Shown here piece by piece: positions 1-64,000 of a stretch of 64,000 bases of DNA (the stretch's first letter is position 1; each line of letters starts with the position of its first letter). The stretch covers positions 1 to 64,000 of the IMG/VR virus record IMGVR_UViG_3300034061_003397; one strand, given 5' to 3'. The translations under genes were made by a program, and so were the position numbers. The DNA comes from a virus. The notes under the pieces were generated by a model. The model did not search any database and was not told the origin of the DNA. It saw nothing but the letters and a program-made list of their open reading frames with translations.

Positions 1-2
1 GT

Positions 3-782
3 TTGAGTAGATTGAGTGGTTTGAGTGCTACAAGTGGTACAAGCGGTAGTACCGGTACAAATGGTAGTGCTGGTGTTGCTGGTGGTAATGGTGGTGCTGG
101 TGGCAGCAATACAAGTGGTATAGCTGGTACAAGTGGAACAACTGGATCTACTGGTACAAGTGGTTTAGCTGCTCCAGCTGGAACAAGTGGTATAAGTGGT
201 GGGTCATTTACTGCAAACAACAGAGTAATATATTCAACATCATCTACAACTCTGAAAGATAGTACATTCTTATATCATGATACTACAAATAGTAGATTGG
301 GTATAAATGTTGCATCACCTACATTACCTTTGGATGTGACTGATCAATTAAGAGTAGGAAAAGTAAAAACAGGAACCTGGCCAGCAGCAGCGGGTTATGC
401 TTACTGGGGAAATGAATCTTTGAATTTTGCTTCATTTGGAACGTATGCTATACTTCAATTTACAGATGGTAATACATATGTAAACGCTGGATCAGGTGCT
501 GCGTTGACTATGCGTATAAATAATAGTGATGGTATAATATTAAATTCAAATTTACGTACTGGCATTGGTTCTACTCCAGATGCAAATGGAAGACTATATG
601 TTTATGGTGAAGGTAATACTAGCAACTTTTTATCTATAGCTAATTGTAACGGTATTGCTACAACAAGTAGTAGTGGTAGAACATTGGCAGGATATGTTCG
701 TATATATATAAATAACACTGTGTCAAATTCAGGCGCAAATACGTTTACAGCAGGTCAATATTATATCGCTGTTTATTCATAA
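3..782 (+). CDS. Tail fibre-like glycine-rich protein (5' partial)
   Basis: The frame is already open at the left edge of the window, so the gene begins upstream; about 259 codons are visible. The first 70 or so residues are a low-complexity run of Gly, Thr and Ser (GTSG, GSTG, GTNG units), as in collagen-like phage fibre shafts. A non-repetitive C-terminal part follows and contains RLGINVASPTLPLDV, a sequence type common in phage fibre and appendage proteins near trimerising tips. It probably forms part of a tail or virion fibre that contacts the host. No enzyme motif is visible. The next genes are a small unknown protein and a glycosyltransferase. The fibre assignment rests on composition and that motif, so it is moderate. 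Confidence 0.6.
   Translation: MSRLSGLSATSGTSGSTGTNGSAGVAGGNGGAGGSNTSGIAGTSGTTGSTGTSGLAAPAGTSGISGGSFTANNRVIYSTSSTTLKDSTFLYHDTTNSRLGINVASPTLPLDVTDQLRVGKVKTGTWPAAAGYAYWGNESLNFASFGTYAILQFTDGNTYVNAGSGAALTMRINNSDGIILNSNLRTGIGSTPDANGRLYVYGEGNTSNFLSIANCNGIATTSSSGRTLAGYVRIYINNTVSNSGANTFTAGQYYIAVYS
30..215 (+). repeat. Degenerate in-gene repeat coding for Gly/Thr/Ser units
   Basis: Variants of acaagtggta and ggtagtgctggt recur many times and code for GTSG-like units of the fibre protein. Repeats like this can change length by recombination or polymerase slippage and so alter fibre length. It is coding sequence and not a CRISPR array, because the units are unequal and there are no spacers. Confidence 0.7.
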
Positions 783-787
783 TCCAC

Positions 788-795
788 ATATTTAT
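788..795 (+). promoter_or_regulatory. ATATTTAT motif, candidate late promoter
   Basis: ATATTTAT lies 6 nt before the ATG at 802. The same octamer sits 4-6 nt before other start codons in this window (2795, 4583, 8749, 16445). A promoter role is inferred from position and recurrence only. Confidence 0.35.
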
Positions 796-801
796 TTGTA
801 T

Positions 802-1083
802 ATGGATGGAATAAGATTTAGAATAGCCAGATGTGACACACTTAACGATGACTTGCATATTCTTAAAAAAGTGATATGTTTCAGTGTTGAACGTGAGGAT
901 AATGTTGGTGAACAGATATCACATTGCATTCAATTAACTGGATCGCAATGTATAGGTAAAAGTGTTGAAGAGTGTGTAGATGATGCATTTTTATTGATGA
1001 GTGGCTCTATATCTGTATCTGCAAACAAGTTACTTAGTTCAAATACGAATGTGTTGAATTCATATTATATACCCAACATATAG
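802..1083 (+). CDS. Hypothetical protein, 93 aa
   Basis: I do not recognise this protein. The reading frame extends to a TTG at 796, but the ATG at 802 (MDGIRFRIARC) is the better start because it is ATG and follows an ATATTTAT motif. It has four cysteines and no transmembrane segment or repeat. It lies between the fibre gene and a glycosyltransferase that begins 5 nt after its stop, so the two are probably co-transcribed. It could be a fibre-associated or adhesin accessory protein, but nothing in the sequence proves that. Confidence 0.5.
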   Translation: MDGIRFRIARCDTLNDDLHILKKVICFSVEREDNVGEQISHCIQLTGSQCIGKSVEECVDDAFLLMSGSISVSANKLLSSNTNVLNSYYIPNI

Positions 1084-1088
1084 TTTTA

Positions 1089-2117
1089 GTGAAAAGTGTT
1101 ACATTAAGTTCTTATTATAATTTTACATCTGGGTATGGTGAGGTTTTGAGGGTTTTGATAGAGAATTTACCGCAGAATGGATATAATATTATTCCAAGAA
1201 CATATAGTATAATAAGTAGTGAATTTTTGCAATGTTTTGAAAATTCTAAAAATCTTGATCCCAATTTGTTGGATTTTAGTTTGTTGAGTTTAACAAATGA
1301 TTTGGGGTCATCAAATATGTTTTTGCAGATGGATTTTTCCAGGCCCCGCGTTTTGTACACAATGTGGGAAAGCACCAGAATCAACGATATGATGATTGAG
1401 GTAATGAACAAATATAAACACGTATGTGTACCTAATCATTATAATAAAAACAACTTTATAAATCAAGGTTTAACTGCAAAAATCGATGTTATACCTTTGT
1501 TTTGTGACACGAATTTTTTTACATATAAAGAACACATTCCTAATAAAAAGTTTGTTTTTGGTATTTCTAACGAAGATCCACGTAAGAATTTAGCTAAAGT
1601 CACCAAGTGTTTTCTAAAAGCTTTTAAAGGTTATAATAATGTTGAATTGCATGTAAAAACCAACGAAGTTATACAAAAGACATTTGACAATAAAATAAAG
1701 TATGTATCACAGAGATTGTCAAAATCTAGTCTTCGTGACTGGTATTACAACATAGATGTTTATTTAAGTGGTGCTACATGTGAAGGGTGGGGGATGATGC
1801 AACAAGAAAGTATGTGTTGTGGCAGACCTATTATATATACAAATTATGGTGGTTTATCTGAATTTGTTAAAAAAGAAAACAACTTTGAGGTTGGTTATGA
1901 CGAAGTTTATAGTGAAAATTACTGGGGAGATTATGGCGGTAAATGGTCGGAATTTAAAGAAGACGAGTTTATGGAGATGATGAAGTATTGTTACGATAAC
2001 CAAGAGATTGTTGTTTCTAAAGGAAAACAAGCCTCAGAGGACGCATGTATTTACACCAAAGAGGCATTTATAAAAAACATAAGTAAAGTTATTGATCTAT
2101 ATATAAAGTATGATTGA
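1089..2117 (+). CDS. Glycosyltransferase, GT-B fold (GT4-like), 342 aa
   Basis: The C-terminal half has the family 4 signature EGWGMMQQESMCCGRPII, with two glutamates seven residues apart (the E-x7-E motif), followed by TNYGGLSEFV. These are the nucleotide-sugar binding elements of GT-B retaining glycosyltransferases. The N-terminal half (YNFTSGYGEVLRVLIENL) matches the acceptor-side Rossmann domain. The start is GTG at 1089; no closer ATG fits the full domain. The following gene overlaps its 3' end by 8 nt. The position next to the fibre gene suggests modification of a virion or host glycan. Donor and acceptor are unknown. Confidence 0.8.
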   Translation: MKSVTLSSYYNFTSGYGEVLRVLIENLPQNGYNIIPRTYSIISSEFLQCFENSKNLDPNLLDFSLLSLTNDLGSSNMFLQMDFSRPRVLYTMWESTRINDMMIEVMNKYKHVCVPNHYNKNNFINQGLTAKIDVIPLFCDTNFFTYKEHIPNKKFVFGISNEDPRKNLAKVTKCFLKAFKGYNNVELHVKTNEVIQKTFDNKIKYVSQRLSKSSLRDWYYNIDVYLSGATCEGWGMMQQESMCCGRPIIYTNYGGLSEFVKKENNFEVGYDEVYSENYWGDYGGKWSEFKEDEFMEMMKYCYDNQEIVVSKGKQASEDACIYTKEAFIKNISKVIDLYIKYD

Positions 2118-2382
2118 TTCTAATAAGAAACCAATATTTGAATATTCTGACGCTGAATTAAAATCATTTGGGTTTGATATCCTTGAACAAATAGAATTTC
2201 TTCAGAAGGATTTATCCTTGTTGAGAATTGAATTATCTCGTCGGCGCGCGGCAAATGTTTTGTCGTCATCGACCACCGATGATTTACCAAATTTGTTTTC
2301 TAATCAGCCGCCCACAGATAACGTCAATATAACACCAAGTGTGATGGTTGGTCAAGAATTAATAACTCCTGTTAAAAAATAA
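2110..2382 (+). CDS. Small coiled-coil hypothetical protein, 90 aa
   Basis: This gene overlaps the end of the glycosyltransferase by 8 nt, indicating translational coupling. Residues 15-50 are charged with regular leucines (ILEQIEFLQKDLSLLRIELS), consistent with a coiled coil; the C-terminal half is Ser/Thr/Pro-rich and probably disordered. No catalytic motif is visible. It is followed 4 nt later by another small coiled-coil gene, and the pair may be structural or chaperone partners. Function unknown. Confidence 0.55.
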   Translation: MIDSNKKPIFEYSDAELKSFGFDILEQIEFLQKDLSLLRIELSRRRAANVLSSSTTDDLPNLFSNQPPTDNVNITPSVMVGQELITPVKK

Positions 2383-2386
2383 TATT

Positions 2387-2665
2387 ATGGATAATACAAT
2401 TAAATTTACTGAACAAGAAATGATTGAAATCGCAACTCTTCAAGATTCATATCAAGAAAAGATCTTTGCGCTTGGTCAATTACAGCTTGATGAAATTAAT
2501 GCACAAAATGTGATTGATGAAATTAAAAATAATCGTACTGAGGTGCTTAAGAAATGGCAAGAATTGCAAGCAGTTGAACAAAAGCTTATTAATACATTGG
2601 CTGAAAAGTATGGTGATGGCAGCCTTAATTTAAAAGATGGCACATTCAAGCCTAATTTAAAATAA
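2387..2665 (+). CDS. Small coiled-coil hypothetical protein, 92 aa
   Basis: The protein is almost entirely predicted helix with a Glu/Gln/Lys-rich heptad-like pattern (residues 8-75: EQEMIEIATLQDSYQEK and onward) and a short C-terminal tail containing GDGSLNLKDGTF. It starts 4 nt after the previous stop with no Shine-Dalgarno sequence and ends just before a sigma70-type promoter at 2667. Proteins of this size and type occur in T4-like marine phage tail regions, but I cannot assign a function. Confidence 0.55.
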   Translation: MDNTIKFTEQEMIEIATLQDSYQEKIFALGQLQLDEINAQNVIDEIKNNRTEVLKKWQELQAVEQKLINTLAEKYGDGSLNLKDGTFKPNLK

Positions 2666-2666
2666 A

Positions 2667-2694
2667 TTGACATCCTGTTTATATAAAGTATAAG
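2667..2694 (+). promoter_or_regulatory. Sigma70-like promoter (TTGACA-N16-TATAAG)
   Basis: A perfect -35 TTGACA at 2667-2672 and TATAAG at 2689-2694, separated by 16 nt, lie in the 129-nt gap before the HAD/nucleotidyltransferase gene. The predicted start near 2702 gives a leader of about 90 nt. An ATATTTAT motif closer to the gene (2782-2789) could be a second, late promoter. Confidence 0.6.
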
Positions 2695-2781
2695 CAAATA
2701 CAAGCGCTGTACGTTATTAATCTTCTTTATTCTTCTTTAATATTTCAAGTTAAATAAGCACAACAAGCGCTTAGCTAGCTA

Positions 2782-2789
2782 ATATTTAT
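2782..2789 (+). promoter_or_regulatory. ATATTTAT motif, candidate late promoter
   Basis: The octamer is 5 nt before the ATG at 2795, the same spacing as at 8749 and 16445. The rest of the 2666-2794 gap holds a sigma70-like promoter and two copies of ACAAGCGCT (2700-2708 and 2763-2771). Confidence 0.4.
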
Positions 2790-2794
2790 TATAA

Positions 2795-3958
2795 ATGATT
2801 AATAGCAAGTATAAGATTTACGTGGATATGGATGGTGTGCTTACTGACTGGGAAAAGCAGTTTAAACGTTATAGTGGTGGCATACCTGTAGAAACTTATG
2901 AAGCTGAACATGGACCTGTAAAGCGTTATGAGTTTGTAAAAAAGAATAGTCCTGATTTTTATGCAACCATGGGTTGGATGGGTGATGGTAAGTTATTGTA
3001 TAATTTTTTAAAAGACTTACCCATAGAAATATTAAGTCACGCAACTGATCAAGGTGCAGTTGATGGTAAATTAACTTGGTTAAAAAATAACAATATAACA
3101 GCTAAGCCAAATTTGGTACCGCACCGTAAGGATAAGGCTAATTATGCTAAATCTGATACTATCTTAATCGATGACAAACCAAACACCATTGATGAGTTTA
3201 ATAAGGCTGGAGGTATTGGTATACTTCATACTGATGCGGTTAGTACCATTAATAAGTTGAAAGAAATACTTGGGGTTAAAGAAAAACATAGAATTTATAA
3301 TAGTGTTTTGAATCCAGAAATTTGGAATGGTGATGTTTTAAAACCCGAAGTGGTAGACAAAATGTTGAAGGTTGCTAATGCTTTTTACAAAGATACAGAA
3401 CTTAATGTGCCTATTGAAGACATATACTTTTTGGGAAGTACTGCTGGATATAACTGGACTCCAACCAGTGATATGGATTTACATATATTAGTGGATTTTA
3501 GTAAGATCGACCCAAATAAAGAGTTGGTTAAGAAATATGTTGATGCGTTGAAAAACAAGTGGAATCAAGAACATGATATTCATATTGGAGATCATCAAAT
3601 AGAAGTTTATATACAAGATATAAACGATGTAAACAGAAGTCAGGCTGTATATAGTGTTCTTAATAATAAATGGGTTAAAAAGCCAAATTACCAAGATATT
3701 CAGGTTGACAAAGAAACTATCAAGAAGAAATATAGTCAGTATGTAGAGATGATCAACACAGCTATAAACCAAGGTGATGTAGACTTAATGAAGACCGTTA
3801 TTAAACGTTTATATGACATGAGAGAAGCTGGATTAAGTAGTGGTGGTGAGTATAGTGTTGAAAATCTGGTATTCAAATTACTAAGATCAACAGGATATAT
3901 TTCCAAACTAAGACAAAACGTAAAATCGGTTTACGATGCTGAGATCAATAAAATATAA
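2795..3958 (+). CDS. HAD-family phosphatase fused to a Pol-beta-type nucleotidyltransferase, 387 aa
   Basis: Residues 1-160 form a HAD hydrolase of the 5'(3')-deoxyribonucleotidase type: motif I is VDMDGVLTDW near residue 11, and the acidic motif IV is TILIDDKPNTIDEF. From about residue 175 a nucleotidyltransferase domain begins, with FLGSTAGYNWTPTSDMDLHI: the GS helix turn and paired Asp residues of the Pol-beta superfamily, and a later acidic strand IEVYI as the likely third metal ligand. A helical tail follows. The fusion suggests an end-processing or nucleotide/RNA modifying enzyme that removes and adds phosphate groups, but the substrate is unknown. ATG is preceded by ATATTTAT. Confidence 0.75.
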   Translation: MINSKYKIYVDMDGVLTDWEKQFKRYSGGIPVETYEAEHGPVKRYEFVKKNSPDFYATMGWMGDGKLLYNFLKDLPIEILSHATDQGAVDGKLTWLKNNNITAKPNLVPHRKDKANYAKSDTILIDDKPNTIDEFNKAGGIGILHTDAVSTINKLKEILGVKEKHRIYNSVLNPEIWNGDVLKPEVVDKMLKVANAFYKDTELNVPIEDIYFLGSTAGYNWTPTSDMDLHILVDFSKIDPNKELVKKYVDALKNKWNQEHDIHIGDHQIEVYIQDINDVNRSQAVYSVLNNKWVKKPNYQDIQVDKETIKKKYSQYVEMINTAINQGDVDLMKTVIKRLYDMREAGLSSGGEYSVENLVFKLLRSTGYISKLRQNVKSVYDAEINKI

Positions 3959-3986
3959 AAAAAACATTAGATATTGAAACTTTACT

Positions 3987-3999
3987 ATATTTATAAATA
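3987..3999 (+). promoter_or_regulatory. Overlapping ATATTTAT / TATAAATA before the tail tube gene
   Basis: ATATTTAT at 3987-3994 overlaps a perfect T4 late octamer TATAAATA at 3992-3999. The ATG at 4022 is preceded by AAAGGA at a usable spacing, so here the leader is about 20 nt with a Shine-Dalgarno sequence. This suits a highly expressed late gene. Confidence 0.5.
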
Positions 4000-4021
4000 A
4001 GAATCTTAAAGGAAAAAACAT

Positions 4022-4513
4022 ATGGCAGAACTACTAAATCCATCAGAAATTTTTTATACAGCCTTTGAACCAAAGGTAAAAAATAGATTTATTCTATACG
4101 TTGATGGTATCCCATCTTTCGTCATCAAGAAATGTGATCGTCCAAAAATTACACAAGCTTCAAAAGAATTGGACCACATCAACATCAAGACCTACTACAA
4201 AGGTAAGACCACTTGGGGTACAATGACATTGGAACTATATGATCCAATCGTACCATCTGGTGCTCAAGCTGTAATGGAATGGGTACGTCTACACCACGAA
4301 TCTGTAACTGGTCGTGATGGTTATCAAGACTTCTATAAGAAGGACTTGACCATCAATGTTCTAGGTCCAGTTGGTGATAAGGTAGAAGAATGGACACTCA
4401 AGGGTGCCTTTATCACCGAAGCTACCTTCAATGAATTGGATTGGTCCAACGATGGTGATGCTGTAACAATCAGCATGACTATTCAACCAGATTATTGTAT
4501 TCTCCAATACTAA
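4022..4513 (+). CDS. gp19: Tail tube protein (T4 gp19-like), 163 aa
   Basis: Length (163 aa, as in T4 gp19) and sequence match the T4 tail tube family: an N-terminal region RFILYVDGIPSFVIKKCDRP, a central LELYDPIVPSGAQAVMEWV segment, and a C-terminal strand pattern ending in ISMTIQPDYCILQY. The tube polymerises inside the contractile sheath and conducts DNA. A clear Shine-Dalgarno AAAGGA precedes the ATG, and codon choice is biased toward C-ending codons more than in neighbouring genes, consistent with high expression. A strong terminator hairpin follows 21 nt after the stop. Confidence 0.9.
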   Translation: MAELLNPSEIFYTAFEPKVKNRFILYVDGIPSFVIKKCDRPKITQASKELDHINIKTYYKGKTTWGTMTLELYDPIVPSGAQAVMEWVRLHHESVTGRDGYQDFYKKDLTINVLGPVGDKVEEWTLKGAFITEATFNELDWSNDGDAVTISMTIQPDYCILQY

Positions 4514-4533
4514 TATTTTAGTCATATGTTTGA

Positions 4534-4561
4534 AACCCCACATTTATTTGTGGGGTTTTTT
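4534..4561 (+). terminator. Rho-independent terminator after the tail tube gene
   Basis: A perfect 9-bp stem (AACCCCACA with TGTGGGGTT), a 6-nt loop TTTATT and a run of six T form a textbook terminator at 4534-4561. It should isolate the very abundant tail tube mRNA from the downstream gene. Confidence 0.85.
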
Positions 4562-4570
4562 ATTTTACCA

Positions 4571-4578
4571 ATATTTAT
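4571..4578 (+). promoter_or_regulatory. ATATTTAT motif, candidate late promoter
   Basis: The octamer lies 4 nt before the ATG at 4583 and directly after a terminator, where a fresh promoter would be needed. Confidence 0.4.
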
Positions 4579-4582
4579 ATAC

Positions 4583-5362
4583 ATGGATCAAGTAACAGTA
4601 CTTTTACCAGGCGGATTTAAACCACCTCACATTGGACATCTAGGATTAGCTAACAAATTTGCTAGTCGTGGTGATGTAAAGAAAGTAATTGTGATGGTTG
4701 GACCAACTGAACGTGATGGTATAAATCGTCAACAGAGTTTAGCTATTTGGAACTTATTAACCAAGAATCCAAAAGTAGAAGTGGTAGCTGTACAAGATGA
4801 TAATCCAATGAACGCTGCGTTTGGATATGTGTTTAACTTACCAAGAAATAGTACAGAAACCGTTGCATTGGGTGCTAGTGCAAAAAGTCCAGAAGATGCA
4901 AAACGTAGTAAGATATTTGCGGCTGCTATTGAAAGATATAAAACAAAACCAACTAAAGATGGACTTTCGTCGCCAGTTGGTGTAAAAGTGGTAGATATGA
5001 CCGACGATTCTCCAAGTAATTATGTTGGTAGAACAGATGATAAAAATGGTCAAAGTATAAGTGCTAGTACTCTTAGACAAGATTTATCTAATAATGACTT
5101 TCAAAACTTTACAACAAACTATCCTGGTGTTAAACCACAAGTTGTAAAAAGTATATATAAAATTTTAAAACCTATGAATGAAGCAAAAAAACAAAAGTTA
5201 AAGTTTATCATTAAAAAAATGATAAAAGAAGAAGATGGTTTTATGGATGCGTTGGTAGGACCAGAATCCAAGTTTAAAGATGCTATAAATAAAATCAGAA
5301 CTAGAGCTGGCGTTCTTACAAAAACAGCTCAAGCTGCGCAGAAAGCTGCTAAAATTAAATAA
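4583..5362 (+). CDS. HIGH-motif nucleotidylyltransferase, 259 aa
   Basis: The N-terminus has LLPGGFKPPHIGHLGLANK, the HxGH motif of the cytidylyltransferase/NMNAT superfamily, and a later ISASTLRQDL matches the family's ISSTxxR motif. The enzyme should transfer a nucleotidyl group from an NTP to a phosphorylated substrate, releasing pyrophosphate. The frame extends upstream to an ATG at 4526, but that part is the translated terminator hairpin, so I use the ATG at 4583. Residues 205 to the end are a basic helical extension (KKQKLKFIIKKMIKEED). Its location inside a tail gene cluster is odd. Possible roles include NAD metabolism or sugar activation. Confidence 0.75.
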   Translation: MDQVTVLLPGGFKPPHIGHLGLANKFASRGDVKKVIVMVGPTERDGINRQQSLAIWNLLTKNPKVEVVAVQDDNPMNAAFGYVFNLPRNSTETVALGASAKSPEDAKRSKIFAAAIERYKTKPTKDGLSSPVGVKVVDMTDDSPSNYVGRTDDKNGQSISASTLRQDLSNNDFQNFTTNYPGVKPQVVKSIYKILKPMNEAKKQKLKFIIKKMIKEEDGFMDALVGPESKFKDAINKIRTRAGVLTKTAQAAQKAAKIK

Positions 5363-5385
5363 AATAACCCAAATCTTTGGTTATT
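5363..5385 (+). terminator. Weak hairpin after the nucleotidylyltransferase gene
   Basis: AATAACC at 5363-5369 pairs with GGTTATT at 5379-5385, and AAA/TTT extends the stem past one bulged C. No T tract follows, so it may be a weak or processing hairpin rather than a full terminator. Confidence 0.4.
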
Positions 5386-5407
5386 GTTCTATATATTATT
5401 ATAAGTT

Positions 5408-6220
5408 ATGAGTGACGAAATTTCTATTACAAGACAATCATCAGCAAACACCAAGCCATCTGCGCCAACATTTCCAACTGAAATCATTGACTTACCAAGT
5501 CAAGGTAGATTTTATCCATCAAACAGCAAATTGTCTACTGGACAAGTGGAAGTTAAGTTGATGACTGCTAAAGAAGAAGATATTCTTACCAGTCCAAATT
5601 TACTTAAAAAAGGACTTGCTGTAGAAAAGTTGATTGAATCCTTGATTGTTGATAAGGATATTGATTTGGATCAAATTCTTGTAGGTGATAAGAACGCATT
5701 GATTTTTGCAATCAGACGTTTGGCTTATGGTGACACATATGGTCCTGTAGAAATTACATGTCCAAAATGTTCTGCGGTAAATAAACAAAATGTAGATTTA
5801 TCAGAAATCAACTACAAGGAAATTGATTTTGATGCATACCCAAAAGGTGTAAATGAGTTTGAATATACGTTGCCAACATCAAAACTAACAATCAAATTTA
5901 AGTTATTGACTGCCGGTGATGAAAAGATGATTGAACGTGATATTGAAGGATTTGCAAAGTTAAAGAAGGAATCTTCAAGTGAAATAACCACCAGATTAAA
6001 GTATATGATTACCTCAATCAATGGAGATACTGATAAAGCCAAGATCAAATCTTTTATAGATAATAACATGTTGGCAAGAGATAGTAGTGCGTTTAGACAA
6101 CATGCAAAGGTTTTTTCTCCAGATGTTGATAGTCGATTTAACTTCTGCTGCACTGAATGTTCTAATCAAGAAAGGGTAGCCGTACCAATGACGGTCAGCT
6201 TTTTTTGGCCTAACTCCTGA
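5408..6220 (+). CDS. gp26: Baseplate hub assembly protein, gp26-like, 270 aa
   Basis: The pattern DLPSQGRFYP, LMTAKEEDILTSPNLLKKG and LIVDKDIDLDQILVGDKN is characteristic of the T4 gp26-type baseplate family. A probable zinc site is formed by CPKC in the middle and CCTEC near the C-terminus. T4 gp26 is about 208 aa, so this one is longer. The product would help assemble the central baseplate hub. It lies directly before a tape-measure gene. The last codons run through seven T residues (6200-6206), where a +1 shift would enter a second open frame coding for a gp51-like domain. The start is ATG at 5408 with no Shine-Dalgarno sequence. Confidence 0.75.
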   Translation: MSDEISITRQSSANTKPSAPTFPTEIIDLPSQGRFYPSNSKLSTGQVEVKLMTAKEEDILTSPNLLKKGLAVEKLIESLIVDKDIDLDQILVGDKNALIFAIRRLAYGDTYGPVEITCPKCSAVNKQNVDLSEINYKEIDFDAYPKGVNEFEYTLPTSKLTIKFKLLTAGDEKMIERDIEGFAKLKKESSSEITTRLKYMITSINGDTDKAKIKSFIDNNMLARDSSAFRQHAKVFSPDVDSRFNFCCTECSNQERVAVPMTVSFFWPNS

Positions 6221-6419
6221 GCACAGAGTTTATATACAACATGTAATTTTTGATTTGTGTTATTATGGTAATGGGTTTACCCCATCCGAAGTATACGCTT
6301 TACCTATTCATCTACGCAACTTTTATTATAAAAAACTCGTAGATGTTAAGGAAAAAGAGAATAAACAATCCGAATCTAAACCTGCCAAGTCTAAAATAGA
6401 TAAACCATCTTTTAGATAA
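6192..6419 (+). CDS. gp51: gp51-like domain in the +1 frame, probably made by frameshift from gp26
   Basis: This frame is open from 6192 to the TAA at 6417-6419 and has no usable start before a TTG at 6255. Its translation contains FFGLTPEHRVYIQHVIFD, then YYGNGFTPSEVYALPIHLRN and FYYKKLVDVKEKE, which resembles T4 gp51-type hub assembly proteins (short, basic-acidic helical tails). The upstream part that overlaps gp26 still reads as conserved protein. The simplest explanation is a +1 shift at TTT TTT TGG (6200-6208), giving a gp26-gp51 fusion. A one-base homopolymer error in the assembly would also produce this picture. A free 54-aa product from the TTG is possible but would lack the conserved start. 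Confidence 0.6.
   Translation, partial: RSAFFGLTPEHRVYIQHVIFDLCYYGNGFTPSEVYALPIHLRNFYYKKLVDVKEKENKQSESKPAKSKIDKPSFR
6200..6208 (+). promoter_or_regulatory. Candidate +1 ribosomal frameshift site (seven T then GG)
   Basis: In the gp26 frame this reads TTT TTT TGG. A forward slip of the Phe tRNA on the T run puts the ribosome in the frame of the gp51-like domain at GGC (6207). The two frames overlap by 29 nt before gp26 ends at 6220. Confidence 0.5.
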
Positions 6420-6423
6420 ATGG

Positions 6424-6431
6424 ATATTTAT
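6424..6431 (+). promoter_or_regulatory. ATATTTAT motif before the tape measure gene
   Basis: The octamer is 13 nt before the ATG at 6445, farther than at other genes, inside an AT-only stretch. Confidence 0.25.
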
Positions 6432-6444
6432 TATTATATAATAT

Positions 6445-8736
6445 ATGGCAGCACCTACACCAACAGAGAAATCCGTAGCGGATTTAATTAAACAGCTAGA
6501 AAAAGCCAGAGCTGAAACACAATCATACTCTGAAACTTGGGCGGATGTTGGCAGAAAGATCAAAAATTCAATAAATCCACTCAAGGATGTAGAGAAAAAA
6601 TTGGAAGCTCAAAGTATATTGGTAGGTCAATTGAGTGCAAATCTTGCCGAATTAGAACGTCAGCGTGATGAAGAAGGTCAACAAAACCAACATGTTATAG
6701 ATCAAAAAAGATATCAACTTGCACTTGCAGAACAACAATTATCTGTATTAAAAAGACAAGCAACGGTAATGTCATTGATGTATGATACGCTTATAAAGCT
6801 TATAGATGCATATGATAAATATGATAAATTACTGGCAGATAATGCTGTAAAACAGGGAATTAGTAGAGTTCAGTCTGAAAAACAAGCAATTATAATGCAA
6901 CGTATTGTTGCTTCATCAACAAGTCTTGTTGTAAATTTACAAGAAGCACTTGAGGCGGTTGCTGAATTAAATAACAATCTTGGTGTAATGGCTGCGGAAT
7001 ATATGCCGATGGTTGCACAAAGAGCTGCGGAACTTTCACAATCTATTGGTATAAGCGCTACAGAAAGTGCTCAGTTTTTTGCTACATTAGGAGAAATCGG
7101 TAATACCAGTTTACAAGCTCAACAAAACATGGCTGGAGTAGCTGATGCGGCCGCAAAAGCTGCCGGGGTACCATTGGGTAAGGTTATTAAAGACGTAAGT
7201 GGGGCTAGTTCTAATGTACGTACAATATTTAGAGGCAACACGATTGAATTAATCAAACAATCTGCTGAGTTGAGAAAGATTGGTAGTAGTCTTGATCAAG
7301 CTGCAAAATCGGCAGAATCGTTATTAAACTTTGAATCATCAGTTGGTGCTGAATTAAAAGCTAGTGCATTATTGGGTCAAAATATCAATTTTAATCAATC
7401 ACGTAGATTGTTTTTTGAAGGTAAAATTGCTGAGGGTGAAAAAGCATTACAAAAAGAACTTGAAAGAGTTGGAGATATTGATAAGTTAAATTACTTCCAA
7501 CGTAAGGCTTTATCTGAATTGACAGGCAAAGACATTAATGAATTACAGAAGATCGGTTCTTTAAAGAAAACACAACAGAAAATTGATCAAGAAAATCCAG
7601 ATCTTGCTAAGGAACGTCTAAAGTTAGAAAAAGAACTAGCAAAAGTTGCTGGATCTGAAGTAGAACAAAAGAAAAGAGCGAATGAATTGGCTGCTATAGA
7701 AAATGTAGCAAAAACAAGAACAGCTATTTTGGATGCACAAAAAGAACAAGCAATGTTGGCATTGGGTAAGGCTATGAAACCACTGATGGATATTGTTAGA
7801 GCTGTTCAAATTGTATTTTTTAAACTATTGGCAACCATTGCGGATTTTGGTGGACCAGCAGGAATTGTAATAGCTGGATTGACTGGTTTAACTATTGCAT
7901 TTTTTGCATTCAAGAAGGGTGTTAAACTTGTAGCAGACTTTTTAGCAGATGCTATGGGAAATGCTGCTCAAAAGGTGGGGGAAGGTATTGGTAAAGGATT
8001 GGAAGGAATTGGCAAGGGACTAAGAAACTTTGGAAGATCTGTACAATTTTTGATTATACCACCACCAGCTATTCTTGCGATTGGTGTAATCACACTTGCT
8101 TTAATTGGTTTAGGATATGCTTTGAAATTAATTGGTCAAGGAATTGGTGCGGCTGCTCCGGCAATTGCAGCAATATCAACATTGTTCTTGGGATTGGCAT
8201 CAATTTTAGCCGATACATTAATGAAAGTTTTGGACAAACTACCAGAATTATTAGGATCTGTTACTACAAACTTGGTTAAGTTAGCACTTGTTGGACCTGG
8301 ATTGGTTCTGGCGGCCGCTGGGGTTGGTGCTATGGGATATGCATTGGGTGCTTTAAATGTTAGTTTACGATTGTTTCCATTAGATAGATTAACAAATATT
8401 ACTACACAATTAACTGCGATGAGTGCAGCTGCTGAAGGAGTTTCGTTGGCAGTTGGATCACTCAAAGAATTATCTGGGGTTAAACTTCCAAATCTTGATA
8501 TTAGTATTGATACAGAAGCTATTAATGCTCTAGCCAAAACCAATGAAGCTAAGCGTGATGAAACAGCTATGTTGAAACAAGGAATTGATTTAGTAGCTCA
8601 AAGGATCGATGTATTGACTAGTATGATGTCCGCAGGAAAGATTGCGGTTTATATGGATAGAGTCAAGGTAAGTAAAGAATTGGCTGAAGGAACTTTAAAA
8701 TTTGGAGTTTCTGGTCAAGCAACTAATGCAATCTGA
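6445..8736 (+). CDS. Tail tape measure protein, 763 aa
   Basis: The protein has the usual tape-measure layout: a long alpha-helical, Glu/Gln/Ala-rich N-terminal region (residues 10-130 and 270-440) and several hydrophobic segments in the C-terminal half (for example GIVIAGLTGLTIAFFAF and AILAIGVITLALIGLGYAL), ending in a short polar tail. It follows the gp26/gp51-like genes and precedes baseplate genes, as gp29 does in T4, although T4 gp29 is shorter (about 590 aa). It sets tail length and may leave the tail with DNA at ejection. The start is ATG at 6445, without a Shine-Dalgarno sequence. Confidence 0.75.
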   Translation: MAAPTPTEKSVADLIKQLEKARAETQSYSETWADVGRKIKNSINPLKDVEKKLEAQSILVGQLSANLAELERQRDEEGQQNQHVIDQKRYQLALAEQQLSVLKRQATVMSLMYDTLIKLIDAYDKYDKLLADNAVKQGISRVQSEKQAIIMQRIVASSTSLVVNLQEALEAVAELNNNLGVMAAEYMPMVAQRAAELSQSIGISATESAQFFATLGEIGNTSLQAQQNMAGVADAAAKAAGVPLGKVIKDVSGASSNVRTIFRGNTIELIKQSAELRKIGSSLDQAAKSAESLLNFESSVGAELKASALLGQNINFNQSRRLFFEGKIAEGEKALQKELERVGDIDKLNYFQRKALSELTGKDINELQKIGSLKKTQQKIDQENPDLAKERLKLEKELAKVAGSEVEQKKRANELAAIENVAKTRTAILDAQKEQAMLALGKAMKPLMDIVRAVQIVFFKLLATIADFGGPAGIVIAGLTGLTIAFFAFKKGVKLVADFLADAMGNAAQKVGEGIGKGLEGIGKGLRNFGRSVQFLIIPPPAILAIGVITLALIGLGYALKLIGQGIGAAAPAIAAISTLFLGLASILADTLMKVLDKLPELLGSVTTNLVKLALVGPGLVLAAAGVGAMGYALGALNVSLRLFPLDRLTNITTQLTAMSAAAEGVSLAVGSLKELSGVKLPNLDISIDTEAINALAKTNEAKRDETAMLKQGIDLVAQRIDVLTSMMSAGKIAVYMDRVKVSKELAEGTLKFGVSGQATNAI

Positions 8737-8743
8737 TATTTAT
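8736..8743 (+). promoter_or_regulatory. ATATTTAT motif, candidate late promoter
   Basis: It lies 5 nt before the ATG at 8749, overlapping the stop codon of the tape measure gene. The start codon has no Shine-Dalgarno sequence. Confidence 0.4.
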
Positions 8744-8748
8744 AATTA

Positions 8749-11328
8749 ATGGCAAATAGTCAAACATTCGTAGAGGGTTTTGGTGGAGCAGATGGTCAAG
8801 TCACCACTTTATCCCAAGTTCAAGGATCAGGTCTTTCACTACCTCCTAATGCCGCTTCGTTTATTAATATCAGACGAGGCGGTAAATTAGAGACATTGTT
8901 TCTAACAAATGGTAATGATCAAGTTCTATATACCAAGAACAAACCACAAGATCTTTACTTGAAGGGATTGGTTACATCTCAACAATATATTTACAAAAAC
9001 CCAAACGAAGGACAACGTACAAAAATTGGTGGCAACAGATCACTTCCATTAAGTGCCGCTGTACAAGATGCTACCAGAGTTAGAAAGTTTTTGGGATCAA
9101 GCGCTGGTGTAAAGTTTACAGGCAAACAACTTATCCTACAAGGATTTCAACCATTCGATGAAACCAAGGTCTATAACCCAGCTTCGCCGTTGATTGCCGC
9201 TATACGTTCCGCTACTTTTGGATTGGTTGATCGTCCAACCCGTCATATAGACACAAGTAACATATTAACAGGCCTATTGGGTGGTACTGGTCTTAGTAAT
9301 GCCGTAAGCGCTGTAGGACAATTATTGGGTAGCGCACCTCCGCAACCATCACCACCTCGTAGTAGTGTTGCTAGCGCAGCAAGTGGTGGATTGGGATTAT
9401 CAACACTGACCTCATTGGTTGGTGGTGGAGATAATTCCAGTCGAGTTGTTACATCAATTGCTAGAGATGGTGTAAAAGACTTATTGAGAGGTAATACTGC
9501 TACAAATGCTTACAATAATCCTAGATATCAACGTTGGATGTCAAATGCTGGGGGTAACTTCTTTAGCAGATTATTAAGTGGTGTTGGTAGATTCTTTCAA
9601 AACAACACATTGGTTGGTGGTATTCTTCCACCAAAACAACCATGGCCAGCAACATATCGTGCTGATGAACAAACATACGAAATGATGTTGAATGCTGGAA
9701 AGTTGTTTGATCCAACTCAAAATGGTATTGCGGGTGGTGGTATTTTGAGTGGTTTGTTGAATTCACTTGGATTTGGAAAAAAGGCTGATTATTCATTAGC
9801 TGTTAATCAACGTTTTTATGGTAAGTCGAAGAATAAAACATCTTTGAACAGATTGATTATAGTAAGAAATATCAAAAAACAAGCGGTTGATTATACAAAA
9901 GAAATTGGTGTTTTATCAAAAGATAAGAATAACTTACTAAGTACTAAGTTAACTAAGAAGGCAATTACTCCAAGTGGAGATTCAAACAGATATAGTGATG
10001 TAGTAAAAGTAGATGATGATAACGAATATTCAGATCAAATACTAAACTATAAAACTTATTTAGATAATCAATCTGGATTCAAGACCACATTTAGTGATCA
10101 ACAAAGTAACGTAGTTAAGGACATCATTGATAATCTTGACAAGGCTATTAACGACATTGGTGGTGCAAATGAAAGCAAATATAGTACCAACAGAAAAAAT
10201 TTACAACCTCTTCAATTTGCTAAGTTTAGTAACGATGGCACACGTATAGGAACAAATTACTTAAAACAACTTGATCCTACAAAACTAAATGATCCAACTA
10301 TTAAAAATGATACATATCAAGGTCGTTTTCGTAGAGACGAAACATTGGGTAATAAAGTACCAACTCGTTTAGGAGAAGGACCAAATGATCGATATATTTA
10401 TCCAACAAACAATGTTGATTATGTTAACTCACTTCAAGTATTAAACCAAGAGGAATTTACTAAACAATATTCTGCTACAGATAAATTTGGCATATATGGA
10501 CCAGATATAGTCAAGTTTTACTTTTATGATATTGTAAACGAAAAGTATATTCCATTTAATGCGACCGTAAAATCAATTAACGATAACAACAATGCAAGTT
10601 GGGAAACGGTTGAATATTTGGGTCGTCCAGACAAATTGTTTTATTACAAAGGATTTGAACGTCAAGTAAGTTTTAATTTCACCGTTAATGCACACAGCGT
10701 AAAAGAGTTGATGCCAATGTGGCAACGCATAAACTATTTGGTGGGTTTAACAAGACCAGCTAATTATACATTACAACAAGAAGGTGGATATATGGTACCA
10801 CCAATGGTACAATTAACATTGGGTGATTTTTACAAAAACCACTTTGTTGTAATAACAAGCTGTAACGTCACAATACCAGATGATACATCTTGGGAAACAA
10901 TTCCAGAAGAATCAAACCAAGAATGGAGTTATGGACCAAATAAAGCTATACAATGGCAGAGTTCTGATACGATCATAGATCCTAGAGGTAACAAAGCTAG
11001 ATCCAAAGGAAGAGTTGCTCAATTTCCAAGAACAGCGGAAATTAGTGTTCAGATGAATGTTCTTGAAAAAGATCGTCCATATACAGGCAAAGCTATTTGG
11101 GGCGATGCTCCTGTATCAATTGTTAGTCAATTGCAATTGACTGATCTGCCTGATCCAGTTAATCCAAATTTTATAGGACCGATTGACTCTAGTCCTAAAG
11201 CTGACAAAAACGCTCCACTCACCGAGTTTTATGACAGAAGTAGTGACACAGCTAAAAATAATTTCTCAAAGAATATTAGGTATGATAACAACTGGCTTAA
11301 TCAGATCAATGCGTCGAATATACCATAA
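8749..11328 (+). CDS. Large baseplate or tail-tube-associated structural protein, 859 aa
   Basis: The first 350 residues are rich in Gly, Ser and Asn with no known motif. The C-terminal part (about 575-800) contains IVKFYFYDIVNEKYIPFNA, FYYKGFERQVSFNFTVNAHS and a WQRINYLVGLTRPANYT segment, a pattern found in baseplate or tube-initiator proteins of T4-like phages. By position after the tape measure it corresponds to T4 genes 48/54, but it is more than twice their size. It probably caps or nucleates the tail tube on the baseplate. I cannot decide between a gp48, a gp54 or a combined role. Confidence 0.55.
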   Translation: MANSQTFVEGFGGADGQVTTLSQVQGSGLSLPPNAASFINIRRGGKLETLFLTNGNDQVLYTKNKPQDLYLKGLVTSQQYIYKNPNEGQRTKIGGNRSLPLSAAVQDATRVRKFLGSSAGVKFTGKQLILQGFQPFDETKVYNPASPLIAAIRSATFGLVDRPTRHIDTSNILTGLLGGTGLSNAVSAVGQLLGSAPPQPSPPRSSVASAASGGLGLSTLTSLVGGGDNSSRVVTSIARDGVKDLLRGNTATNAYNNPRYQRWMSNAGGNFFSRLLSGVGRFFQNNTLVGGILPPKQPWPATYRADEQTYEMMLNAGKLFDPTQNGIAGGGILSGLLNSLGFGKKADYSLAVNQRFYGKSKNKTSLNRLIIVRNIKKQAVDYTKEIGVLSKDKNNLLSTKLTKKAITPSGDSNRYSDVVKVDDDNEYSDQILNYKTYLDNQSGFKTTFSDQQSNVVKDIIDNLDKAINDIGGANESKYSTNRKNLQPLQFAKFSNDGTRIGTNYLKQLDPTKLNDPTIKNDTYQGRFRRDETLGNKVPTRLGEGPNDRYIYPTNNVDYVNSLQVLNQEEFTKQYSATDKFGIYGPDIVKFYFYDIVNEKYIPFNATVKSINDNNNASWETVEYLGRPDKLFYYKGFERQVSFNFTVNAHSVKELMPMWQRINYLVGLTRPANYTLQQEGGYMVPPMVQLTLGDFYKNHFVVITSCNVTIPDDTSWETIPEESNQEWSYGPNKAIQWQSSDTIIDPRGNKARSKGRVAQFPRTAEISVQMNVLEKDRPYTGKAIWGDAPVSIVSQLQLTDLPDPVNPNFIGPIDSSPKADKNAPLTEFYDRSSDTAKNNFSKNIRYDNNWLNQINASNIP

Positions 11329-11337
11329 TTATATAGC

Positions 11338-11628
11338 ATGAGATATCAATTTACACCAGTTTATAAAAGATGGGATGGTAAGAATGTGTACAGAACAACT
11401 TATTATCCTATTATTCCACATTCTATCGATGATACATATATCATAGCAAGTGAGGTTGATTATTTAGATAGCTTGGCTAAAAAATACTATGGTGACGAAA
11501 GTTTCTGGTGGGTTATAGCACAAGCTAACAATTTGGGTAAAGGTAAATTATCAATACCACTAGGTAAACAATTAAGAATACCAGGCAACGTTTCTCAGAT
11601 ACTAAATAATCTCAAAAATTTAAATTAA
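11338..11628 (+). CDS. LysM-type baseplate protein (gp53-like), 96 aa
   Basis: Residues 38-83 form a LysM-like domain: DYLDSLAKKYYGDESFWWVI followed by AQANNLGKGKLSIPLGKQLRIP. This arrangement is typical of small baseplate wedge proteins (T4 gp53, and gpX-like proteins of other myoviruses). The LysM fold may bind peptidoglycan or act only as a structural module in the wedge. It starts 9 nt after the preceding stop and the next gene follows 3 nt after its own stop, so all three are translated from one transcript without Shine-Dalgarno sequences. Confidence 0.7.
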   Translation: MRYQFTPVYKRWDGKNVYRTTYYPIIPHSIDDTYIIASEVDYLDSLAKKYYGDESFWWVIAQANNLGKGKLSIPLGKQLRIPGNVSQILNNLKNLN

Positions 11629-11631
11629 GTT

Positions 11632-14600
11632 ATGGCAGCCAACACTAATGAGATAACAGGAAATGCACCAACTTGGTGGGAAATACAAAACATTCCAACT
11701 GAGATGGTAAGAGAATTACGCCGTCGTAATAATACCAATAACATTGGAATGCAAATACCAAATCCGTTTGTTAATGCTACGTTTGACTTTGCAAATAATC
11801 ATAGTAAGTACAAGGGTCCGATGACTCCTTGGATTAGAATATTTTCAAGTGGTACAGGTCAAATTTCAAATGGGTTGGTACCAAGAAGTGCTTATTTAAA
11901 CAAGTCTGGTGGTCAAAGTCCAAATGATTCAAACCCATATGATGGATTTATTCTAAAAGGTGGAGATGGTTTTTATGATGCGTTTGGTTATAACAATACT
12001 ACACCACTTACACAAAAGGGTGCTATTATTGGTTATCAGGCCACTGGTGAACCACACTTTATTGATCCAAGGTTAAGATCACTAACAAATTATCAATCCA
12101 GAGTTGACAACAATTTTCCACAAGATAATGTGGTATCATCTATACTACCACCCCCAGGTATTGTATCTGTACAATTAAGACAAAGCAGAGAATTGCTTAC
12201 ATTTGCATCATTTAAATTCAATTGTTATAGTTTGGCTCAACTTGAATATATGATGCCATTCTTTTTGACTCCTGGCATCAATATGTTTATTGAATTTGGT
12301 TGGAATTTGTTCAATCAAAAATCCTTACTAAATTTGACTCGGGAAGAATGTTGGAAAATTGTTTCAGAACCACAAACGGCTTTAGACAGATCTAATCTTT
12401 CATATGGTAACTACGGATGTGTAACCGGAATTGTTACCAAATATAATTTTACCACACAAAATGGATTTTTGTATGAGTGCAATGTTGAGTGTACATCAAG
12501 ACAAGGATTATTTGCAGGATTCAGAACTGACAACAATGCTACTGAAAATAAAGGAGCAGAAAGCGTTGAGTATATAAATTTAAAAAATTTTATTAACATC
12601 TATTTACCCTCCATAAATGATGTAATTAAGTCTAGAAGTAATTTTGTTGATTATGCAATCGATAATAGAATTGCGATTGCCAACAAATACGCCGAGACTC
12701 AAAAAGCTGATGCGGATGCTGAGGCTAACGCACAACAAACAGAAAAACAAAAACGTGAAAATATATTGACGGCTATTAGAGCGTCTGCTGGTCCGGCCAA
12801 GGCTGGTAAATCATCTTTTTACAGTGGTAATCCCGAAGATAGAATTTTTGTTGGTAGAAGAGAAGACATATATAAAGCTGCAAGACAACCTGGAAAAACA
12901 AAAGTTGAGTATGTAAATCCTCCTACATCAACAACGATACCATCAGGTGGACCAGGATATTTTGCACCTCCTTATCAAAAATCGGCACCAACTGAATTTC
13001 CCGTAATTGAGTATGGATCGATTCGACAATATCCCGCCAATTACTATGAACAACAAGTATCATTTGATGACAGCAAAACAGACTTTGATGCGAATGATAC
13101 AAATGATGAAGTCTGGCTTCAATTAGACTTTGTGTTTGAATTACTTAATTTATTTTGTTCAAACCCACGTAATAATTTGTACGTAATAGATAACACCGAT
13201 ATTATTATAAATGCACATCCAAACTTAATATCATGTGATAAAAATGTATTGATACCAAATCCTGTCGCACCAAAAATAAATAATGGTGGAAAATTTTTAA
13301 ATACTGAACAAAAGGAAATAACAAAAAATGAATTTGTTAATCCTCAAAGAAATAAACCTGATTTAACTTTACAACTCAAGAATGCTCTGAAGGTAAATAA
13401 AAAAGATAAAAATATTGATTCTGATCAGTCACTACTTTTAGCTGCATTAAATGCACAGAAAACATTTGGTACATCTGGTTTGTATCGTGATGATTTGGAT
13501 AGAGTAATTAATTGGTTCTATTACAACGGCCCAAATAAATGGCCTCTTGGATTCGCATCATTTCCATTTGTCGAGGATAAATTATTCTATGACGATGAAG
13601 GAGTAGATGTGACCAAAAAATACAAAAAATACTATTATGGATATTTAAAAAATCTTCTTATATCAAAAACTCGTTTAATGGAAATTTCAAAAGATGAAAA
13701 TGTAAAGACGATTAAACAATTTGTCACGGCCGTATTGAGTACAATAAACAATGCTGTTGATGATTTTTGGCAATTTGATATAGTGGATGGTTTAAATGGA
13801 AGATTATCAATTGTAGATAAAAACACAATCAACATGGATATATTAAAAGAGGTATATATGTTTGATTTGGCAAAGACCAATAATGTTGTAAAATCTATAA
13901 ACTTTGATGTTAGTTTGACCAATGAACAAGCTAACAATGTTTTATTTGCTGGTACAAATTCACCAAGCTTGACTGAAACGATTCAAGACAAAATAAATAA
14001 TGCAAGTACTAAAGCAGAACTTGATATTGTGATAACTCAAGTTTCAAATACACCATTTATCAAGTTTAGAGATAGACTAGATGCGTTCCAACTGGAACAG
14101 ATTGCAAAATTAAAAGGTGAAGATTTGAAGAGAGCTCAACAATCTGGCAATATACCAGGCACAAATGTTGATTTTAAAGATGAAAATAGAGACATAGCAA
14201 ATATTCAGGTTTATGGCGAAATGTCCCGTAATGACATTTTATGTATGAGATTCTTGAATGTAGATGGTGTAAATTCCACACTTGTTCCCAGAGGACGTTT
14301 GTCTAATTTGCAGTCAGATCTCCGAGGGACTCTTGGTCTCCCAACAAACTCAAGTGACCAAGCCAGGAATGAACAAACACAAATATATAATTGGAAGTAT
14401 TTGTGTTTACCACCTAGCATGAAGGCTAAATTGAGAAGAATGTTGGATGATGGTGATATATCTGGTAATATTGCAAAATATAGTGGTGTGTCTGATAACT
14501 TTCAAATATCAATGACGTTGGATGGATTGTATGGGTTTAGAAATCTACAAGTATTCGCAATCAGTAATTTGCCTAAACCATATGTGCCTGGTAATGTCAT

Positions 14601-14712
14601 TTTTCAAATATTAGAAGTCGAACATAATATAGCATCAGGTAAATGGGAAACAAATATTACAGCATTATTAAGATGTATTGCTGGAACCAATTTAAAATAT
14701 ATAAATATATGA
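11632..14712 (+). CDS. Large baseplate hub-like structural protein, 1026 aa
   Basis: No catalytic motif is visible. The region around residues 190-260 (FASFKFNCYSLAQLEYMMPF, FFLTPGINMFIEFGWN) and the C-terminus (ISMTLDGLYGFRNLQVFAIS, then EVEHNIASGKWETNITALLR) resemble the beta-rich folds of hub proteins such as gp27 and late-control-D type proteins. A charged insertion near 360-375 is Ala/Glu/Lys-rich. The position in the baseplate cluster and large size suggest the central hub or a wedge scaffold. The stop overlaps the next start as ATGA. Confidence 0.5.
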   Translation: MAANTNEITGNAPTWWEIQNIPTEMVRELRRRNNTNNIGMQIPNPFVNATFDFANNHSKYKGPMTPWIRIFSSGTGQISNGLVPRSAYLNKSGGQSPNDSNPYDGFILKGGDGFYDAFGYNNTTPLTQKGAIIGYQATGEPHFIDPRLRSLTNYQSRVDNNFPQDNVVSSILPPPGIVSVQLRQSRELLTFASFKFNCYSLAQLEYMMPFFLTPGINMFIEFGWNLFNQKSLLNLTREECWKIVSEPQTALDRSNLSYGNYGCVTGIVTKYNFTTQNGFLYECNVECTSRQGLFAGFRTDNNATENKGAESVEYINLKNFINIYLPSINDVIKSRSNFVDYAIDNRIAIANKYAETQKADADAEANAQQTEKQKRENILTAIRASAGPAKAGKSSFYSGNPEDRIFVGRREDIYKAARQPGKTKVEYVNPPTSTTIPSGGPGYFAPPYQKSAPTEFPVIEYGSIRQYPANYYEQQVSFDDSKTDFDANDTNDEVWLQLDFVFELLNLFCSNPRNNLYVIDNTDIIINAHPNLISCDKNVLIPNPVAPKINNGGKFLNTEQKEITKNEFVNPQRNKPDLTLQLKNALKVNKKDKNIDSDQSLLLAALNAQKTFGTSGLYRDDLDRVINWFYYNGPNKWPLGFASFPFVEDKLFYDDEGVDVTKKYKKYYYGYLKNLLISKTRLMEISKDENVKTIKQFVTAVLSTINNAVDDFWQFDIVDGLNGRLSIVDKNTINMDILKEVYMFDLAKTNNVVKSINFDVSLTNEQANNVLFAGTNSPSLTETIQDKINNASTKAELDIVITQVSNTPFIKFRDRLDAFQLEQIAKLKGEDLKRAQQSGNIPGTNVDFKDENRDIANIQVYGEMSRNDILCMRFLNVDGVNSTLVPRGRLSNLQSDLRGTLGLPTNSSDQARNEQTQIYNWKYLCLPPSMKAKLRRMLDDGDISGNIAKYSGVSDNFQISMTLDGLYGFRNLQVFAISNLPKPYVPGNVIFQILEVEHNIASGKWETNITALLRCIAGTNLKYINI

Positions 14713-15095
14713 TTGATGACACACCAGTAAAAACGAGAAATATTGTTGGATTGGGTGGATACAATTACTTTATTCCAGCATCATATATTCCAACCATCAA
14801 ACCATCGGACTATGAATATGGTTATATAACCCGATATTTTGTTGGCAACATTAACTATTCTAATATAACCGAAACCAATGCTAGAGGTTATAATGGAACA
14901 AACTCTGGTTTTTTCAAAAAGACCAAAATAACTTGGAAAGTATCTGGGGTTGAGTTTAATGTGTACAAAGGAAAAATGCTTGAAACCACAGGCGTTGTAG
15001 ACTACAATATTCTCAGAATAAATCAAGCAGCTCAAGTGTTTCCTCAGATATCGACTATATTAAATAATCCAAGACAATTTTGGCGTGGATTTTAA
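14709..15095 (+). CDS. Hypothetical baseplate-cluster protein, 128 aa
   Basis: The ATG at 14709 overlaps the previous stop as ATGA and is preferred to an upstream ATG at 14643 that lies deep in the preceding gene. The protein is rich in Tyr, Asn and Gly (GYNYFIPASYIP, GYITRYFVGNINYS) and probably beta-structured. It ends with NNPRQFWRGF. It is the last gene of the tail cluster before a sigma70-type promoter, and its tight coupling to the hub-like gene suggests a virion part. No family recognised. Confidence 0.6.
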   Translation: MIDDTPVKTRNIVGLGGYNYFIPASYIPTIKPSDYEYGYITRYFVGNINYSNITETNARGYNGTNSGFFKKTKITWKVSGVEFNVYKGKMLETTGVVDYNILRINQAAQVFPQISTILNNPRQFWRGF

Positions 15096-15123
15096 TTGAC
15101 ATTCTAGAACATTTGTGTAAATG
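15096..15123 (+). promoter_or_regulatory. Promoter predicted to give a leaderless mRNA (TTGACA-N16-TAAATG-N7-GTG)
   Basis: TTGACA at 15096-15101, then 16 nt, then TAAATG at 15118-15123; the GTG at 15131 starts exactly 7 nt after the -10 box, where transcription should begin. The -10 box is a weaker match than in the two other cases with this layout (34451, 58659). Confidence 0.5.
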
Positions 15124-15130
15124 TTGTAGT

Positions 15131-16423
15131 GTGCATCTATCTAATCAAATATATCTAAAGTTTATAACTCAAAACACCAATAAGCATATTGCGTGTGATA
15201 AAGTTATTGCTGCATTTGTTTATGATTATATTACCAAAGAAAAGTATTACTTTAACTTTACACACCCAGATGTAAATGTTGATAGTACTTATGATAACTT
15301 TGTAAAGTTACTAAAAAAGACAGACCGAGAGATATATGTAAACAATAAGAAGAGATACAAGTATTTTCTTGGGGATTGTAATTTGATTGATGTAAATCTA
15401 TTCAGTTTCTTAAAAGACAATGAAGTACTTGTTAAAGAAGAATCAGATGCGTATTTTGCTATTAAGATTCGAACTGGAGATATTAATCAGTTCAATGTGA
15501 TATATCCATATGCAAATCATCAACGTGATTTTGATCAAGAACTTATTCATGTAGAAAGTCTAAATGTTGAAAACAAAGACTCTTATTGCTTTAAATTCTT
15601 CAATAACATCATTTCAGATACATTGTATGAGGTTGAAAAGAATGGTTTGAAATTAGATACAACCATTTTCAAAAACTACTTCAAAGCAAAAACACACAAC
15701 AAGTTTGTATATACAGAGTATAATATATATAACCCTACAGGTAGACCCAGTAATCACTTTGATAGTGTTAATTATGTTGCACTAAACAAAGAGGATGGTT
15801 GTAGAAAGAGTTTTATATCCAGATATGATGATGGATATCTGATGATGGTAGACTTTACTGGATTTCATCCTTATATTGTGGCTAATCTTATTGATTATAA
15901 GGTTCCCGACACAGAAACCATTTATGAACATCTGGCTAAACAATATTACAATATTGACCAAGTTGATTCAGAATTGATGTCAAAATCTAAGAAACTCACG
16001 ATGGTTAACTTGTACGGTCAGATTAAAGATCAATATCTAAACATTCCGTTTTTTGCAAAAACCGATGAATTAAAGAACAAGTATTGGGAAATGTTTGAAA
16101 AAAAGGGATATGTTTCTACTCCGATTTATAAACGGAAAATCACATCAAAACACATCAGTGATCCTAATAAAAACAAGTTATTTGCATATATCATTCAGGC
16201 TACAGAAACCGAATATGGATTGAATAGCTTGGGTAATGTATTAAAATATGTAACTGATAAGAAGATTGTACCAATATTGTATGTATACGATTCTATTGTA
16301 TTTGATGTAAGTCCAGAGGTTGATGAACACACAATACAAGATGTTATTGACATAATTAAGAATAAAAAGTTCAAAGTTAAGGTATATACTGGAAATAATT
16401 ACAACGATTTGAAATTACGTTGA
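15131..16423 (+). CDS. Compact family A DNA polymerase-like protein, 430 aa
   Basis: The C-terminal 220 residues align by eye with the palm and fingers of Pol I: NPTGRPSNHFDSVNYVAL (TGRLSS...NLQNIP box), CRKSFISRYDDGYLMMVDF with the motif A Asp, SKSKKLTMVNLYG for the O-helix K...YG, a YIIQATETEYGL helix, and VYDSIVFDVSP for motif C (Pol I has HDE). Both catalytic Asp residues are present. The N-terminal 200 residues show no clear 3'-5' exonuclease motifs and the thumb seems reduced. Start: the frame is open from a TTG at 15080, but GTG at 15131 fits the promoter. The window also codes for a family B polymerase, so this one may serve repair, priming or gap filling. Confidence 0.6.
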   Translation: MHLSNQIYLKFITQNTNKHIACDKVIAAFVYDYITKEKYYFNFTHPDVNVDSTYDNFVKLLKKTDREIYVNNKKRYKYFLGDCNLIDVNLFSFLKDNEVLVKEESDAYFAIKIRTGDINQFNVIYPYANHQRDFDQELIHVESLNVENKDSYCFKFFNNIISDTLYEVEKNGLKLDTTIFKNYFKAKTHNKFVYTEYNIYNPTGRPSNHFDSVNYVALNKEDGCRKSFISRYDDGYLMMVDFTGFHPYIVANLIDYKVPDTETIYEHLAKQYYNIDQVDSELMSKSKKLTMVNLYGQIKDQYLNIPFFAKTDELKNKYWEMFEKKGYVSTPIYKRKITSKHISDPNKNKLFAYIIQATETEYGLNSLGNVLKYVTDKKIVPILYVYDSIVFDVSPEVDEHTIQDVIDIIKNKKFKVKVYTGNNYNDLKLR

Positions 16424-16431
16424 TTTTAATT

Positions 16432-16439
16432 ATATTTAT
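16432..16439 (+). promoter_or_regulatory. ATATTTAT motif, candidate late promoter
   Basis: The octamer is 5 nt before the ATG at 16445, and no Shine-Dalgarno sequence is present. Confidence 0.4.
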
Positions 16440-16444
16440 AATAG

Positions 16445-18292
16445 ATGAACTTTAGATCTATTGTAAATGATATTTGTTGTGATTCCCGTATAAAAGATGG
16501 TGTTCTCAGATTAGAGAACCCAGATCACGTTTTTATTGTACAGGAGTATTTGGAAAAAGCTGGTTACGCTCTTAACGAGATTGTTGATAAGACCGCTAAT
16601 TTATTTGAAGCTGGTAGATTTCCTGATCGTCAGGCTTATAATAAAGATGGTATACTAGTAACATTTCCAAGCAAAGAGTACAGAGATCGTGCTGTAAATA
16701 AGGGTACACACTTTGCGGAAAATCCAAAAAAGGCTCAAGCAAACATATTTTCTGCGCCGGGAGATTTATCATCAGTTGGTGCTACTGAAGAAAAACCAAA
16801 AGAAAAACCTGACACTATATCAGTAGATAAAGAAGTTCAAAAAGGTGTAGAGGCCGATGATAGAGTTGATAATAGAACTCCGAAAGAAAAACAACAAGAT
16901 GCCGTTGCAAATATTGCAATATTGCAAGGACAAACCCCATTGGTTAATTATAGTGTAGATGAAGCTATGAAGTATGGTTTCTATAGAAAGGGAATGCTTT
17001 GGTTTAATACTGAAGGTCAGTTAATCGGAGAACAAGTATTTGATGAGGAACGTGGGTCGATTATATCAATAAATGAATCGTTGATATCAAGTATATTTGA
17101 TTTCATGAAAAAATCTTGGAATAAAGTTAAATCTTATTTTAAGAACGTTGTATCTGGTTTAATCGACAATGGTATGTCAGATTTACAAATAGGACAAGAA
17201 ACTGACATCATAATTCCAGCATCTATTGCAAAAGAAAAAAGTGGAATAGAATCGTCTACAGACCTGCAAAAAGAAGGTGCGATTGAAGCAATTCGTGGAA
17301 ATTATAATGAAGCTTTAACTGTTAAGTATGTCATTGAAAAAAATGACTCTCCAATCGACGTTGTTTTAACAGAACATATTGATGAAAATTATGTTATAAA
17401 AGTTGTGCAATTAGACGCTGAAGGTAAACGTTATATACCAGAACTAGAAAGCATAGTTAATGATTGGGATAAAAAACTAAGAGTTGCGGCTGGTAGTAAA
17501 TATGAAGAAGTAAAAGCAGTGATATCGTTAGCAAGTCACGATATGTCATCTTATATAATTAACGCTGTTGGTAAAAATAAAGGAAATATATTAGAAATAT
17601 TTCTTGATAATAAGTCTTTCTTGCAAGGAGCTGAATTTAAGGCGGATATCAGACTAAGAGTGAAAAAAGTCTCAGGTGAAGAGATTTTGAAAGCATATAG
17701 TCTTAAGATGTATCAAACAAAAAATGTTAATTTGGCAAATAGTACCAAAACCAGTTTGGTAAGAAATTTATGTGGAGATAACGAAGCTGATAAATTTACA
17801 AAAGAACTATCATCTGATCCAAAATTTAAACAACTCGACAAGGTTGCTAAGGAAACAAATCTTGCTGTTAAACACGCAAAGGCTGATGGTGAAGATGAAG
17901 ATTATATTAATGATTTAAGAGCAGATCGTGAAGAAGCGAGATATCCACTAAATCAATATTTAGCAGAAAAGGTATCTAATAAACTTAACTCTTTTTACAA
18001 ATCAACACCTCAAAATAAAGAAACGTTCATTAAGAATTTATTAAGATTAATGGGATACGAAGATACAGAAACTGAATTTTTAATGGCGTTGGTTGGTCCA
18101 AAACAAGTTAAAGCCGGTAAATCACAAATAATCGACAAACACCCAGCTTTAGATTTTTCCGATATTGACATCGTTAATGATCCGGGGAAGGTTAGCATTA
18201 AAATAATCAATAAGAAGACAAATAAAGTATTGATTAATTTCGTAGCAAAAGAAGGCGGAACTTTTGCTGGGTTTGTGGATGTACTATCATAA
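16445..18292 (+). CDS. Hypothetical protein, 615 aa
   Basis: I do not recognise a firm family. Residues 58-95 (GRFPDRQAYNKDGILVTFPS) look like a small conserved module seen in phage proteins. A charged, disordered linker rich in Lys/Glu/Pro follows (105-155). The central part has an amphipathic helix (SIFDFMKKSWNKVKSYFKN), and the C-terminal 330 residues are a mixed alpha/beta domain starting near GAIEAIRGNYNEALTVKYV. That opening is reminiscent of some PD-(D/E)XK-type proteins, but I cannot identify catalytic residues. A late-type motif precedes the ATG, so a virion or packaged protein is possible. The next gene follows at a TAATATG junction. Confidence 0.5.
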   Translation: MNFRSIVNDICCDSRIKDGVLRLENPDHVFIVQEYLEKAGYALNEIVDKTANLFEAGRFPDRQAYNKDGILVTFPSKEYRDRAVNKGTHFAENPKKAQANIFSAPGDLSSVGATEEKPKEKPDTISVDKEVQKGVEADDRVDNRTPKEKQQDAVANIAILQGQTPLVNYSVDEAMKYGFYRKGMLWFNTEGQLIGEQVFDEERGSIISINESLISSIFDFMKKSWNKVKSYFKNVVSGLIDNGMSDLQIGQETDIIIPASIAKEKSGIESSTDLQKEGAIEAIRGNYNEALTVKYVIEKNDSPIDVVLTEHIDENYVIKVVQLDAEGKRYIPELESIVNDWDKKLRVAAGSKYEEVKAVISLASHDMSSYIINAVGKNKGNILEIFLDNKSFLQGAEFKADIRLRVKKVSGEEILKAYSLKMYQTKNVNLANSTKTSLVRNLCGDNEADKFTKELSSDPKFKQLDKVAKETNLAVKHAKADGEDEDYINDLRADREEARYPLNQYLAEKVSNKLNSFYKSTPQNKETFIKNLLRLMGYEDTETEFLMALVGPKQVKAGKSQIIDKHPALDFSDIDIVNDPGKVSIKIINKKTNKVLINFVAKEGGTFAGFVDVLS

Positions 18293-18293
18293 T

Positions 18294-18692
18294 ATGAACG
18301 AACAAAAACAACTACTCTGTACATTTACAGATAGTCAAAAATATCAATCTGCAATACAAGGAGTCCAACAAACGTACACGTTGATAGATAATCGTATATT
18401 TGTTTTTGCTAATGAAAAGAATCTTCGGGAAATATATTTGACTTTCAATATTGTCAAGGACTTTAATAACAAATTAAAGTATCCCGGTACAATTGGTGTG
18501 CATAGAAAAAAACAAACAAACACTCTGTATACTCTTAATGCGATGAATAAATTAATTGCTGATGAGAACAATGGTGTGTTCGATAAAAACTTTCAATTGA
18601 GTTGGGATTTATACAAAGATAGTATCATTTTAATCAATGAAATCGGGGTTAAAATCGTTCCATTAAAATTATTTAATATCGTTTCTATTTGA
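18294..18692 (+). CDS. Hypothetical protein, 132 aa
   Basis: The ATG at 18294 follows the previous stop as TAATATG, a junction repeated elsewhere in this genome; an ATG 30 nt upstream in frame lies inside the preceding gene and is less likely. The sequence has a conserved-looking core VHRKKQTNTLYTLNAMNKLI and a short C-terminal beta-strand region (ILINEIGVKIVPLKLF). No enzyme motif or membrane segment. It lies directly upstream of the ssDNA-binding protein gene, which has its own promoter. Confidence 0.6.
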   Translation: MNEQKQLLCTFTDSQKYQSAIQGVQQTYTLIDNRIFVFANEKNLREIYLTFNIVKDFNNKLKYPGTIGVHRKKQTNTLYTLNAMNKLIADENNGVFDKNFQLSWDLYKDSIILINEIGVKIVPLKLFNIVSI

Positions 18693-18709
18693 TATATATT
18701 ACATGACGC

Positions 18710-18736
18710 TTGACATTGCTTTGTACCTAGTATAGA
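18710..18736 (+). promoter_or_regulatory. Sigma70-like promoter of gene 32
   Basis: TTGACA at 18710-18715 is followed by TATAGA (15-nt spacing) or TAGAGT (17-nt spacing). The predicted leader to the ATG at 18819 is about 75 nt and AT-rich, long enough for translational autoregulation of the kind known for T4 gene 32. The 126-nt gap holds nothing else I can identify. Confidence 0.5.
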
Positions 18737-18818
18737 GTGATTCAAGTTGGTTACATCTTGATTTAAGTGAATTAAGAATTAACTAATTATCAATTAAACA
18801 ATTAATAAATAAATAATT

Positions 18819-19664
18819 ATGGGACTAGACATTAGTAAGCTAAAGAGCCGTTTGAACTCACTTTCAAACACAAACCAGAAATCCAACCTAATTTGGAAGC
18901 CAAAGCCTGGTAAGCAAGTTGTTCGTATTGTACCTTACAAGTATTCCCCTGAGAATCCATTTATCGAACTTAAGTTTCACTATAACCTAAATGGTAAGAG
19001 TTATTTGAGTCCAGATAGTTTTGGTCGTCCAGATCCAATCGTTGAGTTTTCAAATCGTTTGAAGAAGACCGGCGATAAGGAAGAGTGGAAGATGGGTAAG
19101 AAGATGGAACCCAAGATGCGTACATTCGCTCCTGTCATCGTTCGTGGTGAAGAAGGAGAAGGTGTAAAGTTCTGGGGATTTGGAAAGCAAGTCTATCAAG
19201 AGCTTCTAAGCATCATCAGCGATCCTGACTTCGGTGATATTACCGATCTCACATCAGGTCGTGACATTGTTGTGGAATTCAAGACTGGTGATGAATCAGG
19301 CAAGAGTTTCCCAGAAACCAACATTCGTGTTAAACCAAATACAAGTGTTGCTGTAGATCCAACCAATTCAAGTCTACTTGATGCTCTCAAGTCTCAAGTT
19401 AACATTATGGATCTATTCCCAGAACTATCCTATGAAGAACTCAAGGATGTTATGGATAAGTGGTTGAATCCTGACGAAACCGCTGCTGATCCTGCTGTAA
19501 CAGCTACAGCAACGGACTCAGATGATGAAGCTCCGTTTCCAACCGCAGCTAAGACCGCAACAGCACCAAAGGCCGCTGTAACAGCATCTCCAACCGCAGT
19601 TAAAGCTAAGGCTGGATCAAGTGATGATGTTAACAAGGCATTTGATGATTTGTTTAACTCCTAA
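18819..19664 (+). CDS. gp32: Single-stranded DNA-binding protein gp32, 281 aa
   Basis: The N-terminus (LDISKLKSRLNSL) matches the gp32 cooperativity region. The OB-fold core includes PGKQVVRIVPYKYSPENPFI and VKFWGFGKQVYQELL, typical of T4-like gp32. The Ala/Thr/Pro-rich linker and acidic end (DDVNKAFDDLFNS) form the protein-interaction tail. The protein has no cysteine at all, so the zinc ribbon of T4 gp32 (one His and three Cys ligands) is absent. It coats ssDNA at forks and in recombination, with UvsX next door. A terminator follows. Confidence 0.9.
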   Translation: MGLDISKLKSRLNSLSNTNQKSNLIWKPKPGKQVVRIVPYKYSPENPFIELKFHYNLNGKSYLSPDSFGRPDPIVEFSNRLKKTGDKEEWKMGKKMEPKMRTFAPVIVRGEEGEGVKFWGFGKQVYQELLSIISDPDFGDITDLTSGRDIVVEFKTGDESGKSFPETNIRVKPNTSVAVDPTNSSLLDALKSQVNIMDLFPELSYEELKDVMDKWLNPDETAADPAVTATATDSDDEAPFPTAAKTATAPKAAVTASPTAVKAKAGSSDDVNKAFDDLFNS

Positions 19665-19675
19665 AAAATAAAAAT

Positions 19676-19710
19676 AAGCCGGTGGAGTTTTTATACCCCA
19701 CCGGCTTTCT
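19676..19710 (+). terminator. Terminator hairpin between gene 32 and uvsX
   Basis: AAGCCGGTGG (19676-19685) pairs perfectly with CCACCGGCTT (19698-19707) around a 12-nt loop. Only three T follow on the + strand; an A-rich tract on the 5' side would serve as the T tract in the opposite direction. Termination may be partial, allowing some readthrough into uvsX. Confidence 0.7.
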
Positions 19711-19723
19711 AGTTATATACGTT

Positions 19724-20854
19724 ATGGCAAAGAAAACAACAGAAAAAGATGATCTGCTAGAAAGATTGGCAGATGAACTCAATAAATCCAATAAAGAAGG
19801 TGGTAAAGTTGCGTTCTTTTTGGATGAACAAGAAGATCCATCAACAATTAGTGATTGGGTAAGCACTGGTTCATCAATGCTTGATTTAGCGATTAGTAAT
19901 CGTCCTCACGGCGGTTTGCCAGTGGGACGTATCGTTGAATTAACAGGCCTTGAAGGAACTGGAAAAAGTTTGGTCTGTGCGCACATTGTTGCAGATACTC
20001 AACGAAAGGGTGGTAAAGCACTATTCATTGACACAGAAAACTCTGAATCCAGAGAATTCTGGAAGAGTTTGGGAGTTGACTTGGCTAAAAGCAAGTTAAT
20101 GTATTCTCAAGCTGAGACTGTAGAAGATATCTTCGACAGAATTGAAAAAGCAATTACGTTTATCCGTAAGGATTATCCAGATTTGCTATTAACAATTATT
20201 GTTGATTCTGTCGCAGCTGCTTCTACAAAAGCAGAACTAGAAAGTGATCATGGTAAGGATGGTTATGCTACTGGTAAGTCAATTATTATTAGCAAAGCAA
20301 TGCGTAAGATTACCAACATGATTGGTCGTCAAAAGGTATTGTTGATCTTTACTAATCAGTTACGTCAAAATCTAAATGCTATGGCATTTGGTGACAAGTA
20401 TGTAGTAAGTGGTGGTAAGGCTCTAGCTTATCATTGCAGTGTTCGTGTACGTTTGAACAATACAGGCAAACTAAAGAAGGGTGAAGTTGTCATTGGTAAC
20501 GAGTGTAAAGCCGTTGTGATTAAGAATCGTATGGGTCCACCACAACGTCAGGCTGCATTTGATATCTATTATGACAGCGGAATTGCCGACTTTAGTAGTT
20601 GGATTAAAGTTATGAAAGATGCTAATCTTGTAAAACAGGGTGGTGCATATTACACGTATCAAAAGTCTGATGGTACTGAATGGAGATTCCAATCAAAGGA
20701 TTTCATTTCAACATTACAATCAGATCCAAATCTAAAGGAAGAAATTTACTTGAAGATTTGTGATGCATGTATCATGAAGTACAAAGATCCAAACAGCCAA
20801 ATCGTTGAAGATGCACAAGTATCTACAGACGAAGGCGATGCTGGCGAAGAATAA
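19724..20854 (+). CDS. uvsX: RecA-family recombinase UvsX, 376 aa
   Basis: Walker A is GLEGTGKS at residues 75-82, and Walker B is the hydrophobic strand ending in IIVDSVAA. Loop regions KVLLIFTNQLRQN and SGGKALAYHCSVRVRL fit the RecA/UvsX core. The N-terminal ISDWVSTGSSMLDLAI is a standard RecA-family opening. The protein forms filaments on ssDNA cleared of gp32 and carries out strand exchange for recombination-dependent replication and repair. The frame extends upstream through the terminator hairpin, so the ATG at 19724 is chosen. Its stop overlaps the next start (TAATG). Confidence 0.92.
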   Translation: MAKKTTEKDDLLERLADELNKSNKEGGKVAFFLDEQEDPSTISDWVSTGSSMLDLAISNRPHGGLPVGRIVELTGLEGTGKSLVCAHIVADTQRKGGKALFIDTENSESREFWKSLGVDLAKSKLMYSQAETVEDIFDRIEKAITFIRKDYPDLLLTIIVDSVAAASTKAELESDHGKDGYATGKSIIISKAMRKITNMIGRQKVLLIFTNQLRQNLNAMAFGDKYVVSGGKALAYHCSVRVRLNNTGKLKKGEVVIGNECKAVVIKNRMGPPQRQAAFDIYYDSGIADFSSWIKVMKDANLVKQGGAYYTYQKSDGTEWRFQSKDFISTLQSDPNLKEEIYLKICDACIMKYKDPNSQIVEDAQVSTDEGDAGEE

Positions 20855-21921
20855 TGAGTGGATTCACTTCCAGTGAAAAACAAAGACTGTTCTCTCTTTT
20901 TGAGAACGTAAAAGGGGGTGTCGGTGATAGTGGTATTCAAAAAACTACTAACTCCGACATCCTCTTAGTCGATGGATTAAATACTTTCATTCGTTCGTTT
21001 ATGGCTGTGCCATCGATGAATGATGATGGAATGCATACCGGAGGAATTGCTGGCTTCCTCAAGAGTATTGGTTATGCTATTAAATTAATTAATCCAACTA
21101 GAGTAATTGTCGTATTTGATGGATCAGGTGGTTCACAAAAACGTCGTAAGATTTATCCCGATTACAAAAAGGGACGTAAGACAAAAATAAAGTTCAATAG
21201 AACATATGAAGAATTAAGTTCATCTGAACTTGAACAGAAAAATCTTCAAATCGAATTGATGCGTTTGGTTAGTTATCTTGAAGTATTACCAGTAACTGTA
21301 ATGGCTATTGATAATATTGAAGCTGACGATACCATTGCATATTTGGCTGAAGATACGTTCAAGGACAGCAACGTAACTATCATGTCTACAGACAAAGACT
21401 TTTTACAATTGGCAAGCGAAAGAGTAAAGATCTGGAGTCCTGTCAAGAAGAAAATCTTTGGGTGCAAAGAAATTGTAGATGAATATGGTATTACATGCAA
21501 TAACTTTATCTTCTACAGAGTCTTGGAGGGAGACGTTAGTGATAACATTCCTGGCATTGATGGCGTTGGAATAAAGCGAGTTCTTCAGGCATATCCATTT
21601 TTGGCTGACGACAAACAAGTAACATTGCAAGAGATCTATAATTACTCTGAAAATTACAAGGGTAAGTATAAAATTTACGAACGTGTACTAGATAACAAAC
21701 TCCTAATTGAACGTAATTATGAATTGATGCAATTAAAAGCTACAAGCATTCAATCATTTACGCAGTTAAGAATTGAGGAGATAATTAAAAAACAAGTTCC
21801 TAAGATTGATAAGATGACATTCAGCAGACTTATCACTGAGGATAAAATGTGGAATAACCTACCAAACTATATGGTATGGTTGAATGAAACTTGGGGCAAA
21901 CTCAATAGTTTCGTATTGTAA
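20854..21921 (+). CDS. rnh: 5'-3' exonuclease / flap endonuclease (T4 RNase H-like), 355 aa
   Basis: The acidic metal-binding motifs of the FEN/PIN family are present: LLVDGLNTFIRSFM, VVFDGSGGSQKRR, DNIEADDTIAYLA, MSTDKDFLQL and GDVSDNIPGIDGVG (helix-hairpin-helix region). T4 RNase H is 305 aa; this is slightly longer. It should remove RNA primers and adjacent DNA from lagging-strand fragments, working with gp32. It is coupled to uvsX by a one-base overlap, without a clear Shine-Dalgarno sequence. Confidence 0.88.
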   Translation: MSGFTSSEKQRLFSLFENVKGGVGDSGIQKTTNSDILLVDGLNTFIRSFMAVPSMNDDGMHTGGIAGFLKSIGYAIKLINPTRVIVVFDGSGGSQKRRKIYPDYKKGRKTKIKFNRTYEELSSSELEQKNLQIELMRLVSYLEVLPVTVMAIDNIEADDTIAYLAEDTFKDSNVTIMSTDKDFLQLASERVKIWSPVKKKIFGCKEIVDEYGITCNNFIFYRVLEGDVSDNIPGIDGVGIKRVLQAYPFLADDKQVTLQEIYNYSENYKGKYKIYERVLDNKLLIERNYELMQLKATSIQSFTQLRIEEIIKKQVPKIDKMTFSRLITEDKMWNNLPNYMVWLNETWGKLNSFVL

Positions 21922-21948
21922 GATCGATAGTTTATAAAATAAGTTGGA

Positions 21949-21975
21949 TTCTACACACATCGGTGTAGACTAAGG
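21949..21975 (+). other. Stem-loop in the leader of the helicase gene
   Basis: TCTACAC and GTGTAGA form a 7-bp hairpin around a short ACATCG loop in the 88-nt gap before the helicase gene. No T tract follows. It may be an RNA processing or stability element. Confidence 0.35.
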
Positions 21976-22009
21976 GTGTCGTATTAACAAAACATAGAAA
22001 GAATATATC

Positions 22010-23398
22010 ATGAGCGAAAAGCATATTATTGACAACTTGAAGAAGTTTGGAAGTGAGTTTCAAGTTAAGTGTATCTCAGGTCTTGTATCCGATAGACCAT
22101 TCATTGAACGTATTAGTGACATTGTAGAAGCAGACTTCTTTGAAAGTGATGCTCACCAATGGATTGTCAAGGAAAGTATTAAGTACTTCAACGAATATCG
22201 TGATCTACCAACACTCAATGTGTTTAAGGTCAAATTGGAAGTAGTTACAAACGAGGTTCTTAAAAAGAGTATCGTAGATAATCTAAAGTCAATTTATCAA
22301 AAGATGAATGACGGCGATCTAAAGTTCATCAAGGAAGAGTTCCTTGAATTCTGTATCAATCAGAAGCTAAAGAATGCCATCATGGAAAGCGTTGACTATT
22401 TGAAGATTGGTCAGTATGAAAAGATCAAGACCAAGTTTGATGAAGCACTAAAAGCTGGTATGGAACGTAATATTGGTCATGACTATGGCGAAGACGTTGA
22501 GAAACGTATGACCGTAATGGCTCGTAGCTCTATCAATACCAAGTGGGAAGTTATTGATGGTTTGATGGATGGTGGTCTTGGACCTGGCGAACTTGGAATT
22601 ATTACAGCTTGTGCTGGTAGTGGTAAAAGCTGGGTACTATGTAAACTAGGTGCCGAGGCTATGAAACAAGGTAAAAATGTAGTTCACTTTACTCTAGAGT
22701 TGAATGAAAACTATGTTGGTCTACGATATGATGCTTGCTTCACTGGAATTGATTTCCAAAATATTCGTAACAACATCTCAACAGTTCGTGAAAAGATTGC
22801 ACAAGTGCCTGGTAAATTAATCATCAAGTACTTTCCAATCAAGACCGTATCAGCTCACAGCTTGAAAGCTCATTGTGAACGATTGGCCATGTTGGGTACC
22901 AAGGTGGATATGATTATTGTTGATTACGCAGATATTCTTCGTCCAATTAATAGTGATCGTAATAGTAACAGCTATCAAGAAGCTGGTGGTATTTATGAAG
23001 AGCTACGTGGTGTAGCTGGTGAATTGCAAGTTCCTATTTGGAGTGCTTCACAAAGTAATCGTGCTGCTATGGATGAAGATATTATTCAGGCAAATAACAT
23101 TTCTGATTCATATCGTAAGATTATGACCGCTGACTTCGTTATGTCACTAAGCCGTAAGGTTAACGATAAAGTTAGTAATACTGCACGATTCCATATCATT
23201 AAGAATCGATTCGGACCAGATGGTTTAACCTTCCCAAGTAAGATGAACGCTGGATGTGGTCAGATTGAAATATTCAGCGAATCTTCAAGAGAAGGATTGG
23301 CACTTCAAAATGAAATGATGAATGGTGAGAACCAAGTCAAGAAATTATTGAAGAATAAGTGGAACGCTCATAGCAGTTCTGAGGATGGAGACGAATAA
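22010..23398 (+). CDS. gp41: Replicative DNA helicase gp41 (DnaB family), 462 aa
   Basis: Walker A (CAGSGKS, about residue 202) follows GPGELGIITA, and Walker B-like DMIIVDYADILRP is about 100 residues later, the standard order for the RecA-like motor of DnaB/gp41. An N-terminal helical domain of about 150 residues precedes it. SASQSNRAAMDED and HIIKNRFGPDGLTF correspond to the conserved H3/H4 region and arginine finger. Length is close to T4 gp41 (475 aa). It unwinds the fork 5'-3' as a hexamer. The ATG follows an A/G-rich leader. Confidence 0.9.
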   Translation: MSEKHIIDNLKKFGSEFQVKCISGLVSDRPFIERISDIVEADFFESDAHQWIVKESIKYFNEYRDLPTLNVFKVKLEVVTNEVLKKSIVDNLKSIYQKMNDGDLKFIKEEFLEFCINQKLKNAIMESVDYLKIGQYEKIKTKFDEALKAGMERNIGHDYGEDVEKRMTVMARSSINTKWEVIDGLMDGGLGPGELGIITACAGSGKSWVLCKLGAEAMKQGKNVVHFTLELNENYVGLRYDACFTGIDFQNIRNNISTVREKIAQVPGKLIIKYFPIKTVSAHSLKAHCERLAMLGTKVDMIIVDYADILRPINSDRNSNSYQEAGGIYEELRGVAGELQVPIWSASQSNRAAMDEDIIQANNISDSYRKIMTADFVMSLSRKVNDKVSNTARFHIIKNRFGPDGLTFPSKMNAGCGQIEIFSESSREGLALQNEMMNGENQVKKLLKNKWNAHSSSEDGDE

Positions 23399-23404
23399 TT
23401 CATA

Positions 23405-23456
23405 GTTGTGACTATAAAAAAAGTATCAAAAAAAACTTAAAAAAGTTAGTCACAAC
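23405..23456 (+). other. Long-loop inverted repeat between gp41 and nrdA
   Basis: GTTGTGACTA (23405-23414) and TAGTCACAAC (23447-23456) are perfect 10-bp arms around a 32-nt A-rich loop, which itself contains AACTT...AAGTT. It lies 50 nt upstream of the nrdA start. It could be an operator, an mRNA-stabilising hairpin or an attenuator; there is no T tract. Confidence 0.45.
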
Positions 23457-23506
23457 ATGGATCAAAGAGACTATTGAAGGATAGTTATCTTTTACCAATA
23501 TATTTT

Positions 23507-25795
23507 ATGAACAAAGAAATTTTTATTAAGAAGCGCAGTGGCAAGACAGAAAAGTTTAACGCAGATAAAATCAATAAGGTTTTACAATGGGCCACAGATG
23601 AAATCAAAGGTGTTGGTTTTGAAGAAGTCGCAATGAATGCACACTTGTCATTCTTTGATGGCATGAATTCAAAAGATATTCACAAGATGTTGATTGAAGC
23701 GTCTGCTAATTTGATTAGTGAAGAAAAGCCAAATTATCAATATGTTGCTTCACGATTGATGAATTATCAACTTCGTAAAGAAGTTTGGGGAGGTAAAAAT
23801 CCACCAAAACTATATGATCTAGTAAAAACTAATATTGACTCATTAGTTTATGATGAAGAAATTCTGAACTGGTATAGTAAACAAGAGTTTGATAAACTAG
23901 ATGAATATCTAAAGCATGATCGTGATTTTAACTTTACGTATGCTGGTATCAAACAATTGTGTGATAAATATCTAGTACAAAATCGTGCTACCAAGAAGAT
24001 TTACGAAACTCCTCAGTTTGCGTATATGTTGATCGCAATGACTTTTTTCAAAGACTATAAAGAAGGTCGATTGGATTATGTCAAGAAAGCATATAACTAT
24101 TTTAGTAAACACAAGATTAATCTACCTACGCCAATTATGGCTGGAGTAAGAACGGTAATGAAGAGTTATGCTTCATGTTCACTATTCACGGTCGATGATG
24201 ATCTACGTAGTATCTTCAGTAACAATAGTGCAGTTGGATTTGCTACTGCAAGTCGTTATGGTATTGGATTGAATCTATCAAGACTACGTGCTACTAATGC
24301 TCCAATTCGTAATGGTGAAGTAATGCATACCGGACCAATTCCATTTGCTAAAGCATTTGAATCTACCGTAAAGAGTTGTCACCAAAACGGAATTAGAGGG
24401 GGTAGTGCCACCGTCAACTTTGCTTGGTTCCACTATGATATTCTAGATATTCTTGTACTAAAGAACAATCAAGGTACGGACGATAATCGTGTACGTAAGC
24501 TAGATTATTGTATTGGTTTGGATAAACTAATCTTTGAACGTTTCTTGAAGAATCAAGATGTAACATTATTCAGTTATCATGAATGTCCTTCACTGTGGAA
24601 TACCTTTGGTTTGGAAGGATTCAAGGAAAAGTATGAAAAGGCTGAAGAAAACAAGAACATTAAGTTCAAGAAGAAGGTACCTGCTCGTGAATTGATGGGA
24701 CTACTTGCCAAAGAACGTCTTGAAACTGGACGTATTTATACAATGTTCGTGGATCATGCAAATGAACATGGTAGTTGGTTAGACCAAGTAGATACAAGTA
24801 ATCTATGTCTTGAAGTTAATCATCCATTGATTCCAATCACTGATGTAAACGATAAGAATGGTGAAATTGGTGTTTGTATCTTGGCCGCATTGAATTGGTT
24901 GGAGATCAAAGATGATGAAGAAATGGAAAGTGTATGTGACATTATTGTTAGAATGTTGGATGCTTTGATTGAACATCAAGATTATTTCGTACCAGCCGCA
25001 GAAAACTTTGCTAAGAAACGTCGTAGTCTTGGTGTAGGTGTAAGTAACTTGGCTGCTTTATTGGCTAAAGAAGGATTGAAGTATTGGGATAAAGATGCTC
25101 CTAACTTTGTTGCCAAGTGGATGGAAAAGACTAGTTACTATCTAATCAAGGCTAGCGTTGAAATGGCTAAAGAGTTTGGTAAGTGTGAAAAGTTTGATCG
25201 TACTAAGTTCAGTCAAGGAGTATTGCCAATTGATACTTATAAGAGAGACGTTGATGAATTTATCACCGAACCTCTACATTGTGATTGGGAGGATTTACGT
25301 GAAGAAGTTAGAAAACACGGAATGCGTCATAGTACACTCACCGCATGTATGCCTGTAGAATCAAGTTCAGTAATTCAAAGCAGTACCAATGGTATTGAAC
25401 CACCACGTAGTGCTATTAGCTTCAAGGGTAGCAAGAGCAATATTTTGCCTGTAGTAGTACCTGGCATTGATAAGTACAAGGAAAATTATACATTTGCTTT
25501 TGATATGCCAAGCAATGAAGGTTATTTGAAGGTAGCTGCTGCTATTCAAAAATTTACAGATATGAGTATTAGTACAAATACTTACTATATCCCATCCCGT
25601 TATGAGAAGAATAAAGTTCCTGTTCAAGAAGTAATTAAGGATATGTTATTGGCCTACAAGTATGGATTGAAGAATTTGTATTATGCTAATACTGATGATG
25701 GCGACAAACAAACCGCCATGGATGAAAAAAAGACGGAAATAAAACAACCAGTAGTACAAGAATCCGGTTGTGAAAGCGGAGCTTGTGCTCTATAA
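23507..25795 (+). CDS. nrdA: Class Ia ribonucleotide reductase large subunit NrdA, 762 aa
   Basis: An ATP-cone begins the protein (IFIKKRSGKTEKFNADKI), so overall allosteric control by ATP/dATP is possible. Catalytic features include SYASCSLFTVDDD (redox Cys), SNLCLEVNHP (the NxCxE active-site loop) and the C-terminal tail CESGAC that relays reducing power. It reduces ribonucleoside diphosphates with NrdB. I use the ATG at 23507; an in-frame TTG lies 33 nt upstream. NrdB begins 12 nt after the stop behind a strong Shine-Dalgarno sequence. Confidence 0.95.
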   Translation: MNKEIFIKKRSGKTEKFNADKINKVLQWATDEIKGVGFEEVAMNAHLSFFDGMNSKDIHKMLIEASANLISEEKPNYQYVASRLMNYQLRKEVWGGKNPPKLYDLVKTNIDSLVYDEEILNWYSKQEFDKLDEYLKHDRDFNFTYAGIKQLCDKYLVQNRATKKIYETPQFAYMLIAMTFFKDYKEGRLDYVKKAYNYFSKHKINLPTPIMAGVRTVMKSYASCSLFTVDDDLRSIFSNNSAVGFATASRYGIGLNLSRLRATNAPIRNGEVMHTGPIPFAKAFESTVKSCHQNGIRGGSATVNFAWFHYDILDILVLKNNQGTDDNRVRKLDYCIGLDKLIFERFLKNQDVTLFSYHECPSLWNTFGLEGFKEKYEKAEENKNIKFKKKVPARELMGLLAKERLETGRIYTMFVDHANEHGSWLDQVDTSNLCLEVNHPLIPITDVNDKNGEIGVCILAALNWLEIKDDEEMESVCDIIVRMLDALIEHQDYFVPAAENFAKKRRSLGVGVSNLAALLAKEGLKYWDKDAPNFVAKWMEKTSYYLIKASVEMAKEFGKCEKFDRTKFSQGVLPIDTYKRDVDEFITEPLHCDWEDLREEVRKHGMRHSTLTACMPVESSSVIQSSTNGIEPPRSAISFKGSKSNILPVVVPGIDKYKENYTFAFDMPSNEGYLKVAAAIQKFTDMSISTNTYYIPSRYEKNKVPVQEVIKDMLLAYKYGLKNLYYANTDDGDKQTAMDEKKTEIKQPVVQESGCESGACAL

Positions 25796-25797
25796 TA

Positions 25798-25803
25798 GGA
25801 GGA
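25798..25803 (+). promoter_or_regulatory. Strong ribosome binding site of nrdB
   Basis: AGGAGG lies 4 nt before ATAAAATG, close to the consensus. It is one of the strongest Shine-Dalgarno sequences in a window where many genes have none, and shows that the host ribosome uses standard anti-SD pairing. Confidence 0.7.
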
Positions 25804-25807
25804 TAAA

Positions 25808-26866
25808 ATGAAAACGGTATTAAATAAGAAAAATATAGACCAGTTAAGAAATCCAATGTTTTTTGGAGAAGATCTATCATTACAACGATATGACTTGATC
25901 AAGTATCCTAAATTCTATGATTTGTATGATCAACAATTAAATTTCTTCTGGAGACCGCAGGAAGTTTCTCTTGTCAAAGACATCAGTGATTACAAGAATC
26001 TTTCACCAGAAGAACGATTCGTATTTGATAGTAACCTTAAGTTTCAAACTATGACTGATAGTATGTTGAGTCGTAGTATTCATGAACTTATGAAACATGT
26101 AACAAATAGTGAATTGGAAATTTGCATGAACGCATGGAGTTTTTTTGAAACTATTCATAGTAATAGTTACACATACATTCTAAACAATGTTTATCCAGAT
26201 GCTACCAAGTTCTTTGATAGTGTTTTGGAAGACCAAGAAATTGTTAAGAGAGCTACTGCAATCAGTAAGAAGTATGATGAACTACTAACTCCATCAGATG
26301 ATGTTAAACAACAATTGTTTGATGCTGTATTGGCAACTCAGATTACTGAAGGGTTGATCTTCTACGTATCATTTGCTTGTAGTTTTTACTTTGGATATCG
26401 TGGAAAGATGGAGGGTAATAGTAAGATTATTAAGTTTATCAGTAGAGATGAAAATCTTCACGTAGCTATTACTCAGAACATCATGAAGAATTGGATCAAC
26501 AATCCTGATGAAGGATTCCAAGATATTGTCAAAAAGAACGAAGATAAGGTTTATGCTGCTTATGAAATGGCAGTTAATGCTGAAAAGGATTGGGCCGATT
26601 ATCTATTTAGCAAAGGAAGTTTGATTGGATTGACCGCTGAAAGTTTAAAACAATACATTGAGTGGTTGGCTAATAACAGACTATCAAACATTGGATATAA
26701 GAAATTATATCCTAGTACCAAAACCAATCCATTAGCTGGATGGTTGGATAGTTACTATGATAGTAAGAAACTACAAGTAGCTCCTCAAGAAACTGAATTG
26801 AGTAGTTATGTAAAAGGTATCGATAATACCATTACAGAGGGTGCATTCGATGACTTTAAGTTGTAA
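25808..26866 (+). CDS. nrdB: Class Ia ribonucleotide reductase small subunit NrdB, 352 aa
   Basis: All di-iron and radical residues can be found: Asp84 in FQTMTDS, Glu114 and His117 in FFETIHS, Tyr121 (radical tyrosine) in NSYTYIL, a Glu in ITEGLIFY, and Glu/His in SRDENLHV. Trp48 of the electron-transfer path is present in FFWRPQEV. The C-terminal tail should dock to NrdA. The pair forms the nrdAB operon that makes dNTP precursors for phage replication. Confidence 0.95.
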   Translation: MKTVLNKKNIDQLRNPMFFGEDLSLQRYDLIKYPKFYDLYDQQLNFFWRPQEVSLVKDISDYKNLSPEERFVFDSNLKFQTMTDSMLSRSIHELMKHVTNSELEICMNAWSFFETIHSNSYTYILNNVYPDATKFFDSVLEDQEIVKRATAISKKYDELLTPSDDVKQQLFDAVLATQITEGLIFYVSFACSFYFGYRGKMEGNSKIIKFISRDENLHVAITQNIMKNWINNPDEGFQDIVKKNEDKVYAAYEMAVNAEKDWADYLFSKGSLIGLTAESLKQYIEWLANNRLSNIGYKKLYPSTKTNPLAGWLDSYYDSKKLQVAPQETELSSYVKGIDNTITEGAFDDFKL

Positions 26867-26895
26867 TTAATTTATTCGTTTATTTAACTGATCCT

Positions 26896-26903
26896 ATATT
26901 TAT
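26896..26903 (+). promoter_or_regulatory. ATATTTAT motif inside a small inverted repeat
   Basis: The octamer is 16 nt upstream of the ATG at 26920 and lies in the loop of CCTAT...ATAGG. The wider spacing than at other genes makes the promoter role less certain. Confidence 0.25.
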
Positions 26904-26919
26904 AAGATAGGCATGCTAT

Positions 26920-27555
26920 ATGAACGATAAATTAAAACAATCTTTAAAGAAAATAATCCGTGAAACCATCGAAGAAAAGTTAACGGAAGTACAAAAGTCT
27001 TGGGCTGAAATGATGGAAAATCTATCAAAAGACATCAAAAAGCCTATTGTATGTGATGATGCAGGTAATTATAACATCTGTGAGTGTGAACCACATCATT
27101 TCAGCCTAAGACCAATTACTCAAGATATTTTTGACGTTCAATACTTCAAAGATGCCTCAGACAGAACCAAAAAGTTATATCTTCGTTACGAAGAACTCAA
27201 GAAGTTTGTTAAAGAAAAACTAAACTCTAAAGATTTAAACTACGTAGATGCTGCTTACGAACGTAATGTAGATAATAGCAAAGATAAAGAAGGTGGTAAG
27301 AAGGCCGATAAAGCAGCTGAAGAACAAAATCTAGTTGATCCAGAAAAGAACAACAAGGTTGTCAAGAGTATTAAAGCCAAGAACATGAACGATGAGAAAG
27401 ATAATCCAGACCAACCAATGCGTGCGGTTGGTAAGTTTGAAACTCAAGTTCAACACAAGAGTCCAAAACCAAGTTATACACCACCAACTCTACCAAAGAA
27501 TTTACAGAAGTTAGTTATTAAATATACCAAGGGTGGTAAAGCCAAAAAGAAATAA
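26920..27555 (+). CDS. Hypothetical charged protein, 211 aa
   Basis: No family recognised. The first 30 residues are a Lys/Glu-rich helix (KLKQSLKKIIRETIEEKLTE). A short Cys-containing motif CDDAGNYNICECEP is near residues 45-58. The second half is Lys/Glu/Asp-rich and probably disordered, with a proline segment and a basic end (KYTKGGKAKKK). The highly charged make-up suggests nucleic acid or protein binding. It lies between nrdB and an exported-protein gene that has its own promoter. Confidence 0.5.
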   Translation: MNDKLKQSLKKIIRETIEEKLTEVQKSWAEMMENLSKDIKKPIVCDDAGNYNICECEPHHFSLRPITQDIFDVQYFKDASDRTKKLYLRYEELKKFVKEKLNSKDLNYVDAAYERNVDNSKDKEGGKKADKAAEEQNLVDPEKNNKVVKSIKAKNMNDEKDNPDQPMRAVGKFETQVQHKSPKPSYTPPTLPKNLQKLVIKYTKGGKAKKK

Positions 27556-27584
27556 TTGACATCTTTATACTTTTGATATACTAT
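27556..27584 (+). promoter_or_regulatory. Sigma70-like promoter (TTGACA-N17-TACTAT)
   Basis: A perfect TTGACA at 27556 and TACTAT at 27579-27584 lie just after the preceding stop. The leader of about 20 nt contains AAAGGA 6 nt before the ATG at 27612. Confidence 0.65.
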
Positions 27585-27611
27585 AAAAGTATATCTAAAA
27601 AAAGGATACAT

Positions 27612-27935
27612 ATGAAAAAATTGATTACTATCGCAGCATTGGGCGCAACTCTAGCTTCCCAAACATTTGCTGGTGATAGAGAATGGGCTACGGTTGGTAA
27701 AGTATTGACCGGAGTTGCAGTAATTCACGTTATTGATCGAATTGTAAATCCTCCAACACAAGTTGTATATGTACAACCTCAACCAGTGGTTTATGCACAG
27801 CCTGTAGTAGTACAACCTGCACCTGTGGTGTATTATCAACCTGCTCCGGTTGTATATGTACAACCACAACCAGTGGTAGTTGTACATGGAGCATGGGGCC
27901 GTCCAGTACATCACTATCATCACCACCATCATTAA
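27612..27935 (+). CDS. Exported Val/Gln/Pro-repeat protein, 107 aa
   Basis: The first 18 residues form a Sec signal peptide (MKKLITIAALGATLASQT, cleavage expected after ASQTFA). The mature part starts GDREWA, followed by short repeats of YVQPQPVV, YAQPVVV and YYQPAPVV, and ends in a His-rich tail (HHYHHHHH). The protein should reach the periplasm or outer envelope. Pro/Val repeats and a histidine tail suggest an extended, possibly metal-binding wall or envelope protein. The ATG at 27612 is chosen over one 39 nt upstream because it has both the Shine-Dalgarno sequence and the signal peptide. It resembles host-type secreted proteins more than virion proteins. Function unknown. Confidence 0.65.
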   Translation: MKKLITIAALGATLASQTFAGDREWATVGKVLTGVAVIHVIDRIVNPPTQVVYVQPQPVVYAQPVVVQPAPVVYYQPAPVVYVQPQPVVVVHGAWGRPVHHYHHHHH

Positions 27936-28939
27936 TAAAATTCAATTATGTTCTTTGTAGAAAAGACATCTTCCCGTGATAATGTAATGATTTGATTATC
28001 AATTTCAATTTCAACATTTATAATATCATTTTCAATCAAAACCCACGCAGTACTTTTGAGTGGGTTTTTTATTTCATTTCCTAAAGATCTGGTTGGGGTG
28101 TATTGATAGATAGCAAGCTTATCTGGAAATTTATCATAATTTGAATTATTAACCGCAAAAAATACCTGACCATCTGAGTTCTTAAAAAAATCAATATATA
28201 GATACGAATCAATAAATCGTCTAGTTTCCTTGTATCTCAATCCTTTTAAATATGTAATTTTTAATTGGTTATCAAATGTAATATAATCATCCACATTTGT
28301 TTTTAAAATTTTACCAAGTGTTATTTCCAATAAATCGTCAGATAAGTTGTTATTTTTGACGAAATCAAGCCATTCATTTTCAGTTCTTACATTTCCAACT
28401 TTTGATAAAAACCAATTTATATCACAAAATAAAATGTTGGTAGATACATATTCTGTACTTACGGAATTATCCAACGTTGACAATACCGCTTTTTTATTCA
28501 AAGATACACACTCCATTATTTTATTTGTGATTAGACTAATATGTTCATCTGTGATAATAGCATCACATTCAAGTCTGAGTATGTATTTATAACCAATGGT
28601 TTTAGCTAAATTAAAAGTTTTTGCTATAGTATATAAAATATTTAATTCATGTGTTGGATGATTAATGCATGGATAATTTAATTTAACATTATCAGACATC
28701 ACATAGTGGTTAATATAATAATTTTCATATTTATGATTTTCAAATAACCTATTTTCTTTGTCATATAAATAATAATCACACAGATTTATATAATCAAATT
28801 TTGTTTGACAAACCGAACTATCGGCTATCATAATTTTACACTCCAACTTTTTTAACTGTCTTATACAATTTTCATAAATGTGGAGGTCATCCTCAGTTTT
28901 TGCGTATATTTGACCAACAACTAAAACACCATTATTCAT
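27932..28939 (-). CDS. Glycosyltransferase-like protein (GT-A type), 335 aa
   Basis: The N-terminal strand GVLVVGQIYAKTEDDLHIY and a central YILRLECDAIITDEHI segment with an ECD acidic motif fit a GT-A nucleotide-sugar transferase, though I cannot name a family. The frame extends to 29044, but MNNGVLVV at 28939 is the likely start because TTATTTAT abuts it and the extension runs into the promoter of the next + strand gene. It is the only - strand gene between two + strand units and looks very AT-rich, as expected for a recently gained single gene. Its end overlaps the exported-protein gene by 4 nt. Confidence 0.55.
   Translation of the reverse strand: MNNGVLVVGQIYAKTEDDLHIYENCIRQLKKLECKIMIADSSVCQTKFDYINLCDYYLYDKENRLFENHKYENYYINHYVMSDNVKLNYPCINHPTHELNILYTIAKTFNLAKTIGYKYILRLECDAIITDEHISLITNKIMECVSLNKKAVLSTLDNSVSTEYVSTNILFCDINWFLSKVGNVRTENEWLDFVKNNNLSDDLLEITLGKILKTNVDDYITFDNQLKITYLKGLRYKETRRFIDSYLYIDFFKNSDGQVFFAVNNSNYDKFPDKLAIYQYTPTRSLGNEIKNPLKSTAWVLIENDIINVEIEIDNQIITLSREDVFSTKNIIEFY
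28038..28070 (+). terminator. Terminator for + strand transcripts, inside the - strand glycosyltransferase gene
   Basis: AAAACCCAC (28038-28046) pairs with GTGGGTTTT (28060-28068), followed by T to 28070. It lies about 100 nt beyond the exported-protein gene and would stop its transcript, although it sits in the coding sequence of the convergent gene. Confidence 0.65.
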
Positions 28940-28997
28940 ATAAATAAGTATTAGAAAAACAAGCCTTGGATTGATTTGTGTTTTTTTATTTCGACCG

Positions 28998-29025
28998 TTG
29001 ACATTCAAAAAAGTGGTGGTAGACT
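28998..29025 (+). promoter_or_regulatory. Sigma70-like promoter of the AAA+/VWA operon (TTGACA-N16-TAGACT)
   Basis: TTGACA at 28998-29003 and TAGACT at 29020-29025 lie 25 nt before the ATG at 29050, with an AAGAGA purine stretch as the likely ribosome binding site. Confidence 0.6.
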
Positions 29026-29049
29026 GATTGTAGTTAAGAGACATTCAAT

Positions 29050-30024
29050 ATGAAAAATTCGAAAAACACCGCTAATCTGACAACCGCAACTAATTTTGAT
29101 ATCAAGTCATATCTCAATACTTGTATCAACCTTCGTCCATCTTCATTGATTATGGATGATGTTAAGTGGAAGTACATGGTACGTTCCGCTATTCGTGGCA
29201 AGAATATTCTACTTCTTGGCCCCACCGGATGTGGCAAGACGCTTGCTGCACAAACCATTGCTAACGTCCTAAACAAGGAAGAAAAGTTTTTCTATTTCAA
29301 CCTTGGTGCTACGCAAGATGCTCGTAGTGCTTTGATTGGTAATACTCATTTTGATAAGAACACTGGCACATTGTTTAAGGAGTCTTCCTTTATTAAGGCT
29401 ATCAAGACTCCAAATGCTGTTATTCTTCTTGATGAAATTAGCCGTGCTCACCACGATGGTGTAAATATTCTAATGACGGTTCTAGATGATCTACAACGTT
29501 ATCTTCGTTTGGATGAAAAGGAAGACAACGAAGTGGTCAAGGTTGCTGATGGTGTAACATTTATTGCTACCGCAAACGTTGGTAATGAGTACACCGCTAC
29601 CCGTGTTATGGATCGTGCTCTTCTATCACGTTTTCCTGTAAAGATTGAGATGAATCCTCTTGACAAGGACACTGAGTTTAATCTACTCAAGAATCGATTC
29701 AACCTAACTGATGTAGATCAGTTGGACATTCTGAAGGCTGTTTGTGAAATTGCCGATCATACACGCAAGCAGGTCAAGCAAGAAGATAGCAAGTTGACCA
29801 ACTTTATTCCAACCCGTAGCACTGTGGAAATCGCAGAATTGATCGTGGATGGATTTAATTTACTTGAAATTGCAGAGACTACGATATATCCTAATTTTAA
29901 CGACGATGGTGGCGTTGATAGTGAGCGCACTTATCTACGTCAGTTGGTGCAGAAGTATGTAAAGACCAATGCAAAGGAAACGTTGTTTGCTGATCCTCTA
30001 AAGACAGAACAACCTCCTTTTTAA
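29050..30024 (+). CDS. AAA+ ATPase, MoxR/CobS type, 324 aa
   Basis: Walker A is GPTGCGKT at residues 57-64, and Walker B ILLDEI at about 125-130 is followed by SRAHHDGVN. TFIATANVGNEY and MDRALLSRFPVKIEM carry sensor 1 and the arginine finger. This is the AAA_5 (dynein-related/MoxR) subclass. In bacteria such ATPases pair with VWA-domain proteins and act as chaperones or metal insertases, and the next gene is exactly such a partner, 34 nt away. Codon use resembles other highly expressed phage genes. Phage CobS-like proteins are known, but their role is not settled. Confidence 0.8.
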   Translation: MKNSKNTANLTTATNFDIKSYLNTCINLRPSSLIMDDVKWKYMVRSAIRGKNILLLGPTGCGKTLAAQTIANVLNKEEKFFYFNLGATQDARSALIGNTHFDKNTGTLFKESSFIKAIKTPNAVILLDEISRAHHDGVNILMTVLDDLQRYLRLDEKEDNEVVKVADGVTFIATANVGNEYTATRVMDRALLSRFPVKIEMNPLDKDTEFNLLKNRFNLTDVDQLDILKAVCEIADHTRKQVKQEDSKLTNFIPTRSTVEIAELIVDGFNLLEIAETTIYPNFNDDGGVDSERTYLRQLVQKYVKTNAKETLFADPLKTEQPPF

Positions 30025-30058
30025 TAAATAAACAACAAAATAACAGACGACAACTAAT

Positions 30059-32173
30059 ATGAGCAATTACAGCGACTTTTGGTATAAAGACTACGATATT
30101 GAATGGGATTTCAGCGATGATTCCGATATGGTAGATGTTTCATCCTCTGAAACAGAGTCAACCGCTGATCTCATTCGGTTGTCGTCTGCTCGTCGTGCAA
30201 TTTCAAATTATGTCACTATTCTTACTGGTAAGTCTATTCCGGTGATGTTTAATGATAGTAATGTGAGTTGCACTGATGGTGAGGTTGTATATATTGGTAG
30301 TGACGTACATGAGAAGGATAACTTCGATGTTGCCGTAGGATTGGCACTACATGAAGCTAGTCACATTGTTTATAGTGACATGGAGTTGTACAAGAATATA
30401 AATGTCAATGTACCCCGTAGTATTTACAACCTCACCGAACCTTTGAATATTTCAAAGCAAGAGGTGGCAGAGTTTTGTAAGATGATTTTCAATTACATCG
30501 AAGATCGATACATCGATTATAGTATTTACAAGTCTGCTCCTGGTTATCGTGGATATTACGAATCTTTATACGATAAGTACTTCAACAATAAAGTCATTGA
30601 TGATGGACTAAAGAGTCAGCTATATCGTACTACAACTCCAGATTCATACTCATATCGTATTATCAATCTAACAAATCTTAATACTGATCTAAGAGCTTTG
30701 CCTGGATTGTATGATGTTGCTAAACTTATTGATTTGACAAACATCTCACGTTTGGACACATCAGCTAGTCGTTACGCGTTGTCTTTTAAGATCGCTGAGA
30801 TTGTTTTTTCTAATATCACAGAAGCATCTAAAAAGACAACTGAACAATCAGTTGGATCTGGATCTGACTCTGGAGAAGGTGTTGAAGAAGAATCACAAGA
30901 TGGTGATAGTAATACCACTATAGGTGGAACGGAATCATCTAATGATACTGGAAACGCATCTAGCAGTTTGGATGATATCCTCGGAGGTGATACAACTTCT
31001 GTAAAGTCAGAATCCGATGTAACAAAAGAAATTGGAAGTGATCCAAAAGTAAGCAAGACTAAACAAGGTAAGATTGCTAAGGCTTTTTCTAAACAGAAGG
31101 ATTTTCTAAATGGAAAAATTTCCAAGAAGAAAGTTACTAAGAAAGAAAAGACTTTGCTTGATGTACTAGAAAAAAGTCAGGTTGAAATTACAGATGTAGC
31201 TCAAGACTATATTCGCAACTATGGTGGCGTTGGTGCTATTGAGTGCATTGTGGTAAAGAATTTGACCCGTGAACTGATGGATTCTTCTGAATTCGTATTG
31301 AAGAAAATCAAGGGTCATGACTATTATAGTCGTACTAGTGTTGATACCCGTGCTTTATACAACGACGATGTAGCTAACTACGTTAACTTGGGAATTGTGA
31401 TGGGAGTCAAACTTGCTAAACGTATTCAGTTTCGTAATGAAGTGAATATTGATAAGTTTAGCCGTCGTCAGATTGGTAAGATTGACAAACGAATTCTTCA
31501 TGAACTTGGTGCGGATGTAGAAAATATTTTTTATACTACGGCAGTACATAAGTACAAGAAAATGAACTTTCACATTACATTGGATGGCAGTTCTAGTATG
31601 GGTGGTGTTAAATGGTTAAACACAATCAAATTGTGTACCACTATTGCTAAGGCTGCTTCTATGTTGGATAATATTAATGTATCTATTAGTATTAGATCCA
31701 CATATGGCAAGAATCCTTATGTTGTAATCGCATATGATTCTCGCAAAGATAAGTTTAGTAAGATTAAAAATCTATTTCCTTATATCGTTCCATCTGGATC
31801 AACTCCTGAAGGTCTATGTTATGAGGCAATTATGAAACACATTACGAAGTGTGATGTTGAAAGTGATAACTACTTTATCAATATTAGTGATGGAGAACCA
31901 TGCTTTATGATTTCATCAACAAATGGATCATATAGCTATAGTGGTACTGCTGCTGCACAACACACTCGTAAACAGGTAAGTAAGATTACGTCTGCTGGAT
32001 ATAAGGTTATTTCATATTATATTACAGAATATGAAAATAATTCTTATGCTAATGTTCATCGTGATAACTTTAAAGTTATGTATGGTAAAGATAGTAATTT
32101 TATTAACTTCAATAATCTAAATCAAATCGTTTCCACTCTTAATAAAAAGATGTTGGAAAGTGTTGACAAATAA
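30059..32173 (+). CDS. VWA-domain protein with an HExxH metallopeptidase-like region, 704 aa
   Basis: Residues 98-102 are HEASH, and an EDR (148-150) about 50 residues on could provide the third zinc ligand, as in gluzincin-like or CobT-related proteins. A long acidic, Ser/Gly-rich linker (about 265-330) is followed by a basic segment. A von Willebrand A domain starts near residue 505 with the MIDAS motif LDGSSSMGG, a later SGSTPEGL and ISDGEP. The partner is the AAA+ ATPase upstream. Together they resemble MoxR-VWA or CobS-CobT pairs. A remodelling or proteolysis machine acting on host or virion proteins is plausible but unproved. Confidence 0.75.
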   Translation: MSNYSDFWYKDYDIEWDFSDDSDMVDVSSSETESTADLIRLSSARRAISNYVTILTGKSIPVMFNDSNVSCTDGEVVYIGSDVHEKDNFDVAVGLALHEASHIVYSDMELYKNINVNVPRSIYNLTEPLNISKQEVAEFCKMIFNYIEDRYIDYSIYKSAPGYRGYYESLYDKYFNNKVIDDGLKSQLYRTTTPDSYSYRIINLTNLNTDLRALPGLYDVAKLIDLTNISRLDTSASRYALSFKIAEIVFSNITEASKKTTEQSVGSGSDSGEGVEEESQDGDSNTTIGGTESSNDTGNASSSLDDILGGDTTSVKSESDVTKEIGSDPKVSKTKQGKIAKAFSKQKDFLNGKISKKKVTKKEKTLLDVLEKSQVEITDVAQDYIRNYGGVGAIECIVVKNLTRELMDSSEFVLKKIKGHDYYSRTSVDTRALYNDDVANYVNLGIVMGVKLAKRIQFRNEVNIDKFSRRQIGKIDKRILHELGADVENIFYTTAVHKYKKMNFHITLDGSSSMGGVKWLNTIKLCTTIAKAASMLDNINVSISIRSTYGKNPYVVIAYDSRKDKFSKIKNLFPYIVPSGSTPEGLCYEAIMKHITKCDVESDNYFINISDGEPCFMISSTNGSYSYSGTAAAQHTRKQVSKITSAGYKVISYYITEYENNSYANVHRDNFKVMYGKDSNFINFNNLNQIVSTLNKKMLESVDK

Positions 32174-32190
32174 TATATTTGTGTTAAACT
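32163..32190 (+). promoter_or_regulatory. Sigma70-like promoter (TTGACA-N16-TAAACT)
   Basis: TTGACA (32163-32168) overlaps the stop of the VWA gene; TAAACT is at 32185-32190. The leader of about 30 nt ends with AAGGA before the ATG at 32231. Confidence 0.65.
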
Positions 32191-32230
32191 TTTATTAAAT
32201 CGCAGTATAACAATAAAACAAGGATAGAAA

Positions 32231-32596
32231 ATGAAAAAGACAGATCGTAAGAACAAGACAAACCTAGTAGTAACATGGCCAACTAACGTGTTTTCTATTG
32301 AAGAACTAAACAATGCAAATCCTGAATTCGTAAATATTACTTTGCGAGTTCGACTTAAGAAGGCCATTGATAATGGCCAGGTTGGTGAGGTAGGATATCT
32401 ACACAATGGCAAGGGTCGTCCCCGTGTGGTTCTTGCTTGTACTCCAATTAATGATCAACATATTATTGAGGCAAAGAATCGTGGATGTATTATCAAGGAT
32501 GGTCTAAATGTCAATGTTATCAAGATTGATAATAAAGTTGTAGAAACAACTCCAGTTGTTGTTGAGAATGTTTCAACCGATAAGGTGACTGCTTAA
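32231..32596 (+). CDS. Hypothetical protein, 121 aa
   Basis: No firm family. The basic N-terminus (KKTDRKNKTNLVV) and the core TLRVRLKKAIDNGQVGEVGYL followed by KGRPRVVLACTP suggest a small helix-turn-helix or winged-helix nucleic acid binder, but this is a guess from composition. The C-terminus is Val/Thr-rich. It has a strong promoter, a good Shine-Dalgarno sequence and a downstream terminator, so it is an independent, probably early and well expressed unit. Confidence 0.55.
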   Translation: MKKTDRKNKTNLVVTWPTNVFSIEELNNANPEFVNITLRVRLKKAIDNGQVGEVGYLHNGKGRPRVVLACTPINDQHIIEAKNRGCIIKDGLNVNVIKIDNKVVETTPVVVENVSTDKVTA

Positions 32597-32839
32597 TTAC
32601 TCACCTTTATGTGACCAAAGCGGACTCATTAATAAGGGTCCGCTTTTATCTTTTACATAATAAAGAATATTTGCACTCTTGGCATGTTTTTTTATATTCT
32701 TTATGATACCTTCTACCATGTTCCAACTACCGTGATATATTGGTTCATCAAATGCACTATCATAAATTGCATACTTGATACTTGATATTTCGAATATGTA
32801 GAATGTATCTTCTTTTGGATTGATCTTTTTGTACTTCAT
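32597..32839 (-). CDS. Hypothetical protein, 80 aa
   Basis: A small basic protein with a Tyr/Ile-rich core (EDTFYIFEISSIKYAIYDSA) and a Lys-rich helix (EGIIKNIKKHAKSANIL). It is convergent with the 121-aa gene and divergent from the DUF4338-like gene, with only 18 nt separating the two start codons (32840-32857). A terminator hairpin for the + strand gene lies within its 3' coding end. Function unknown. Confidence 0.5.
   Translation of the reverse strand: MKYKKINPKEDTFYIFEISSIKYAIYDSAFDEPIYHGSWNMVEGIIKNIKKHAKSANILYYVKDKSGPLLMSPLWSHKGE
32617..32647 (+). terminator. Terminator after the 121-aa gene
   Basis: AAAGCGGAC (32617-32625) pairs with GTCCGCTTT (32638-32646), a 9-bp GC-rich stem ending in TTTT. 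It overlaps the 3' end of the convergent - strand gene. Confidence 0.75.
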
Positions 32840-32857
32840 GATAGGATATATATAAAT

Positions 32858-34036
32858 ATGGACGCACTACAAGAATTTTTCGGGGTTGAGGCATTTGATT
32901 ATAATGTCAATAAACAGAAGTTGATTGAGAACCTAGACTTTTTGAAGTCTATGAGTGTAGAAGAACAAACCTTCTATAAGAAATGGATTGAAGTTCAAAG
33001 CCTCAATAACTATTCTTCTAGAGCAGCTCAGGCAAAAGCCAAGATTTGGACTCCAACTGATATTCACAATGAGTCATTGACTATCAAAGAGATCCAAGAA
33101 CTAAATCCTACCGTTGTACATGTAAACAATAAAGTTCTAGAGAACGATTGGTTGATGCTTAGAACCTTTGTTCATACAATGGAGTTTGCTCAAACGCCAG
33201 GTAGATTTGTTAAGTTTCTAATTACAGATGGTAATATGGATAACCCAAGATATTTGGGTGTCATTAGTATGTCTAGTGATGTTATTACTATTACAGACCG
33301 AGACAAATACATTGGTTGGACTCCAAATGATAAGTTAAAAAACAAACGATTGGCTCACAGTGCTATTGGTAGTTGTATCATGAGTACCCAGCCGTTTGGA
33401 TATAATTTCTTGGGTGGTAAGTTAATTGCAGCTCTAGTCACGGCAGAGACGGTCAGGAACGCATGGCAGGCTCTATATAACCAGCTTTTAGTTGGAATCA
33501 CTACAACCAGCCTCTATGGCAGTTATAGTATGTATAATAGTCTAAAGTGGTGGCACAAATGTGGTACTAGTGCTGGTAAAATGTCTATTAAACCAGATGA
33601 TTCAATTTACAAAGTATGGCATGATTGGATCAAGGATAATAAATCAGAGAAATATCAGAAGGCTATGACTCAACGTGAAGGTGTAAGTGGGCCTGTAACT
33701 GGAGCAAAAGCTAGAGTTATTGGTATGATTTTCTCAGAGTTGGGTATCAAACAAAGCACATATGTACATGGATTTGAACGGGGTACATATTATGCTTGTC
33801 CATATAAGAACACCAAAGACTTTCTATGCAGTAAGATTGATGAAAGTAAGTTAATATTCAATCCATTATATACAGAAAAGGCTATTTTGGAATGGTGGAA
33901 GGCCAAAGCTATAGCCAGATATCAGACTTTGAAAGCTGAAAATAGACTAAAGGACGATATTCTTTATTATAATCAAATGATTGGAATGGACTATCAAACT
34001 GCTAAAAATAACTATTTTAGTGAGGTGGGAAGGTAG
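32858..34036 (+). CDS. DUF4338 (DruA-like) candidate protein, 392 aa
   Basis: The region from about residue 115 resembles the DUF4338 family that includes DruA of Druantia anti-phage systems: FVKFLITDGN, YLGVISMSSDVITITDRDKYIGW, then NFLGGKLIAALVTAE and LVGITTTSLYGSYSMYN followed by LKWWHKCGTSAGK. DruA and relatives have a conserved YLG...RDxxIGW...L pattern; the exact biochemical activity is not established. No other Druantia gene is next to it. In a phage it could be a nucleic-acid processing enzyme or counter-defence factor. The ATG at 32858 is within a TATATATAAATATG stretch. Confidence 0.5.
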   Translation: MDALQEFFGVEAFDYNVNKQKLIENLDFLKSMSVEEQTFYKKWIEVQSLNNYSSRAAQAKAKIWTPTDIHNESLTIKEIQELNPTVVHVNNKVLENDWLMLRTFVHTMEFAQTPGRFVKFLITDGNMDNPRYLGVISMSSDVITITDRDKYIGWTPNDKLKNKRLAHSAIGSCIMSTQPFGYNFLGGKLIAALVTAETVRNAWQALYNQLLVGITTTSLYGSYSMYNSLKWWHKCGTSAGKMSIKPDDSIYKVWHDWIKDNKSEKYQKAMTQREGVSGPVTGAKARVIGMIFSELGIKQSTYVHGFERGTYYACPYKNTKDFLCSKIDESKLIFNPLYTEKAILEWWKAKAIARYQTLKAENRLKDDILYYNQMIGMDYQTAKNNYFSEVGR

Positions 34037-34039
34037 ACA

Positions 34040-34060
34040 TTTACTATTTATTATAGTAAA
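34040..34060 (+). other. Small hairpin with a TATTTAT loop before the 128-aa gene
   Basis: TTTACTAT and ATAGTAAA form a perfect 8-bp stem around TTATT, directly before the ATG at 34062. The CTATTTAT within it resembles the late-type motif seen before other genes. It may be a promoter, operator or RNA element. Confidence 0.35.
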
Positions 34061-34061
34061 T

Positions 34062-34448
34062 ATGGCGAGTAACAACGATAATTCAAATTATACATTCTCA
34101 GATAGATTCCAAAGATTTATTCAAAAGATTGCTAATTTTGCGCAAACCGCCAGAAGTACTGCTCAGATTGATAATAGTCCTACCGATATATTTACAGGTG
34201 AACAAGGTGAGTTATTAACAAAGTATAAGAACAAAATCTTTTATCGTAAAAATGATAGCAGTGACTTTGTTAGTTTAAGTGATGAATATGTTGACTTAAC
34301 AAATCAATATGAATATATTCTATCACAAGGTGTAAACAAATATGCTACTTGGCAAAAGACCAGTAAGAACGATGAAAAAAACTGGACCTTTACTGGTTAT
34401 TTCAGTCCAGTGTGTGGTATAGATTGTTGTATTACCGGATCTGTTTAA
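34062..34448 (+). CDS. Hypothetical protein, 128 aa
   Basis: The ATG at 34062 (MASNNDNSNYTFSDRF) is chosen; an upstream in-frame ATG lies in the preceding gene. The protein is Ser/Asn/Tyr-rich with an N-terminal amphipathic helix (RFQRFIQKIANFAQTARS) and a C-terminal cluster VCGIDCCITG with three cysteines. No known family. The late-type motif and hairpin at the start suggest late expression, possibly a virion component. Confidence 0.55.
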   Translation: MASNNDNSNYTFSDRFQRFIQKIANFAQTARSTAQIDNSPTDIFTGEQGELLTKYKNKIFYRKNDSSDFVSLSDEYVDLTNQYEYILSQGVNKYATWQKTSKNDEKNWTFTGYFSPVCGIDCCITGSV

Positions 34449-34450
34449 GA

Positions 34451-34478
34451 TTGACAATTTATAAAATCGTGTTATATT
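34451..34478 (+). promoter_or_regulatory. Promoter predicted to give a leaderless mRNA (TTGACA-N16-TATATT-N7-ATG)
   Basis: TTGACA at 34451-34456, a 16-nt spacer, TATATT at 34473-34478, then exactly 7 nt to the ATG at 34486. Transcription should begin at or next to the start codon. Confidence 0.65.
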
Positions 34479-34485
34479 GAATACA

Positions 34486-35394
34486 ATGAAAAAATCATTG
34501 TGTTGCATCTCCCTCAAACTTCAAGAACAAGGTGTTAAAGCTAACACCATGACCAAAACTAGATTTCTTGCGTTAGAACGCAAAGAAGCGTTATCAATTG
34601 TATCTAAACGTACACTTAATAATGTAATTGTTACACGTAAAACTATTGAGTTCTGCGGTAAAAATAATTGGAACTATCGTATTAGTAGCGATTTGTTTCC
34701 ACTAGCTACACTTCCAGAAGCTAATCTTTCACTCAATGTACTTCCAGATTATAATCTTATTCTACAAGAATTCAAGATTGCATCTGATATTATCAAAAAG
34801 TACAATGTTCGGTGCAGTACACATCCCGATCAATTTGTGGTACCTGCTAGTGGCAATCCAAGTGTATCGGCTAAATCTATTGTTGAACTAACCAACCATG
34901 CTACCATGATGGACTTGTTTGGTCTTCCACAATCATATGATGCTCCTATAAACATTCATATGAATTGTTACAAAGGTGACCTGCAAGAAATTGCAAATCG
35001 ATTCATCAACGTCTACAATAATTTACCAATCAATGTAAAATCTCGGTTGGTTTTGGAAAACGAAGACAAGCCTAATAGCTGGAATGTACAACAGCTTTAT
35101 GACTTTATTTACACCAAGACTGGCATTCCAATTACTTATGATAATTTGCACCATCGTTGTAACCCAGGCAAGTTGTCTGCCAAAGATGCGGTGATGCTTG
35201 CCAAATCAACATGGCCTAATCGATCATTGTTTCATTTTAGTGATAATGACTTGACCAACAAAAATCCACGTGCGCATGGTGATTATGTACGTGAGTTGCC
35301 AACTGAATATGTTGATCTAGATGTGGACTTTGAATTTGAGTTCAAGGCTAAGGATTATGCTTTGGAACGATTTGAAAAAGAATTTAAACTTTGA
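34486..35394 (+). CDS. uvsE: UV damage endonuclease (UvdE/UvsE family), 302 aa
   Basis: Family motifs are clear: NWNYRISSDLFPLATLPEA, CSTHPDQFVVPAS, HMNCYKGDLQEI, LVLENEDKPNSW and YDNLHHRCNPG, followed by HFSDND. These carry the His, Glu and Asp metal ligands of the TIM-barrel endonuclease IV-like fold. The enzyme nicks DNA 5' to UV photoproducts and abasic sites, starting an excision pathway distinct from T4 DenV. The ATG at 34486 is preferred over the in-frame TTG at 34477, which lies in the -10 box. With UvsX and the polymerases it gives this phage its own light-damage repair. Confidence 0.85.
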   Translation: MKKSLCCISLKLQEQGVKANTMTKTRFLALERKEALSIVSKRTLNNVIVTRKTIEFCGKNNWNYRISSDLFPLATLPEANLSLNVLPDYNLILQEFKIASDIIKKYNVRCSTHPDQFVVPASGNPSVSAKSIVELTNHATMMDLFGLPQSYDAPINIHMNCYKGDLQEIANRFINVYNNLPINVKSRLVLENEDKPNSWNVQQLYDFIYTKTGIPITYDNLHHRCNPGKLSAKDAVMLAKSTWPNRSLFHFSDNDLTNKNPRAHGDYVRELPTEYVDLDVDFEFEFKAKDYALERFEKEFKL

Positions 35395-35406
35395 TTGAAA
35401 AAGTTG

Positions 35407-35435
35407 TTGACGAAACAGAAACAATAGTGTAAAGT
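35407..35435 (+). promoter_or_regulatory. Sigma70-like promoter (TTGACG-N17-TAAAGT)
   Basis: TTGACG at 35407-35412 and TAAAGT at 35430-35435 lie in the 109-nt gap before a small basic protein gene. The leader is about 60 nt and extremely A-rich, ending with GAAAGAAAAAC before ATG. Confidence 0.6.
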
Positions 35436-35503
35436 AATTTCAAGTTGGTGATGAACTAACGAAACGAAAAAATAAACAAATAAAAAAGAAAGAAAAACAT
35501 AAT

Positions 35504-35758
35504 ATGTATACTCGTACAAACGCTCGTAATAAGACTAACTTCGTAGGCCACAACTCCACTGGTGTTGAACTATATCTCTCAACCCCAATGCCAAAGGCTA
35601 AGAAGGCTGCTCGTCTAACCATTCGCTCTGGTAAGACCCGTGTTGATCTAGATGGTCGTCAGATTAAGGCTCTACGTGAAGTCTTGAATGCTGGTTACAC
35701 CCCTACTTCTACCGCCTCTGCTAAGTCTGTTACTTCCGCTAAGACCGCTACCAAGTAA
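35504..35758 (+). CDS. Small basic protein, 84 aa
   Basis: The protein is strongly basic (PKAKKAARLTIRSGKTRVDL) with a helix DGRQIKALREVLNAGY and a Ser/Thr/Ala/Lys tail like that of histone-like or nucleoid proteins. Its codons are biased to C-ending forms (CTC, ACC, CGT), unlike most neighbours, and it has its own promoter. This points to a very abundant, possibly DNA-binding protein made early. I do not know its family. Its stop overlaps the next ATG (TAATG). Confidence 0.55.
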   Translation: MYTRTNARNKTNFVGHNSTGVELYLSTPMPKAKKAARLTIRSGKTRVDLDGRQIKALREVLNAGYTPTSTASAKSVTSAKTATK

Positions 35759-36018
35759 TGAACCAAACAACATCTAACGATGTTATTATGTGGTTGCTAC
35801 TAATGGTGGCAACCACATTTTCTATTGCATCGATTGTTATCACATACAAACTAGTACAAAGGTTTGATGACTTGCAAACCAATATGGTTGAGATATTGGA
35901 GATTCTTTCGGCTGAACGAATCAAGATGGTAAAAGATCTTGAGGAATTAAAACGTAGGGTTAGAATTCATAGTAATGAAATCAAAAAAGAAAACAGCGGA
36001 AGAAACAATAAAGGTTAA
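35758..36018 (+). CDS. Small membrane protein with coiled coil, 86 aa
   Basis: One transmembrane helix (IMWLLLMVATTFSIASIVIT, residues 10-29) is followed by a charged coiled coil (residues 35-75) with regular hydrophobic spacing. The N-terminus is short and polar. It is translated by a one-base overlap from the basic protein gene. It could be a membrane anchor, an accessory lysis factor or a replication tether; it lacks the features of known holins. The next gene overlaps it by 44 nt. Confidence 0.55.
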   Translation: MNQTTSNDVIMWLLLMVATTFSIASIVITYKLVQRFDDLQTNMVEILEILSAERIKMVKDLEELKRRVRIHSNEIKKENSGRNNKG

Positions 36019-36451
36019 AGGTTTGTTTGACCATGTAAAACATATTCGACAAACACAAGATCCTGATTATTATGACTCATTGAGTGAATCTGACAGAAAG
36101 ACATTTAGTAAGTACATGATTTTACGTGTACTTAGTATGGACAAAACAATTATTGAGGAAATCTCATATGTATCAAAATACTTTGAGGTATTGCCTGAAA
36201 AACAATTCTATAAACTCTTAATTAACGCTTTACCAAAGAGTTATGGATTTAGTCCATATATCAAGAGTAGCAAGAAGTTAGTTAATGAAACAATACTTAA
36301 TTGTCTTTGCTCATATTTTAATGTGGGAACTAAGGATGCTACAGATTATTACAACATACTTATTTCACACGAAGAAGGTTTAACCAAATTGATTGAGTTG
36401 ATCAAATCACATGGTTATTCTGAAAAAGAAACGGAAAAGTTATTTGAATAA
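35975..36451 (+). CDS. gp62: Clamp-loader small subunit, gp62-like, 158 aa
   Basis: The sequence GLFDHVKHIRQTQDPDYYDS with KTFSKYMILRVLSMD and a later YKLLINALPKSYGFSPYIK fits the small clamp-loader subunit of T4-like phages (T4 gp62, 187 aa). That protein joins four gp44 ATPases to load the gp45 clamp. gp44 and gp45 are not in this window, so the operon differs from T4. The match is by pattern, so moderate. The next gene begins at an AATAATATG junction. Confidence 0.55.
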   Translation: MKSKKKTAEETIKVKGLFDHVKHIRQTQDPDYYDSLSESDRKTFSKYMILRVLSMDKTIIEEISYVSKYFEVLPEKQFYKLLINALPKSYGFSPYIKSSKKLVNETILNCLCSYFNVGTKDATDYYNILISHEEGLTKLIELIKSHGYSEKETEKLFE

Positions 36452-36452
36452 T

Positions 36453-37100
36453 ATGAAATTAATTGGCATATCAGGAGTTGCTCGTAGTGGTAAAGATTTA
36501 TTTACAACCGTAGCACAAGAAGTATTAAAACAACATGGTCTCAAAACAGAGAGGTTTGCTTTGGCTTATGAACTCAAAAGCGATCTCAAAGATTTGATTC
36601 ATGCAAAAACTGGTATTGATGTATTTACAGAAAATACCGAAGAGAAAAACATTATCAGACCACTATTGGTTGCCTATGGCGATGTAATGCGTAAAATTAC
36701 TGAGGGTAAATATTGGACTCAAAAGGTTGAACAACGTCTTGGCAAATCAAATGTAGATGTGGTATTTATCACTGATATACGATACGATCACTATATTGAA
36801 GATGAATGTGCTTGGCTTCAAAACAAACAAGGTGGTAAGTTGATTCATGTAACCAAGTATGTAATGTCTCCTATGCCTCAAGGCAAGAGATTTAGCAAAA
36901 ATAAACAAACCAAGGTTTATCAAACTGCACCAAATGAACATGAGCTAATTAACGATCCAAAGGTTAGAAAGCGTGCTGATCTAAAGATTGAATGGGAAGA
37001 TGTGTCAAATCAAGGTGGGGATATTACAAAGAATGCAACTATTGTAAAAATCGTAACCGATGCTTTGATTGAAATCAAAGTGTTAAACAATTTATCTTAA
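36453..37100 (+). CDS. gp1: Deoxynucleoside monophosphate kinase (T4 gp1-like), 215 aa
   Basis: The P-loop GVARSGKD is at residues 6-13 (the Walker A variant of dNMP kinases). FALAYELKSDLKDL and LLVAYGDVMRKIT correspond to nucleotide-binding segments, and VFITDIRYDHYIEDE resembles the conserved DVR region. T4 gp1 is 241 aa. It phosphorylates dNMPs from host DNA breakdown for dNTP supply. The ATG at 36453 (TAATATG junction) is preferred to an upstream ATG inside the clamp-loader gene. The 3' end overlaps the convergent gene by 9 nt. Confidence 0.75.
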   Translation: MKLIGISGVARSGKDLFTTVAQEVLKQHGLKTERFALAYELKSDLKDLIHAKTGIDVFTENTEEKNIIRPLLVAYGDVMRKITEGKYWTQKVEQRLGKSNVDVVFITDIRYDHYIEDECAWLQNKQGGKLIHVTKYVMSPMPQGKRFSKNKQTKVYQTAPNEHELINDPKVRKRADLKIEWEDVSNQGGDITKNATIVKIVTDALIEIKVLNNLS

Positions 37101-37373
37101 CTTTATACGCTTGATTTCATGATGAGAGTTATGATTGAAGACAATATACTCATCGGTAGTCATGGTTCTAAATAGATTGATATAAGCGTCTGATTGTGTC
37201 TTGATGAATGTAATGTACAACACATTACATTCTTCTGATTTATTAGCCTTTTGTTGTTTCTTACAACTACAGATGTTATTTAACAAAGTAATACAATTAG
37301 ATAATTGACCTTCTATTGGAAGATTTTTACCTTTGATAGAATTGAAAAATTGCTGATAGCTACTAATCGTCAT
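37092..37373 (-). CDS. Hypothetical protein, 93 aa
   Basis: No family recognised. A central CSCKKQQKANKSEEC motif contains three cysteines with lysines and could bind metal or nucleic acid. It is the last gene of the long - strand block and is coupled to the upstream membrane protein by an ATGA overlap. Its 3' end overlaps the convergent kinase gene by 9 nt with no room for a separate terminator. Confidence 0.5.
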   Translation of the reverse strand: MTISSYQQFFNSIKGKNLPIEGQLSNCITLLNNICSCKKQQKANKSEECNVLYITFIKTQSDAYINLFRTMTTDEYIVFNHNSHHEIKRIKLR

Positions 37374-37747
37374 AACAACTTCTTAATAATTAAATAAATA
37401 GTTAAACTAGATATATAATTAATAGGAAATATCAACAAACCATATATTTGACTATAACCAACACTATATACTAACAGATTAGATGTTATTAGTGTTGACC
37501 AAAAGCATAAACAAATTGGACAAGATACTAATTTAGTAAAGTAACCCGGATATATACTATGTAGAAAATCTGGATAATTAGACATCACATCAACTTCCAT
37601 TTTGTATTTATAAAACTCGTTTATCTTCAACAAGTTTCGTGTATTGGTTAGATTTGCAATGGTTTGGACAATATCACTTTCAAACCACACCACCATTATA
37701 AATGATATCCAGAAGATTAAGGGAATATTAAAATCTGTTAAGTTCAT
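37370..37747 (-). CDS. Membrane protein with CPICLCFW motif, 125 aa
   Basis: Two or three hydrophobic segments are visible (residues 8-24, 85-100 and 105-122), with a central SCPICLCFWSTL motif of the kind found in small DUF1360-like membrane proteins. The cysteines may form a metal site at the membrane surface. It lies between a glycosyltransferase and a small unknown gene, all with 4-nt overlaps. It could anchor a glycan enzyme complex. Function unknown. Confidence 0.55.
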   Translation of the reverse strand: MNLTDFNIPLIFWISFIMVVWFESDIVQTIANLTNTRNLLKINEFYKYKMEVDVMSNYPDFLHSIYPGYFTKLVSCPICLCFWSTLITSNLLVYSVGYSQIYGLLIFPINYISSLTIYLIIKKLL

Positions 37748-38961
37748 AGTGTTTGTTTAATTAATAGTTTCTTTTTATACCAATCATTGTTTGTATCGAT
37801 CAGATTATTTTTATAATCAATCAATTTATTAACTTTGATCTTGAAAATATCATATTCCATGATACCAATCTGACCACTATCTTCCAACATTAATTGGATC
37901 ATATTGAAAAACTCAAAAGATTTATTGGTCAACTTTGTAGCATCAAACTCAACTAATACATCGTTTGTACGTTGATCCTCTAGACTTTTTAGTTTCTTTG
38001 AAATGTCAATGCGTGTATTTTTTTGTTCTACGTTCATATAACGTTCATATGGTGCATCAGAATAGATGGTATCACACCAAGGTTCTAATAGAAGCAGTTT
38101 ATATTCATCAATATTCATGACTACAAAACCAACGTCATATCTATTTGGAACGATTGGTTTCATTGTATCATTGTGCTTTACAAAGTGACCCCATTTACGA
38201 ATAAAGTTTCTGGCACTCTTGACGTTTTGATTTTGCCACTCTTCACTATCCTTTCCGATTGAAGTAATGGTTGGATTGAATCTACTACCTCTACAAGTTA
38301 AGTGATAGACACAAGCTTCCCATAGTTGGATAAACTTGTATCCACTCAATAAAAATCTATTGAATATATCGCTGTCTTCTTTGGAGGTTGGTGCAAACAA
38401 CAAATCATGTCCACCTATCTTATTAAAGTCTTCCTTATAAATTGCCCATGGAGCAAACACACCTTCTGTAACCTTTTCTTTGCGAGATAATTTTGTGTCA
38501 ACCATCCACTTGTCAAACGCTTGTTTTTTAAAGTTCTCTGGTTCCATACCAAAGTCTTGAACGATCTTTTCTGGTCCACCGGGATGAAGTGGTGGTTCTA
38601 TACGAGTCAAACATACAACGGTCTGTGGTTTGAGATGTTTTTCAATTAATAGATCTGCGTTCTTTGAAATATACATGTCGGCGTGATAAATCATAACAAC
38701 ATCGTTGGTAGCCACATCTTGGACTAATGTGTTATATAGTTCGGTCATACCCTTTCTAGCTGGTCCATCATTACGGATGGCTCTGAAACATGGATCTGAT
38801 TTAATCATTTCTTGACACCAATCCCATGTTCCGTCACTACTAGCGTCATCTGCAACGCATACTTCGTGTTCTTTGTGACTTAAATTTGAACGTAGTGATT
38901 CGTAACACCACTTCAAGTATTTTAGATTGTTTCTTGCGGGTATAACCAGACTAATATTCAT
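37744..38961 (-). CDS. Family 2 glycosyltransferase, 405 aa
   Basis: The GT2 start LVIPARNNLKYLKWCYESL is followed by VCVADDASSDGTWDW and the DXD-like IYHADMYIS. This is a GT-A inverting transferase. The C-terminal 150 residues are helical and charged and may bind an acceptor or partner. It is downstream of an HNH endonuclease gene with an ATGA overlap. Likely role: adding a sugar to a phage or host glycan. Confidence 0.8.
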   Translation of the reverse strand: MNISLVIPARNNLKYLKWCYESLRSNLSHKEHEVCVADDASSDGTWDWCQEMIKSDPCFRAIRNDGPARKGMTELYNTLVQDVATNDVVMIYHADMYISKNADLLIEKHLKPQTVVCLTRIEPPLHPGGPEKIVQDFGMEPENFKKQAFDKWMVDTKLSRKEKVTEGVFAPWAIYKEDFNKIGGHDLLFAPTSKEDSDIFNRFLLSGYKFIQLWEACVYHLTCRGSRFNPTITSIGKDSEEWQNQNVKSARNFIRKWGHFVKHNDTMKPIVPNRYDVGFVVMNIDEYKLLLLEPWCDTIYSDAPYERYMNVEQKNTRIDISKKLKSLEDQRTNDVLVEFDATKLTNKSFEFFNMIQLMLEDSGQIGIMEYDIFKIKVNKLIDYKNNLIDTNNDWYKKKLLIKQTL

Positions 38962-39554
38962 AATTTAATGTTTTTACTTTTTTTGTGATTTTCTACGGCT
39001 GATATAAAACGTAAATTGTTGATATTTCCTATTTCTTCGGGAGGTATATTATTTTTATAACCATATATTATTGGTTTTATATGATCGATGTGAAAAGCAT
39101 TTTTATCTATATCAACTCGTGTTCTTTTACAACGATTATAACCATCTAACAAATGTAAAGGCTGTGATTCGGTTATTTTCCAAACTTTTTTATAATAATT
39201 GATTTTATTTATATCTTCGTTGATATATGCGTGTTTAGTTCTACATAACATACTACAATACTTTCCAGTATATTTTCGTTTACCAACCGCCTTATAGGAG
39301 TTTCCGCAATATATGCATTTTTTTATAGTTGCGTTTTTAAAATTCCAAGGTTGTCTGCCTTTTAGAGAATCGGAAATTTTTTGTTTGTGTGTGTTAGGCA
39401 TTCCATTACGAAATTGAAAAATAGTACCACAATTCTTAGAACAATATTTCTTTTTTGTTTGGTATGTGTTCCAACTCATGGTTTTTGATTTTTCCATGAT
39501 CAAACCACAATTTTTACACTTTTTTAATTTTGTAGAAGATTCAATTGGCCGCAT
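38958..39554 (-). CDS. HNH homing endonuclease, 198 aa
   Basis: The C-terminus has the HNH core FHIDHIKPIIYG...NINNLRFISAVENHKKS. Two zinc-ribbon-like pairs (CKNC...CSKNC and CIYC...CSMLC) and a NUMOD3-like MPNTHKQKISDSLKGRQPW precede it, a typical DNA-recognition layout for free-standing phage homing nucleases. It is probably a selfish gene that copies itself into related phages by double-strand break repair. It is set in the glycan operon with an ATGA overlap to the next gene and a 37-nt gap before it, and it is markedly AT-rich. Confidence 0.85.
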   Translation of the reverse strand: MRPIESSTKLKKCKNCGLIMEKSKTMSWNTYQTKKKYCSKNCGTIFQFRNGMPNTHKQKISDSLKGRQPWNFKNATIKKCIYCGNSYKAVGKRKYTGKYCSMLCRTKHAYINEDINKINYYKKVWKITESQPLHLLDGYNRCKRTRVDIDKNAFHIDHIKPIIYGYKNNIPPEEIGNINNLRFISAVENHKKSKNIKL

Positions 39555-39591
39555 ATTAATATATATCTACTTGGTAAAATAAAACTAATTT

Positions 39592-40179
39592 TCATCTTTT
39601 AATACATATCAGATAACCACCCGATTTCTCCACGGTGAATAGTTTATTTAATTTCTCAATCCACCAACTTTCTGGTTTAACTGTCATATGAAGTATTACC
39701 CCATTTGTATCTTCACCTGATTGTCTATATGTAATAGAAAACACACATCTATTTTTAACAACTCGGTTCATTTCTGCAAAAATTACATCTATATCGTTTT
39801 CTAAGCAGTGTTCTAAACAATCAAATGATGTTATTATATCAATAGAGTTATTTTCAAAAGGAATATGATGTGATTCACCATCTATAAATTGGATGTTTGG
39901 ATTATTGATAACATTGCCGGTTTTTACTGAAGCAATGTCCATACCATATACTTTTTCAATACCTGACTTTTGTACATCATTACAGAAGTATCCAAATCCA
40001 CATCCTATGTCTAAAACTGATGTGGGTTTTAAGCTCAAAATGTGTGGGATTATGTTTTTTCCAAAATGTCCTCGGCCATATCCTCTAGAATCATTTCTTT
40101 TTCTATAGTGTTGATCTTTATCTACATAAATAGATTCATACTTATCTCGTTCTAGTTTTCTTAGTTCTTCTATATTCAT
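39592..40179 (-). CDS. SAM-dependent methyltransferase (class I), 195 aa
   Basis: Motif I is SVLDIGCGFGYFCNDV, motif II VYGMDIASV, and a later DIITSFDCLEHC is the acidic motif with an acceptor-like pair. This is a small-molecule or sugar methyltransferase. The ATG at 40179 forms an ATGA overlap with the preceding stop and is better than an upstream ATG. In a glycan operon it probably methylates a sugar hydroxyl. The target is unknown. Confidence 0.8.
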   Translation of the reverse strand: MNIEELRKLERDKYESIYVDKDQHYRKRNDSRGYGRGHFGKNIIPHILSLKPTSVLDIGCGFGYFCNDVQKSGIEKVYGMDIASVKTGNVINNPNIQFIDGESHHIPFENNSIDIITSFDCLEHCLENDIDVIFAEMNRVVKNRCVFSITYRQSGEDTNGVILHMTVKPESWWIEKLNKLFTVEKSGGYLICIKR

Positions 40180-41006
40180 ATTAAACCGCTTTCTTTGAAT
40201 CTTGTTGACCAACCTAAAAATGTACTTCTACTATTTCCATACATGTTTGTTTTAGACAATATCAACATCTCTATAAATGCTTCTATAATTGAAAATTCAT
40301 TTCTAGACGCATTATAGTTCCAACGTCTATTATCACTATCTATTACCTGACCATTCCAACCAGCTGCTGGATTTTGTTTTTCTGTGTAATGTGATTTATT
40401 GTAAAATACTAAATTTTTATTGGGTTTTAAAAAGTCTTCAACTGCTTTTTCATCTGTACATATAAAAATACGTTTTGTTGGATTATTTTTAATGAAGTTA
40501 TATGCGTAATGAATATTTTCGTCTCTTGATGGAAAATCAGAAGCACGGATGTGAAGACCCAAAGTATTGTTGTCAATATTATTATCAGATACAAATTTAT
40601 TAACTTTATCTTTGATTGTAGAATTAATTTTTAAACGACTATAACAAGATTTTAGATCTTCCGGGGTAACACTAAGTCTATCATTTAATAATAAGAATGT
40701 TGAATCTTTGCCGGTAGGTTGATTTAAAAATACCTGTCTGTTGTATTTTAAATCTTTTCGGTGTGCGTATAATGGTATAGATGGTTCTAATTTTTTATCT
40801 AACTCGGTGATTGTGTTTTCAATATATGTAAAATTAAAATCAAACAATAATCTTAAGTCAAAATCTGTAGATCGATTTCTTACATTATTTACAACTAAAT
40901 CTTTATGATAAAAATTTGAAAAATATATTCCTTGAAATAATCCATTAAATTTATTTCCCAATCCACCATCCATTATCACTATTACAGCATTATTATAATT
41001 TAACAT
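40176..41006 (-). CDS. Fucosyltransferase-like protein (GT11/GT23 type), 276 aa
   Basis: The N-terminus GGLGNKFNGLFQGIYFS and the HIRASDF motif (HxRxxD) are features of GDP-fucose alpha-fucosyltransferases and their relatives. A serine/asparagine-rich C-terminal region (NMYGNSRSTFLGWS) carries the SxxS acceptor/donor loop. It is the middle member of a set: similar genes are at 41000-41785 and 51141-51971. Expected activity is transfer of deoxyhexose to a glycan. Confidence 0.65.
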   Translation of the reverse strand: MLNYNNAVIVIMDGGLGNKFNGLFQGIYFSNFYHKDLVVNNVRNRSTDFDLRLLFDFNFTYIENTITELDKKLEPSIPLYAHRKDLKYNRQVFLNQPTGKDSTFLLLNDRLSVTPEDLKSCYSRLKINSTIKDKVNKFVSDNNIDNNTLGLHIRASDFPSRDENIHYAYNFIKNNPTKRIFICTDEKAVEDFLKPNKNLVFYNKSHYTEKQNPAAGWNGQVIDSDNRRWNYNASRNEFSIIEAFIEMLILSKTNMYGNSRSTFLGWSTRFKESGLI

Positions 41007-41785
41007 ATATGAATATTTTCGTTACATCCACCAAAATACCATGCTAATTCTGAAAAAGTACTCACAGAATTGAGTATCATATGATTTCCTTTAGATAATA
41101 ACATCATATCTGTGAAATCGTCTTCAAATGTTCTTCGTGAGTTTTTTTCAATGTAATTAATAAAAGTTTTGTTTGGACATGATTTTTTTATAATATCCGA
41201 CTCAGATTGAGAGTCAGTTGATATAAATATTTTTTTGTCTGATAAATTATTAATATAATCAATACATCGTTGACGGCCATGATCTATCCATGTTTTATTT
41301 CTTGTAGATGCGTGTCTTGATGATTTATCATTGACAAAATTATCTGCGTTAAAACTTCGAATATGAACAGAACTATAGTTTCCGTGGTTTTTAACAAATT
41401 CATTTACTTTGTGTTCAATTATCGCATTAGGACGAAGATTTTGTCCGATTAATTTTACTATTTTCAATCTAAATGATATCGGTATTCTTAGATATTCAAA
41501 ATCAATGTTTCTACCAAACTCGTCACAATGATCAAAATCCTGATTTTTTAGGGTTACACGACAAAAATTGTCAGGAATTTCTGTATCTGATTTTAAAACA
41601 ATAATTCTCCACGTATTGATAGGAATATATTTTATACTAGTATCTTTGATACATATAGACTGGTTTCTAAAAATATTTTCAAAATATGGTAAGTGTGCTT
41701 TTGATTCTGGATGCAACCTAATTGCTGAGATAAACTTTTTTATCTGATTACCAATCCCACCACCACCTGTTGTTATATAAGGCAT
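41000..41785 (-). CDS. Fucosyltransferase-like protein, 261 aa
   Basis: It starts MPYITTGGGGIGNQIKKF (the GGxGNQ motif of GT11-type enzymes) and contains VHIRSFNADNF, the HxR donor-binding motif, plus a NSVSTFSELAWYFGG C-terminal loop. Its domain order parallels the neighbouring gene, suggesting duplication and divergence. Overlap with that gene is 7 nt. The donor sugar is presumably GDP-linked, but this is inferred from the family. Confidence 0.65.
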   Translation of the reverse strand: MPYITTGGGGIGNQIKKFISAIRLHPESKAHLPYFENIFRNQSICIKDTSIKYIPINTWRIIVLKSDTEIPDNFCRVTLKNQDFDHCDEFGRNIDFEYLRIPISFRLKIVKLIGQNLRPNAIIEHKVNEFVKNHGNYSSVHIRSFNADNFVNDKSSRHASTRNKTWIDHGRQRCIDYINNLSDKKIFISTDSQSESDIIKKSCPNKTFINYIEKNSRRTFEDDFTDMMLLSKGNHMILNSVSTFSELAWYFGGCNENIHIC

Positions 41786-41788
41786 ATA

Positions 41789-42667
41789 TCAACTGCGTTT
41801 AATTAATAGATTTGACTTTTGTAAAGATGTATTTAAACTTTTGTACTTTTCTTTGCTTTTTTTATACAAGCATATGAAATTTCCTCCCTGGTTTGCACCT
41901 TTATAGAATAATTTTTCAAAATGATGTTCTTTTAAATAACAATCCAGAATATCTGGATCACATACTTCGTATGGATAACCACCCAGCCAGTCTATACAAT
42001 CGTTGTATTTATTCATACCTCGGCTATTGATGGAATTAATATCTATTCCACGGGAAATATAATGATAGTTCAACCAGTCGTATATCATTCTTTTCTTTAT
42101 ATCATCTTTATTTGCATTATAACATACTTTTAATTTTAAATCATCCATATATCTATCACCACTGATATAAAGAGCCAAATGAAGAATGCCATTATCATTT
42201 ACCATAGATGTTGCATTTTTGATAGCTTTCCACATATCTCCGGTGTGGTGTAAAACGCCCCAGGAATAAACAATATCATACTTTTTAGAAGTTTTTACAT
42301 ATACATCATTCAATATAGATTGATGTTTAATATTCCAATTATGATTTGAAACCAACTTATGAAAAAACTTTTCTTTGGTTAGATTACAAGCTTCTACTGA
42401 ATTTGTATCTACATCAATAGAATCCACTTGTTTACAACCAAGTAGATTAAACGATAGAGATGAAAGACCGGATCCACACCCAATATCTAACACCGATTTA
42501 TCCGTAAAATCATAATCTTTATAGTAGCTTGACAGATTTGACATGTGAGTGTGTATGATATCATCTGTAAGTTTTGATTTAACATAATCGATCCAGTTTA
42601 ATCCAAAGGAAAACTGATCATTTTCTGACATTGTATCTATTTGTTTAACGAAGTCTTCAAAATTCAT
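41789..42667 (-). CDS. SAM-dependent methyltransferase, 292 aa
   Basis: Motif I DIGCGSGLSSLSFNLLG, motif II DSIDVDTNSVEACN and a later YSWGVLHHTGDM identify a class I methyltransferase. The C-terminal 110 residues are an extra domain with a NDCIDWLGGYPYEVC segment, often seen in glycan-linked enzymes. The ATG at 42667 follows an AATAATATG junction with the upstream gene. Likely substrate: a nucleotide sugar or glycan intermediate. Confidence 0.75.
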   Translation of the reverse strand: MNFEDFVKQIDTMSENDQFSFGLNWIDYVKSKLTDDIIHTHMSNLSSYYKDYDFTDKSVLDIGCGSGLSSLSFNLLGCKQVDSIDVDTNSVEACNLTKEKFFHKLVSNHNWNIKHQSILNDVYVKTSKKYDIVYSWGVLHHTGDMWKAIKNATSMVNDNGILHLALYISGDRYMDDLKLKVCYNANKDDIKKRMIYDWLNYHYISRGIDINSINSRGMNKYNDCIDWLGGYPYEVCDPDILDCYLKEHHFEKLFYKGANQGGNFICLYKKSKEKYKSLNTSLQKSNLLIKRS

Positions 42668-42668
42668 A

Positions 42669-43307
42669 TTATTTTTTAGTAAAAAATGACCAATTCCACA
42701 TGCTTTCAAATACCAAATTATGACTCTTTTTTAATTCAGATGTTATATTTGTGTGTAGTACATCGCTATTGTTTACAAAGTCATGAAACTGAATTTGAAG
42801 ATGTTTTATCTTATTTATATAACCACTATTAATTATATGCGGTAATATTTCATATTCTATTCCCTCAATATTAATTTTTAATAAATCAACATGATCATAT
42901 TCATTTAGTATTTGAACTACATCACGAATAACAATTTTTTCAAGTGGTTCATGTGCATATTTAGCAACATTACGTTGATACGAATCATTTTTATCATTCT
43001 TTTTCTTTTGTTCAGCATACTCTCTGATTGAACTACCTTCGTCACATACGTGAATGTGCGTTGTTCCATTCATCGTACTTACGCCACAATTAAATGGAAT
43101 CAAATTTGGGTTTTTCTTTTTAACAATTTGTTGATAATAACGATTTACCGCTTCATAAACATAAACTCTACATCCATATTTAGATGCAATATTTTCAGCA
43201 AATCCGCCTGTAAAACCACCAAAGTCTAGTACAATACTATTTTTGTTTAGATCATAAGTATAACGCATATTTTCATACGTGGCGTTCCACGAACCTCTTG
43301 TTTTCAT
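42669..43307 (-). CDS. FkbM-family methyltransferase, 212 aa
   Basis: VLDFGGFTGGFAENIASKYG is motif I, followed by VYVYEAVNRYYQ (the E of motif II), and VDLLKINIEGIEYEILPHI is the FkbM signature (xKxxxEGxExxIL). FkbM enzymes methylate hydroxyls of sugars or polyketides. It is coupled to the amidotransferase gene upstream by an ATGA overlap. Confidence 0.8.
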   Translation of the reverse strand: MKTRGSWNATYENMRYTYDLNKNSIVLDFGGFTGGFAENIASKYGCRVYVYEAVNRYYQQIVKKKNPNLIPFNCGVSTMNGTTHIHVCDEGSSIREYAEQKKKNDKNDSYQRNVAKYAHEPLEKIVIRDVVQILNEYDHVDLLKINIEGIEYEILPHIINSGYINKIKHLQIQFHDFVNNSDVLHTNITSELKKSHNLVFESMWNWSFFTKK

Positions 43308-44623
43308 AATAAATTTTTATTTGCTTGAAACCCAATTTTTTTATTTTGTTCAAACGGAAAATTGTTTTCCAATAAATATTCGTGGATCACATGCTTATAC
43401 TTTTTATTTTTTACGTCAGACGACAAATTCAAATACTCTTGGACCAACTCTAAATCCAAGAATGGATATCTAGATTCAATACCAAATGAACCAGCAACAT
43501 ATTCTTCTTTAGAAATATAAAGTTCTTGGGTACCTTTAAAGAAGTTTCTCCAAGGAAACACGGATTTTAGATTAGATGGGAACTTACCACCAAATGTACT
43601 ATGGCCATAGATTTTATTGCCGTTCATACCATAGTCTGAAATGATCTCATCAGCACCTTGACCAGAGATGTATATTTTTCTACCATCTTTTTGAGCCAAT
43701 GTACAAATGTGAGCCAATCCATAACACGCTTTATCAGATCGTATATTTGTACCTAAATCCTCAGATATAAAATCCTCACATTTATTACCAAATAGTGTAG
43801 ATGAGTAGTATTCGTATTCGTTCTTTTTTAAATTAATTAATTCGGCATTTTTAATTAATTTGAATCTTTGATTAATTATATCTATATTTTCCGATGCAGC
43901 TACACTATAAGCTTTGTAATCTATGCCTGTTTTATTCAATGCACAACTTATGATGCCACTATCATATCCACTACTAAGTCCAATAAAAAATTTTTTGTCC
44001 GCAGAAAACTTTGTTCTTTTTTCTATAGCCTTGTCAAACTTATATATCCAACTATCTACATTTGGTTTGTACTGATCTAAATTAAAATTGGTTATGGTTC
44101 TAGTTGACAACTGACCAGATCTAATATCATAGATATAAGTTGTATTTGCTTCCACTTTATTTGCTCGTTTAAAATTTGATAATAAAATAGGAGTGGTATA
44201 TGTAGAAACTGAGATAGATTTATCATCAATACTATAAAATAGTGGTTTGGTTCTGAATGTATCTGATGAAAAGATGATTCGTTTGGTATTCAAATCCAAG
44301 ATCAAAATGGCATATTCACCATCTAATTTACTAGTAAACTCTGGACCATACTTCTGATACAGATCTATAATAACTTCACTATCACACTTTGCATTTGAAT
44401 CAAAGTCTTTGAAATTATAAATTTCTCCATTAAACAACACATAAATGTTATTTTTATCGAGAGGTTGTGATGTAAATTGACCTGTTAAACTTAATAAATT
44501 ATGAATTAAAGTATAATTTTCAACTTTTATCACATTGGTATAGTCTGGCCCTCTAGGTTTCAAAAACTTGTTTAGTTCTTCCAGATTACCGAGATATTGA
44601 TTACTAAAATAAAAGCTACACAT
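43304..44623 (-). CDS. Asparagine synthase-like glutamine amidotransferase, 439 aa
   Basis: It begins MCSF, so Cys2 is available as the Ntn glutaminase nucleophile. RGPDYT and LFNGEIYNF are the class II glutaminase motifs, and IGLSSGYDSGIIS is the PP-loop of the synthetase domain, followed by YISGQGADEIISDYG. At 439 aa it is shorter than cellular AsnB (about 550). In a glycan operon the likely use is amidation of a sugar carboxylate (for example a uronamide) rather than asparagine supply, but either is possible. Confidence 0.75.
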   Translation of the reverse strand: MCSFYFSNQYLGNLEELNKFLKPRGPDYTNVIKVENYTLIHNLLSLTGQFTSQPLDKNNIYVLFNGEIYNFKDFDSNAKCDSEVIIDLYQKYGPEFTSKLDGEYAILILDLNTKRIIFSSDTFRTKPLFYSIDDKSISVSTYTTPILLSNFKRANKVEANTTYIYDIRSGQLSTRTITNFNLDQYKPNVDSWIYKFDKAIEKRTKFSADKKFFIGLSSGYDSGIISCALNKTGIDYKAYSVAASENIDIINQRFKLIKNAELINLKKNEYEYYSSTLFGNKCEDFISEDLGTNIRSDKACYGLAHICTLAQKDGRKIYISGQGADEIISDYGMNGNKIYGHSTFGGKFPSNLKSVFPWRNFFKGTQELYISKEEYVAGSFGIESRYPFLDLELVQEYLNLSSDVKNKKYKHVIHEYLLENNFPFEQNKKIGFQANKNLL

Positions 44624-45306
44624 TAGAGAATCGATTTTAGACTATTTAGTCTGTGGTTCAACAATTGCACAGCATCCCCAATTTTATGTCCTTTAAAATG
44701 TAAAATTCTTGCTTCAGGCGGAGTTGACTGAAAATTAATACAATTGATTGTTGTTTCTGGGATTTCTTGTATTAAGATTTTATCTTTCATTGACGGAATT
44801 GTACGAACCAAAGCCGTAGTTTCTCTTGGTACAGTTGGTATTTTACTCATGTTGTCTCTCCAAACATCAATAAATTCTAAACAAGCCTTTGGTTTAATTA
44901 AACCAACGAACGATGCTATATATGGAGACGTATGTACACGTTTCGTAACAGCTATATCTTTGGTCATATCTATGACATCAATAAACTCATGTAAAAAGTA
45001 ACAATCAACGTCTATTAAAAATATAGGATTGTCCTTTTTAGTAGCTAAGTCACGTAAGAACTGAGTTTTAAGATCAATATTTTTTTGCCATCCCTCATCC
45101 CATATATTTTTTGTAGTAATAGATCCATGGTATTTGGCAATTTTAACTCGGTTGTTATTGAAGATCGGATCTTCTTTGAAATTTTCACCAGTATATAATA
45201 CAATTAGTTCGGTCATGCCGTTACACTTTTCAAGAGCCGATTTTGTAAAATAATATAAAAAATCCCAATATATGTCATTAACGACGGTGCAAATAGTATA
45301 ATTCAT
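44623..45306 (-). CDS. Glycosyltransferase (GT-A type), 227 aa
   Basis: A strand-rich start (YTICTVVNDIYWDFLYYFTK) and the DXD motif IFLIDVDCYFLH identify a nucleotide-diphospho-sugar transferase. The C-terminal ARILHFKGHK fits the metal-coordinating HxxG/H element of several retaining GT-A families. It overlaps the amidotransferase start by one base. Confidence 0.7.
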   Translation of the reverse strand: MNYTICTVVNDIYWDFLYYFTKSALEKCNGMTELIVLYTGENFKEDPIFNNNRVKIAKYHGSITTKNIWDEGWQKNIDLKTQFLRDLATKKDNPIFLIDVDCYFLHEFIDVIDMTKDIAVTKRVHTSPYIASFVGLIKPKACLEFIDVWRDNMSKIPTVPRETTALVRTIPSMKDKILIQEIPETTINCINFQSTPPEARILHFKGHKIGDAVQLLNHRLNSLKSIL

Positions 45307-45308
45307 AA

Positions 45309-46079
45309 TTATGTATATAACTTCTTATAGGTTTTGTTCATATAGTGTTCAACCTTTGTACCATAACTAGTATCGGGAATGCCATTAAAATGATAAACCC
45401 AACCATAATCTGTAAACACCAAATCATCAGTCAATCCTTCAGTTAGAAATAATCCCATCATGTTATACTCATATGGTAAGATGTTTACATCAATGTTTCT
45501 CATTTGTAGTAAGAAATTCATTGGTGTTTGATCTGTACCCAACTTGATTGTGGATTCTAATTGATAGATGCGTTCACGATTTTCAAGATAAAATTGCTTG
45601 AGATAATCTAAATGTTCTTTATGTGATTCATTGAATATTTGAAATCCACCATTGATATACTTCCAAATATCTAACTTATAATCATTAAATAATAACTTGC
45701 TATAACACTCTGTACTACGAATAACCCATTCATATACAACACCATCATGTACACCTGTATATTTGTTGTTGGTCATTTCAAAGAAGTTAGGACAATTTGG
45801 ATGTACAATAGTGTCTGCATCAACGATCAATACTTGATTATACTTAATATTGCTTTGTTCCAACAAGTCCAACGCATAATAACGTTGCCACGCCAAACTA
45901 GTAACATTGGTATCCATCAATGGTTCGTCAAGTACAACAACTTGACAATCATGTTTTTTAGCAAAATGCTTCCAACTATTTATGCTATATTCGTAAATTT
46001 TATTAATCAGTGGAGTATTACGAAGCTTCTTTTCGTTGTTAGAAGAAACAACGGCTGGTATTAAAATGACATTTTTCAT
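45309..46079 (-). CDS. Glycosyltransferase (GT-A, DXD), 256 aa
   Basis: VLIVDADTIVHPNCPNFFEM carries the DAD motif, YINGGFQIFNESHK the acceptor loop, and YGWVYHFNGIP the C-terminal His metal ligand. The ATG at 46079 overlaps the upstream stop as ATGA. It is clearly paralogous to the next gene upstream (46076-46837), with the same motif order. Confidence 0.75.
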   Translation of the reverse strand: MKNVILIPAVVSSNNEKKLRNTPLINKIYEYSINSWKHFAKKHDCQVVVLDEPLMDTNVTSLAWQRYYALDLLEQSNIKYNQVLIVDADTIVHPNCPNFFEMTNNKYTGVHDGVVYEWVIRSTECYSKLLFNDYKLDIWKYINGGFQIFNESHKEHLDYLKQFYLENRERIYQLESTIKLGTDQTPMNFLLQMRNIDVNILPYEYNMMGLFLTEGLTDDLVFTDYGWVYHFNGIPDTSYGTKVEHYMNKTYKKLYT

Positions 46080-46837
46080 TTGTAGAATTGATTTATATTG
46101 TTCCAAACATCATTGATTAAATTGTTTCTGTCTTGAATAGGAAAACCTGTAAAGTGCCAGATATAACCATACTTAAATAAAAATGTGGTTTTATCATCCA
46201 ACTTATCATTATGCCAAAGCATTCCTTTTTTTATCATGCCAACCGTATTCCAACAATATGGAAGTGTTTTTCTTTTGATACCTTCTTTAACCAAGAACAA
46301 ATTCAAGATGGATTGTTCTTTACCAACACCTGGAACACTCCAGTTATCCATTTTGTCTTTGTTGGTCAAATAAAAATTCTTGAGCTTTTCAAAAAATGGT
46401 TTGTGTGATTTATGAAAGAATAATACTCCACCATTAATATATTGAGATAATGTCATGGGAACATCAGACAACTCTTCAAATGAAGATCTAAAAGCCTTTA
46501 GACTTTTATCAATCCACTGAATCGAAACATTATCCAATACACCGCAGAATTCATCGTCGTATAAATCAAAGATGTTAGGAGCATCCCACTTGATCATTGT
46601 ATCAAAGTCAACCACACCTATTTTTTCATAACTATCTCCTACGTAGTCAAATACAAATTCTTTGTGCCAAACACTATACTTAACGTCTGGTCTTTTGCTT
46701 CTGATTACATAAAAGTCAATATTATGCTTGTCACAATAATATTGCCAACTATTGATGGTGTGTTCAAAATAAGTTTTATGAGAATGTTTAGACAATTCAT
46801 CCTCAATAGCGACCATTAATATACAATTCTTAGCCAT
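46076..46837 (-). CDS. Glycosyltransferase (GT-A, DXD), 253 aa
   Basis: IGVVDFDTMIKWDAPNIFDL has the DFD metal motif, YINGGVLFFHKSHKPFF the acceptor loop, and YGYIWHFTGFP the C-terminal His. It is a paralogue of the adjacent gene, suggesting that two related sugars or linkages are added in sequence. It overlaps the dehydrogenase gene by 8 nt. Confidence 0.75.
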   Translation of the reverse strand: MAKNCILMVAIEDELSKHSHKTYFEHTINSWQYYCDKHNIDFYVIRSKRPDVKYSVWHKEFVFDYVGDSYEKIGVVDFDTMIKWDAPNIFDLYDDEFCGVLDNVSIQWIDKSLKAFRSSFEELSDVPMTLSQYINGGVLFFHKSHKPFFEKLKNFYLTNKDKMDNWSVPGVGKEQSILNLFLVKEGIKRKTLPYCWNTVGMIKKGMLWHNDKLDDKTTFLFKYGYIWHFTGFPIQDRNNLINDVWNNINQFYK

Positions 46838-47636
46838 TTCGTTTTACCATTTGTTCGTTACTCTTTAATACGGTCTTCAAGATGGATAGATCCACACCAA
46901 GTTTATCACCATATCCAACCATAGCCTTTGTATCTTTTGGTAAACACTTGCCACCAAAACCACGTTCATTAGCAAATACAGCTGTGTGAGACTTGTTGGT
47001 TCTTGGATCTAACAACCATAGATCACGTACTTCACTCCAATGAGTACCACTCTTCTCGCACAAATCATATAGTTCATTTACAAACGCAACCTTCATTGCG
47101 AAGTAAGTGTTTTCTACATACTTGGTGATTTCTGCACTAATACTATCTGTGACACGATATGTTTTGCTTGGTCCAGTGATTGGCATATAAATGTCAACCA
47201 ATCTATGTCCAACTGATTTATCATCTGAACCAAAAATAAAGAATGGGGTTTGTTTAACATCAGTTGTAAAACCTTGTGGAGTCCAATATTTGGACTCACC
47301 AGCAAACTCTGGACTAAATACAATCTTCTTGTTATACTTTTCAATCAACTTACGAGTTGTACCAATTTCAATAGTTGACTTGATGAGAATAATAGGATTG
47401 GTCATCCATGATACAGATTCTTCAACAATACTTGTATCACAACTACCATCAGTATTTGATGGGGTTGGTACACAAACCACACCCAATTCACATTGATTAA
47501 TTTCTTCCTTGGATACAGAGTTTGGATAAAGTGGATCACGAATTACAACCTCATAATGGTCTTTGAAAAACGCATGAAATGCTTTTCCTACATATCCATA
47601 ACCAACGATACCAATTTTAGTTTTTGATTTGCTCAT
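46830..47636 (-). CDS. UDP-glucose/GDP-mannose dehydrogenase-like enzyme, short form, 268 aa
   Basis: The Rossmann motif IGIVGYGYVGKAF, the VCVPTPSNTDGSCDT loop, and FSPEFAGES with the catalytic Cys in GFGGKCLPKDTKAM identify the NDP-sugar dehydrogenase family that makes UDP-glucuronate-type sugars. At 268 aa it lacks most of the C-terminal UDP-binding domain of the usual 400-450 aa enzyme. It may be a minimal active form, act with a partner, or be degenerate. A uronic acid product would suit the amidotransferase in the same operon. Confidence 0.8.
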   Translation of the reverse strand: MSKSKTKIGIVGYGYVGKAFHAFFKDHYEVVIRDPLYPNSVSKEEINQCELGVVCVPTPSNTDGSCDTSIVEESVSWMTNPIILIKSTIEIGTTRKLIEKYNKKIVFSPEFAGESKYWTPQGFTTDVKQTPFFIFGSDDKSVGHRLVDIYMPITGPSKTYRVTDSISAEITKYVENTYFAMKVAFVNELYDLCEKSGTHWSEVRDLWLLDPRTNKSHTAVFANERGFGGKCLPKDTKAMVGYGDKLGVDLSILKTVLKSNEQMVKRNG

Positions 47637-48567
47637 ATATTGTTTTCCAATTATCTAACCACTTTTGTTCTGTATAATATATTTGATATAATTCTCTAGA
47701 TTGTTGTGAACACGAATTATAAAAAGAAATGTCGTCTTTAAGTTTATTTGCTAGCTTTTTTGCTTGTTCAATATCACCAATATCCACAGATAACTCTGGG
47801 TGTAATATTTGTTGTGTATCTAATCCTTTATATCCAATACATGGTATACCTAGATATGCACAATTGAGAGCAAAAGTACCAGCTGCGTGAGTACGCATCA
47901 AATGTATACCCACATTAAAATTAGCGAGTGCTTTAATCCATTCATTCCACATCATGTATGGTAAATGATGTAAACTAGGAAATTGATCTTCGTTTTCTAT
48001 TTTACGACCCATACTTGGTATAAAGATGGGTTTGTTGAATACTTGCGCTACAAAGTAACTATCTATACCACCATACCAACTACAAAAGTTACCACCGATA
48101 ATAGGCATCTTGTTGTTTTCACGGGGTACATCTTTGATAGTATCTTCAATCATAAGAGATTGTAGATTGAATGAAGGTTTATTAAATATACCCTTGAAAT
48201 ATGGAATATCGCTTTTGTTATGAACCAACAAGAAATCCATCTCACTTAGAAAGTTAATATAATTAACTTGATTAATATAATTATAGTCTTGATAGTACCA
48301 AGCTGGACCTTCTTGCATTACAGTTACTTTTTTACCCCATTTCTTGACACTTTTTAATAATAAGTTTGTGTCAATTATTTCAAGTTTTTTGGGTGGAATT
48401 ACAACGATTAGGTCATAACTTTTATCATTGGTATAAGAAAACCACTCTTGGAAATTGTAGTGATCGGCATTTAAAGCAATTTGCCAAGCAAACTCTGTTC
48501 TGCAATTTACAAAATTTCTTGGTAGTTTTCCACTATGACCATTTTGACTAATAAAACAAATGTTCAT
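47617..48567 (-). CDS. GT-B-type glycosyltransferase, 316 aa
   Basis: The fold is suggested by an N-terminal Rossmann strand (NICFISQNGHSGKLPRNF) and a C-terminal HAAGTFALNCAYLGIPCIGY region similar to the donor-binding half of GT-B enzymes, though the exact family is not clear. The last 60 residues are a helical cap. It overlaps the dehydrogenase gene by 20 nt. Confidence 0.6.
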   Translation of the reverse strand: MNICFISQNGHSGKLPRNFVNCRTEFAWQIALNADHYNFQEWFSYTNDKSYDLIVVIPPKKLEIIDTNLLLKSVKKWGKKVTVMQEGPAWYYQDYNYINQVNYINFLSEMDFLLVHNKSDIPYFKGIFNKPSFNLQSLMIEDTIKDVPRENNKMPIIGGNFCSWYGGIDSYFVAQVFNKPIFIPSMGRKIENEDQFPSLHHLPYMMWNEWIKALANFNVGIHLMRTHAAGTFALNCAYLGIPCIGYKGLDTQQILHPELSVDIGDIEQAKKLANKLKDDISFYNSCSQQSRELYQIYYTEQKWLDNWKTIYEQIKN

Positions 48568-49130
48568 ACTTCAATACAAATTACTCCTTCCCAATCATGT
48601 AGTGGTCTGGTGAACTTTTCTTCATCACTATGACCAATCTTGACAATTGGTTTAATGACATTTTTGTCAAAAAGATCATTGAGTGAGTTGATAATTTCTG
48701 GATAAGCACCTACATCGTCAAAGATGAAGTACTTCTTACCGTCTGATTTTAACTTTAAGGCGTTATATACGTCTATTTGGACGGCATCATAGGTGTGGAG
48801 AGCATCCACCATAATTACATCGGCAGTATCAACAGGAAGCCCATATTTGTATACATCTTGACCAAAGAACTTGACGTTGGTTCTACCATTTCGTTTGCAA
48901 AACTCATCTGCCTTGTCAAATTCCTTTTCATTGATTCCATATACTTGGTTAAATAGGTAACTTAAAATAAAAGTGGTATAACCCAAATTGGATCCAATTT
49001 CCAAAGCAGTTTTGTTTTTAAACTCGGGTTTATTGAAGAATGTAAACACATCACGTTTAAACTTCTTGGAAGTAGTAGTTTTATGTTCAAACTTATCTGG
49101 CACTAAATTTAGGATTTCATCTATAGTCAT
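48564..49130 (-). CDS. SAM-dependent methyltransferase, 188 aa
   Basis: TALEIGSNLGYTTFILSYLF is motif I, VYGINEKEFDKADEF motif II, and VIMVDALHTYDAVQIDVYN with FIFDDVGAYPE gives the acidic metal-type motifs found in Methyltransf_24-like enzymes. The start forms an ATGA overlap with the preceding gene. Confidence 0.75.
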   Translation of the reverse strand: MTIDEILNLVPDKFEHKTTTSKKFKRDVFTFFNKPEFKNKTALEIGSNLGYTTFILSYLFNQVYGINEKEFDKADEFCKRNGRTNVKFFGQDVYKYGLPVDTADVIMVDALHTYDAVQIDVYNALKLKSDGKKYFIFDDVGAYPEIINSLNDLFDKNVIKPIVKIGHSDEEKFTRPLHDWEGVICIEV

Positions 49131-50143
49131 ACGCTTTTAATTTTATCAAACACATCGTTAAAGGTAAAGAATTTATTTTGTGAGTTAATTATATTGTGTA
49201 GATTGAATTTAGAATGTTGATCTAATATATTTGACCACTTGCCTTTTTTATCACCACAAAATCCTCTTGGGTTATCTTCGTTTAGAATATACAATCTTTT
49301 GTTTGGATGTCTTCTAGCGTGAACCTTTAGTAGATTCTTTACAACGATCTGAATGAACTTGTCTCCCATGATCTGTTTGGCAATAACACCAATACTAGAA
49401 TCATCTCCGTATAACAACAAACTATGTGGTAGATTCACACCGGACTTGATTAAGTCAGAGGAAAGCACCAAACAGCTACCATCTATCTTGGGTTGTGATA
49501 AAGTAAGAATGTCGAAATTAGTTGTTTTTGAATTAACCGCATTCATTTCTTCAATTGTTAACTGAGACTTGGCATAATTCTTATTATTTACTTGTTCAGG
49601 TGTATCAATAAATTTAACATTTTCATAATCAACATGTTCTGTAGCACGCCATGAATCGTCCCACATTTTACGATCAGCAAAACTAATCAAATACTTGTGG
49701 ATATTTGCATTAGAACCATATTGTGCAATACTTTCGATTGCTGCAAATGCTTCTTTTGGAAAGAAACTATCGGTTTCACCCCACATGATATAATCAACTC
49801 GGGTACAATAATTGTAGTTTAAATCTCTTCTATAATCAGCTACATTGTAAATAGGATCGTTGTCAGTCTTTAACACAACCATGATATTTCGTTCGGGTAC
49901 ATCAATATCTTTAAGTCTTTGTATACCATTATAGAACTTATCATACAACTGGTGTAAATCAATTTTAGATGTATCTATTTTTTCAAAATATTGTGATGTG
50001 TTGAAACAAAATTGAAGATGTATGTTTTCTTTGTTTTCCACTGGTTCAATTAAATTGATAAGTCCGTCGATGAATTCTTTATACATCTCTATCTCATAGA
50101 ACATGACATGAGTACCAATAACATATTTCTTTGATAATTTCAT
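49127..50143 (-). CDS. Glycosyltransferase-like protein, 338 aa
   Basis: VDYIMWGETDSFFPKEAF contains an ETD (DXD-like) motif in the position expected for a GT-A fold, and LLLYGDDSSIG supplies a second acidic turn. The family is not obvious. The C-terminus (RRHPNKRLYILNEDNPRGF) is basic. Context and the acidic motif support a sugar transferase. Confidence 0.5.
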   Translation of the reverse strand: MKLSKKYVIGTHVMFYEIEMYKEFIDGLINLIEPVENKENIHLQFCFNTSQYFEKIDTSKIDLHQLYDKFYNGIQRLKDIDVPERNIMVVLKTDNDPIYNVADYRRDLNYNYCTRVDYIMWGETDSFFPKEAFAAIESIAQYGSNANIHKYLISFADRKMWDDSWRATEHVDYENVKFIDTPEQVNNKNYAKSQLTIEEMNAVNSKTTNFDILTLSQPKIDGSCLVLSSDLIKSGVNLPHSLLLYGDDSSIGVIAKQIMGDKFIQIVVKNLLKVHARRHPNKRLYILNEDNPRGFCGDKKGKWSNILDQHSKFNLHNIINSQNKFFTFNDVFDKIKSV

Positions 50144-51141
50144 TAGGTTAAAATATTCTTAATTACGTGGTTTACAATATAATTGTCAGACGATTTATGA
50201 TAAAATACTTCTCGTTGATTATTCAATAAATTTATTGAGTGATCATAATTTGATAGTGCAAAATTTACCACATCTTTTAAATCAGAAAAATCATTTTTAC
50301 AATTCAATGTAAAATCCTCTCCGTAAATAAAAGGAGTACTCTTTACACACTCAATATTTGGTTTTATAGTTGGAGTACCAACGACAATACATTCAACTTC
50401 TCTGATATTTACTTCTCCATAACCAAATGGAGATATACAAAGTTTGCTATCATATAGAGTTTGCATGTATTTTTGTTTGTCTAACTTACCAGTAACTTCG
50501 GTGGTAATTACATTACAATCAAGTTTCTTGACTTCTTCAAATAGTTTTCTACGAGGACCATTGTAATATTCATCCACACGATTACCATGTTCATAGTTCT
50601 CTGGACATAGACCAATCAACACTGCAACATCATACTTTTTGTTTTTATTGATATTGGCAAACTCCATCTTGTTACCAAATGTATTTAACCAATTTGTGCC
50701 ACTATGTACCAATCGTTCATTCAATAATTCTAGGTCAGTAGATGGTACACTATATCCATTGTCATTTTCACCCCAAAACCATCTACCATTTGGAAACTTC
50801 TTGGTATAAGTTGAATAATCTTTCAATACAACATTTTTTGATAGTTTAAAGCCTGGTACTTTGCTAAAAACATCCCAAACACCCATCAATGATGATGAAT
50901 CTTGTCCGTCAAATAAAACATAGGGTGCATCTAATTTTTCTAGAAATTTACATCCGTTATCAATTGATTCTTGAAGAGATACTTTTTTATTTACAACAGA
51001 TGCTTGGCCAACCCAATACATGTCTGGGTTTTCATTTACGAATTCAATACCATATTCATTAAATGTTTGTATTGCACTTAGATATGGTCTAAATGTGGTT
51101 TCGTTACGATGCTTTTCTAGTTCTAATATTTGGATTTTCAT
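50143..51141 (-). CDS. Glycosyltransferase (exostosin/GT47-like), 332 aa
   Basis: KLCISPFGYGEVNIREVECI matches the conserved donor-binding segment of GT47/exostosin-like proteins, with the REVE acid pair; KYDVAVLIGLCPENYEHG is the preceding strand. The N-terminal half is variable. It is linked to its neighbours by one-base overlaps. Confidence 0.6.
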   Translation of the reverse strand: MKIQILELEKHRNETTFRPYLSAIQTFNEYGIEFVNENPDMYWVGQASVVNKKVSLQESIDNGCKFLEKLDAPYVLFDGQDSSSLMGVWDVFSKVPGFKLSKNVVLKDYSTYTKKFPNGRWFWGENDNGYSVPSTDLELLNERLVHSGTNWLNTFGNKMEFANINKNKKYDVAVLIGLCPENYEHGNRVDEYYNGPRRKLFEEVKKLDCNVITTEVTGKLDKQKYMQTLYDSKLCISPFGYGEVNIREVECIVVGTPTIKPNIECVKSTPFIYGEDFTLNCKNDFSDLKDVVNFALSNYDHSINLLNNQREVFYHKSSDNYIVNHVIKNILT

Positions 51142-51971
51142 TACGTAAGTATTGAATTATAATTTCGTTCCCAAATTTCTGGAAATGGTGATGAATAACA
51201 TTTTTCTTTTGCGAGAGAACTAAATTTTAGAATTTTACTGGAACACAATATTGTGTTTTTATTAAAGAATGCGGCACTTACACTAAATGTGCTTCCGGCT
51301 ACAATTAACATATCTGAGTGTACAAACGCGTTAAAGTCTTCTATGAAGTTATTTCCATCCGAATTATGAATTATTAAATTATCATTTTTTATATCTTCTA
51401 AACCACACTCTCCCCAACAGAAAATATGAATTTTAGATTTTGGATATTTTGTTAACAATTTATAAACCATGTCCTTGTAAAAGTTTGGGTCTTCAACCCA
51501 TCTTGAAAAACGATGTTTATCTTTTTTAATGATATCTAATCCTCTACGAATATGAATGCTTATAACATGATCACTTCCGAAATAAGATGGTTTTGGCAAT
51601 GGCCAGCTATTATGTAGATCTGATAAGGTTTTATCTGAGAATGTTTGTTCGTTTGTACAACCATATGGAAGTTGTATACTTAAACACCCATCCGAATTAT
51701 TCTCAACGTGATTGATGTTGAGATTTTTCATCATTTTACTTAATACATTATTTGCTTTTTCTGTAGAGTTTCCTTGTAATGAAACAGCAACCAATGATAT
51801 TGGCGATAGACTTGAATAGTAATATGGTTTATCAATTTGTTTTGATATACAATAACCTATAATAGACGCATACATTTGAGAACCAAATCCGTCGTTGCCT
51901 CTTCTTACAGTAAAACTTTTGTGATTATTCATCACATTTTTAAACTCGTCAAAACTATTAATCTTTATCAT
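51141..51971 (-). CDS. Fucosyltransferase-like protein, 276 aa
   Basis: FTVRRGNDGFGSQMYASIIG has the GxxGSQ N-terminal motif, and VISIHIRRGLDIIKKDKHRF is the HxRRGD donor-binding motif of GT11/GT23-type enzymes; the C-terminal VAGSTFSVSAAFF loop completes the pattern. It is the third such gene in the operon, separated from the first two by about 9 kb. Confidence 0.7.
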   Translation of the reverse strand: MIKINSFDEFKNVMNNHKSFTVRRGNDGFGSQMYASIIGYCISKQIDKPYYYSSLSPISLVAVSLQGNSTEKANNVLSKMMKNLNINHVENNSDGCLSIQLPYGCTNEQTFSDKTLSDLHNSWPLPKPSYFGSDHVISIHIRRGLDIIKKDKHRFSRWVEDPNFYKDMVYKLLTKYPKSKIHIFCWGECGLEDIKNDNLIIHNSDGNNFIEDFNAFVHSDMLIVAGSTFSVSAAFFNKNTILCSSKILKFSSLAKEKCYSSPFPEIWERNYNSILT

Positions 51972-52639
51972 ACTTTTTCAATTAATACCTGCCATTCCTT
52001 AATCAATAGGTTGTATTTACCTTTATAACACTCTAAGAATGCTTCAATACCATATCTGCATTTACCCCAACCATAATCATCGAATAAAATAAATCCGCCT
52101 TTCTTTAACAATTCAAAACTAATTGCGGCTTCATGCATAACATAATCTGGTTCGTGACATCCATCAAGATAGATGAAGTCAAATACGTTCTTAGGATCGC
52201 TACCAAGAAACTTAGATTCCAAGGTACCACCATACAATTTACGTAAAAACTCTTTGGAGTCAGTGACATAAAACTCGCACTTATTTTTATCAATATAAGG
52301 TTGCAGATTCTGGGTTAATGTTAACGATAAAGAATCGCCAAAGTCAAATGATAAGTCTCCTTTTTTGTACTTACGTACATCTTCTATATCAACAGTAATG
52401 ATTCTTGAGTTTGGTTGAGTTAAAACATTTTCCAACATCCACACTGAAGATCTGCCATGACCAGTACCAATTTCTAAGAACAGTAGATTCTCTTGATCAA
52501 GAAATCTGGTGAAGTAACTACTCCAAACAGGAATGTTTAGGGTAAAATCATCCTTTGGGCTAAAGAAATGATCTGGATACGTGTAGTAATCGTGCTTTGT
52601 AAAGTCTCCGTATTTGGCTCTTAACTCTTTGTTTGTCAT
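51968..52639 (-). CDS. SAM-dependent methyltransferase, 223 aa
   Basis: LLFLEIGTGHGRSSVWMLEN is motif I, IITVDIEDVRKY motif II, and DFIYLDGCHEPDYVMHEA with FILFDDYGWG provides metal-binding acids, as in Methyltransf_24-type O-methyltransferases. The ATG at 52639 lies at an AATAATATG junction and is preferred to one 18 nt upstream. Confidence 0.8.
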   Translation of the reverse strand: MTNKELRAKYGDFTKHDYYTYPDHFFSPKDDFTLNIPVWSSYFTRFLDQENLLFLEIGTGHGRSSVWMLENVLTQPNSRIITVDIEDVRKYKKGDLSFDFGDSLSLTLTQNLQPYIDKNKCEFYVTDSKEFLRKLYGGTLESKFLGSDPKNVFDFIYLDGCHEPDYVMHEAAISFELLKKGGFILFDDYGWGKCRYGIEAFLECYKGKYNLLIKEWQVLIEKV

Positions 52640-52640
52640 A

Positions 52641-53294
52641 TTATTGTATCTTTCCATTTTTAAAAATCATAAAAGGTCTACGTAGAATTTTAAATTTTTG
52701 TTTTTCTATCTTTACATCACCAGTATAGTTACATAACTGACTTGGATTATTAATTTTAATATCGCTTATAATGTCTATATCTATTAGTTTAGAATCATAC
52801 AATTTTTCTAACTTTGTATCTATAACCGCATTGTAAACACCACCCATATGTAAGTCATCAACTACCAATATACCATCGTTATTTAACAAATTCATTGTAT
52901 TTTTTATATCTGACACAACAACATCATAATCGTGACATCCGTCTATTAATATTAAATCAAACAATAATTTGTTTTTAGATAAAAACTCTGGAATGGTTTG
53001 GACAGAATTTCCTTTTATGAGATTTATATCAAAATGTCTTTTTAAAACAGACTCGGCTTTTTCTTCAATTCCCCACCGACATATATCAAATGTATACATT
53101 TTTGCAGTTGGACTTGCATTCAAAAAACAACAGGCTGAGTGTCCACCATTGAATCCTATTTCTAATATAGTCTTTGGTTTAATAGTCGATACTATATCAT
53201 ACATAGTATTCAAAAATACATCTGTACATCTTCCTTCTTTTATATTTGGAAGTTCTTCCCAACCCAACCATTTATTTTTGATACCAACGTTCAT
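52641..53294 (-). CDS. SAM-dependent methyltransferase, 217 aa
   Basis: KTILEIGFNGGHSACCFLNA is motif I, and LILIDGCHDYDVVVSDIKN with LVVDDLHMGGV supplies the later motifs. It parallels the adjacent downstream methyltransferase (DGCHEPDY versus DGCHDYDV), so the pair may have arisen by duplication. It overlaps the upstream GT2 gene by ATGA. Confidence 0.8.
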   Translation of the reverse strand: MNVGIKNKWLGWEELPNIKEGRCTDVFLNTMYDIVSTIKPKTILEIGFNGGHSACCFLNASPTAKMYTFDICRWGIEEKAESVLKRHFDINLIKGNSVQTIPEFLSKNKLLFDLILIDGCHDYDVVVSDIKNTMNLLNNDGILVVDDLHMGGVYNAVIDTKLEKLYDSKLIDIDIISDIKINNPSQLCNYTGDVKIEKQKFKILRRPFMIFKNGKIQ

Positions 53295-53938
53295 TTTACG
53301 TTATAACCTCGGTTTTCTTCGTCTGTAAACATTTTGTTGTAGTTCAAGTTAGTTTGTCTTTGTTTCTCAATAGTTTTCTCATGAACAATTGCATAATCTT
53401 TTTGAGGAGGAACAAATGTATAAGTTTTAAATCCTTCAACCTTTTCATGTAAACGACGTTGATATCGAATATGTGAAAGATTTCTATAGATGCGGGATTG
53501 GTAATCTGGATAGTTTATCATACCATCTTGATAATTCCAACCCCAAGTCTTTACATCTAACTCAGTAACTCCAGCAAAGTAATTTAGTCTTGGTAACCAA
53601 AGTACTTCGTTGTTGTTATTGGATTCCAATACCGCATCTATATTTTCCAAAAGGAGGTCTGTTGGATATTCGTCTCCATCAAGTTGGAATATCCAATTAC
53701 CTTTGCATTGTTCAATACCATAGTTTTTGTGTGCTCCGTAATTGCGATCTAGTCTGTGTTGATGGAACGACGTTTGTTCTTTATATTTTTGTATAATGTC
53801 CAGAGTTTCTGGATTATCTGAATAATCATCAAGAAGAACAATCTCATGGTTATCCTTTCTGTTTTGTACCAACTTGGATAATAATTTATCCAAGCTAGAA
53901 GTTTCATTATGACAGGTGACTAGATATGACAAAAACAT
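53291..53938 (-). CDS. Family 2 glycosyltransferase, 215 aa
   Basis: SYLVTCHNETSSLDKLLSKL, EIVLLDDYSDNPETLDII and FQLDGDEYPTDLL (DGD metal motif) are the standard GT2 elements. It is a minimal single-domain GT-A enzyme. It is joined to the upstream gene by an AATAATATG stop-start junction. Confidence 0.85.
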   Translation of the reverse strand: MFLSYLVTCHNETSSLDKLLSKLVQNRKDNHEIVLLDDYSDNPETLDIIQKYKEQTSFHQHRLDRNYGAHKNYGIEQCKGNWIFQLDGDEYPTDLLLENIDAVLESNNNNEVLWLPRLNYFAGVTELDVKTWGWNYQDGMINYPDYQSRIYRNLSHIRYQRRLHEKVEGFKTYTFVPPQKDYAIVHEKTIEKQRQTNLNYNKMFTDEENRGYNVK

Positions 53939-53939
53939 A

Positions 53940-55283
53940 TTATTGCATCTTTAGTTTTGGTAATACTAATTTATCAGTAGCACTTGCAACTGAACTACCT
54001 ACTGATTTTAATTTGGGTAGAACAAACTTATTCTCGGTGGCAAATTCTGGAACATATTTGTCCATAATAGACCACAACTTTGTATCCATCGCCTGTAAAC
54101 TAAACTTTTCAGCATTTTCAACACGTAGATATTCAGCCTTTTGAATAACTTTATCATTATTTCTATTCTGATAGATATACTTCAACTTATCTTCAGCTAG
54201 TGAATAAGATACTCTAAACCACTTGCTTTCCTTAATAATCCATTCGTTGACTGATTTTTTATCAACATCAACCAAAGTACCAGGTAATAGATTTGCATTT
54301 GCTGGATTCAAATAATCCAAATGACCACTCCAGTTTGGAGCCAACAATGGTTTACCACTCAATGTTGACAACAACATGGGATGACCAAAACCTTCACCAT
54401 GGGTAAATGATACGTGACTAATTACTTTTGGATGATTGAATAGACTATTCATTTCAACGTCATTCAATTCACCATGTAGTAGATAAACACTTGGAGCATT
54501 TGGACTTACACTATTACGAATCTTATTGATTCTTTCTAGTGTATCAAATCGATCAACGGTTGAGTAACCAGCACCATTTGTCTTTAGAATCAAACAAGGT
54601 CTATTGTTTGGTTCAAAGTTTTTGAAAGCGTTGCAGAATGTTTTGATAAGGTTTCCAATATCCTTACGATCATTGTATAAACCTTGGTGTGTCCATTGAC
54701 CAACAAACAAAAATGCATGTTTTTCTGAAATCTTAGACAACGCACTATCAACGTTTGGTTCGATGATGTCTGTTTTCTTGTAGATATCCGTATTAGCTCC
54801 CCAGAAACATACTTCAATAGGTTTGTTTACTTCGATAGGTTCTTCTCTACCATTTTCAAGCTTCTTTTTGTATTTTGTATCTTGAAAGGTCTTCTTCACA
54901 TGATTTGACAAACCGATGGTTAGATCCATACGATTTACACCTTCAATCCATTCACCAGCACAGGCGGTTGTTTCAATACCTGCGGTCATACCAATATTAT
55001 ACTTACCAACCTTTTGAAACTCATTTGGTATGGTAACTTGAATAAATAACTCTGGCTGTTTATCCAATCCCTTTTGTAGGAACTTAGAGAATAGTAATTG
55101 ATCATTTGGATCATTTAGTTCTTCTACAAATCTCTTGGTTTGACAATTACCCCAACGTGTTGGAAGAATCTTTACGTCATATTTATCTTGACGAATTAGA
55201 CTCTTGGCAATTGTAGTAGCCCAATCTCCATAACCACTACGATTAAAGACTGGTCCCTGAATTACACATACTGGCTTGCTCAT
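53940..55283 (-). CDS. Family 4-type glycosyltransferase (GT-B), 447 aa
   Basis: The N-terminus (IQGPVFNRSGYGDWATTIAK) and the C-terminal SFTHGEGFGHPMLLSTLSGK with the E-x7-type donor motif, followed by PNWSGHLDYL, are typical of GT4-related GT-B enzymes. HAFLFVGQWTHQGLYNDRKD is the domain-linking strand. The final 40 residues repeat FVLPKLKSVGSS / LVLPKLK, a short tail with duplicated motifs. It starts at an AATAATATG junction after the dUTPase gene. Confidence 0.8.
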   Translation of the reverse strand: MSKPVCVIQGPVFNRSGYGDWATTIAKSLIRQDKYDVKILPTRWGNCQTKRFVEELNDPNDQLLFSKFLQKGLDKQPELFIQVTIPNEFQKVGKYNIGMTAGIETTACAGEWIEGVNRMDLTIGLSNHVKKTFQDTKYKKKLENGREEPIEVNKPIEVCFWGANTDIYKKTDIIEPNVDSALSKISEKHAFLFVGQWTHQGLYNDRKDIGNLIKTFCNAFKNFEPNNRPCLILKTNGAGYSTVDRFDTLERINKIRNSVSPNAPSVYLLHGELNDVEMNSLFNHPKVISHVSFTHGEGFGHPMLLSTLSGKPLLAPNWSGHLDYLNPANANLLPGTLVDVDKKSVNEWIIKESKWFRVSYSLAEDKLKYIYQNRNNDKVIQKAEYLRVENAEKFSLQAMDTKLWSIMDKYVPEFATENKFVLPKLKSVGSSVASATDKLVLPKLKMQ

Positions 55284-55284
55284 A

Positions 55285-55965
55285 TTATTGTAAGTTCCTT
55301 TCTTTCATTAACTCTGTATATTTTTTAGATGGAGTAGGTACGCCACCAACCTTATTGTATAATGCTTCCATTGTAGTCATATGTTTACTAGCATCTTCCG
55401 CACTTGGAGCTTTTTTGGTATCTGTGCTTCCAAAACCACCTTCACCTCGGTTGGTAGTATCCAATTCATTTACCAAAACAAACTGTATATTTTCTACTCT
55501 GGTTGCTTTGAGTTGGCAAACTTTATCACCTTTTTTGTAGATTTTGTTGCTATTAACGATACCTTCTAAAAGATTATCCTTTGTAATTCTATAATCTTCT
55601 GGTTGCCATATATACTTGAAACGTAGCAATACTTCTCCACGATAATCTGCGTCAATCAATCCAATACAATTAGCCAATACTAAATTGTACTTGCTAACAC
55701 TACTACGTGGAAATGCTAATACATCATGATCAATATCTGTATAACCAAAATTACTAAACTCACGTTCTTTCTGAACAGCTAGTTTAAGGTTAGTTTTATA
55801 TTGAATATAATCTACTCTGGTATATGTGATATTATCTGTTGTTTCACCAACAATCTCGGGTTCACTTGTAGTAACTATATCATAACCAGTAGCACGATCT
55901 GTACCTTTCTTGGGTAGATCTTCTACGTCTTGATAGACTTCGTTTTTAAGTACTTGAATTTTCAT
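55285..55965 (-). CDS. dut: dUTP pyrophosphatase, 226 aa
   Basis: All five trimeric dUTPase motifs are present: TDRATGYDIV (I), FPRSSVSKYN (II), GLIDADYRGEVLLRF (III), KGDKVCQL (IV) and NRGEGGFGSTD (V). It has an insertion between motifs I and II and about 45 extra residues after motif V, longer than the usual 150-aa enzyme. It hydrolyses dUTP to dUMP, protecting DNA from uracil and feeding dTMP synthesis. It is a nucleotide-metabolism gene inside the glycan operon. Confidence 0.9.
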   Translation of the reverse strand: MKIQVLKNEVYQDVEDLPKKGTDRATGYDIVTTSEPEIVGETTDNITYTRVDYIQYKTNLKLAVQKEREFSNFGYTDIDHDVLAFPRSSVSKYNLVLANCIGLIDADYRGEVLLRFKYIWQPEDYRITKDNLLEGIVNSNKIYKKGDKVCQLKATRVENIQFVLVNELDTTNRGEGGFGSTDTKKAPSAEDASKHMTTMEALYNKVGGVPTPSKKYTELMKERNLQ

Positions 55966-56933
55966 AGACTAGATACCTCTTTTTTGATTTTATCAACGTC
56001 AATTTTGTGTAAATCAAATCCCAAAGCATTGTCTGGTAATGACTTAGTATTGTATCCGTCGAATGTAAACAAGTCAAACTTATTAACAGGATTAAAGTTA
56101 TTCAATGTAAAGTCCATGGCTTTGATAAACTGATCGCACATGTTCTTTGAATTAATACCACCTTCATTCATTGCCCAACGACGACCTTCTTTACCACACT
56201 CCTCACGCTTTTGAGAGACAGCCAAATACCAATACATAATAGCATCTGCAATATCACTATAATTGGTCATGTCATCCAAAATGTATGGTGTAGGAGGACT
56301 ACCTTGCATATTGTGTACCTTGGTCCAAACTGGCTTAGCCCACTTGCCATGGTTCTTGTATCGTCCAGTACAATTTGTACCAAAGTCACGATTGAATTCA
56401 ACTGGATTACCACTATCATCTGTAATACCCAATTGATCTTGTAGACCACCAGTGACGGCAGCAATAACTGGGGTTTCACACATCAATGATTCTGCGATAC
56501 TAAGACCAAATCCTTCATTGGAACTTACGTTTGCTACAACATCACAGATGTTATAGAAAGCAACCATTTCTTCGGGAGTCTTTCGACTATCATCAAAAAT
56601 AACATTGCATTCTGGAGCAATTGCTTTTGTAGTAGCTGGTAGATCAGTACCAGCTTCACAAACTTCATCTGTATGAAGTAACAATGCACATTTAGCAGCT
56701 TCTTCTTTGGTCAGTGTAGAACAAAATGCTTTAAATGCTAGAATTAGATTGGCAGGATGTTTGCGATGAGCATTTCTGCTGTTGAATCCAACTACGAAAT
56801 TATATTCCTTATCTTTGAAATATTCTTTCTTCAACTTAACAATAGATTGATGTTTGCTGTCAAGTGCTTTGAATTCGTCACTATTGATACCATGTGGTAC
56901 TAGATGTAATAAATGTTTTCCTTTTACTGGCAT
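55962..56933 (-). CDS. GT-B glycosyltransferase, donor-binding (C-terminal) half, 323 aa
   Basis: NSRNAHRKHPANLILAFKAF and NVSSNEGFGLSIAESLMCET, followed by PVIAAVTGGLQDQLG, form the GT4 donor domain with its E-x7-E motif. The acceptor-side domain is missing here but is present in the next gene upstream, in the same reading frame, separated only by one TAA and one codon. AAAGGA lies 6 nt before this ATG. The two products may assemble into one enzyme. Confidence 0.8.
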   Translation of the reverse strand: MPVKGKHLLHLVPHGINSDEFKALDSKHQSIVKLKKEYFKDKEYNFVVGFNSRNAHRKHPANLILAFKAFCSTLTKEEAAKCALLLHTDEVCEAGTDLPATTKAIAPECNVIFDDSRKTPEEMVAFYNICDVVANVSSNEGFGLSIAESLMCETPVIAAVTGGLQDQLGITDDSGNPVEFNRDFGTNCTGRYKNHGKWAKPVWTKVHNMQGSPPTPYILDDMTNYSDIADAIMYWYLAVSQKREECGKEGRRWAMNEGGINSKNMCDQFIKAMDFTLNNFNPVNKFDLFTFDGYNTKSLPDNALGFDLHKIDVDKIKKEVSSL

Positions 56934-56936
56934 AAA

Positions 56937-57479
56937 TTATCCTTTAATAATGTTTCCGTTGTTGTCAAAATCACCATAGATACTGGTACAATTTTCTGGT
57001 CCTAGTACCCACTTATTGATATTATCAGTTTGTCTACTAATTGCAAACAATGCATCACAACACTTGTAGAATGGTTTGTTCCACATTGGGTATGGTAGAT
57101 CGTCCCAAATGTCTAGATATGTTAGTGGAATCTTGGCACGAATTTGATGTTCAATATTATACAACCAACCCCAGAAACGTGGGTCTGTGAAGTGCATAAT
57201 TGCATCTGGCTTTTCATGAGCAATCAGTTGAAATAACAATTCTTCGTTACCATAACCATCTGCTGGATATAGTCTTAGATAATTGTCATTACGACCATTT
57301 AGTTTATCGCATGCTTCTTTCATGTCAATAACCTTACCTTGTTCTGGGTGTTTGATTGCTCCTGCGATTTGAACCCAATCGTAGTGGTGAAGTGTACCTA
57401 GAACTAATTCTCTGCTCATGGTGGCTACACCACTATGCATTCTTAGATCGTCACTCAATAATAGTATCTTTTTTTTCAT
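56937..57479 (-). CDS. GT-B glycosyltransferase, acceptor-side (N-terminal) half, 180 aa
   Basis: ILLLSDDLRMHSGVATMSRE is the N-terminal GT-B glycine loop, and IMHFTDPRFWGWLYNIEHQ and TYLDIWDDLPYPMWNKPF belong to the same domain as in full-length GT4 enzymes. The frame ends with a TAA directly before the downstream gene that carries the donor domain in the same frame. This is either a natural split or a stop mutation in a once single gene. Confidence 0.75.
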   Translation of the reverse strand: MKKKILLLSDDLRMHSGVATMSRELVLGTLHHYDWVQIAGAIKHPEQGKVIDMKEACDKLNGRNDNYLRLYPADGYGNEELLFQLIAHEKPDAIMHFTDPRFWGWLYNIEHQIRAKIPLTYLDIWDDLPYPMWNKPFYKCCDALFAISRQTDNINKWVLGPENCTSIYGDFDNNGNIIKG

Positions 57480-57697
57480 TATTTATCCTTGGAGTTTGAA
57501 AGTTGAAATGGCTTATTGAAGCTTAGCTTTTGCACAACACTTTCACTGATTGCGTTTCTAAAGTTAGCATCGTCAACATATCTTTCAAGACATTTATTTA
57601 CAAAGTCTTGAAAAGAGATTTTGCTTCTAACGTTGATTTCTTTGAATTGTGAGTACAACTCATTGTCCAGTTTTACTGTTGTAACAAATTGATCCAT
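57479..57697 (-). CDS. Ribbon-helix-helix DNA-binding protein, 72 aa
   Basis: FVTTVKLDNELYSQFKEINV is a ribbon strand and first helix, and KISFQDFVNKCLERYVDD the second helix, in the pattern of MetJ/Arc RHH repressors. The ATG at 57697 is chosen; an upstream ATG at 57718 is inside a palindrome that is probably its operator. As a regulator at the top of the glycan operon it may control the downstream genes and itself. Confidence 0.65.
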   Translation of the reverse strand: MDQFVTTVKLDNELYSQFKEINVRSKISFQDFVNKCLERYVDDANFRNAISESVVQKLSFNKPFQLSNSKDK

Positions 57698-57698
57698 A

Positions 57699-57730
57699 AC
57701 ATATTTACGTATATACATATGTAAATATGT
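57699..57730 (-). promoter_or_regulatory. Palindromic operator candidate before the RHH gene
   Basis: ACATATTTAC (57699-57708) and GTAAATATGT (57721-57730) are perfect 10-bp inverted arms with a 12-nt AT-rich spacer. The site lies immediately upstream of the RHH start, a usual position for autoregulation by RHH repressors. Confidence 0.55.
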
Positions 57731-57745
57731 GAAAATGTATTATTT

Positions 57746-58624
57746 TTATTTGCTGGCTTTGCCATCGCAAAGTTTTTTGTAGTGAGTACAATATTTGCAA
57801 TTCTTTTTAGCATTACCTGGAATCTTGATATATTGATTTTCCAGATTATAAGTACCATCTTCTTTAAATCCATGGTTCAAGAATTCAATGAAGTTATTGA
57901 TAGATTCTTTGATAGAAGTGGGACCGGATGGTGGTCTGAATATTTGAATACGGCTTTGTGGAAAGCTAACGTTTTCATAAAGTTTGCGTTTAACGATGAA
58001 GAATTCAACCTCAATGCTATTTAGAGGTACATTGAATTTTTTACTATAAACGCTTTTGTATAGATGAAGTTGAGCGATTTTGCTTTCATCTTCCTTCATG
58101 TAACTATTCCAACCACTACTACTTGTTTTAAAGTCAATGATCTTGTAATACTCTCGGTTCTTTTCTTTGAGGATAATATCTACGAATCCAACGAAGTTTA
58201 CATTATTTTTGATTGGAATCTCCAGTGGAATTTCAATACCTACTAGGTCATAATCTTTGGTGGGAAAGTGTTTTAATCTATTTGCAGACTTACAAAAGGC
58301 ATCAATAATATCATGACCATCAAATATGAATTCAGTCACATCATCTTCTTTTAGATCTTTTACCTTTTTAATTTCCTCATTGAATTTATCCAAGAACAAT
58401 TTCTTGACATCCAATGCATCTGCAATACCTACACCTTCATTGTATAGGGAAGTCAAATATGTTTGAAAAGCATGATGAATTGCGGTACCAAAGGTGGTGT
58501 GGATGCTATCGTCTTTGATACGCAAGTTCTTTGCATAGTCAAGATACCATTTATGTGGACATTTCAAGTAAGTTGAATACTGACTGAAACTGACCCGATT
58601 CTTTTTTATTTCTTGTACTTCCAT
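57746..58624 (-). CDS. Cas4/AddB-like Fe-S PD-(D/E)XK exonuclease, 292 aa
   Basis: VGFVDIILKEKNREYYKIIDFKT carries the D...DxK nuclease core. Cys22 (LKCPHKWYL) and the C-terminal CKYCTHYKKLC (Cys276, 279, 286) form the four-cysteine iron-sulfur cluster of Cas4/AddB-type RecB nucleases. It should process DNA ends with 5'-3' or mixed polarity for recombination. An in-frame ATG at 58633 overlaps the -10 box, so the ATG at 58624 (7 nt after it) is chosen. It is the first gene of the long - strand operon. Confidence 0.8.
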   Translation of the reverse strand: MEVQEIKKNRVSFSQYSTYLKCPHKWYLDYAKNLRIKDDSIHTTFGTAIHHAFQTYLTSLYNEGVGIADALDVKKLFLDKFNEEIKKVKDLKEDDVTEFIFDGHDIIDAFCKSANRLKHFPTKDYDLVGIEIPLEIPIKNNVNFVGFVDIILKEKNREYYKIIDFKTSSSGWNSYMKEDESKIAQLHLYKSVYSKKFNVPLNSIEVEFFIVKRKLYENVSFPQSRIQIFRPPSGPTSIKESINNFIEFLNHGFKEDGTYNLENQYIKIPGNAKKNCKYCTHYKKLCDGKASK

Positions 58625-58631
58625 AGATTCC

Positions 58632-58659
58632 ATAGTATACCATAAGTAAGATTCGTCAA
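58632..58659 (-). promoter_or_regulatory. Promoter predicted to give a leaderless mRNA (TTGACG-N16-TACTAT-N7-ATG)
   Basis: On the - strand TTGACG (58659-58654), 16 nt, TACTAT (58637-58632), then exactly 7 nt to the ATG at 58624. It is the only clear promoter at the head of the - strand block. Confidence 0.65.
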
Positions 58660-58669
58660 TTTATAACAA

Positions 58670-58677
58670 CTATTTAT
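58670..58677 (+). promoter_or_regulatory. CTATTTAT motif before the exported FecR-like gene
   Basis: A one-base variant of ATATTTAT lies 6 nt before the ATG at 58684, with no Shine-Dalgarno sequence. The 50-nt divergent gap also holds the - strand promoter. Confidence 0.35.
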
Positions 58678-58683
58678 TAACAT

Positions 58684-59424
58684 ATGAAAAAAATATTATT
58701 AATTTTATTAAGTTCACTTTCACTTCTTGCAAATAACGTTATGTTATATGATTTCGGTGGTAGTGTGGGTGTATCAGAAGTTGTTGACAATAAGTTAAAT
58801 GATAAGGTTGCTGTATCAGGTATAACATTTTCATTGACCAACGGTTTGAGTATAAAGACCGAAACAAATGGTGTGGTGAGTTATATGGTACCACATCGTA
58901 TTGCTTTTACACAATCAGAAGGTAGTGCTGTTTATTTTAATGGTGACGTTATTACATATGCTAGTGATTCTAGTGTACCACATGTAGTTAAAGTAAAAGA
59001 TGCATCGTTTAGCTTTTCTTTGTTGGGTCAGTTGTATGTGGTATCTGAATCAGACAAATCAAGTACTATTGGTACAGGTGTAGGAAATATTGCGTATGAT
59101 AAGGCTAAACTATTCATTAAGGCTGGTGAAAAGTATACCCATGTATATGTTGTGGAAGGCAAGGCTATCGTTTATGATAACAAGTCTAAAAAGAAGAAGG
59201 ATTTGAAAGAGGGAGACTATTTGGTTATTACTCCACACGTAGCATTAAGTCCAAGAGAAAGTACAATTAGTACATCTGGCAATTCATTTAGTGTTAAGGA
59301 AGTGGAAGATGAAGAAAAACAAGTACACATCAAAGAGATTGAAAACCTTGAACGTAAATTAAAGGATACAATCTTTATTAATTATAAATCAAATATTTTT
59401 GGTGTTAAGTTAGGGTTGCCATAA
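58684..59424 (+). CDS. Exported protein with FecR-like beta-repeat region, 246 aa
   Basis: A signal peptide (MKKILLILLSSLSLLA, cleavage near LLANN) is followed by a beta-rich domain with FIKAGEKYTHVYVVEGKAIV and a LKEGDYLVITP strand, resembling FecR-type periplasmic domains. A short charged coiled coil (EEKQVHIKEIENLERKLKD) and a hydrophobic end follow. It is expected in the periplasm. Phages seldom encode such proteins; it could act in superinfection control or at the cell surface. Its 3' end overlaps the convergent methyltransferase gene by 15 nt. Confidence 0.5.
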   Translation: MKKILLILLSSLSLLANNVMLYDFGGSVGVSEVVDNKLNDKVAVSGITFSLTNGLSIKTETNGVVSYMVPHRIAFTQSEGSAVYFNGDVITYASDSSVPHVVKVKDASFSFSLLGQLYVVSESDKSSTIGTGVGNIAYDKAKLFIKAGEKYTHVYVVEGKAIVYDNKSKKKKDLKEGDYLVITPHVALSPRESTISTSGNSFSVKEVEDEEKQVHIKEIENLERKLKDTIFINYKSNIFGVKLGLP

Positions 59425-60036
59425 ACCAATACCACCATAGTGTTCTCTTTCAGATCCCATGTAGTAATGTGCATTAGATCGTTGACAAATTATCTCAGTT
59501 TTACTTCCATAGTTTAATTCTTTCCAGAATTGATCTACTTGTACATTGGCGGCTTGTTTAAATACGTGATTTGGATCTATATCATGAAATCCAATATAAC
59601 CTCTGGGACTCAGTAAACTTTTATATAGTTCAAAATCACGTTTTACACCATCATATGTATGATCTCCATCTATGAATATAAAATCATATGAATCACATAT
59701 ATTTTTAACTTTTTGATATGTTTCTTCTAAATGTGAATTGGCTTTAATAAAAACAAAATCTTCGTTATACATGTAAAGATGTATATTGAATTGATATTGA
59801 TCGTCAATATCTACACCCACTTTTTTCCCTGTGGAGAATTTGTTGAACATATAGAATGTTCCACCTTTACATCCTATTTCAAGTATATTGTGTGGTTTGA
59901 ATGAATGTAAGAAATATGATAACATTGTAAATTCTTCTTTTACCTGTTGAATATAATTTCTGTTGATTATTACAGGAGATAGACAATGCTCTACAACATT
60001 TTTAACTTCGTCATTTTTCATAAAACTCTTTGTCAT
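59410..60036 (-). CDS. SAM-dependent methyltransferase, 208 aa
   Basis: NILEIGCKGGTFYMFNKFST is motif I, GVDIDDQYQFNIHL motif II, and DFIFIDGDHTYDGVKRDFEL with GFHDIDPN are the metal-type acids of a Methyltransf_24/TylF-like enzyme. The ATG at 60036 is chosen; the frame extends far upstream, but that part overlaps the divergent gene. Only 13 nt separate this start from the + strand gene at 60050. It belongs to the same enzyme class as those in the glycan block. Confidence 0.7.
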   Translation of the reverse strand: MTKSFMKNDEVKNVVEHCLSPVIINRNYIQQVKEEFTMLSYFLHSFKPHNILEIGCKGGTFYMFNKFSTGKKVGVDIDDQYQFNIHLYMYNEDFVFIKANSHLEETYQKVKNICDSYDFIFIDGDHTYDGVKRDFELYKSLLSPRGYIGFHDIDPNHVFKQAANVQVDQFWKELNYGSKTEIICQRSNAHYYMGSEREHYGGIGLWQP

Positions 60037-60049
60037 ATATATAGAGGTT

Positions 60050-60280
60050 ATGACGATAGACCAATTAAAATCTTTGACTGAAGATGAATTATCAATGTTG
60101 TGGTTTTGTATAAATAAAGTAAATCCCCCAATATTAAAAGAAATAGAATTAGAACCTGTATTATTCACATCAATCAACCACAAAAAGTTGATGAATCGGT
60201 TGAATCAGTGTAAAGTTCACGTTAAAGCCGAACATCAGCAAGTTTATGATGGACTTATGGGCAAATTGAATGTAAGATAA
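60050..60280 (+). CDS. Hypothetical protein, 76 aa
   Basis: The ATG at 60050 follows AGAGG and is preferred to in-frame sequence upstream. The protein is helical (LKSLTEDELSMLWFCINKV, HKKLMNRLNQCKVHVKAEHQQ). It lies 6 nt before the DNA polymerase start, so the two are probably co-translated; a polymerase accessory or regulator is possible. No family recognised. Confidence 0.55.
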   Translation: MTIDQLKSLTEDELSMLWFCINKVNPPILKEIELEPVLFTSINHKKLMNRLNQCKVHVKAEHQQVYDGLMGKLNVR

Positions 60281-60286
60281 CTGGGT

Positions 60287-62947
60287 ATGTATCAGAATAT
60301 CTTTTTCGATAAAAAAACAAATACCTGTCATCTTTGGGATGATAAACAGGGTTATACCAATTTTGTGTTTAGACCATATGCTTATAGAAAACGTAATGGT
60401 GGTAAGTATAAGAGTATTTTTGGAGATGAATTGGAGAAGGTTTATTCCTTCAATCCAAGAGATCCATCTTTATTTGAATCGGATGTTCCCATCGAAACTC
60501 GCATACTTATAGATGCATATGAAGACACCGATGATCTCTCTGTTGGGCACCGAGTTTTGTACCTTGATATCGAAACTAGCTCGGAAGGTGGCTTTCCGAA
60601 TGTCGAAACGGCTGATAAAGAAATCACAGCAATCGCCATATACGATAGTGCCATTGAAAGATACACAGCATTTATTTTAGATCGGGACAATAAACTTCAA
60701 GATTTTTCTCAAGACAACGTTGATGTTCGTAGTTTTACAGATGAAGAAAGTTTGTTGTCTCACTTTGTTACCAAGTGGGAAGAAATCCAACCAACTATTG
60801 TAACTGGTTGGAATAGTGACCAATTCGATATGCCTTATTTGTATCGTCGAATGAAGAACATAATTGGTCAATCACAAGCCAAACGTATGAGTCCAATTGG
60901 TGTGACTTATATCAATGATTGGAGTAAAAAGCTCGTAATCGCCGGTGTAACTCATATTGATTATATGGATCTATATAAGAAACTAAATATCAAACAAGAG
61001 GCTAGTTATGCTTTAGGAGCTATTGGTAAGAAAGTTGTTGGTATGGAGAAGATTGCCTATCGTGGTAGTCTTGATGATTTGTATAAACAAGATATTAACA
61101 AGTATCTTGAATATAACTTGAACGACGTTAAAATTATTGTAGCGTTAGAAAAGAAGAAACAATTTATTGAACTAGCTAGAGCTATTTGTCACAAAGGACA
61201 CGTACCATACGATTGTTACCCAAAGAGTTCACGATTCATTGAGGGTGCTATTCTTATGTATTTGCGTCGTAAGGGTCAAGTAGCTAAAAACAAACCCATC
61301 GATGGCAATGAAGAATATGAAAGTCAAAAAGAAGACGGAGAAGAGGGATTTGAAGGTGCATATGTTAAATCTCCTATTCCTGGCCGTTATGATTGGGTGT
61401 TTGATTTGGATCTTACATCAATGTATCCGAATATCATCATCTCACTTAACATCAGTCCAGAGACTAAAGTAGCTGTTATTGACAAGATTGAATTCGACGA
61501 GTCATTTCTAAAAGAAAGACGAGATGAATTGGTTGAAGATTATAACAATCTGAGTGATAGTACTCAGAAACAAACACCATTGGATAGTTATATTGAACAA
61601 CGATTGAATCAATATAATGCGAAGATGTTTACACAAAATCGTATCTCCAATTATCACATTGGTGGTAGTGTGTATAGTAATGATAAATTCAAAAAGTTGG
61701 TTAATGAGTCTAGACTAAGTATTGCTAGTAATGGTGTATTATATCACAAAGATGTTGATGGAGTTATTCCAGAGATTCTAGTGAAGTGGTTCGATGAACG
61801 TAAAGAAATGCGTAAATTGGCTAAGAAACATGCGGATGTAAAAGAATGGGAAATGTATGAGTTTTATGAACAACGTCAAAAAGTACAAAAGGTTCTACTT
61901 AATTCAATCTATGGTGTATTGGGGTTACCGATCTTTAGATTTTATGACAAGGATAACGCGAGTGCTGTTACCATAACTGGTCAAGATATTATCAAAACAG
62001 CCAATAAAGCAATCAATCAGTACTATAAACGTGTACTAAATGAAAGTGAAAATAATGATCATGTTATTTATGTTGATACCGACTCTTGTTTTGCTAGCGC
62101 TTTACCTATCATTCAAAAGACGATGCCAGAGATTGATATCAACGATGAAAAAGCAATGACTGATGCTATTCTAAAGGTTTGTGGTGAGGCTCAGTCTCAT
62201 GTTAACAAAACCTTTGATATTATGGCAGACAGAATGTTTAACATTCAGAAACATCGTTTTGATGCAAAACAAGAAGTTATTGCCAAGACTGGTTTTTGGT
62301 TGGCTAAGAAACGTTATGCACAATTTATCATTAACAAGGGTGGTATCGAGTGTGATGAAATGGAAGTAAAAGGTATTGACGTAGTTCGTACATCATTTCC
62401 AATTCAGTTTCGTAAGTTCATGGAGAAATTCTTGGATGATATTCTTCGTAAAACTTCCAAGGAAATCATTGACGAAAATATTTTAAAGTTCTTGGATGAT
62501 AAGTTGAAGAATTCTCCAGTCATTGAAATTGCTAAGAATACTAGTGTTAAGTTCAAGAGTGGTGGTGAGTCAAAGACTGATTATAATCCAAAGACTCGTA
62601 ATAAATTCAAGTATATTAAAGGTACAACAGCTCAGGCAAAAGCCGCTTTGTTTTACAATGATCTATTGAAACATTGGGAACTTGACAAGGTTGTTCCTCC
62701 AATTTTTCATGGACAAAAGATTAAATGGGTATATATTAAACAAAATGAGTTTGGATGTGAATGTATTGCTATGAAGGCTGATGGTACTGATCCAGATAAG
62801 ATCATGGACTTCATTAATGTGTATGTAGATAGAAATGCTATGTACGAACAAGAACTCAAGGGTAAACTATTGGACTTTTACAATATTTTGAATTGGTCAT
62901 ATCCTAGTCAATCTGACGCTACTCTAGGAGAGTTCTTTAGTTTTTAA
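60287..62947 (+). CDS. gp43: Family B replicative DNA polymerase (T4 gp43-like), 886 aa
   Basis: Exonuclease motifs: YLDIETSSEGGF with Asp94 and Glu96 (Exo I), WNSDQFDMPYLYRR (Exo II) and YLEYNLNDVKIIV (Exo III). Polymerase motifs: DLDLTSMYPNIIISLN (motif A, about residue 374), KVLLNSIYGVLGLP (motif B) and VIYVDTDSCF (motif C, about residue 594). Length is close to T4 gp43 (898 aa), and the last residues LGEFFSF fit a clamp-binding tail. It is the main replicase, with 3'-5' proofreading. No intron or intein is visible. Confidence 0.95.
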   Translation: MYQNIFFDKKTNTCHLWDDKQGYTNFVFRPYAYRKRNGGKYKSIFGDELEKVYSFNPRDPSLFESDVPIETRILIDAYEDTDDLSVGHRVLYLDIETSSEGGFPNVETADKEITAIAIYDSAIERYTAFILDRDNKLQDFSQDNVDVRSFTDEESLLSHFVTKWEEIQPTIVTGWNSDQFDMPYLYRRMKNIIGQSQAKRMSPIGVTYINDWSKKLVIAGVTHIDYMDLYKKLNIKQEASYALGAIGKKVVGMEKIAYRGSLDDLYKQDINKYLEYNLNDVKIIVALEKKKQFIELARAICHKGHVPYDCYPKSSRFIEGAILMYLRRKGQVAKNKPIDGNEEYESQKEDGEEGFEGAYVKSPIPGRYDWVFDLDLTSMYPNIIISLNISPETKVAVIDKIEFDESFLKERRDELVEDYNNLSDSTQKQTPLDSYIEQRLNQYNAKMFTQNRISNYHIGGSVYSNDKFKKLVNESRLSIASNGVLYHKDVDGVIPEILVKWFDERKEMRKLAKKHADVKEWEMYEFYEQRQKVQKVLLNSIYGVLGLPIFRFYDKDNASAVTITGQDIIKTANKAINQYYKRVLNESENNDHVIYVDTDSCFASALPIIQKTMPEIDINDEKAMTDAILKVCGEAQSHVNKTFDIMADRMFNIQKHRFDAKQEVIAKTGFWLAKKRYAQFIINKGGIECDEMEVKGIDVVRTSFPIQFRKFMEKFLDDILRKTSKEIIDENILKFLDDKLKNSPVIEIAKNTSVKFKSGGESKTDYNPKTRNKFKYIKGTTAQAKAALFYNDLLKHWELDKVVPPIFHGQKIKWVYIKQNEFGCECIAMKADGTDPDKIMDFINVYVDRNAMYEQELKGKLLDFYNILNWSYPSQSDATLGEFFSF

Positions 62948-62953
62948 ATTGTT

Positions 62954-63364
62954 ATGAAAAAATACGAAGATTTATTAAAAATTCCGATTTCTAATGGAAG
63001 ATTTCCTTTATATACAAAGGATTCAACATTAATTGCTACAAAATATCAACGTGTGGTAATTGGTCAACGAGGCCCTTATGTTGAATTTAGCAAAGATGAT
63101 ATAAACATAAATCAGTTATATATACCAAAAAATCAGTTATATAGACTAAGCGATCCTAAAGTTTATTACATTGAATTTAGAACAAATGATAAATCCAATA
63201 TAAAAGTATATTATCAAATGAGAAGCGTGGCATATGCCGATTATAGAATTGAATATTTTTATATTTCTCCAGATGACTTATACACAACTTCAGAATCTGG
63301 TCTTGAATCATGTATAAAACAGAAGTATATAAGTGTTGTGTCAGACGAATTTTTCACATATTAA
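62954..63364 (+). CDS. Hypothetical protein, 136 aa
   Basis: It starts 6 nt after the polymerase stop, with no Shine-Dalgarno sequence. TKYQRVVIGQRGPYVEFSKD and KVYYIEFRTNDKSNIKVYYQ suggest a compact beta-rich protein. No known family or catalytic motif. Translation continues at a TAATATG junction to the next gene. It may be a polymerase-operon accessory. Confidence 0.55.
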   Translation: MKKYEDLLKIPISNGRFPLYTKDSTLIATKYQRVVIGQRGPYVEFSKDDININQLYIPKNQLYRLSDPKVYYIEFRTNDKSNIKVYYQMRSVAYADYRIEYFYISPDDLYTTSESGLESCIKQKYISVVSDEFFTY

Positions 63365-63365
63365 T

Positions 63366-64000
63366 ATGAATATAGCAATTTTATTGACTGGCAAAATTAG
63401 AACATATCATAATACTTTAGAAAACTTACAATTTTTAACTGAAAATTTAAAAAATCATAACATTTATTTTTTCTGTACAACCAATTTTGAAGAAAATATT
63501 GATTTTAATAAATTAAAGTCTGATTATAATTTCAAAATTATGGATGTGGAGTCATACAATGATCATACATTGCAGTTTATAAACAACGCTGAAAATTTTA
63601 TTCAATTTTGTGAGTCGTATAAGAATGATAATTCAGATTATAATCGATTTTGTGAGTCGAGTAGAATTGATCGTACTTGGTATCATATGCCCGTAATTTT
63701 GCAAAAGTTTCATAAAGGAATGTGTTTGATAGATAGTTTTCAAATTAAAAATAAAATCAAATTTGATTTAGTCATTCGTACTAGATGGGATGTGTTATTC
63801 AAAACCAATTTTTCAGAAAAAAATATAATTGATAGTTCTAAATCAGAAAATTTATTTGTTTATCAAGAATCATACGAAAAATTTATAAATTCAGTAGCTG
63901 GTCGTAACAATTCCAATAACACTGAGTATCACAAATATATTGATGGGTGGGTAGACGAATTGTTTTTTTATGGCAGATTTAATACGATGAAAAAATTCAG
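63366..64000 (+). CDS. Glycosyltransferase-like protein, 3' partial
   Basis: The gene begins at an ATG in a TAATATG junction and is still open at the right edge (about 211 codons visible). The N-terminus MNIAILLTGKIRTYHNTL and a later FDLVIRTRWDVLFKTNF match phage and bacterial sugar-transferase-like proteins with an RxRxD segment. The sequence is extremely AT-rich with many AAA/AAT codons. The full length is unknown because the window ends. Confidence 0.5.
   Translation, partial: MNIAILLTGKIRTYHNTLENLQFLTENLKNHNIYFFCTTNFEENIDFNKLKSDYNFKIMDVESYNDHTLQFINNAENFIQFCESYKNDNSDYNRFCESSRIDRTWYHMPVILQKFHKGMCLIDSFQIKNKIKFDLVIRTRWDVLFKTNFSEKNIIDSSKSENLFVYQESYEKFINSVAGRNNSNNTEYHKYIDGWVDELFFYGRFNTMKKF

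Follow-up and report, generated by a model that had tools for sequence, protein, structure and literature searches.

The late promoters of phage T4 are the closest described counterpart of the element reported here. Served by the gp55-gp33-gp45 system, they target structural genes through a single 8-bp -10-like element, TATAAATA, and have no -35 element (PMC2988020, PMC7892883). Contacts in the gp55 complex include stacking of Y97 on A-12, interaction of N13 and H95 with A-9, and a bond from T99 to A-8 (PMC7892883). The primary sigma factor of Bacteroidota has a different consensus, TAnnTTTG at -7 and TTTG near -33 (PMC7366714), and Flavobacterium mRNAs are mostly leadered (PMC6847099). Bacterial leaderless mRNAs (PMC3160421) combine a promoter element spaced for the start codon to be the 5' end with the lack of a Shine-Dalgarno (SD) sequence; the case described below is alike in both respects, but is tied to one phage promoter class. 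We found no description of this element in the open-access literature.

The window, a stretch of 64,000 nucleotides, is part of a 69,749-base IMG/VR virus contig (33% G+C). The contig carries T4-like core genes (tail tube, UvsX-like recombinase, single-strand binding protein and replicative helicase), and its source phage is a distant relative of phage T4. Ranked by tail tube identity, the nearest named phages are Microcystis phage Mel-JY01 (63%), Flavobacterium phage immuto (54%) and Rhodothermus phage RM378 (41%), with a 484-kb uncultured phage placed between Mel-JY01 and immuto. Since Mel-JY01 and immuto hold homologues in similar order, we put the window contig in the same lineage. Searching with the gene 8749 protein yielded closer relatives, 23 IMG/VR loci ranging from identical down to 45% protein identity (the window clade). 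The relative G002 shares approximately 74-80% DNA identity with the window in aligned blocks over some 18 kb, and approximately 77% in the longest block.

The initial annotation had described ATATTTAT a few bases before several start codons, and its coordinates (Table 1) are all correct, including the six gaps of 6, 5, 4, 5, 5 and, for the variant CTATTTAT, 6 nt. The overlap of ATATTTAT with TATAAATA that it reported upstream of the tail tube gene (3987-3999) is also present. The sites before 6445 and 26920 were absent from its list.

Table 1. Copies of the motif and an associated terminator-like hairpin in the window.
Feature	Positions	Strand	Context
ATATTTAT	788..795	+	6 nt before ATG 802 (hypothetical protein after tail-fibre gene); conserved in relatives L010 and L014
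ATATTTAT	2782..2789	+	5 nt before ATG 2795; gene with deoxyribonucleotidase-like N-terminal part
ATATTTAT	3987..3994	+	27 nt before ATG 4022, tail tube gene; leadered, SD-like AAAGGA at 4008-4013
Intrinsic-terminator-like hairpin CCCCACA-TTTATT-TGTGGGG plus T-run	4536..4562	+	Between tail tube gene and next promoter
ATATTTAT	4571..4578	+	4 nt before ATG 4583, cytidyltransferase-like gene
ATATTTAT	6424..6431	+	13 nt before ATG 6445; 763-aa protein
ATATTTAT	8736..8743	+	Overlaps stop codon of preceding gene; 5 nt before ATG 8749, 859-aa tail-module protein
ATATTTAT	16432..16439	+	5 nt before ATG 16445, 615-aa protein
ATATTTAT	26896..26903	+	16 nt before ATG 26920
CTATTTAT variant	58670..58677	+	6 nt before ATG 58684

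The spacing at individual sites is retained among relatives. The gap of 5 nt before gene 2795 recurs before its homologue in L010, L012-L014, L016, L017 and L021, that before gene 8749 is kept in relatives as far as 45-46% protein identity, and the longer tail tube gap (20-27 nt) is retained in most relatives, many of which also have an SD-like AAGG. At the site corresponding to 16445, L022 and L026 carry a second ATATTTAT copy 12 nt upstream, while CTATTTAT at a gap of 6 also precedes a gene (109626-110360) of the 173-kb relative G001. The 763-aa protein of gene 6445 is weakly similar to Mel-JY01 36514-40560 and, judged by its position, is possibly the tape measure protein.

In-frame stops lie immediately 5' of the ATGs at 2795, 8749, 16445 and 58684, and hence these starts are not extendable. 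Gene 802 has an alternative upstream start (TTG at 796), as does gene 4583 (ATG at 4526), where extension would read through the terminator. In most relatives, the tail tube gene is likewise followed by a terminator, then [A/C]TATTTAT, then ATG, and this order is kept despite differing hairpin sequences, which argues that the extension to 4526 is spurious.

Counted over the whole window, ATATTTAT is not over-represented (17 found vs 14.4 expected). The signal is instead positional, on the coding strand before genes: in the 40 nt upstream of the 78 window genes, ATATTTAT was seen 8 times against 1.35 expected (p about 1e-4), and its reverse complement occurred once in the 60 nt upstream. Across the 23 loci before deduplication, the regions upstream of genes held 110 copies of ATATTTAT, 38 of them exactly 5 nt from the ATG, along with 7 of the reverse complement and 12 of TATAAATA. 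After deduplication, ATATTTAT preceded 40 genes (3.5 expected) and its reverse complement one. Both TATTTATA and ATATTTAT are enriched in the window clade, unlike the T4 consensus TATAAATA (3 vs 3.3 expected after deduplication). The motif lies upstream of 51 protein families (at a gap of 5 in 15 of them), compared with 11 for the reverse complement. Since the contigs are related, the p-values drawn from them are guides rather than exact values.

The distance to the start codon has a sharp floor. Among 88 non-redundant sites of the window clade, 33 lie at a gap of 4-6 nt (5.0 expected, p 5e-19) and none at 0-3 nt, with a mode of 5. There is no obvious sign that gene calling produced this peak, as the share of sites at gap 4-6 that have no alternative in-frame upstream start (36/45) is about the same as for other genes (315/375). 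Most window genes have no SD; an SD-like 4-mer precedes 15% of them, against 10% of all ATGs. Many sites in all clades lie at gaps of 7-20 nt.

The genomic surroundings also fit a promoter of the T4 late type. Terminator-like hairpins stand just upstream of 11 of the 88 motif sites, compared with 7 of 573 other genes (p 2e-6), and the motif is enriched in structural blocks, drawn by hand from annotation and synteny (Fisher p 6e-5 in immuto, 6e-3 in Mel-JY01 and 8e-3 in the window). The flanking columns of the motif contain no -35-like information. As in T4, therefore, an 8-bp -10-like element lies upstream of structural genes without a -35 element.

We found the same element in other phages of the lineage, always favouring the coding strand. 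In immuto, ATATTTAT occurs 19 times (2.8 expected) and its reverse complement once, at gaps scattered from 2 to 40 nt. Mel-JY01 also has 19 copies (3.6 expected; reverse complement 2), many at gaps of 30-44 nt ahead of SD leaders. The element of RM378 is TTATTTAA, found before 28 of 147 genes (reverse complement 11); nine of these 28 sites are exactly 6 nt before the ATG and none is nearer, so that floor and mode coincide at 6. The core TATTTA is common to the window clade, immuto, Mel-JY01 and RM378, which also have tail genes and a sigma-like protein (below) in common. Run on T4 as a positive control, the pipeline returned TATAAATA, with gaps of 14-28 nt and never nearer than 14 in the stretch tested. 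The unrelated Bacteroidota phages crAss001 and phi14:2, used as negative controls, showed no clear enrichment (0 vs 0.35 and 2 vs 0.74 expected).

The initial annotation regarded the motif as resembling the T4 element in the opposite orientation. This inversion is dispensable: when both are written in one orientation, TATTTATA and TATAAATA have T-13, A-12, T-11, A-8, T-7 and A-6 in common, and differ only at -10 and -9. The TATAAATA copy at the tail tube gene is probably incidental, as TATAAATA is not enriched in the clade. Depending on the register chosen, the T4-based +1 falls at a gap of 5 or 6, with a possible offset of 1 nt, and hence we state the predicted start as the ATG itself or a position no more than one or two bases from it. 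The lineage thus differs from T4 both in its element and in the frequent 4-6 nt spacing.

A candidate for the factor reading this element came from immuto gp118, which shows a weak match to the gp55 family. It has homologues in Mel-JY01 (WWT39502, 37%), in LR756508 (40%), in RM378 (Rm378p020, E 1.6e-9 with a profile) and in hundreds of IMG/VR contigs. Contigs with this sigma-like protein use ATATTTAT or CTATTTAT depending on the clade: in the 38-48% sigma clade the motif was counted 118 times (13.9 expected; reverse complement 7), and in the 57-65% clade CTATTTAT was counted 66 times (2.1 expected; reverse complement 2).

Structure prediction (pLDDT 85.6; 72.3 for the window-clade protein, whose N-terminus is disordered) gives these proteins a sigma region 2 fold. 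Their top structural match is T4 gp55 (7d7c_F; Z 10.2 over 118 residues and Z 10.6 over 119). Sigma factors make up almost all of the leading matches, and several score within 1 Z of the gp55 value, so a sigma region 2 is supported more firmly than membership of the gp55 family. Sequence comparisons point weakly the same way: Pfam Sigma70_r2 weakly matches 22 of 64 members, phrog_234 (gp55) matches few (E 0.008-0.5), and hhalign of the sigma profile against 20 gp55 proteins aligned 96 columns (E 0.0019, probability 14%). Searches with phrog_12791 and of PDB sequences gave nothing useful. The sigma-like protein differs from gp55 in an extra C-terminal helical domain and in having no evident clamp-binding tail; no LDFLY-like conserved tail was seen in its alignment, and the phrog_223 profile for a T4-type clamp matched nothing in seven records.

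The initial annotation had looked to the rest of the genome for a gp55-like sigma factor, and one is present in relatives but absent from the 69.7-kb contig. Neither that contig nor G001 contains the gene, and both also lack other modules; as no terminase, capsid or portal homologues were detected in G001, absence of the sigma there is uninformative. Within the window clade, the gene is found in G040, G043 and G045, contigs reached through the primase of G002, and G040 overlaps G002 at 99.94% over 12.3 kb. Further copies came from several metagenome samples that also yielded relatives of the window.

Taken together, we think it likely that ATATTTAT is a T4-variant late promoter read by a phage sigma factor, often giving leaderless or near-leaderless mRNAs. 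The divergent T4-type promoter proposed in the initial annotation is well supported by the strand-specific enrichment in the window and its relatives, the link to structural genes and terminators, the lack of a -35 element, the gp55-like sigma in the lineage, and the T4 and crAss-like controls. Points against the reading are that the sigma gene is missing from the window contig and G001, that sequence similarity to gp55 is weak, that phrog_223 detected no T4-type clamp, that RM378 has a second sigma and that most Flavobacterium mRNAs carry leaders (PMC6847099). It is improbable that the element is instead read by the host's primary sigma through the Bacteroidota -7 box. Admittedly, TATATTTA resembles TAnnTTT, the host of immuto is a Flavobacterium, and in F. 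johnsoniae the -7 motif is seen without the -33 one (PMC7366714). However, the base following TTT in the element is A, not G, a T directly precedes the motif in only 31/69 window-clade sites, and upstream TTTG is rare (11/69, 0/56, 3/18 and 0/11 sites); the motif sites thus do not show the Bacteroidota promoter pattern, and the CTATTTAT variant breaks TAnnTTTG outright. Moreover, Mel-JY01 uses ATATTTAT though its host is a cyanobacterium, while the two Bacteroidota control phages show no clear enrichment. An AU-rich translation-initiation element near the ATG (an S1- or Kozak-like context) with no promoter might suit genes that mostly have no SD, but the motif follows terminators, prefers structural genes and in Mel-JY01 often stands 30-44 nt from the start codon, ahead of an SD leader, making this reading very improbable. 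That AT-rich spacers produce the motif by chance, as its whole-window count might suggest, is scarcely credible given the strand asymmetry, the spacing and the conservation across relatives.

The position of the RNA 5' end leaves more room for doubt. The promoters may be real while transcription starts a few bases off, giving a short leader or a start within the gene rather than truly leaderless mRNA; bacterial polymerases vary start-site choice by one or two bases, the alignment to T4 leaves 1 nt of uncertainty, and the sites at gaps of 7-20 fit such leaders. We nevertheless consider this unlikely in view of the window clade's sharp floor at 4 nt and mode at 4-6 nt, the equally sharp spacing of RM378 and the wider gaps of T4. 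Leaderless transcripts, which the initial annotation had suggested, draw their support from this same spacing, and late mRNAs of these phages are probably often leaderless or near-leaderless.

Under the T4-variant promoter reading, ATATTTAT (core TATTTA; fuller form aTATTTATa) would serve phage late promoters as their -10-like element. A distant phage-encoded relative of gp55, folded like sigma region 2, would bind the host RNA polymerase and open the DNA there, needing no -35 box, and RNA would begin roughly one helical turn downstream. Many late genes have their ATG 4-6 nt past the element, where it would coincide with the predicted +1 to within one or two bases and leave the mRNA with little or no leader; other late genes, the tail tube gene among them, would receive a leader with an SD-like sequence. 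From the motif, its strandedness, its spacing, its link to structural genes and terminators, and the shared sigma-like protein, we infer three things: this protein recognises the TATTTA element, the genes are transcribed late, and their RNA begins at the ATG. As related phages have the same signal and sigma-like protein, these phages appear to redirect the host polymerase through their own variant of the T4 late switch.

A bolder version of this reading is conceivable, although we lean slightly against it: in a widespread lineage related to T4, the late sigma would itself set the translation start by placing the RNA 5' end on the AUG, leaderless translation would be a default for many virion genes in hosts with mostly leadered mRNAs, and TATTTA would have drifted together with the sigma residues reading -9. 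An automatic, weak alignment with gp55 places an invariant Tyr at Y97, Phe at H95 and Thr/Ser at N13; on this alignment, we hypothesise that the -9 base change and the N13/H95 replacements belong together. If so, the co-variation of sigma and promoter at -9 could be tested against the solved gp55 complex. The leaderless late mRNAs predicted by the T4-variant promoter reading could be tested in cultured immuto and RM378. That reading would extend T4-style late transcription, with an altered recognition element, to a large and mostly uncultured lineage, and would help annotators of such contigs to identify late genes and true start codons.

In RM378, immuto and Mel-JY01, the gene for the sigma-like protein carries only a hypothetical annotation. 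For Mel-JY01, we had first guessed the sigma by position as WWT39500, which proved to be a Clp protease and was rejected in favour of WWT39502. RM378 also encodes a second sigma.

The late-promoter-like 8-mer ATATTTAT is doubled before orthologues of gene 16445 (615-aa protein) in the relatives L022, L026, L027, L030 and L031, and a similar arrangement occurs in L023, L028, L029 and L032; the two copies lie 12 nt apart or overlap at a spacing of 6 nt. This motif is nearly absent from the window's long minus-strand block, where several genes match glycosyltransferase genes of Flavobacterium phage immuto and Microcystis phage Mel-JY01. Two TTGACA-containing sites elsewhere in the window are, from their sequence, possible sigma-70-like early promoters.

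Features and their coordinates
Feature	Location	Strand	Remark
Block of minus-strand genes	window 37092-58633	(-)	
TTGACA, then TATAAG/TATAGA after ~15-16 nt	window 2665-2700 and 18700-18740		by-eye reading
Window-clade sigma-like protein gene	L271:1189-2184	(+)	
Second, canonical sigma of Rhodothermus phage RM378	NC_004735.1 128329-128928	(-)	Sigma70_r2, E 1e-15

Immuto (NC_055915.1; L038-L041) has a second strong upstream motif, consisting of overlapping 8-mers that approximate ATATTTAGGTATCAATAATTAAAAC, which is possibly another promoter class. By 8-mer count, TTTAGGTA occurs upstream of 16 immuto genes (vs 0.65 expected). In Mel-JY01 (PP395634.1; L033-L036), AACAACCTAACAGGA recurs upstream of about seven genes.

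The search that detected the canonical sigma of RM378 found no counterpart in Mel-JY01 or immuto. The window-clade sigma-like protein, a gp55-like candidate late sigma, carries a basic N-terminal extension of ~105 residues that is probably disordered.

Beyond the window, a gene at 68171-68800 of the source contig (G000) shares 74% identity with immuto 56735-57379 (annotated as a transaminase), far higher than their other shared genes. Such a level of identity suggests that the gene was exchanged recently and that the host may belong to the Bacteroidota.

Follow-up and report, generated by a model that had tools for sequence, protein, structure and literature searches.

A gp26-like gene of T4-like phages with a conserved overlapping frame, read as a tail assembly chaperone gene with a probable +1 ribosomal frameshift

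In a stretch of viral DNA of 64,000 nucleotides (IMG/VR record IMGVR_UViG_3300034061_003397, positions 1 to 64,000; hereafter the window), a single gp26-like gene very probably makes both forms of a tail assembly chaperone by means of a +1 ribosomal frameshift. A second, overlapping frame is under coding selection and is joined to the first at a slippery site, as in G/GT-type chaperones. This reading rests on a conserved frame and site, coding selection, gene order and homology, from which we infer that slippage takes place in the cell, with what efficiency, and which partners the two forms would bind. Two-form tail helpers are already known, and the +1 direction is what distinguishes this T4-like branch from its better-known relatives.

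A gp26-like gene with an open +1 frame

The gp26-like protein matches PF12322 with 46.2 bits, above the curated cut-off of 24.5, in agreement with the gp26 assignment of the original prediction. Its ORF ends in AGC TTT TTT TGG CCT AAC TCC TGA, where the T run is exactly seven bases long (6200-6206). The +1 frame is open from 6192 to 6416 (75 codons) and closed by a stop at 6417-6419, and TTG 6255 is its sole ATG, GTG or TTG codon; the site, the extent of the open frame and the late TTG had all been described correctly from the sequence alone. The predicted products are 270 aa for the short form and 336 aa for the long form. In other genes of the window, which has a GC content of 33%, open 72-codon stretches in the +1 frame occurred in 3 of 5840 comparable cases, so the open frame is more than would be expected by chance. 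No phage tRNA genes were found in the window.

Purifying selection was seen in the +1 frame only, and among close relatives the other two frames gave the opposite pattern. In this frame, the window differs from contig L009 with a dN of 0.006 and a dS of 0.76, and from contig L010 with a dN of 0.015 and a dS of 0.47. The low dN/dS, together with conserved residues after the slip, confirms the initial impression that the overlapping part reads as conserved protein (Table 1).

Table 1. Features of the chaperone gene and its neighbours in the window
Feature	Position	Strand	Evidence
Tail tube gene, gp19-like	4022..4513	+	PF06841 E 3.8e-7; phrog_4542 tail tube E 5e-31
gp26-like gene, short form, 270 aa, TAC-N-like	5408..6220	+	PF12322 E 5.7e-12; phrog_150 baseplate hub E 1e-13
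Stop codon closing the +1 frame just upstream of the slip site	6189..6191	+	translation
Slip site TTT TTT TGG	6200..6208	+	YUU_U in 93/95 non-redundant relatives
Long-form +1-frame coding part, 70 residues + stop, predicted three-helix domain	6207..6419	+	same frame in 152/152 loci where detected; dN/dS ~0.01-0.03; model
Tape measure gene, 763 aa	6445..8736	+	blastp E 2e-11 to annotated tape measure protein of Flavobacterium phage immuto

The ORF that follows the chaperone gene is the tape measure gene, in the place where it had been predicted, and the order tube, chaperone, tape measure is consistent with a role in tail assembly; the analogy with tail assembly chaperones thus holds up. The gp19-like tube protein would be a client of the long form. 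Between the tail tube and chaperone genes lies an ORF (4526-5362) that is weakly cytidylyltransferase-like (PF01467, just below the cut-off). Elsewhere in the window, about 20 ORFs lie one after another on the minus strand (37747-57479), each roughly 180-450 aa long; checks on two of them identified a family 2 glycosyltransferase and an asparagine synthase-like protein, which suggests that this stretch of genes may be a phage-borne sugar or surface-polysaccharide cluster. Two further ORFs, 15080-16420 and 60287-62944, match DNA polymerases of different families (phrog_17 and phrog_262).

Conservation of the slip site and of the shifted frame

Using the +1 domain and gp26 as queries, we gathered 160 IMG/VR loci and several named phages, aligned both proteins to every locus and tallied the frame of the downstream domain. 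The domain was detectable in 152 loci, always in the +1 frame relative to gp26, and 15 loci contained gp26 only, most of which still had the slip site. Among 95 non-redundant representatives (gp26 <90% identical), cultured Microcystis and Flavobacterium phages among them, the site variants were TTTTTTTGGCCT (n=71), TTTTTTTACCCT (n=9), TTTCTTTGGCCT (n=7), TTCTTTTGGCCT (n=3) and five single variants. The P-site codon was TTT in 85, CTT in 8 and CTA in 2; the A-site codon was TGG in 84, TAC in 10 and TTC in 1; and the codon in the +1 frame was GGC in 82 and ACC in 10. YUU_U was therefore retained in 93. The other two have CTA_U, and its poor pairing after a forward slip counts against the +1 model. 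The homopolymer was intact in the window and in 82 of the 95. The originally proposed +1 slip on the T run is thus supported both by the tally of frames and by YUU_U, which is conserved more widely than the seven-T run.

The site is also present in isolates, namely Microcystis phage Mel-JY01 and Rhodothermus phage RM378, both with seven T, and Flavobacterium phage immuto (TTTCTTTGG), and the contigs L007-L012, with gp26 90-100% identical to that of the window, have the same seven-T run. In RM378, near 4663-4877, the gp26-like gene has TTTTTTTGG, and its +1 frame is open for 73 codons. The shifted domain of this phage matches neither the +1 nor the -1 profile; the gene after its gp26-like gene is the tail tube gene, on the other strand, and no tape measure gene is evident.

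Given that TTT makes up only 79% of Phe codons elsewhere in these genes, its use in 85 of 85 cases at the site is unexpected (P ~1.6e-9, ignoring kinship). CCT comes next in 93 of the 95 representatives, compared with a background of 30%, and the 0-frame stop is conserved, 2-5 codons on. Since both frames constrain the same bases, codon bias at the slip site is by itself no proof; it agrees with the remaining evidence. Shine-Dalgarno (SD)-like tetramers upstream of the slip were enriched but not universal (35/95, against a background of 15%), and no strong downstream RNA fold was found in the +1 group (mean z -0.56 vs -0.08). With these weak signals, a universal upstream SD or downstream RNA structure was rejected as stimulator.

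Alternative explanations for the two frames

The T run might act during transcription: if RNA polymerase dropped one U (or added two) there, some mRNAs would encode the long form in one frame, and a seven-T homopolymer in the window and most representatives suits such slippage. We consider this unlikely, given that the run is broken in 13 of the 95 representatives (e.g. TTTCTTTGG in the isolate immuto, and TTCTTTTGG) with the +1 domain still in place, and that seven T is short for efficient polymerase slippage. Less likely still is a -2 ribosomal frameshift at the same site, adding one Phe. The run would permit it, and -2 shifts are known in tail genes of phage Mu, but the variants TTC TTT TGG and TTT CTT TGG spoil -2 re-pairing and keep +1 re-pairing; because these variants retain YUU_U, the +1 ribosomal shift is favoured.

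We regard as similarly improbable that the downstream frame is a separate small gene, started from TTG 6255 or by termination-coupled reinitiation, even though small separate genes are annotated in relatives (immuto_232, Mel-JY01 and P-SSM2 gp51) and some start codon is found upstream in 36 of 90 complete representatives. TTG 6255 falls within the conserved domain; relatives do not share it, and initiation there was rejected on that ground. In the other 54 representatives, the +1 frame has no ATG, GTG or TTG at or before the slip, 24 of the 90 have no ATG in that frame at all, and none of the relatives compared revealed an ordinary, shared ATG start for the gp51-like frame. Conservation begins at the slip, where the residues that directly follow are GL, TL or GI in all 54 start-less representatives, and in T4 gp51 the corresponding tail continues in frame from a gp26-like domain. 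Finally, homopolymers are prone to sequencing error, but the splitting of one continuous gene by a sequencing or assembly error is excluded for practical purposes, because the same seven-T run is present in L007-L012 and in distant isolates (Mel-JY01 and RM378), and it is further opposed by the conserved 0-frame stop, by the conserved broken-run variants and by the lack of six- or eight-T runs among the relatives compared.

Proposed mechanism

For the favoured +1 ribosomal shift, we propose that most ribosomes would translate 5408-6220 and release the 270-aa short form. A fraction of them would pause with tRNA-Phe on UUU (6203-6205) in the P site while the A-site codon, UGG, is still unread, and the P-site tRNA-Phe would then move one base forward to re-pair with the overlapping UUU at 6204-6206. 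GGC (6207-6209) would be the next codon in the new frame and translation would go on to 6416, giving a product of 336 aa with an additional three-helix domain. If lambda G/GT is a guide, the product of the next gene, the tape measure protein, may be coated by the gp26 part, and the additional domain may bring in the gp19-like tube protein; in lambda, contact with the tape measure is made through the G part and contact with the tube protein through T (PMC5009743). Judging by T4 gp51 and lambda, the two-form protein is probably absent from the virion: gp26 and gp51 of T4 appear among the listed hub assembly chaperones, and the particle lacks gp51 even though this protein is required (PMC3004832).

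Relatives with -1 sites or duplicated genes

Among named phages, a PF12322 search picked up two copies each in T4 and Campylobacter phage CP220, and a single copy in P-SSM2, Syn9, S-PM2, HTVC008M, KVP40, Aeh1, phiM12, phiW-14, Vi01 and others. In single-copy phages outside the clade of the window, gp26 ends in a -1 heptamer, TTTTTTC or TTTTTTT (93 of 96 loci), and the small domain is encoded in the -1 frame after it. Canonical U_UUU_UUC or U_UUU_UUU followed by a 'short gp51' in the -1 frame was seen in Aeh1, KVP40, HTVC008M, phiM12, phiW-14 and cyanophages (L189-L191). Mean downstream RNA folding in the -1 group was above background (z -1.88 vs -0.72). T4 and CP220 have a second, in-frame gp26-like gene bearing such a C-terminal tail. 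Few relatives came from IMG/VR searches with T4 gp51 and with KVP40 gp26.

Related shifted domains were also seen in other contexts. In Vi01, the domain is in the -1 frame at a different, putative site, GAA ATT TTC ATT. In two Firmicute phages it is in the +1 frame, near the candidate sites TTT TTT AGT ACC CGA (LIS04) and TTC TTT CGT CCC CGA (GXN1), and the shifted domains of both phages match the +1 as well as the -1 profile.

Homology, phylogeny and structure

The +1 and -1 domain profiles matched each other with hhalign E-values of 4-8e-7 (score 37.4; the highest score among 100 column shuffles was 18.4), and the -1 profile matched the C-terminus of T4 gp51 (E 2e-8). The direct profile match between the +1 domain and T4 gp51 was not significant, though in the same register, and direct homology was rejected as a stand-alone claim. 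Given that the match to T4 gp51 runs through the -1 family, the shifted domain is gp51-like by transitivity only, and the part of T4 gp51 to which it corresponds is the C-terminal tail only (about residues 200-249). T4 gp51 is itself a PF12322 protein (E 3.9e-52), and T4 gp26 and gp51 match each other by blastp (2e-6), so they are paralogues. Because gp51 consists of a gp26-like domain plus the tail, the long form is the counterpart of T4 gp51 and the short form that of T4 gp26. The gp26-gp51 fusion originally proposed is accordingly right as regards a gp51-like tail, recognized via the -1 family, and wrong if taken as two complete T4-type proteins, T4 gp51 already containing a gp26-like domain.

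In the gp26 tree, all +1 sequences fell into one group (100/94), apart from the -1 sequences and most of the duplicated ones; the two Firmicute sequences (LIS04 and GXN1) stood beside the +1 group, and several branches were long. The fusion was modelled with unfused gp26 sequences, and its shifted part is of low confidence for that reason; the shifted domain was also modelled apart. A mixed alignment of gp26 and short sequences was poor and was left out. The gp26 part gave a good model, in which most of residues 21-260 had block means of about 90 or higher, and this model matched T4-like baseplate hub proteins in BFVD. A fold search in the PDB gave weak matches only, including the HK97 tail assembly chaperone 2OB9 (gp13), whose match was very weak (E 4, probability 0.21, TM 0.49 by target). 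Modelled alone, the shifted domain is predicted with fair confidence to be a three-helix unit, and a fold search with this model gave no clear match.

Comparison with known systems

The tail assembly chaperone genes of T4-like phages were identified by Vladimirov, Gautam and Davidson (2022, Virology 566:9-15), as cited in PMC10885494 and PMC12846349. PRFect cites that work for T4-like phages in which a short gene is accompanied by a fused long one, and PMC12846349 cites it for -1 poly-T signals. Given these credits in the citing papers, the duplicated form, and probably the -1 form, was already known. The link between gp26/gp51 and lambda G/GT that the original prediction suggested therefore holds, but, as far as the citing papers convey, it is not new.

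T4 gp26 and gp51 share with the gene of the window the PF12322 family and the combination of a short form with a long form whose C-terminal extension is related through the -1 family, but T4 and CP220 use two paralogous genes where the window uses one gene and a +1 shift. Cyanophages, KVP40, Aeh1, phiM12 and phiW-14 are closer in layout, with one gp26 gene, an overlapping frame encoding a related helical domain and a poly-U slip site that falls at the same place in the protein. They differ in direction, shifting -1 at U_UUU_UUC/U with some downstream folding, whereas the clade of the window would shift +1 at YUU_U; its site is not a canonical -1 site (X_XXY_YYZ), the domain being in the +1 frame in every locus where it was detected. 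Lambda G/GT also shifts -1 and has no detectable sequence similarity, and the roles of the two forms of the window are assigned by analogy with it.

Among +1 systems, the RF2 (prfB) slip element is CUU_U, or UUU_U in a few species, and the Ty1 site of yeast is CUU_AGG_C, in which the +1 codon GGC matters (PMC5009743). In RF2, the P-site YUU slips to the overlapping UUU, the same kind of slip as in the window clade, and Ty1 has GGC as its +1 codon, as does most of the clade. The A site holds UGA in RF2 and AGG in Ty1, but a sense UGG or UAC (UUC once) in the clade, which lacks a universal internal SD; the site is thus not of the RF2 type, which combines an A-site stop with an internal SD. Tail chaperone genes of other viruses have also been suspected of +1 shifts, that of the haloarchaeal virus HSTV-2 being one example (PMC5009743), and a two-gene form of the tail chaperone has been described in Bacillus phage 0305phi8-36.

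Implications for the chaperone family

Our literature searches, in which Vladimirov et al. (2022) was represented by papers that cite it, found no earlier report of a +1 clade of T4-like phages and no description of its slip site or of a three-way switch within one family. We think it somewhat more likely than not that a whole clade of T4-like phages shifts the opposite way at the equivalent position of this chaperone gene, by the RF2-like slip codon YUU_U with a sense UGG or UAC in the A site and GGC or ACC as the favoured +1 codon, and with neither a stop nor a universal stimulator, and that -1 shift, +1 shift and gene duplication are interchangeable as means of setting the form ratio.

These data also bear on annotation. 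Cyanophage gp51 has been described as about 20% of the usual length and lacking the first 200 residues, gp51 has been reported missing in Aeh1, and the short gp51 was viewed as a reduced gene (Sullivan et al. 2010, PMC3037559). Considering that the -1-frame domain of P-SSM2 is annotated as gp51 and that Aeh1 encodes the gp51 domain in its -1 frame, where no early ATG is present, both the 'reduced' cyanophage gp51 and its reported absence in Aeh1 may be read as frameshift-encoded domains. The annotation problem is widespread, the shifted domain being called as a truncated small gene or missed altogether.

As the +1 and -1 domains and the T4 gp51 gene are related, one family would contain three solutions to the same task, and it offers a comparative system: within a single homologous chaperone family, the two forms would arise by a shift of -1, by a shift of +1 or from separate genes. 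Because all three occur in one family, the form ratio required by the tail and the gain, loss and reversal of frameshift sites should be directly testable.
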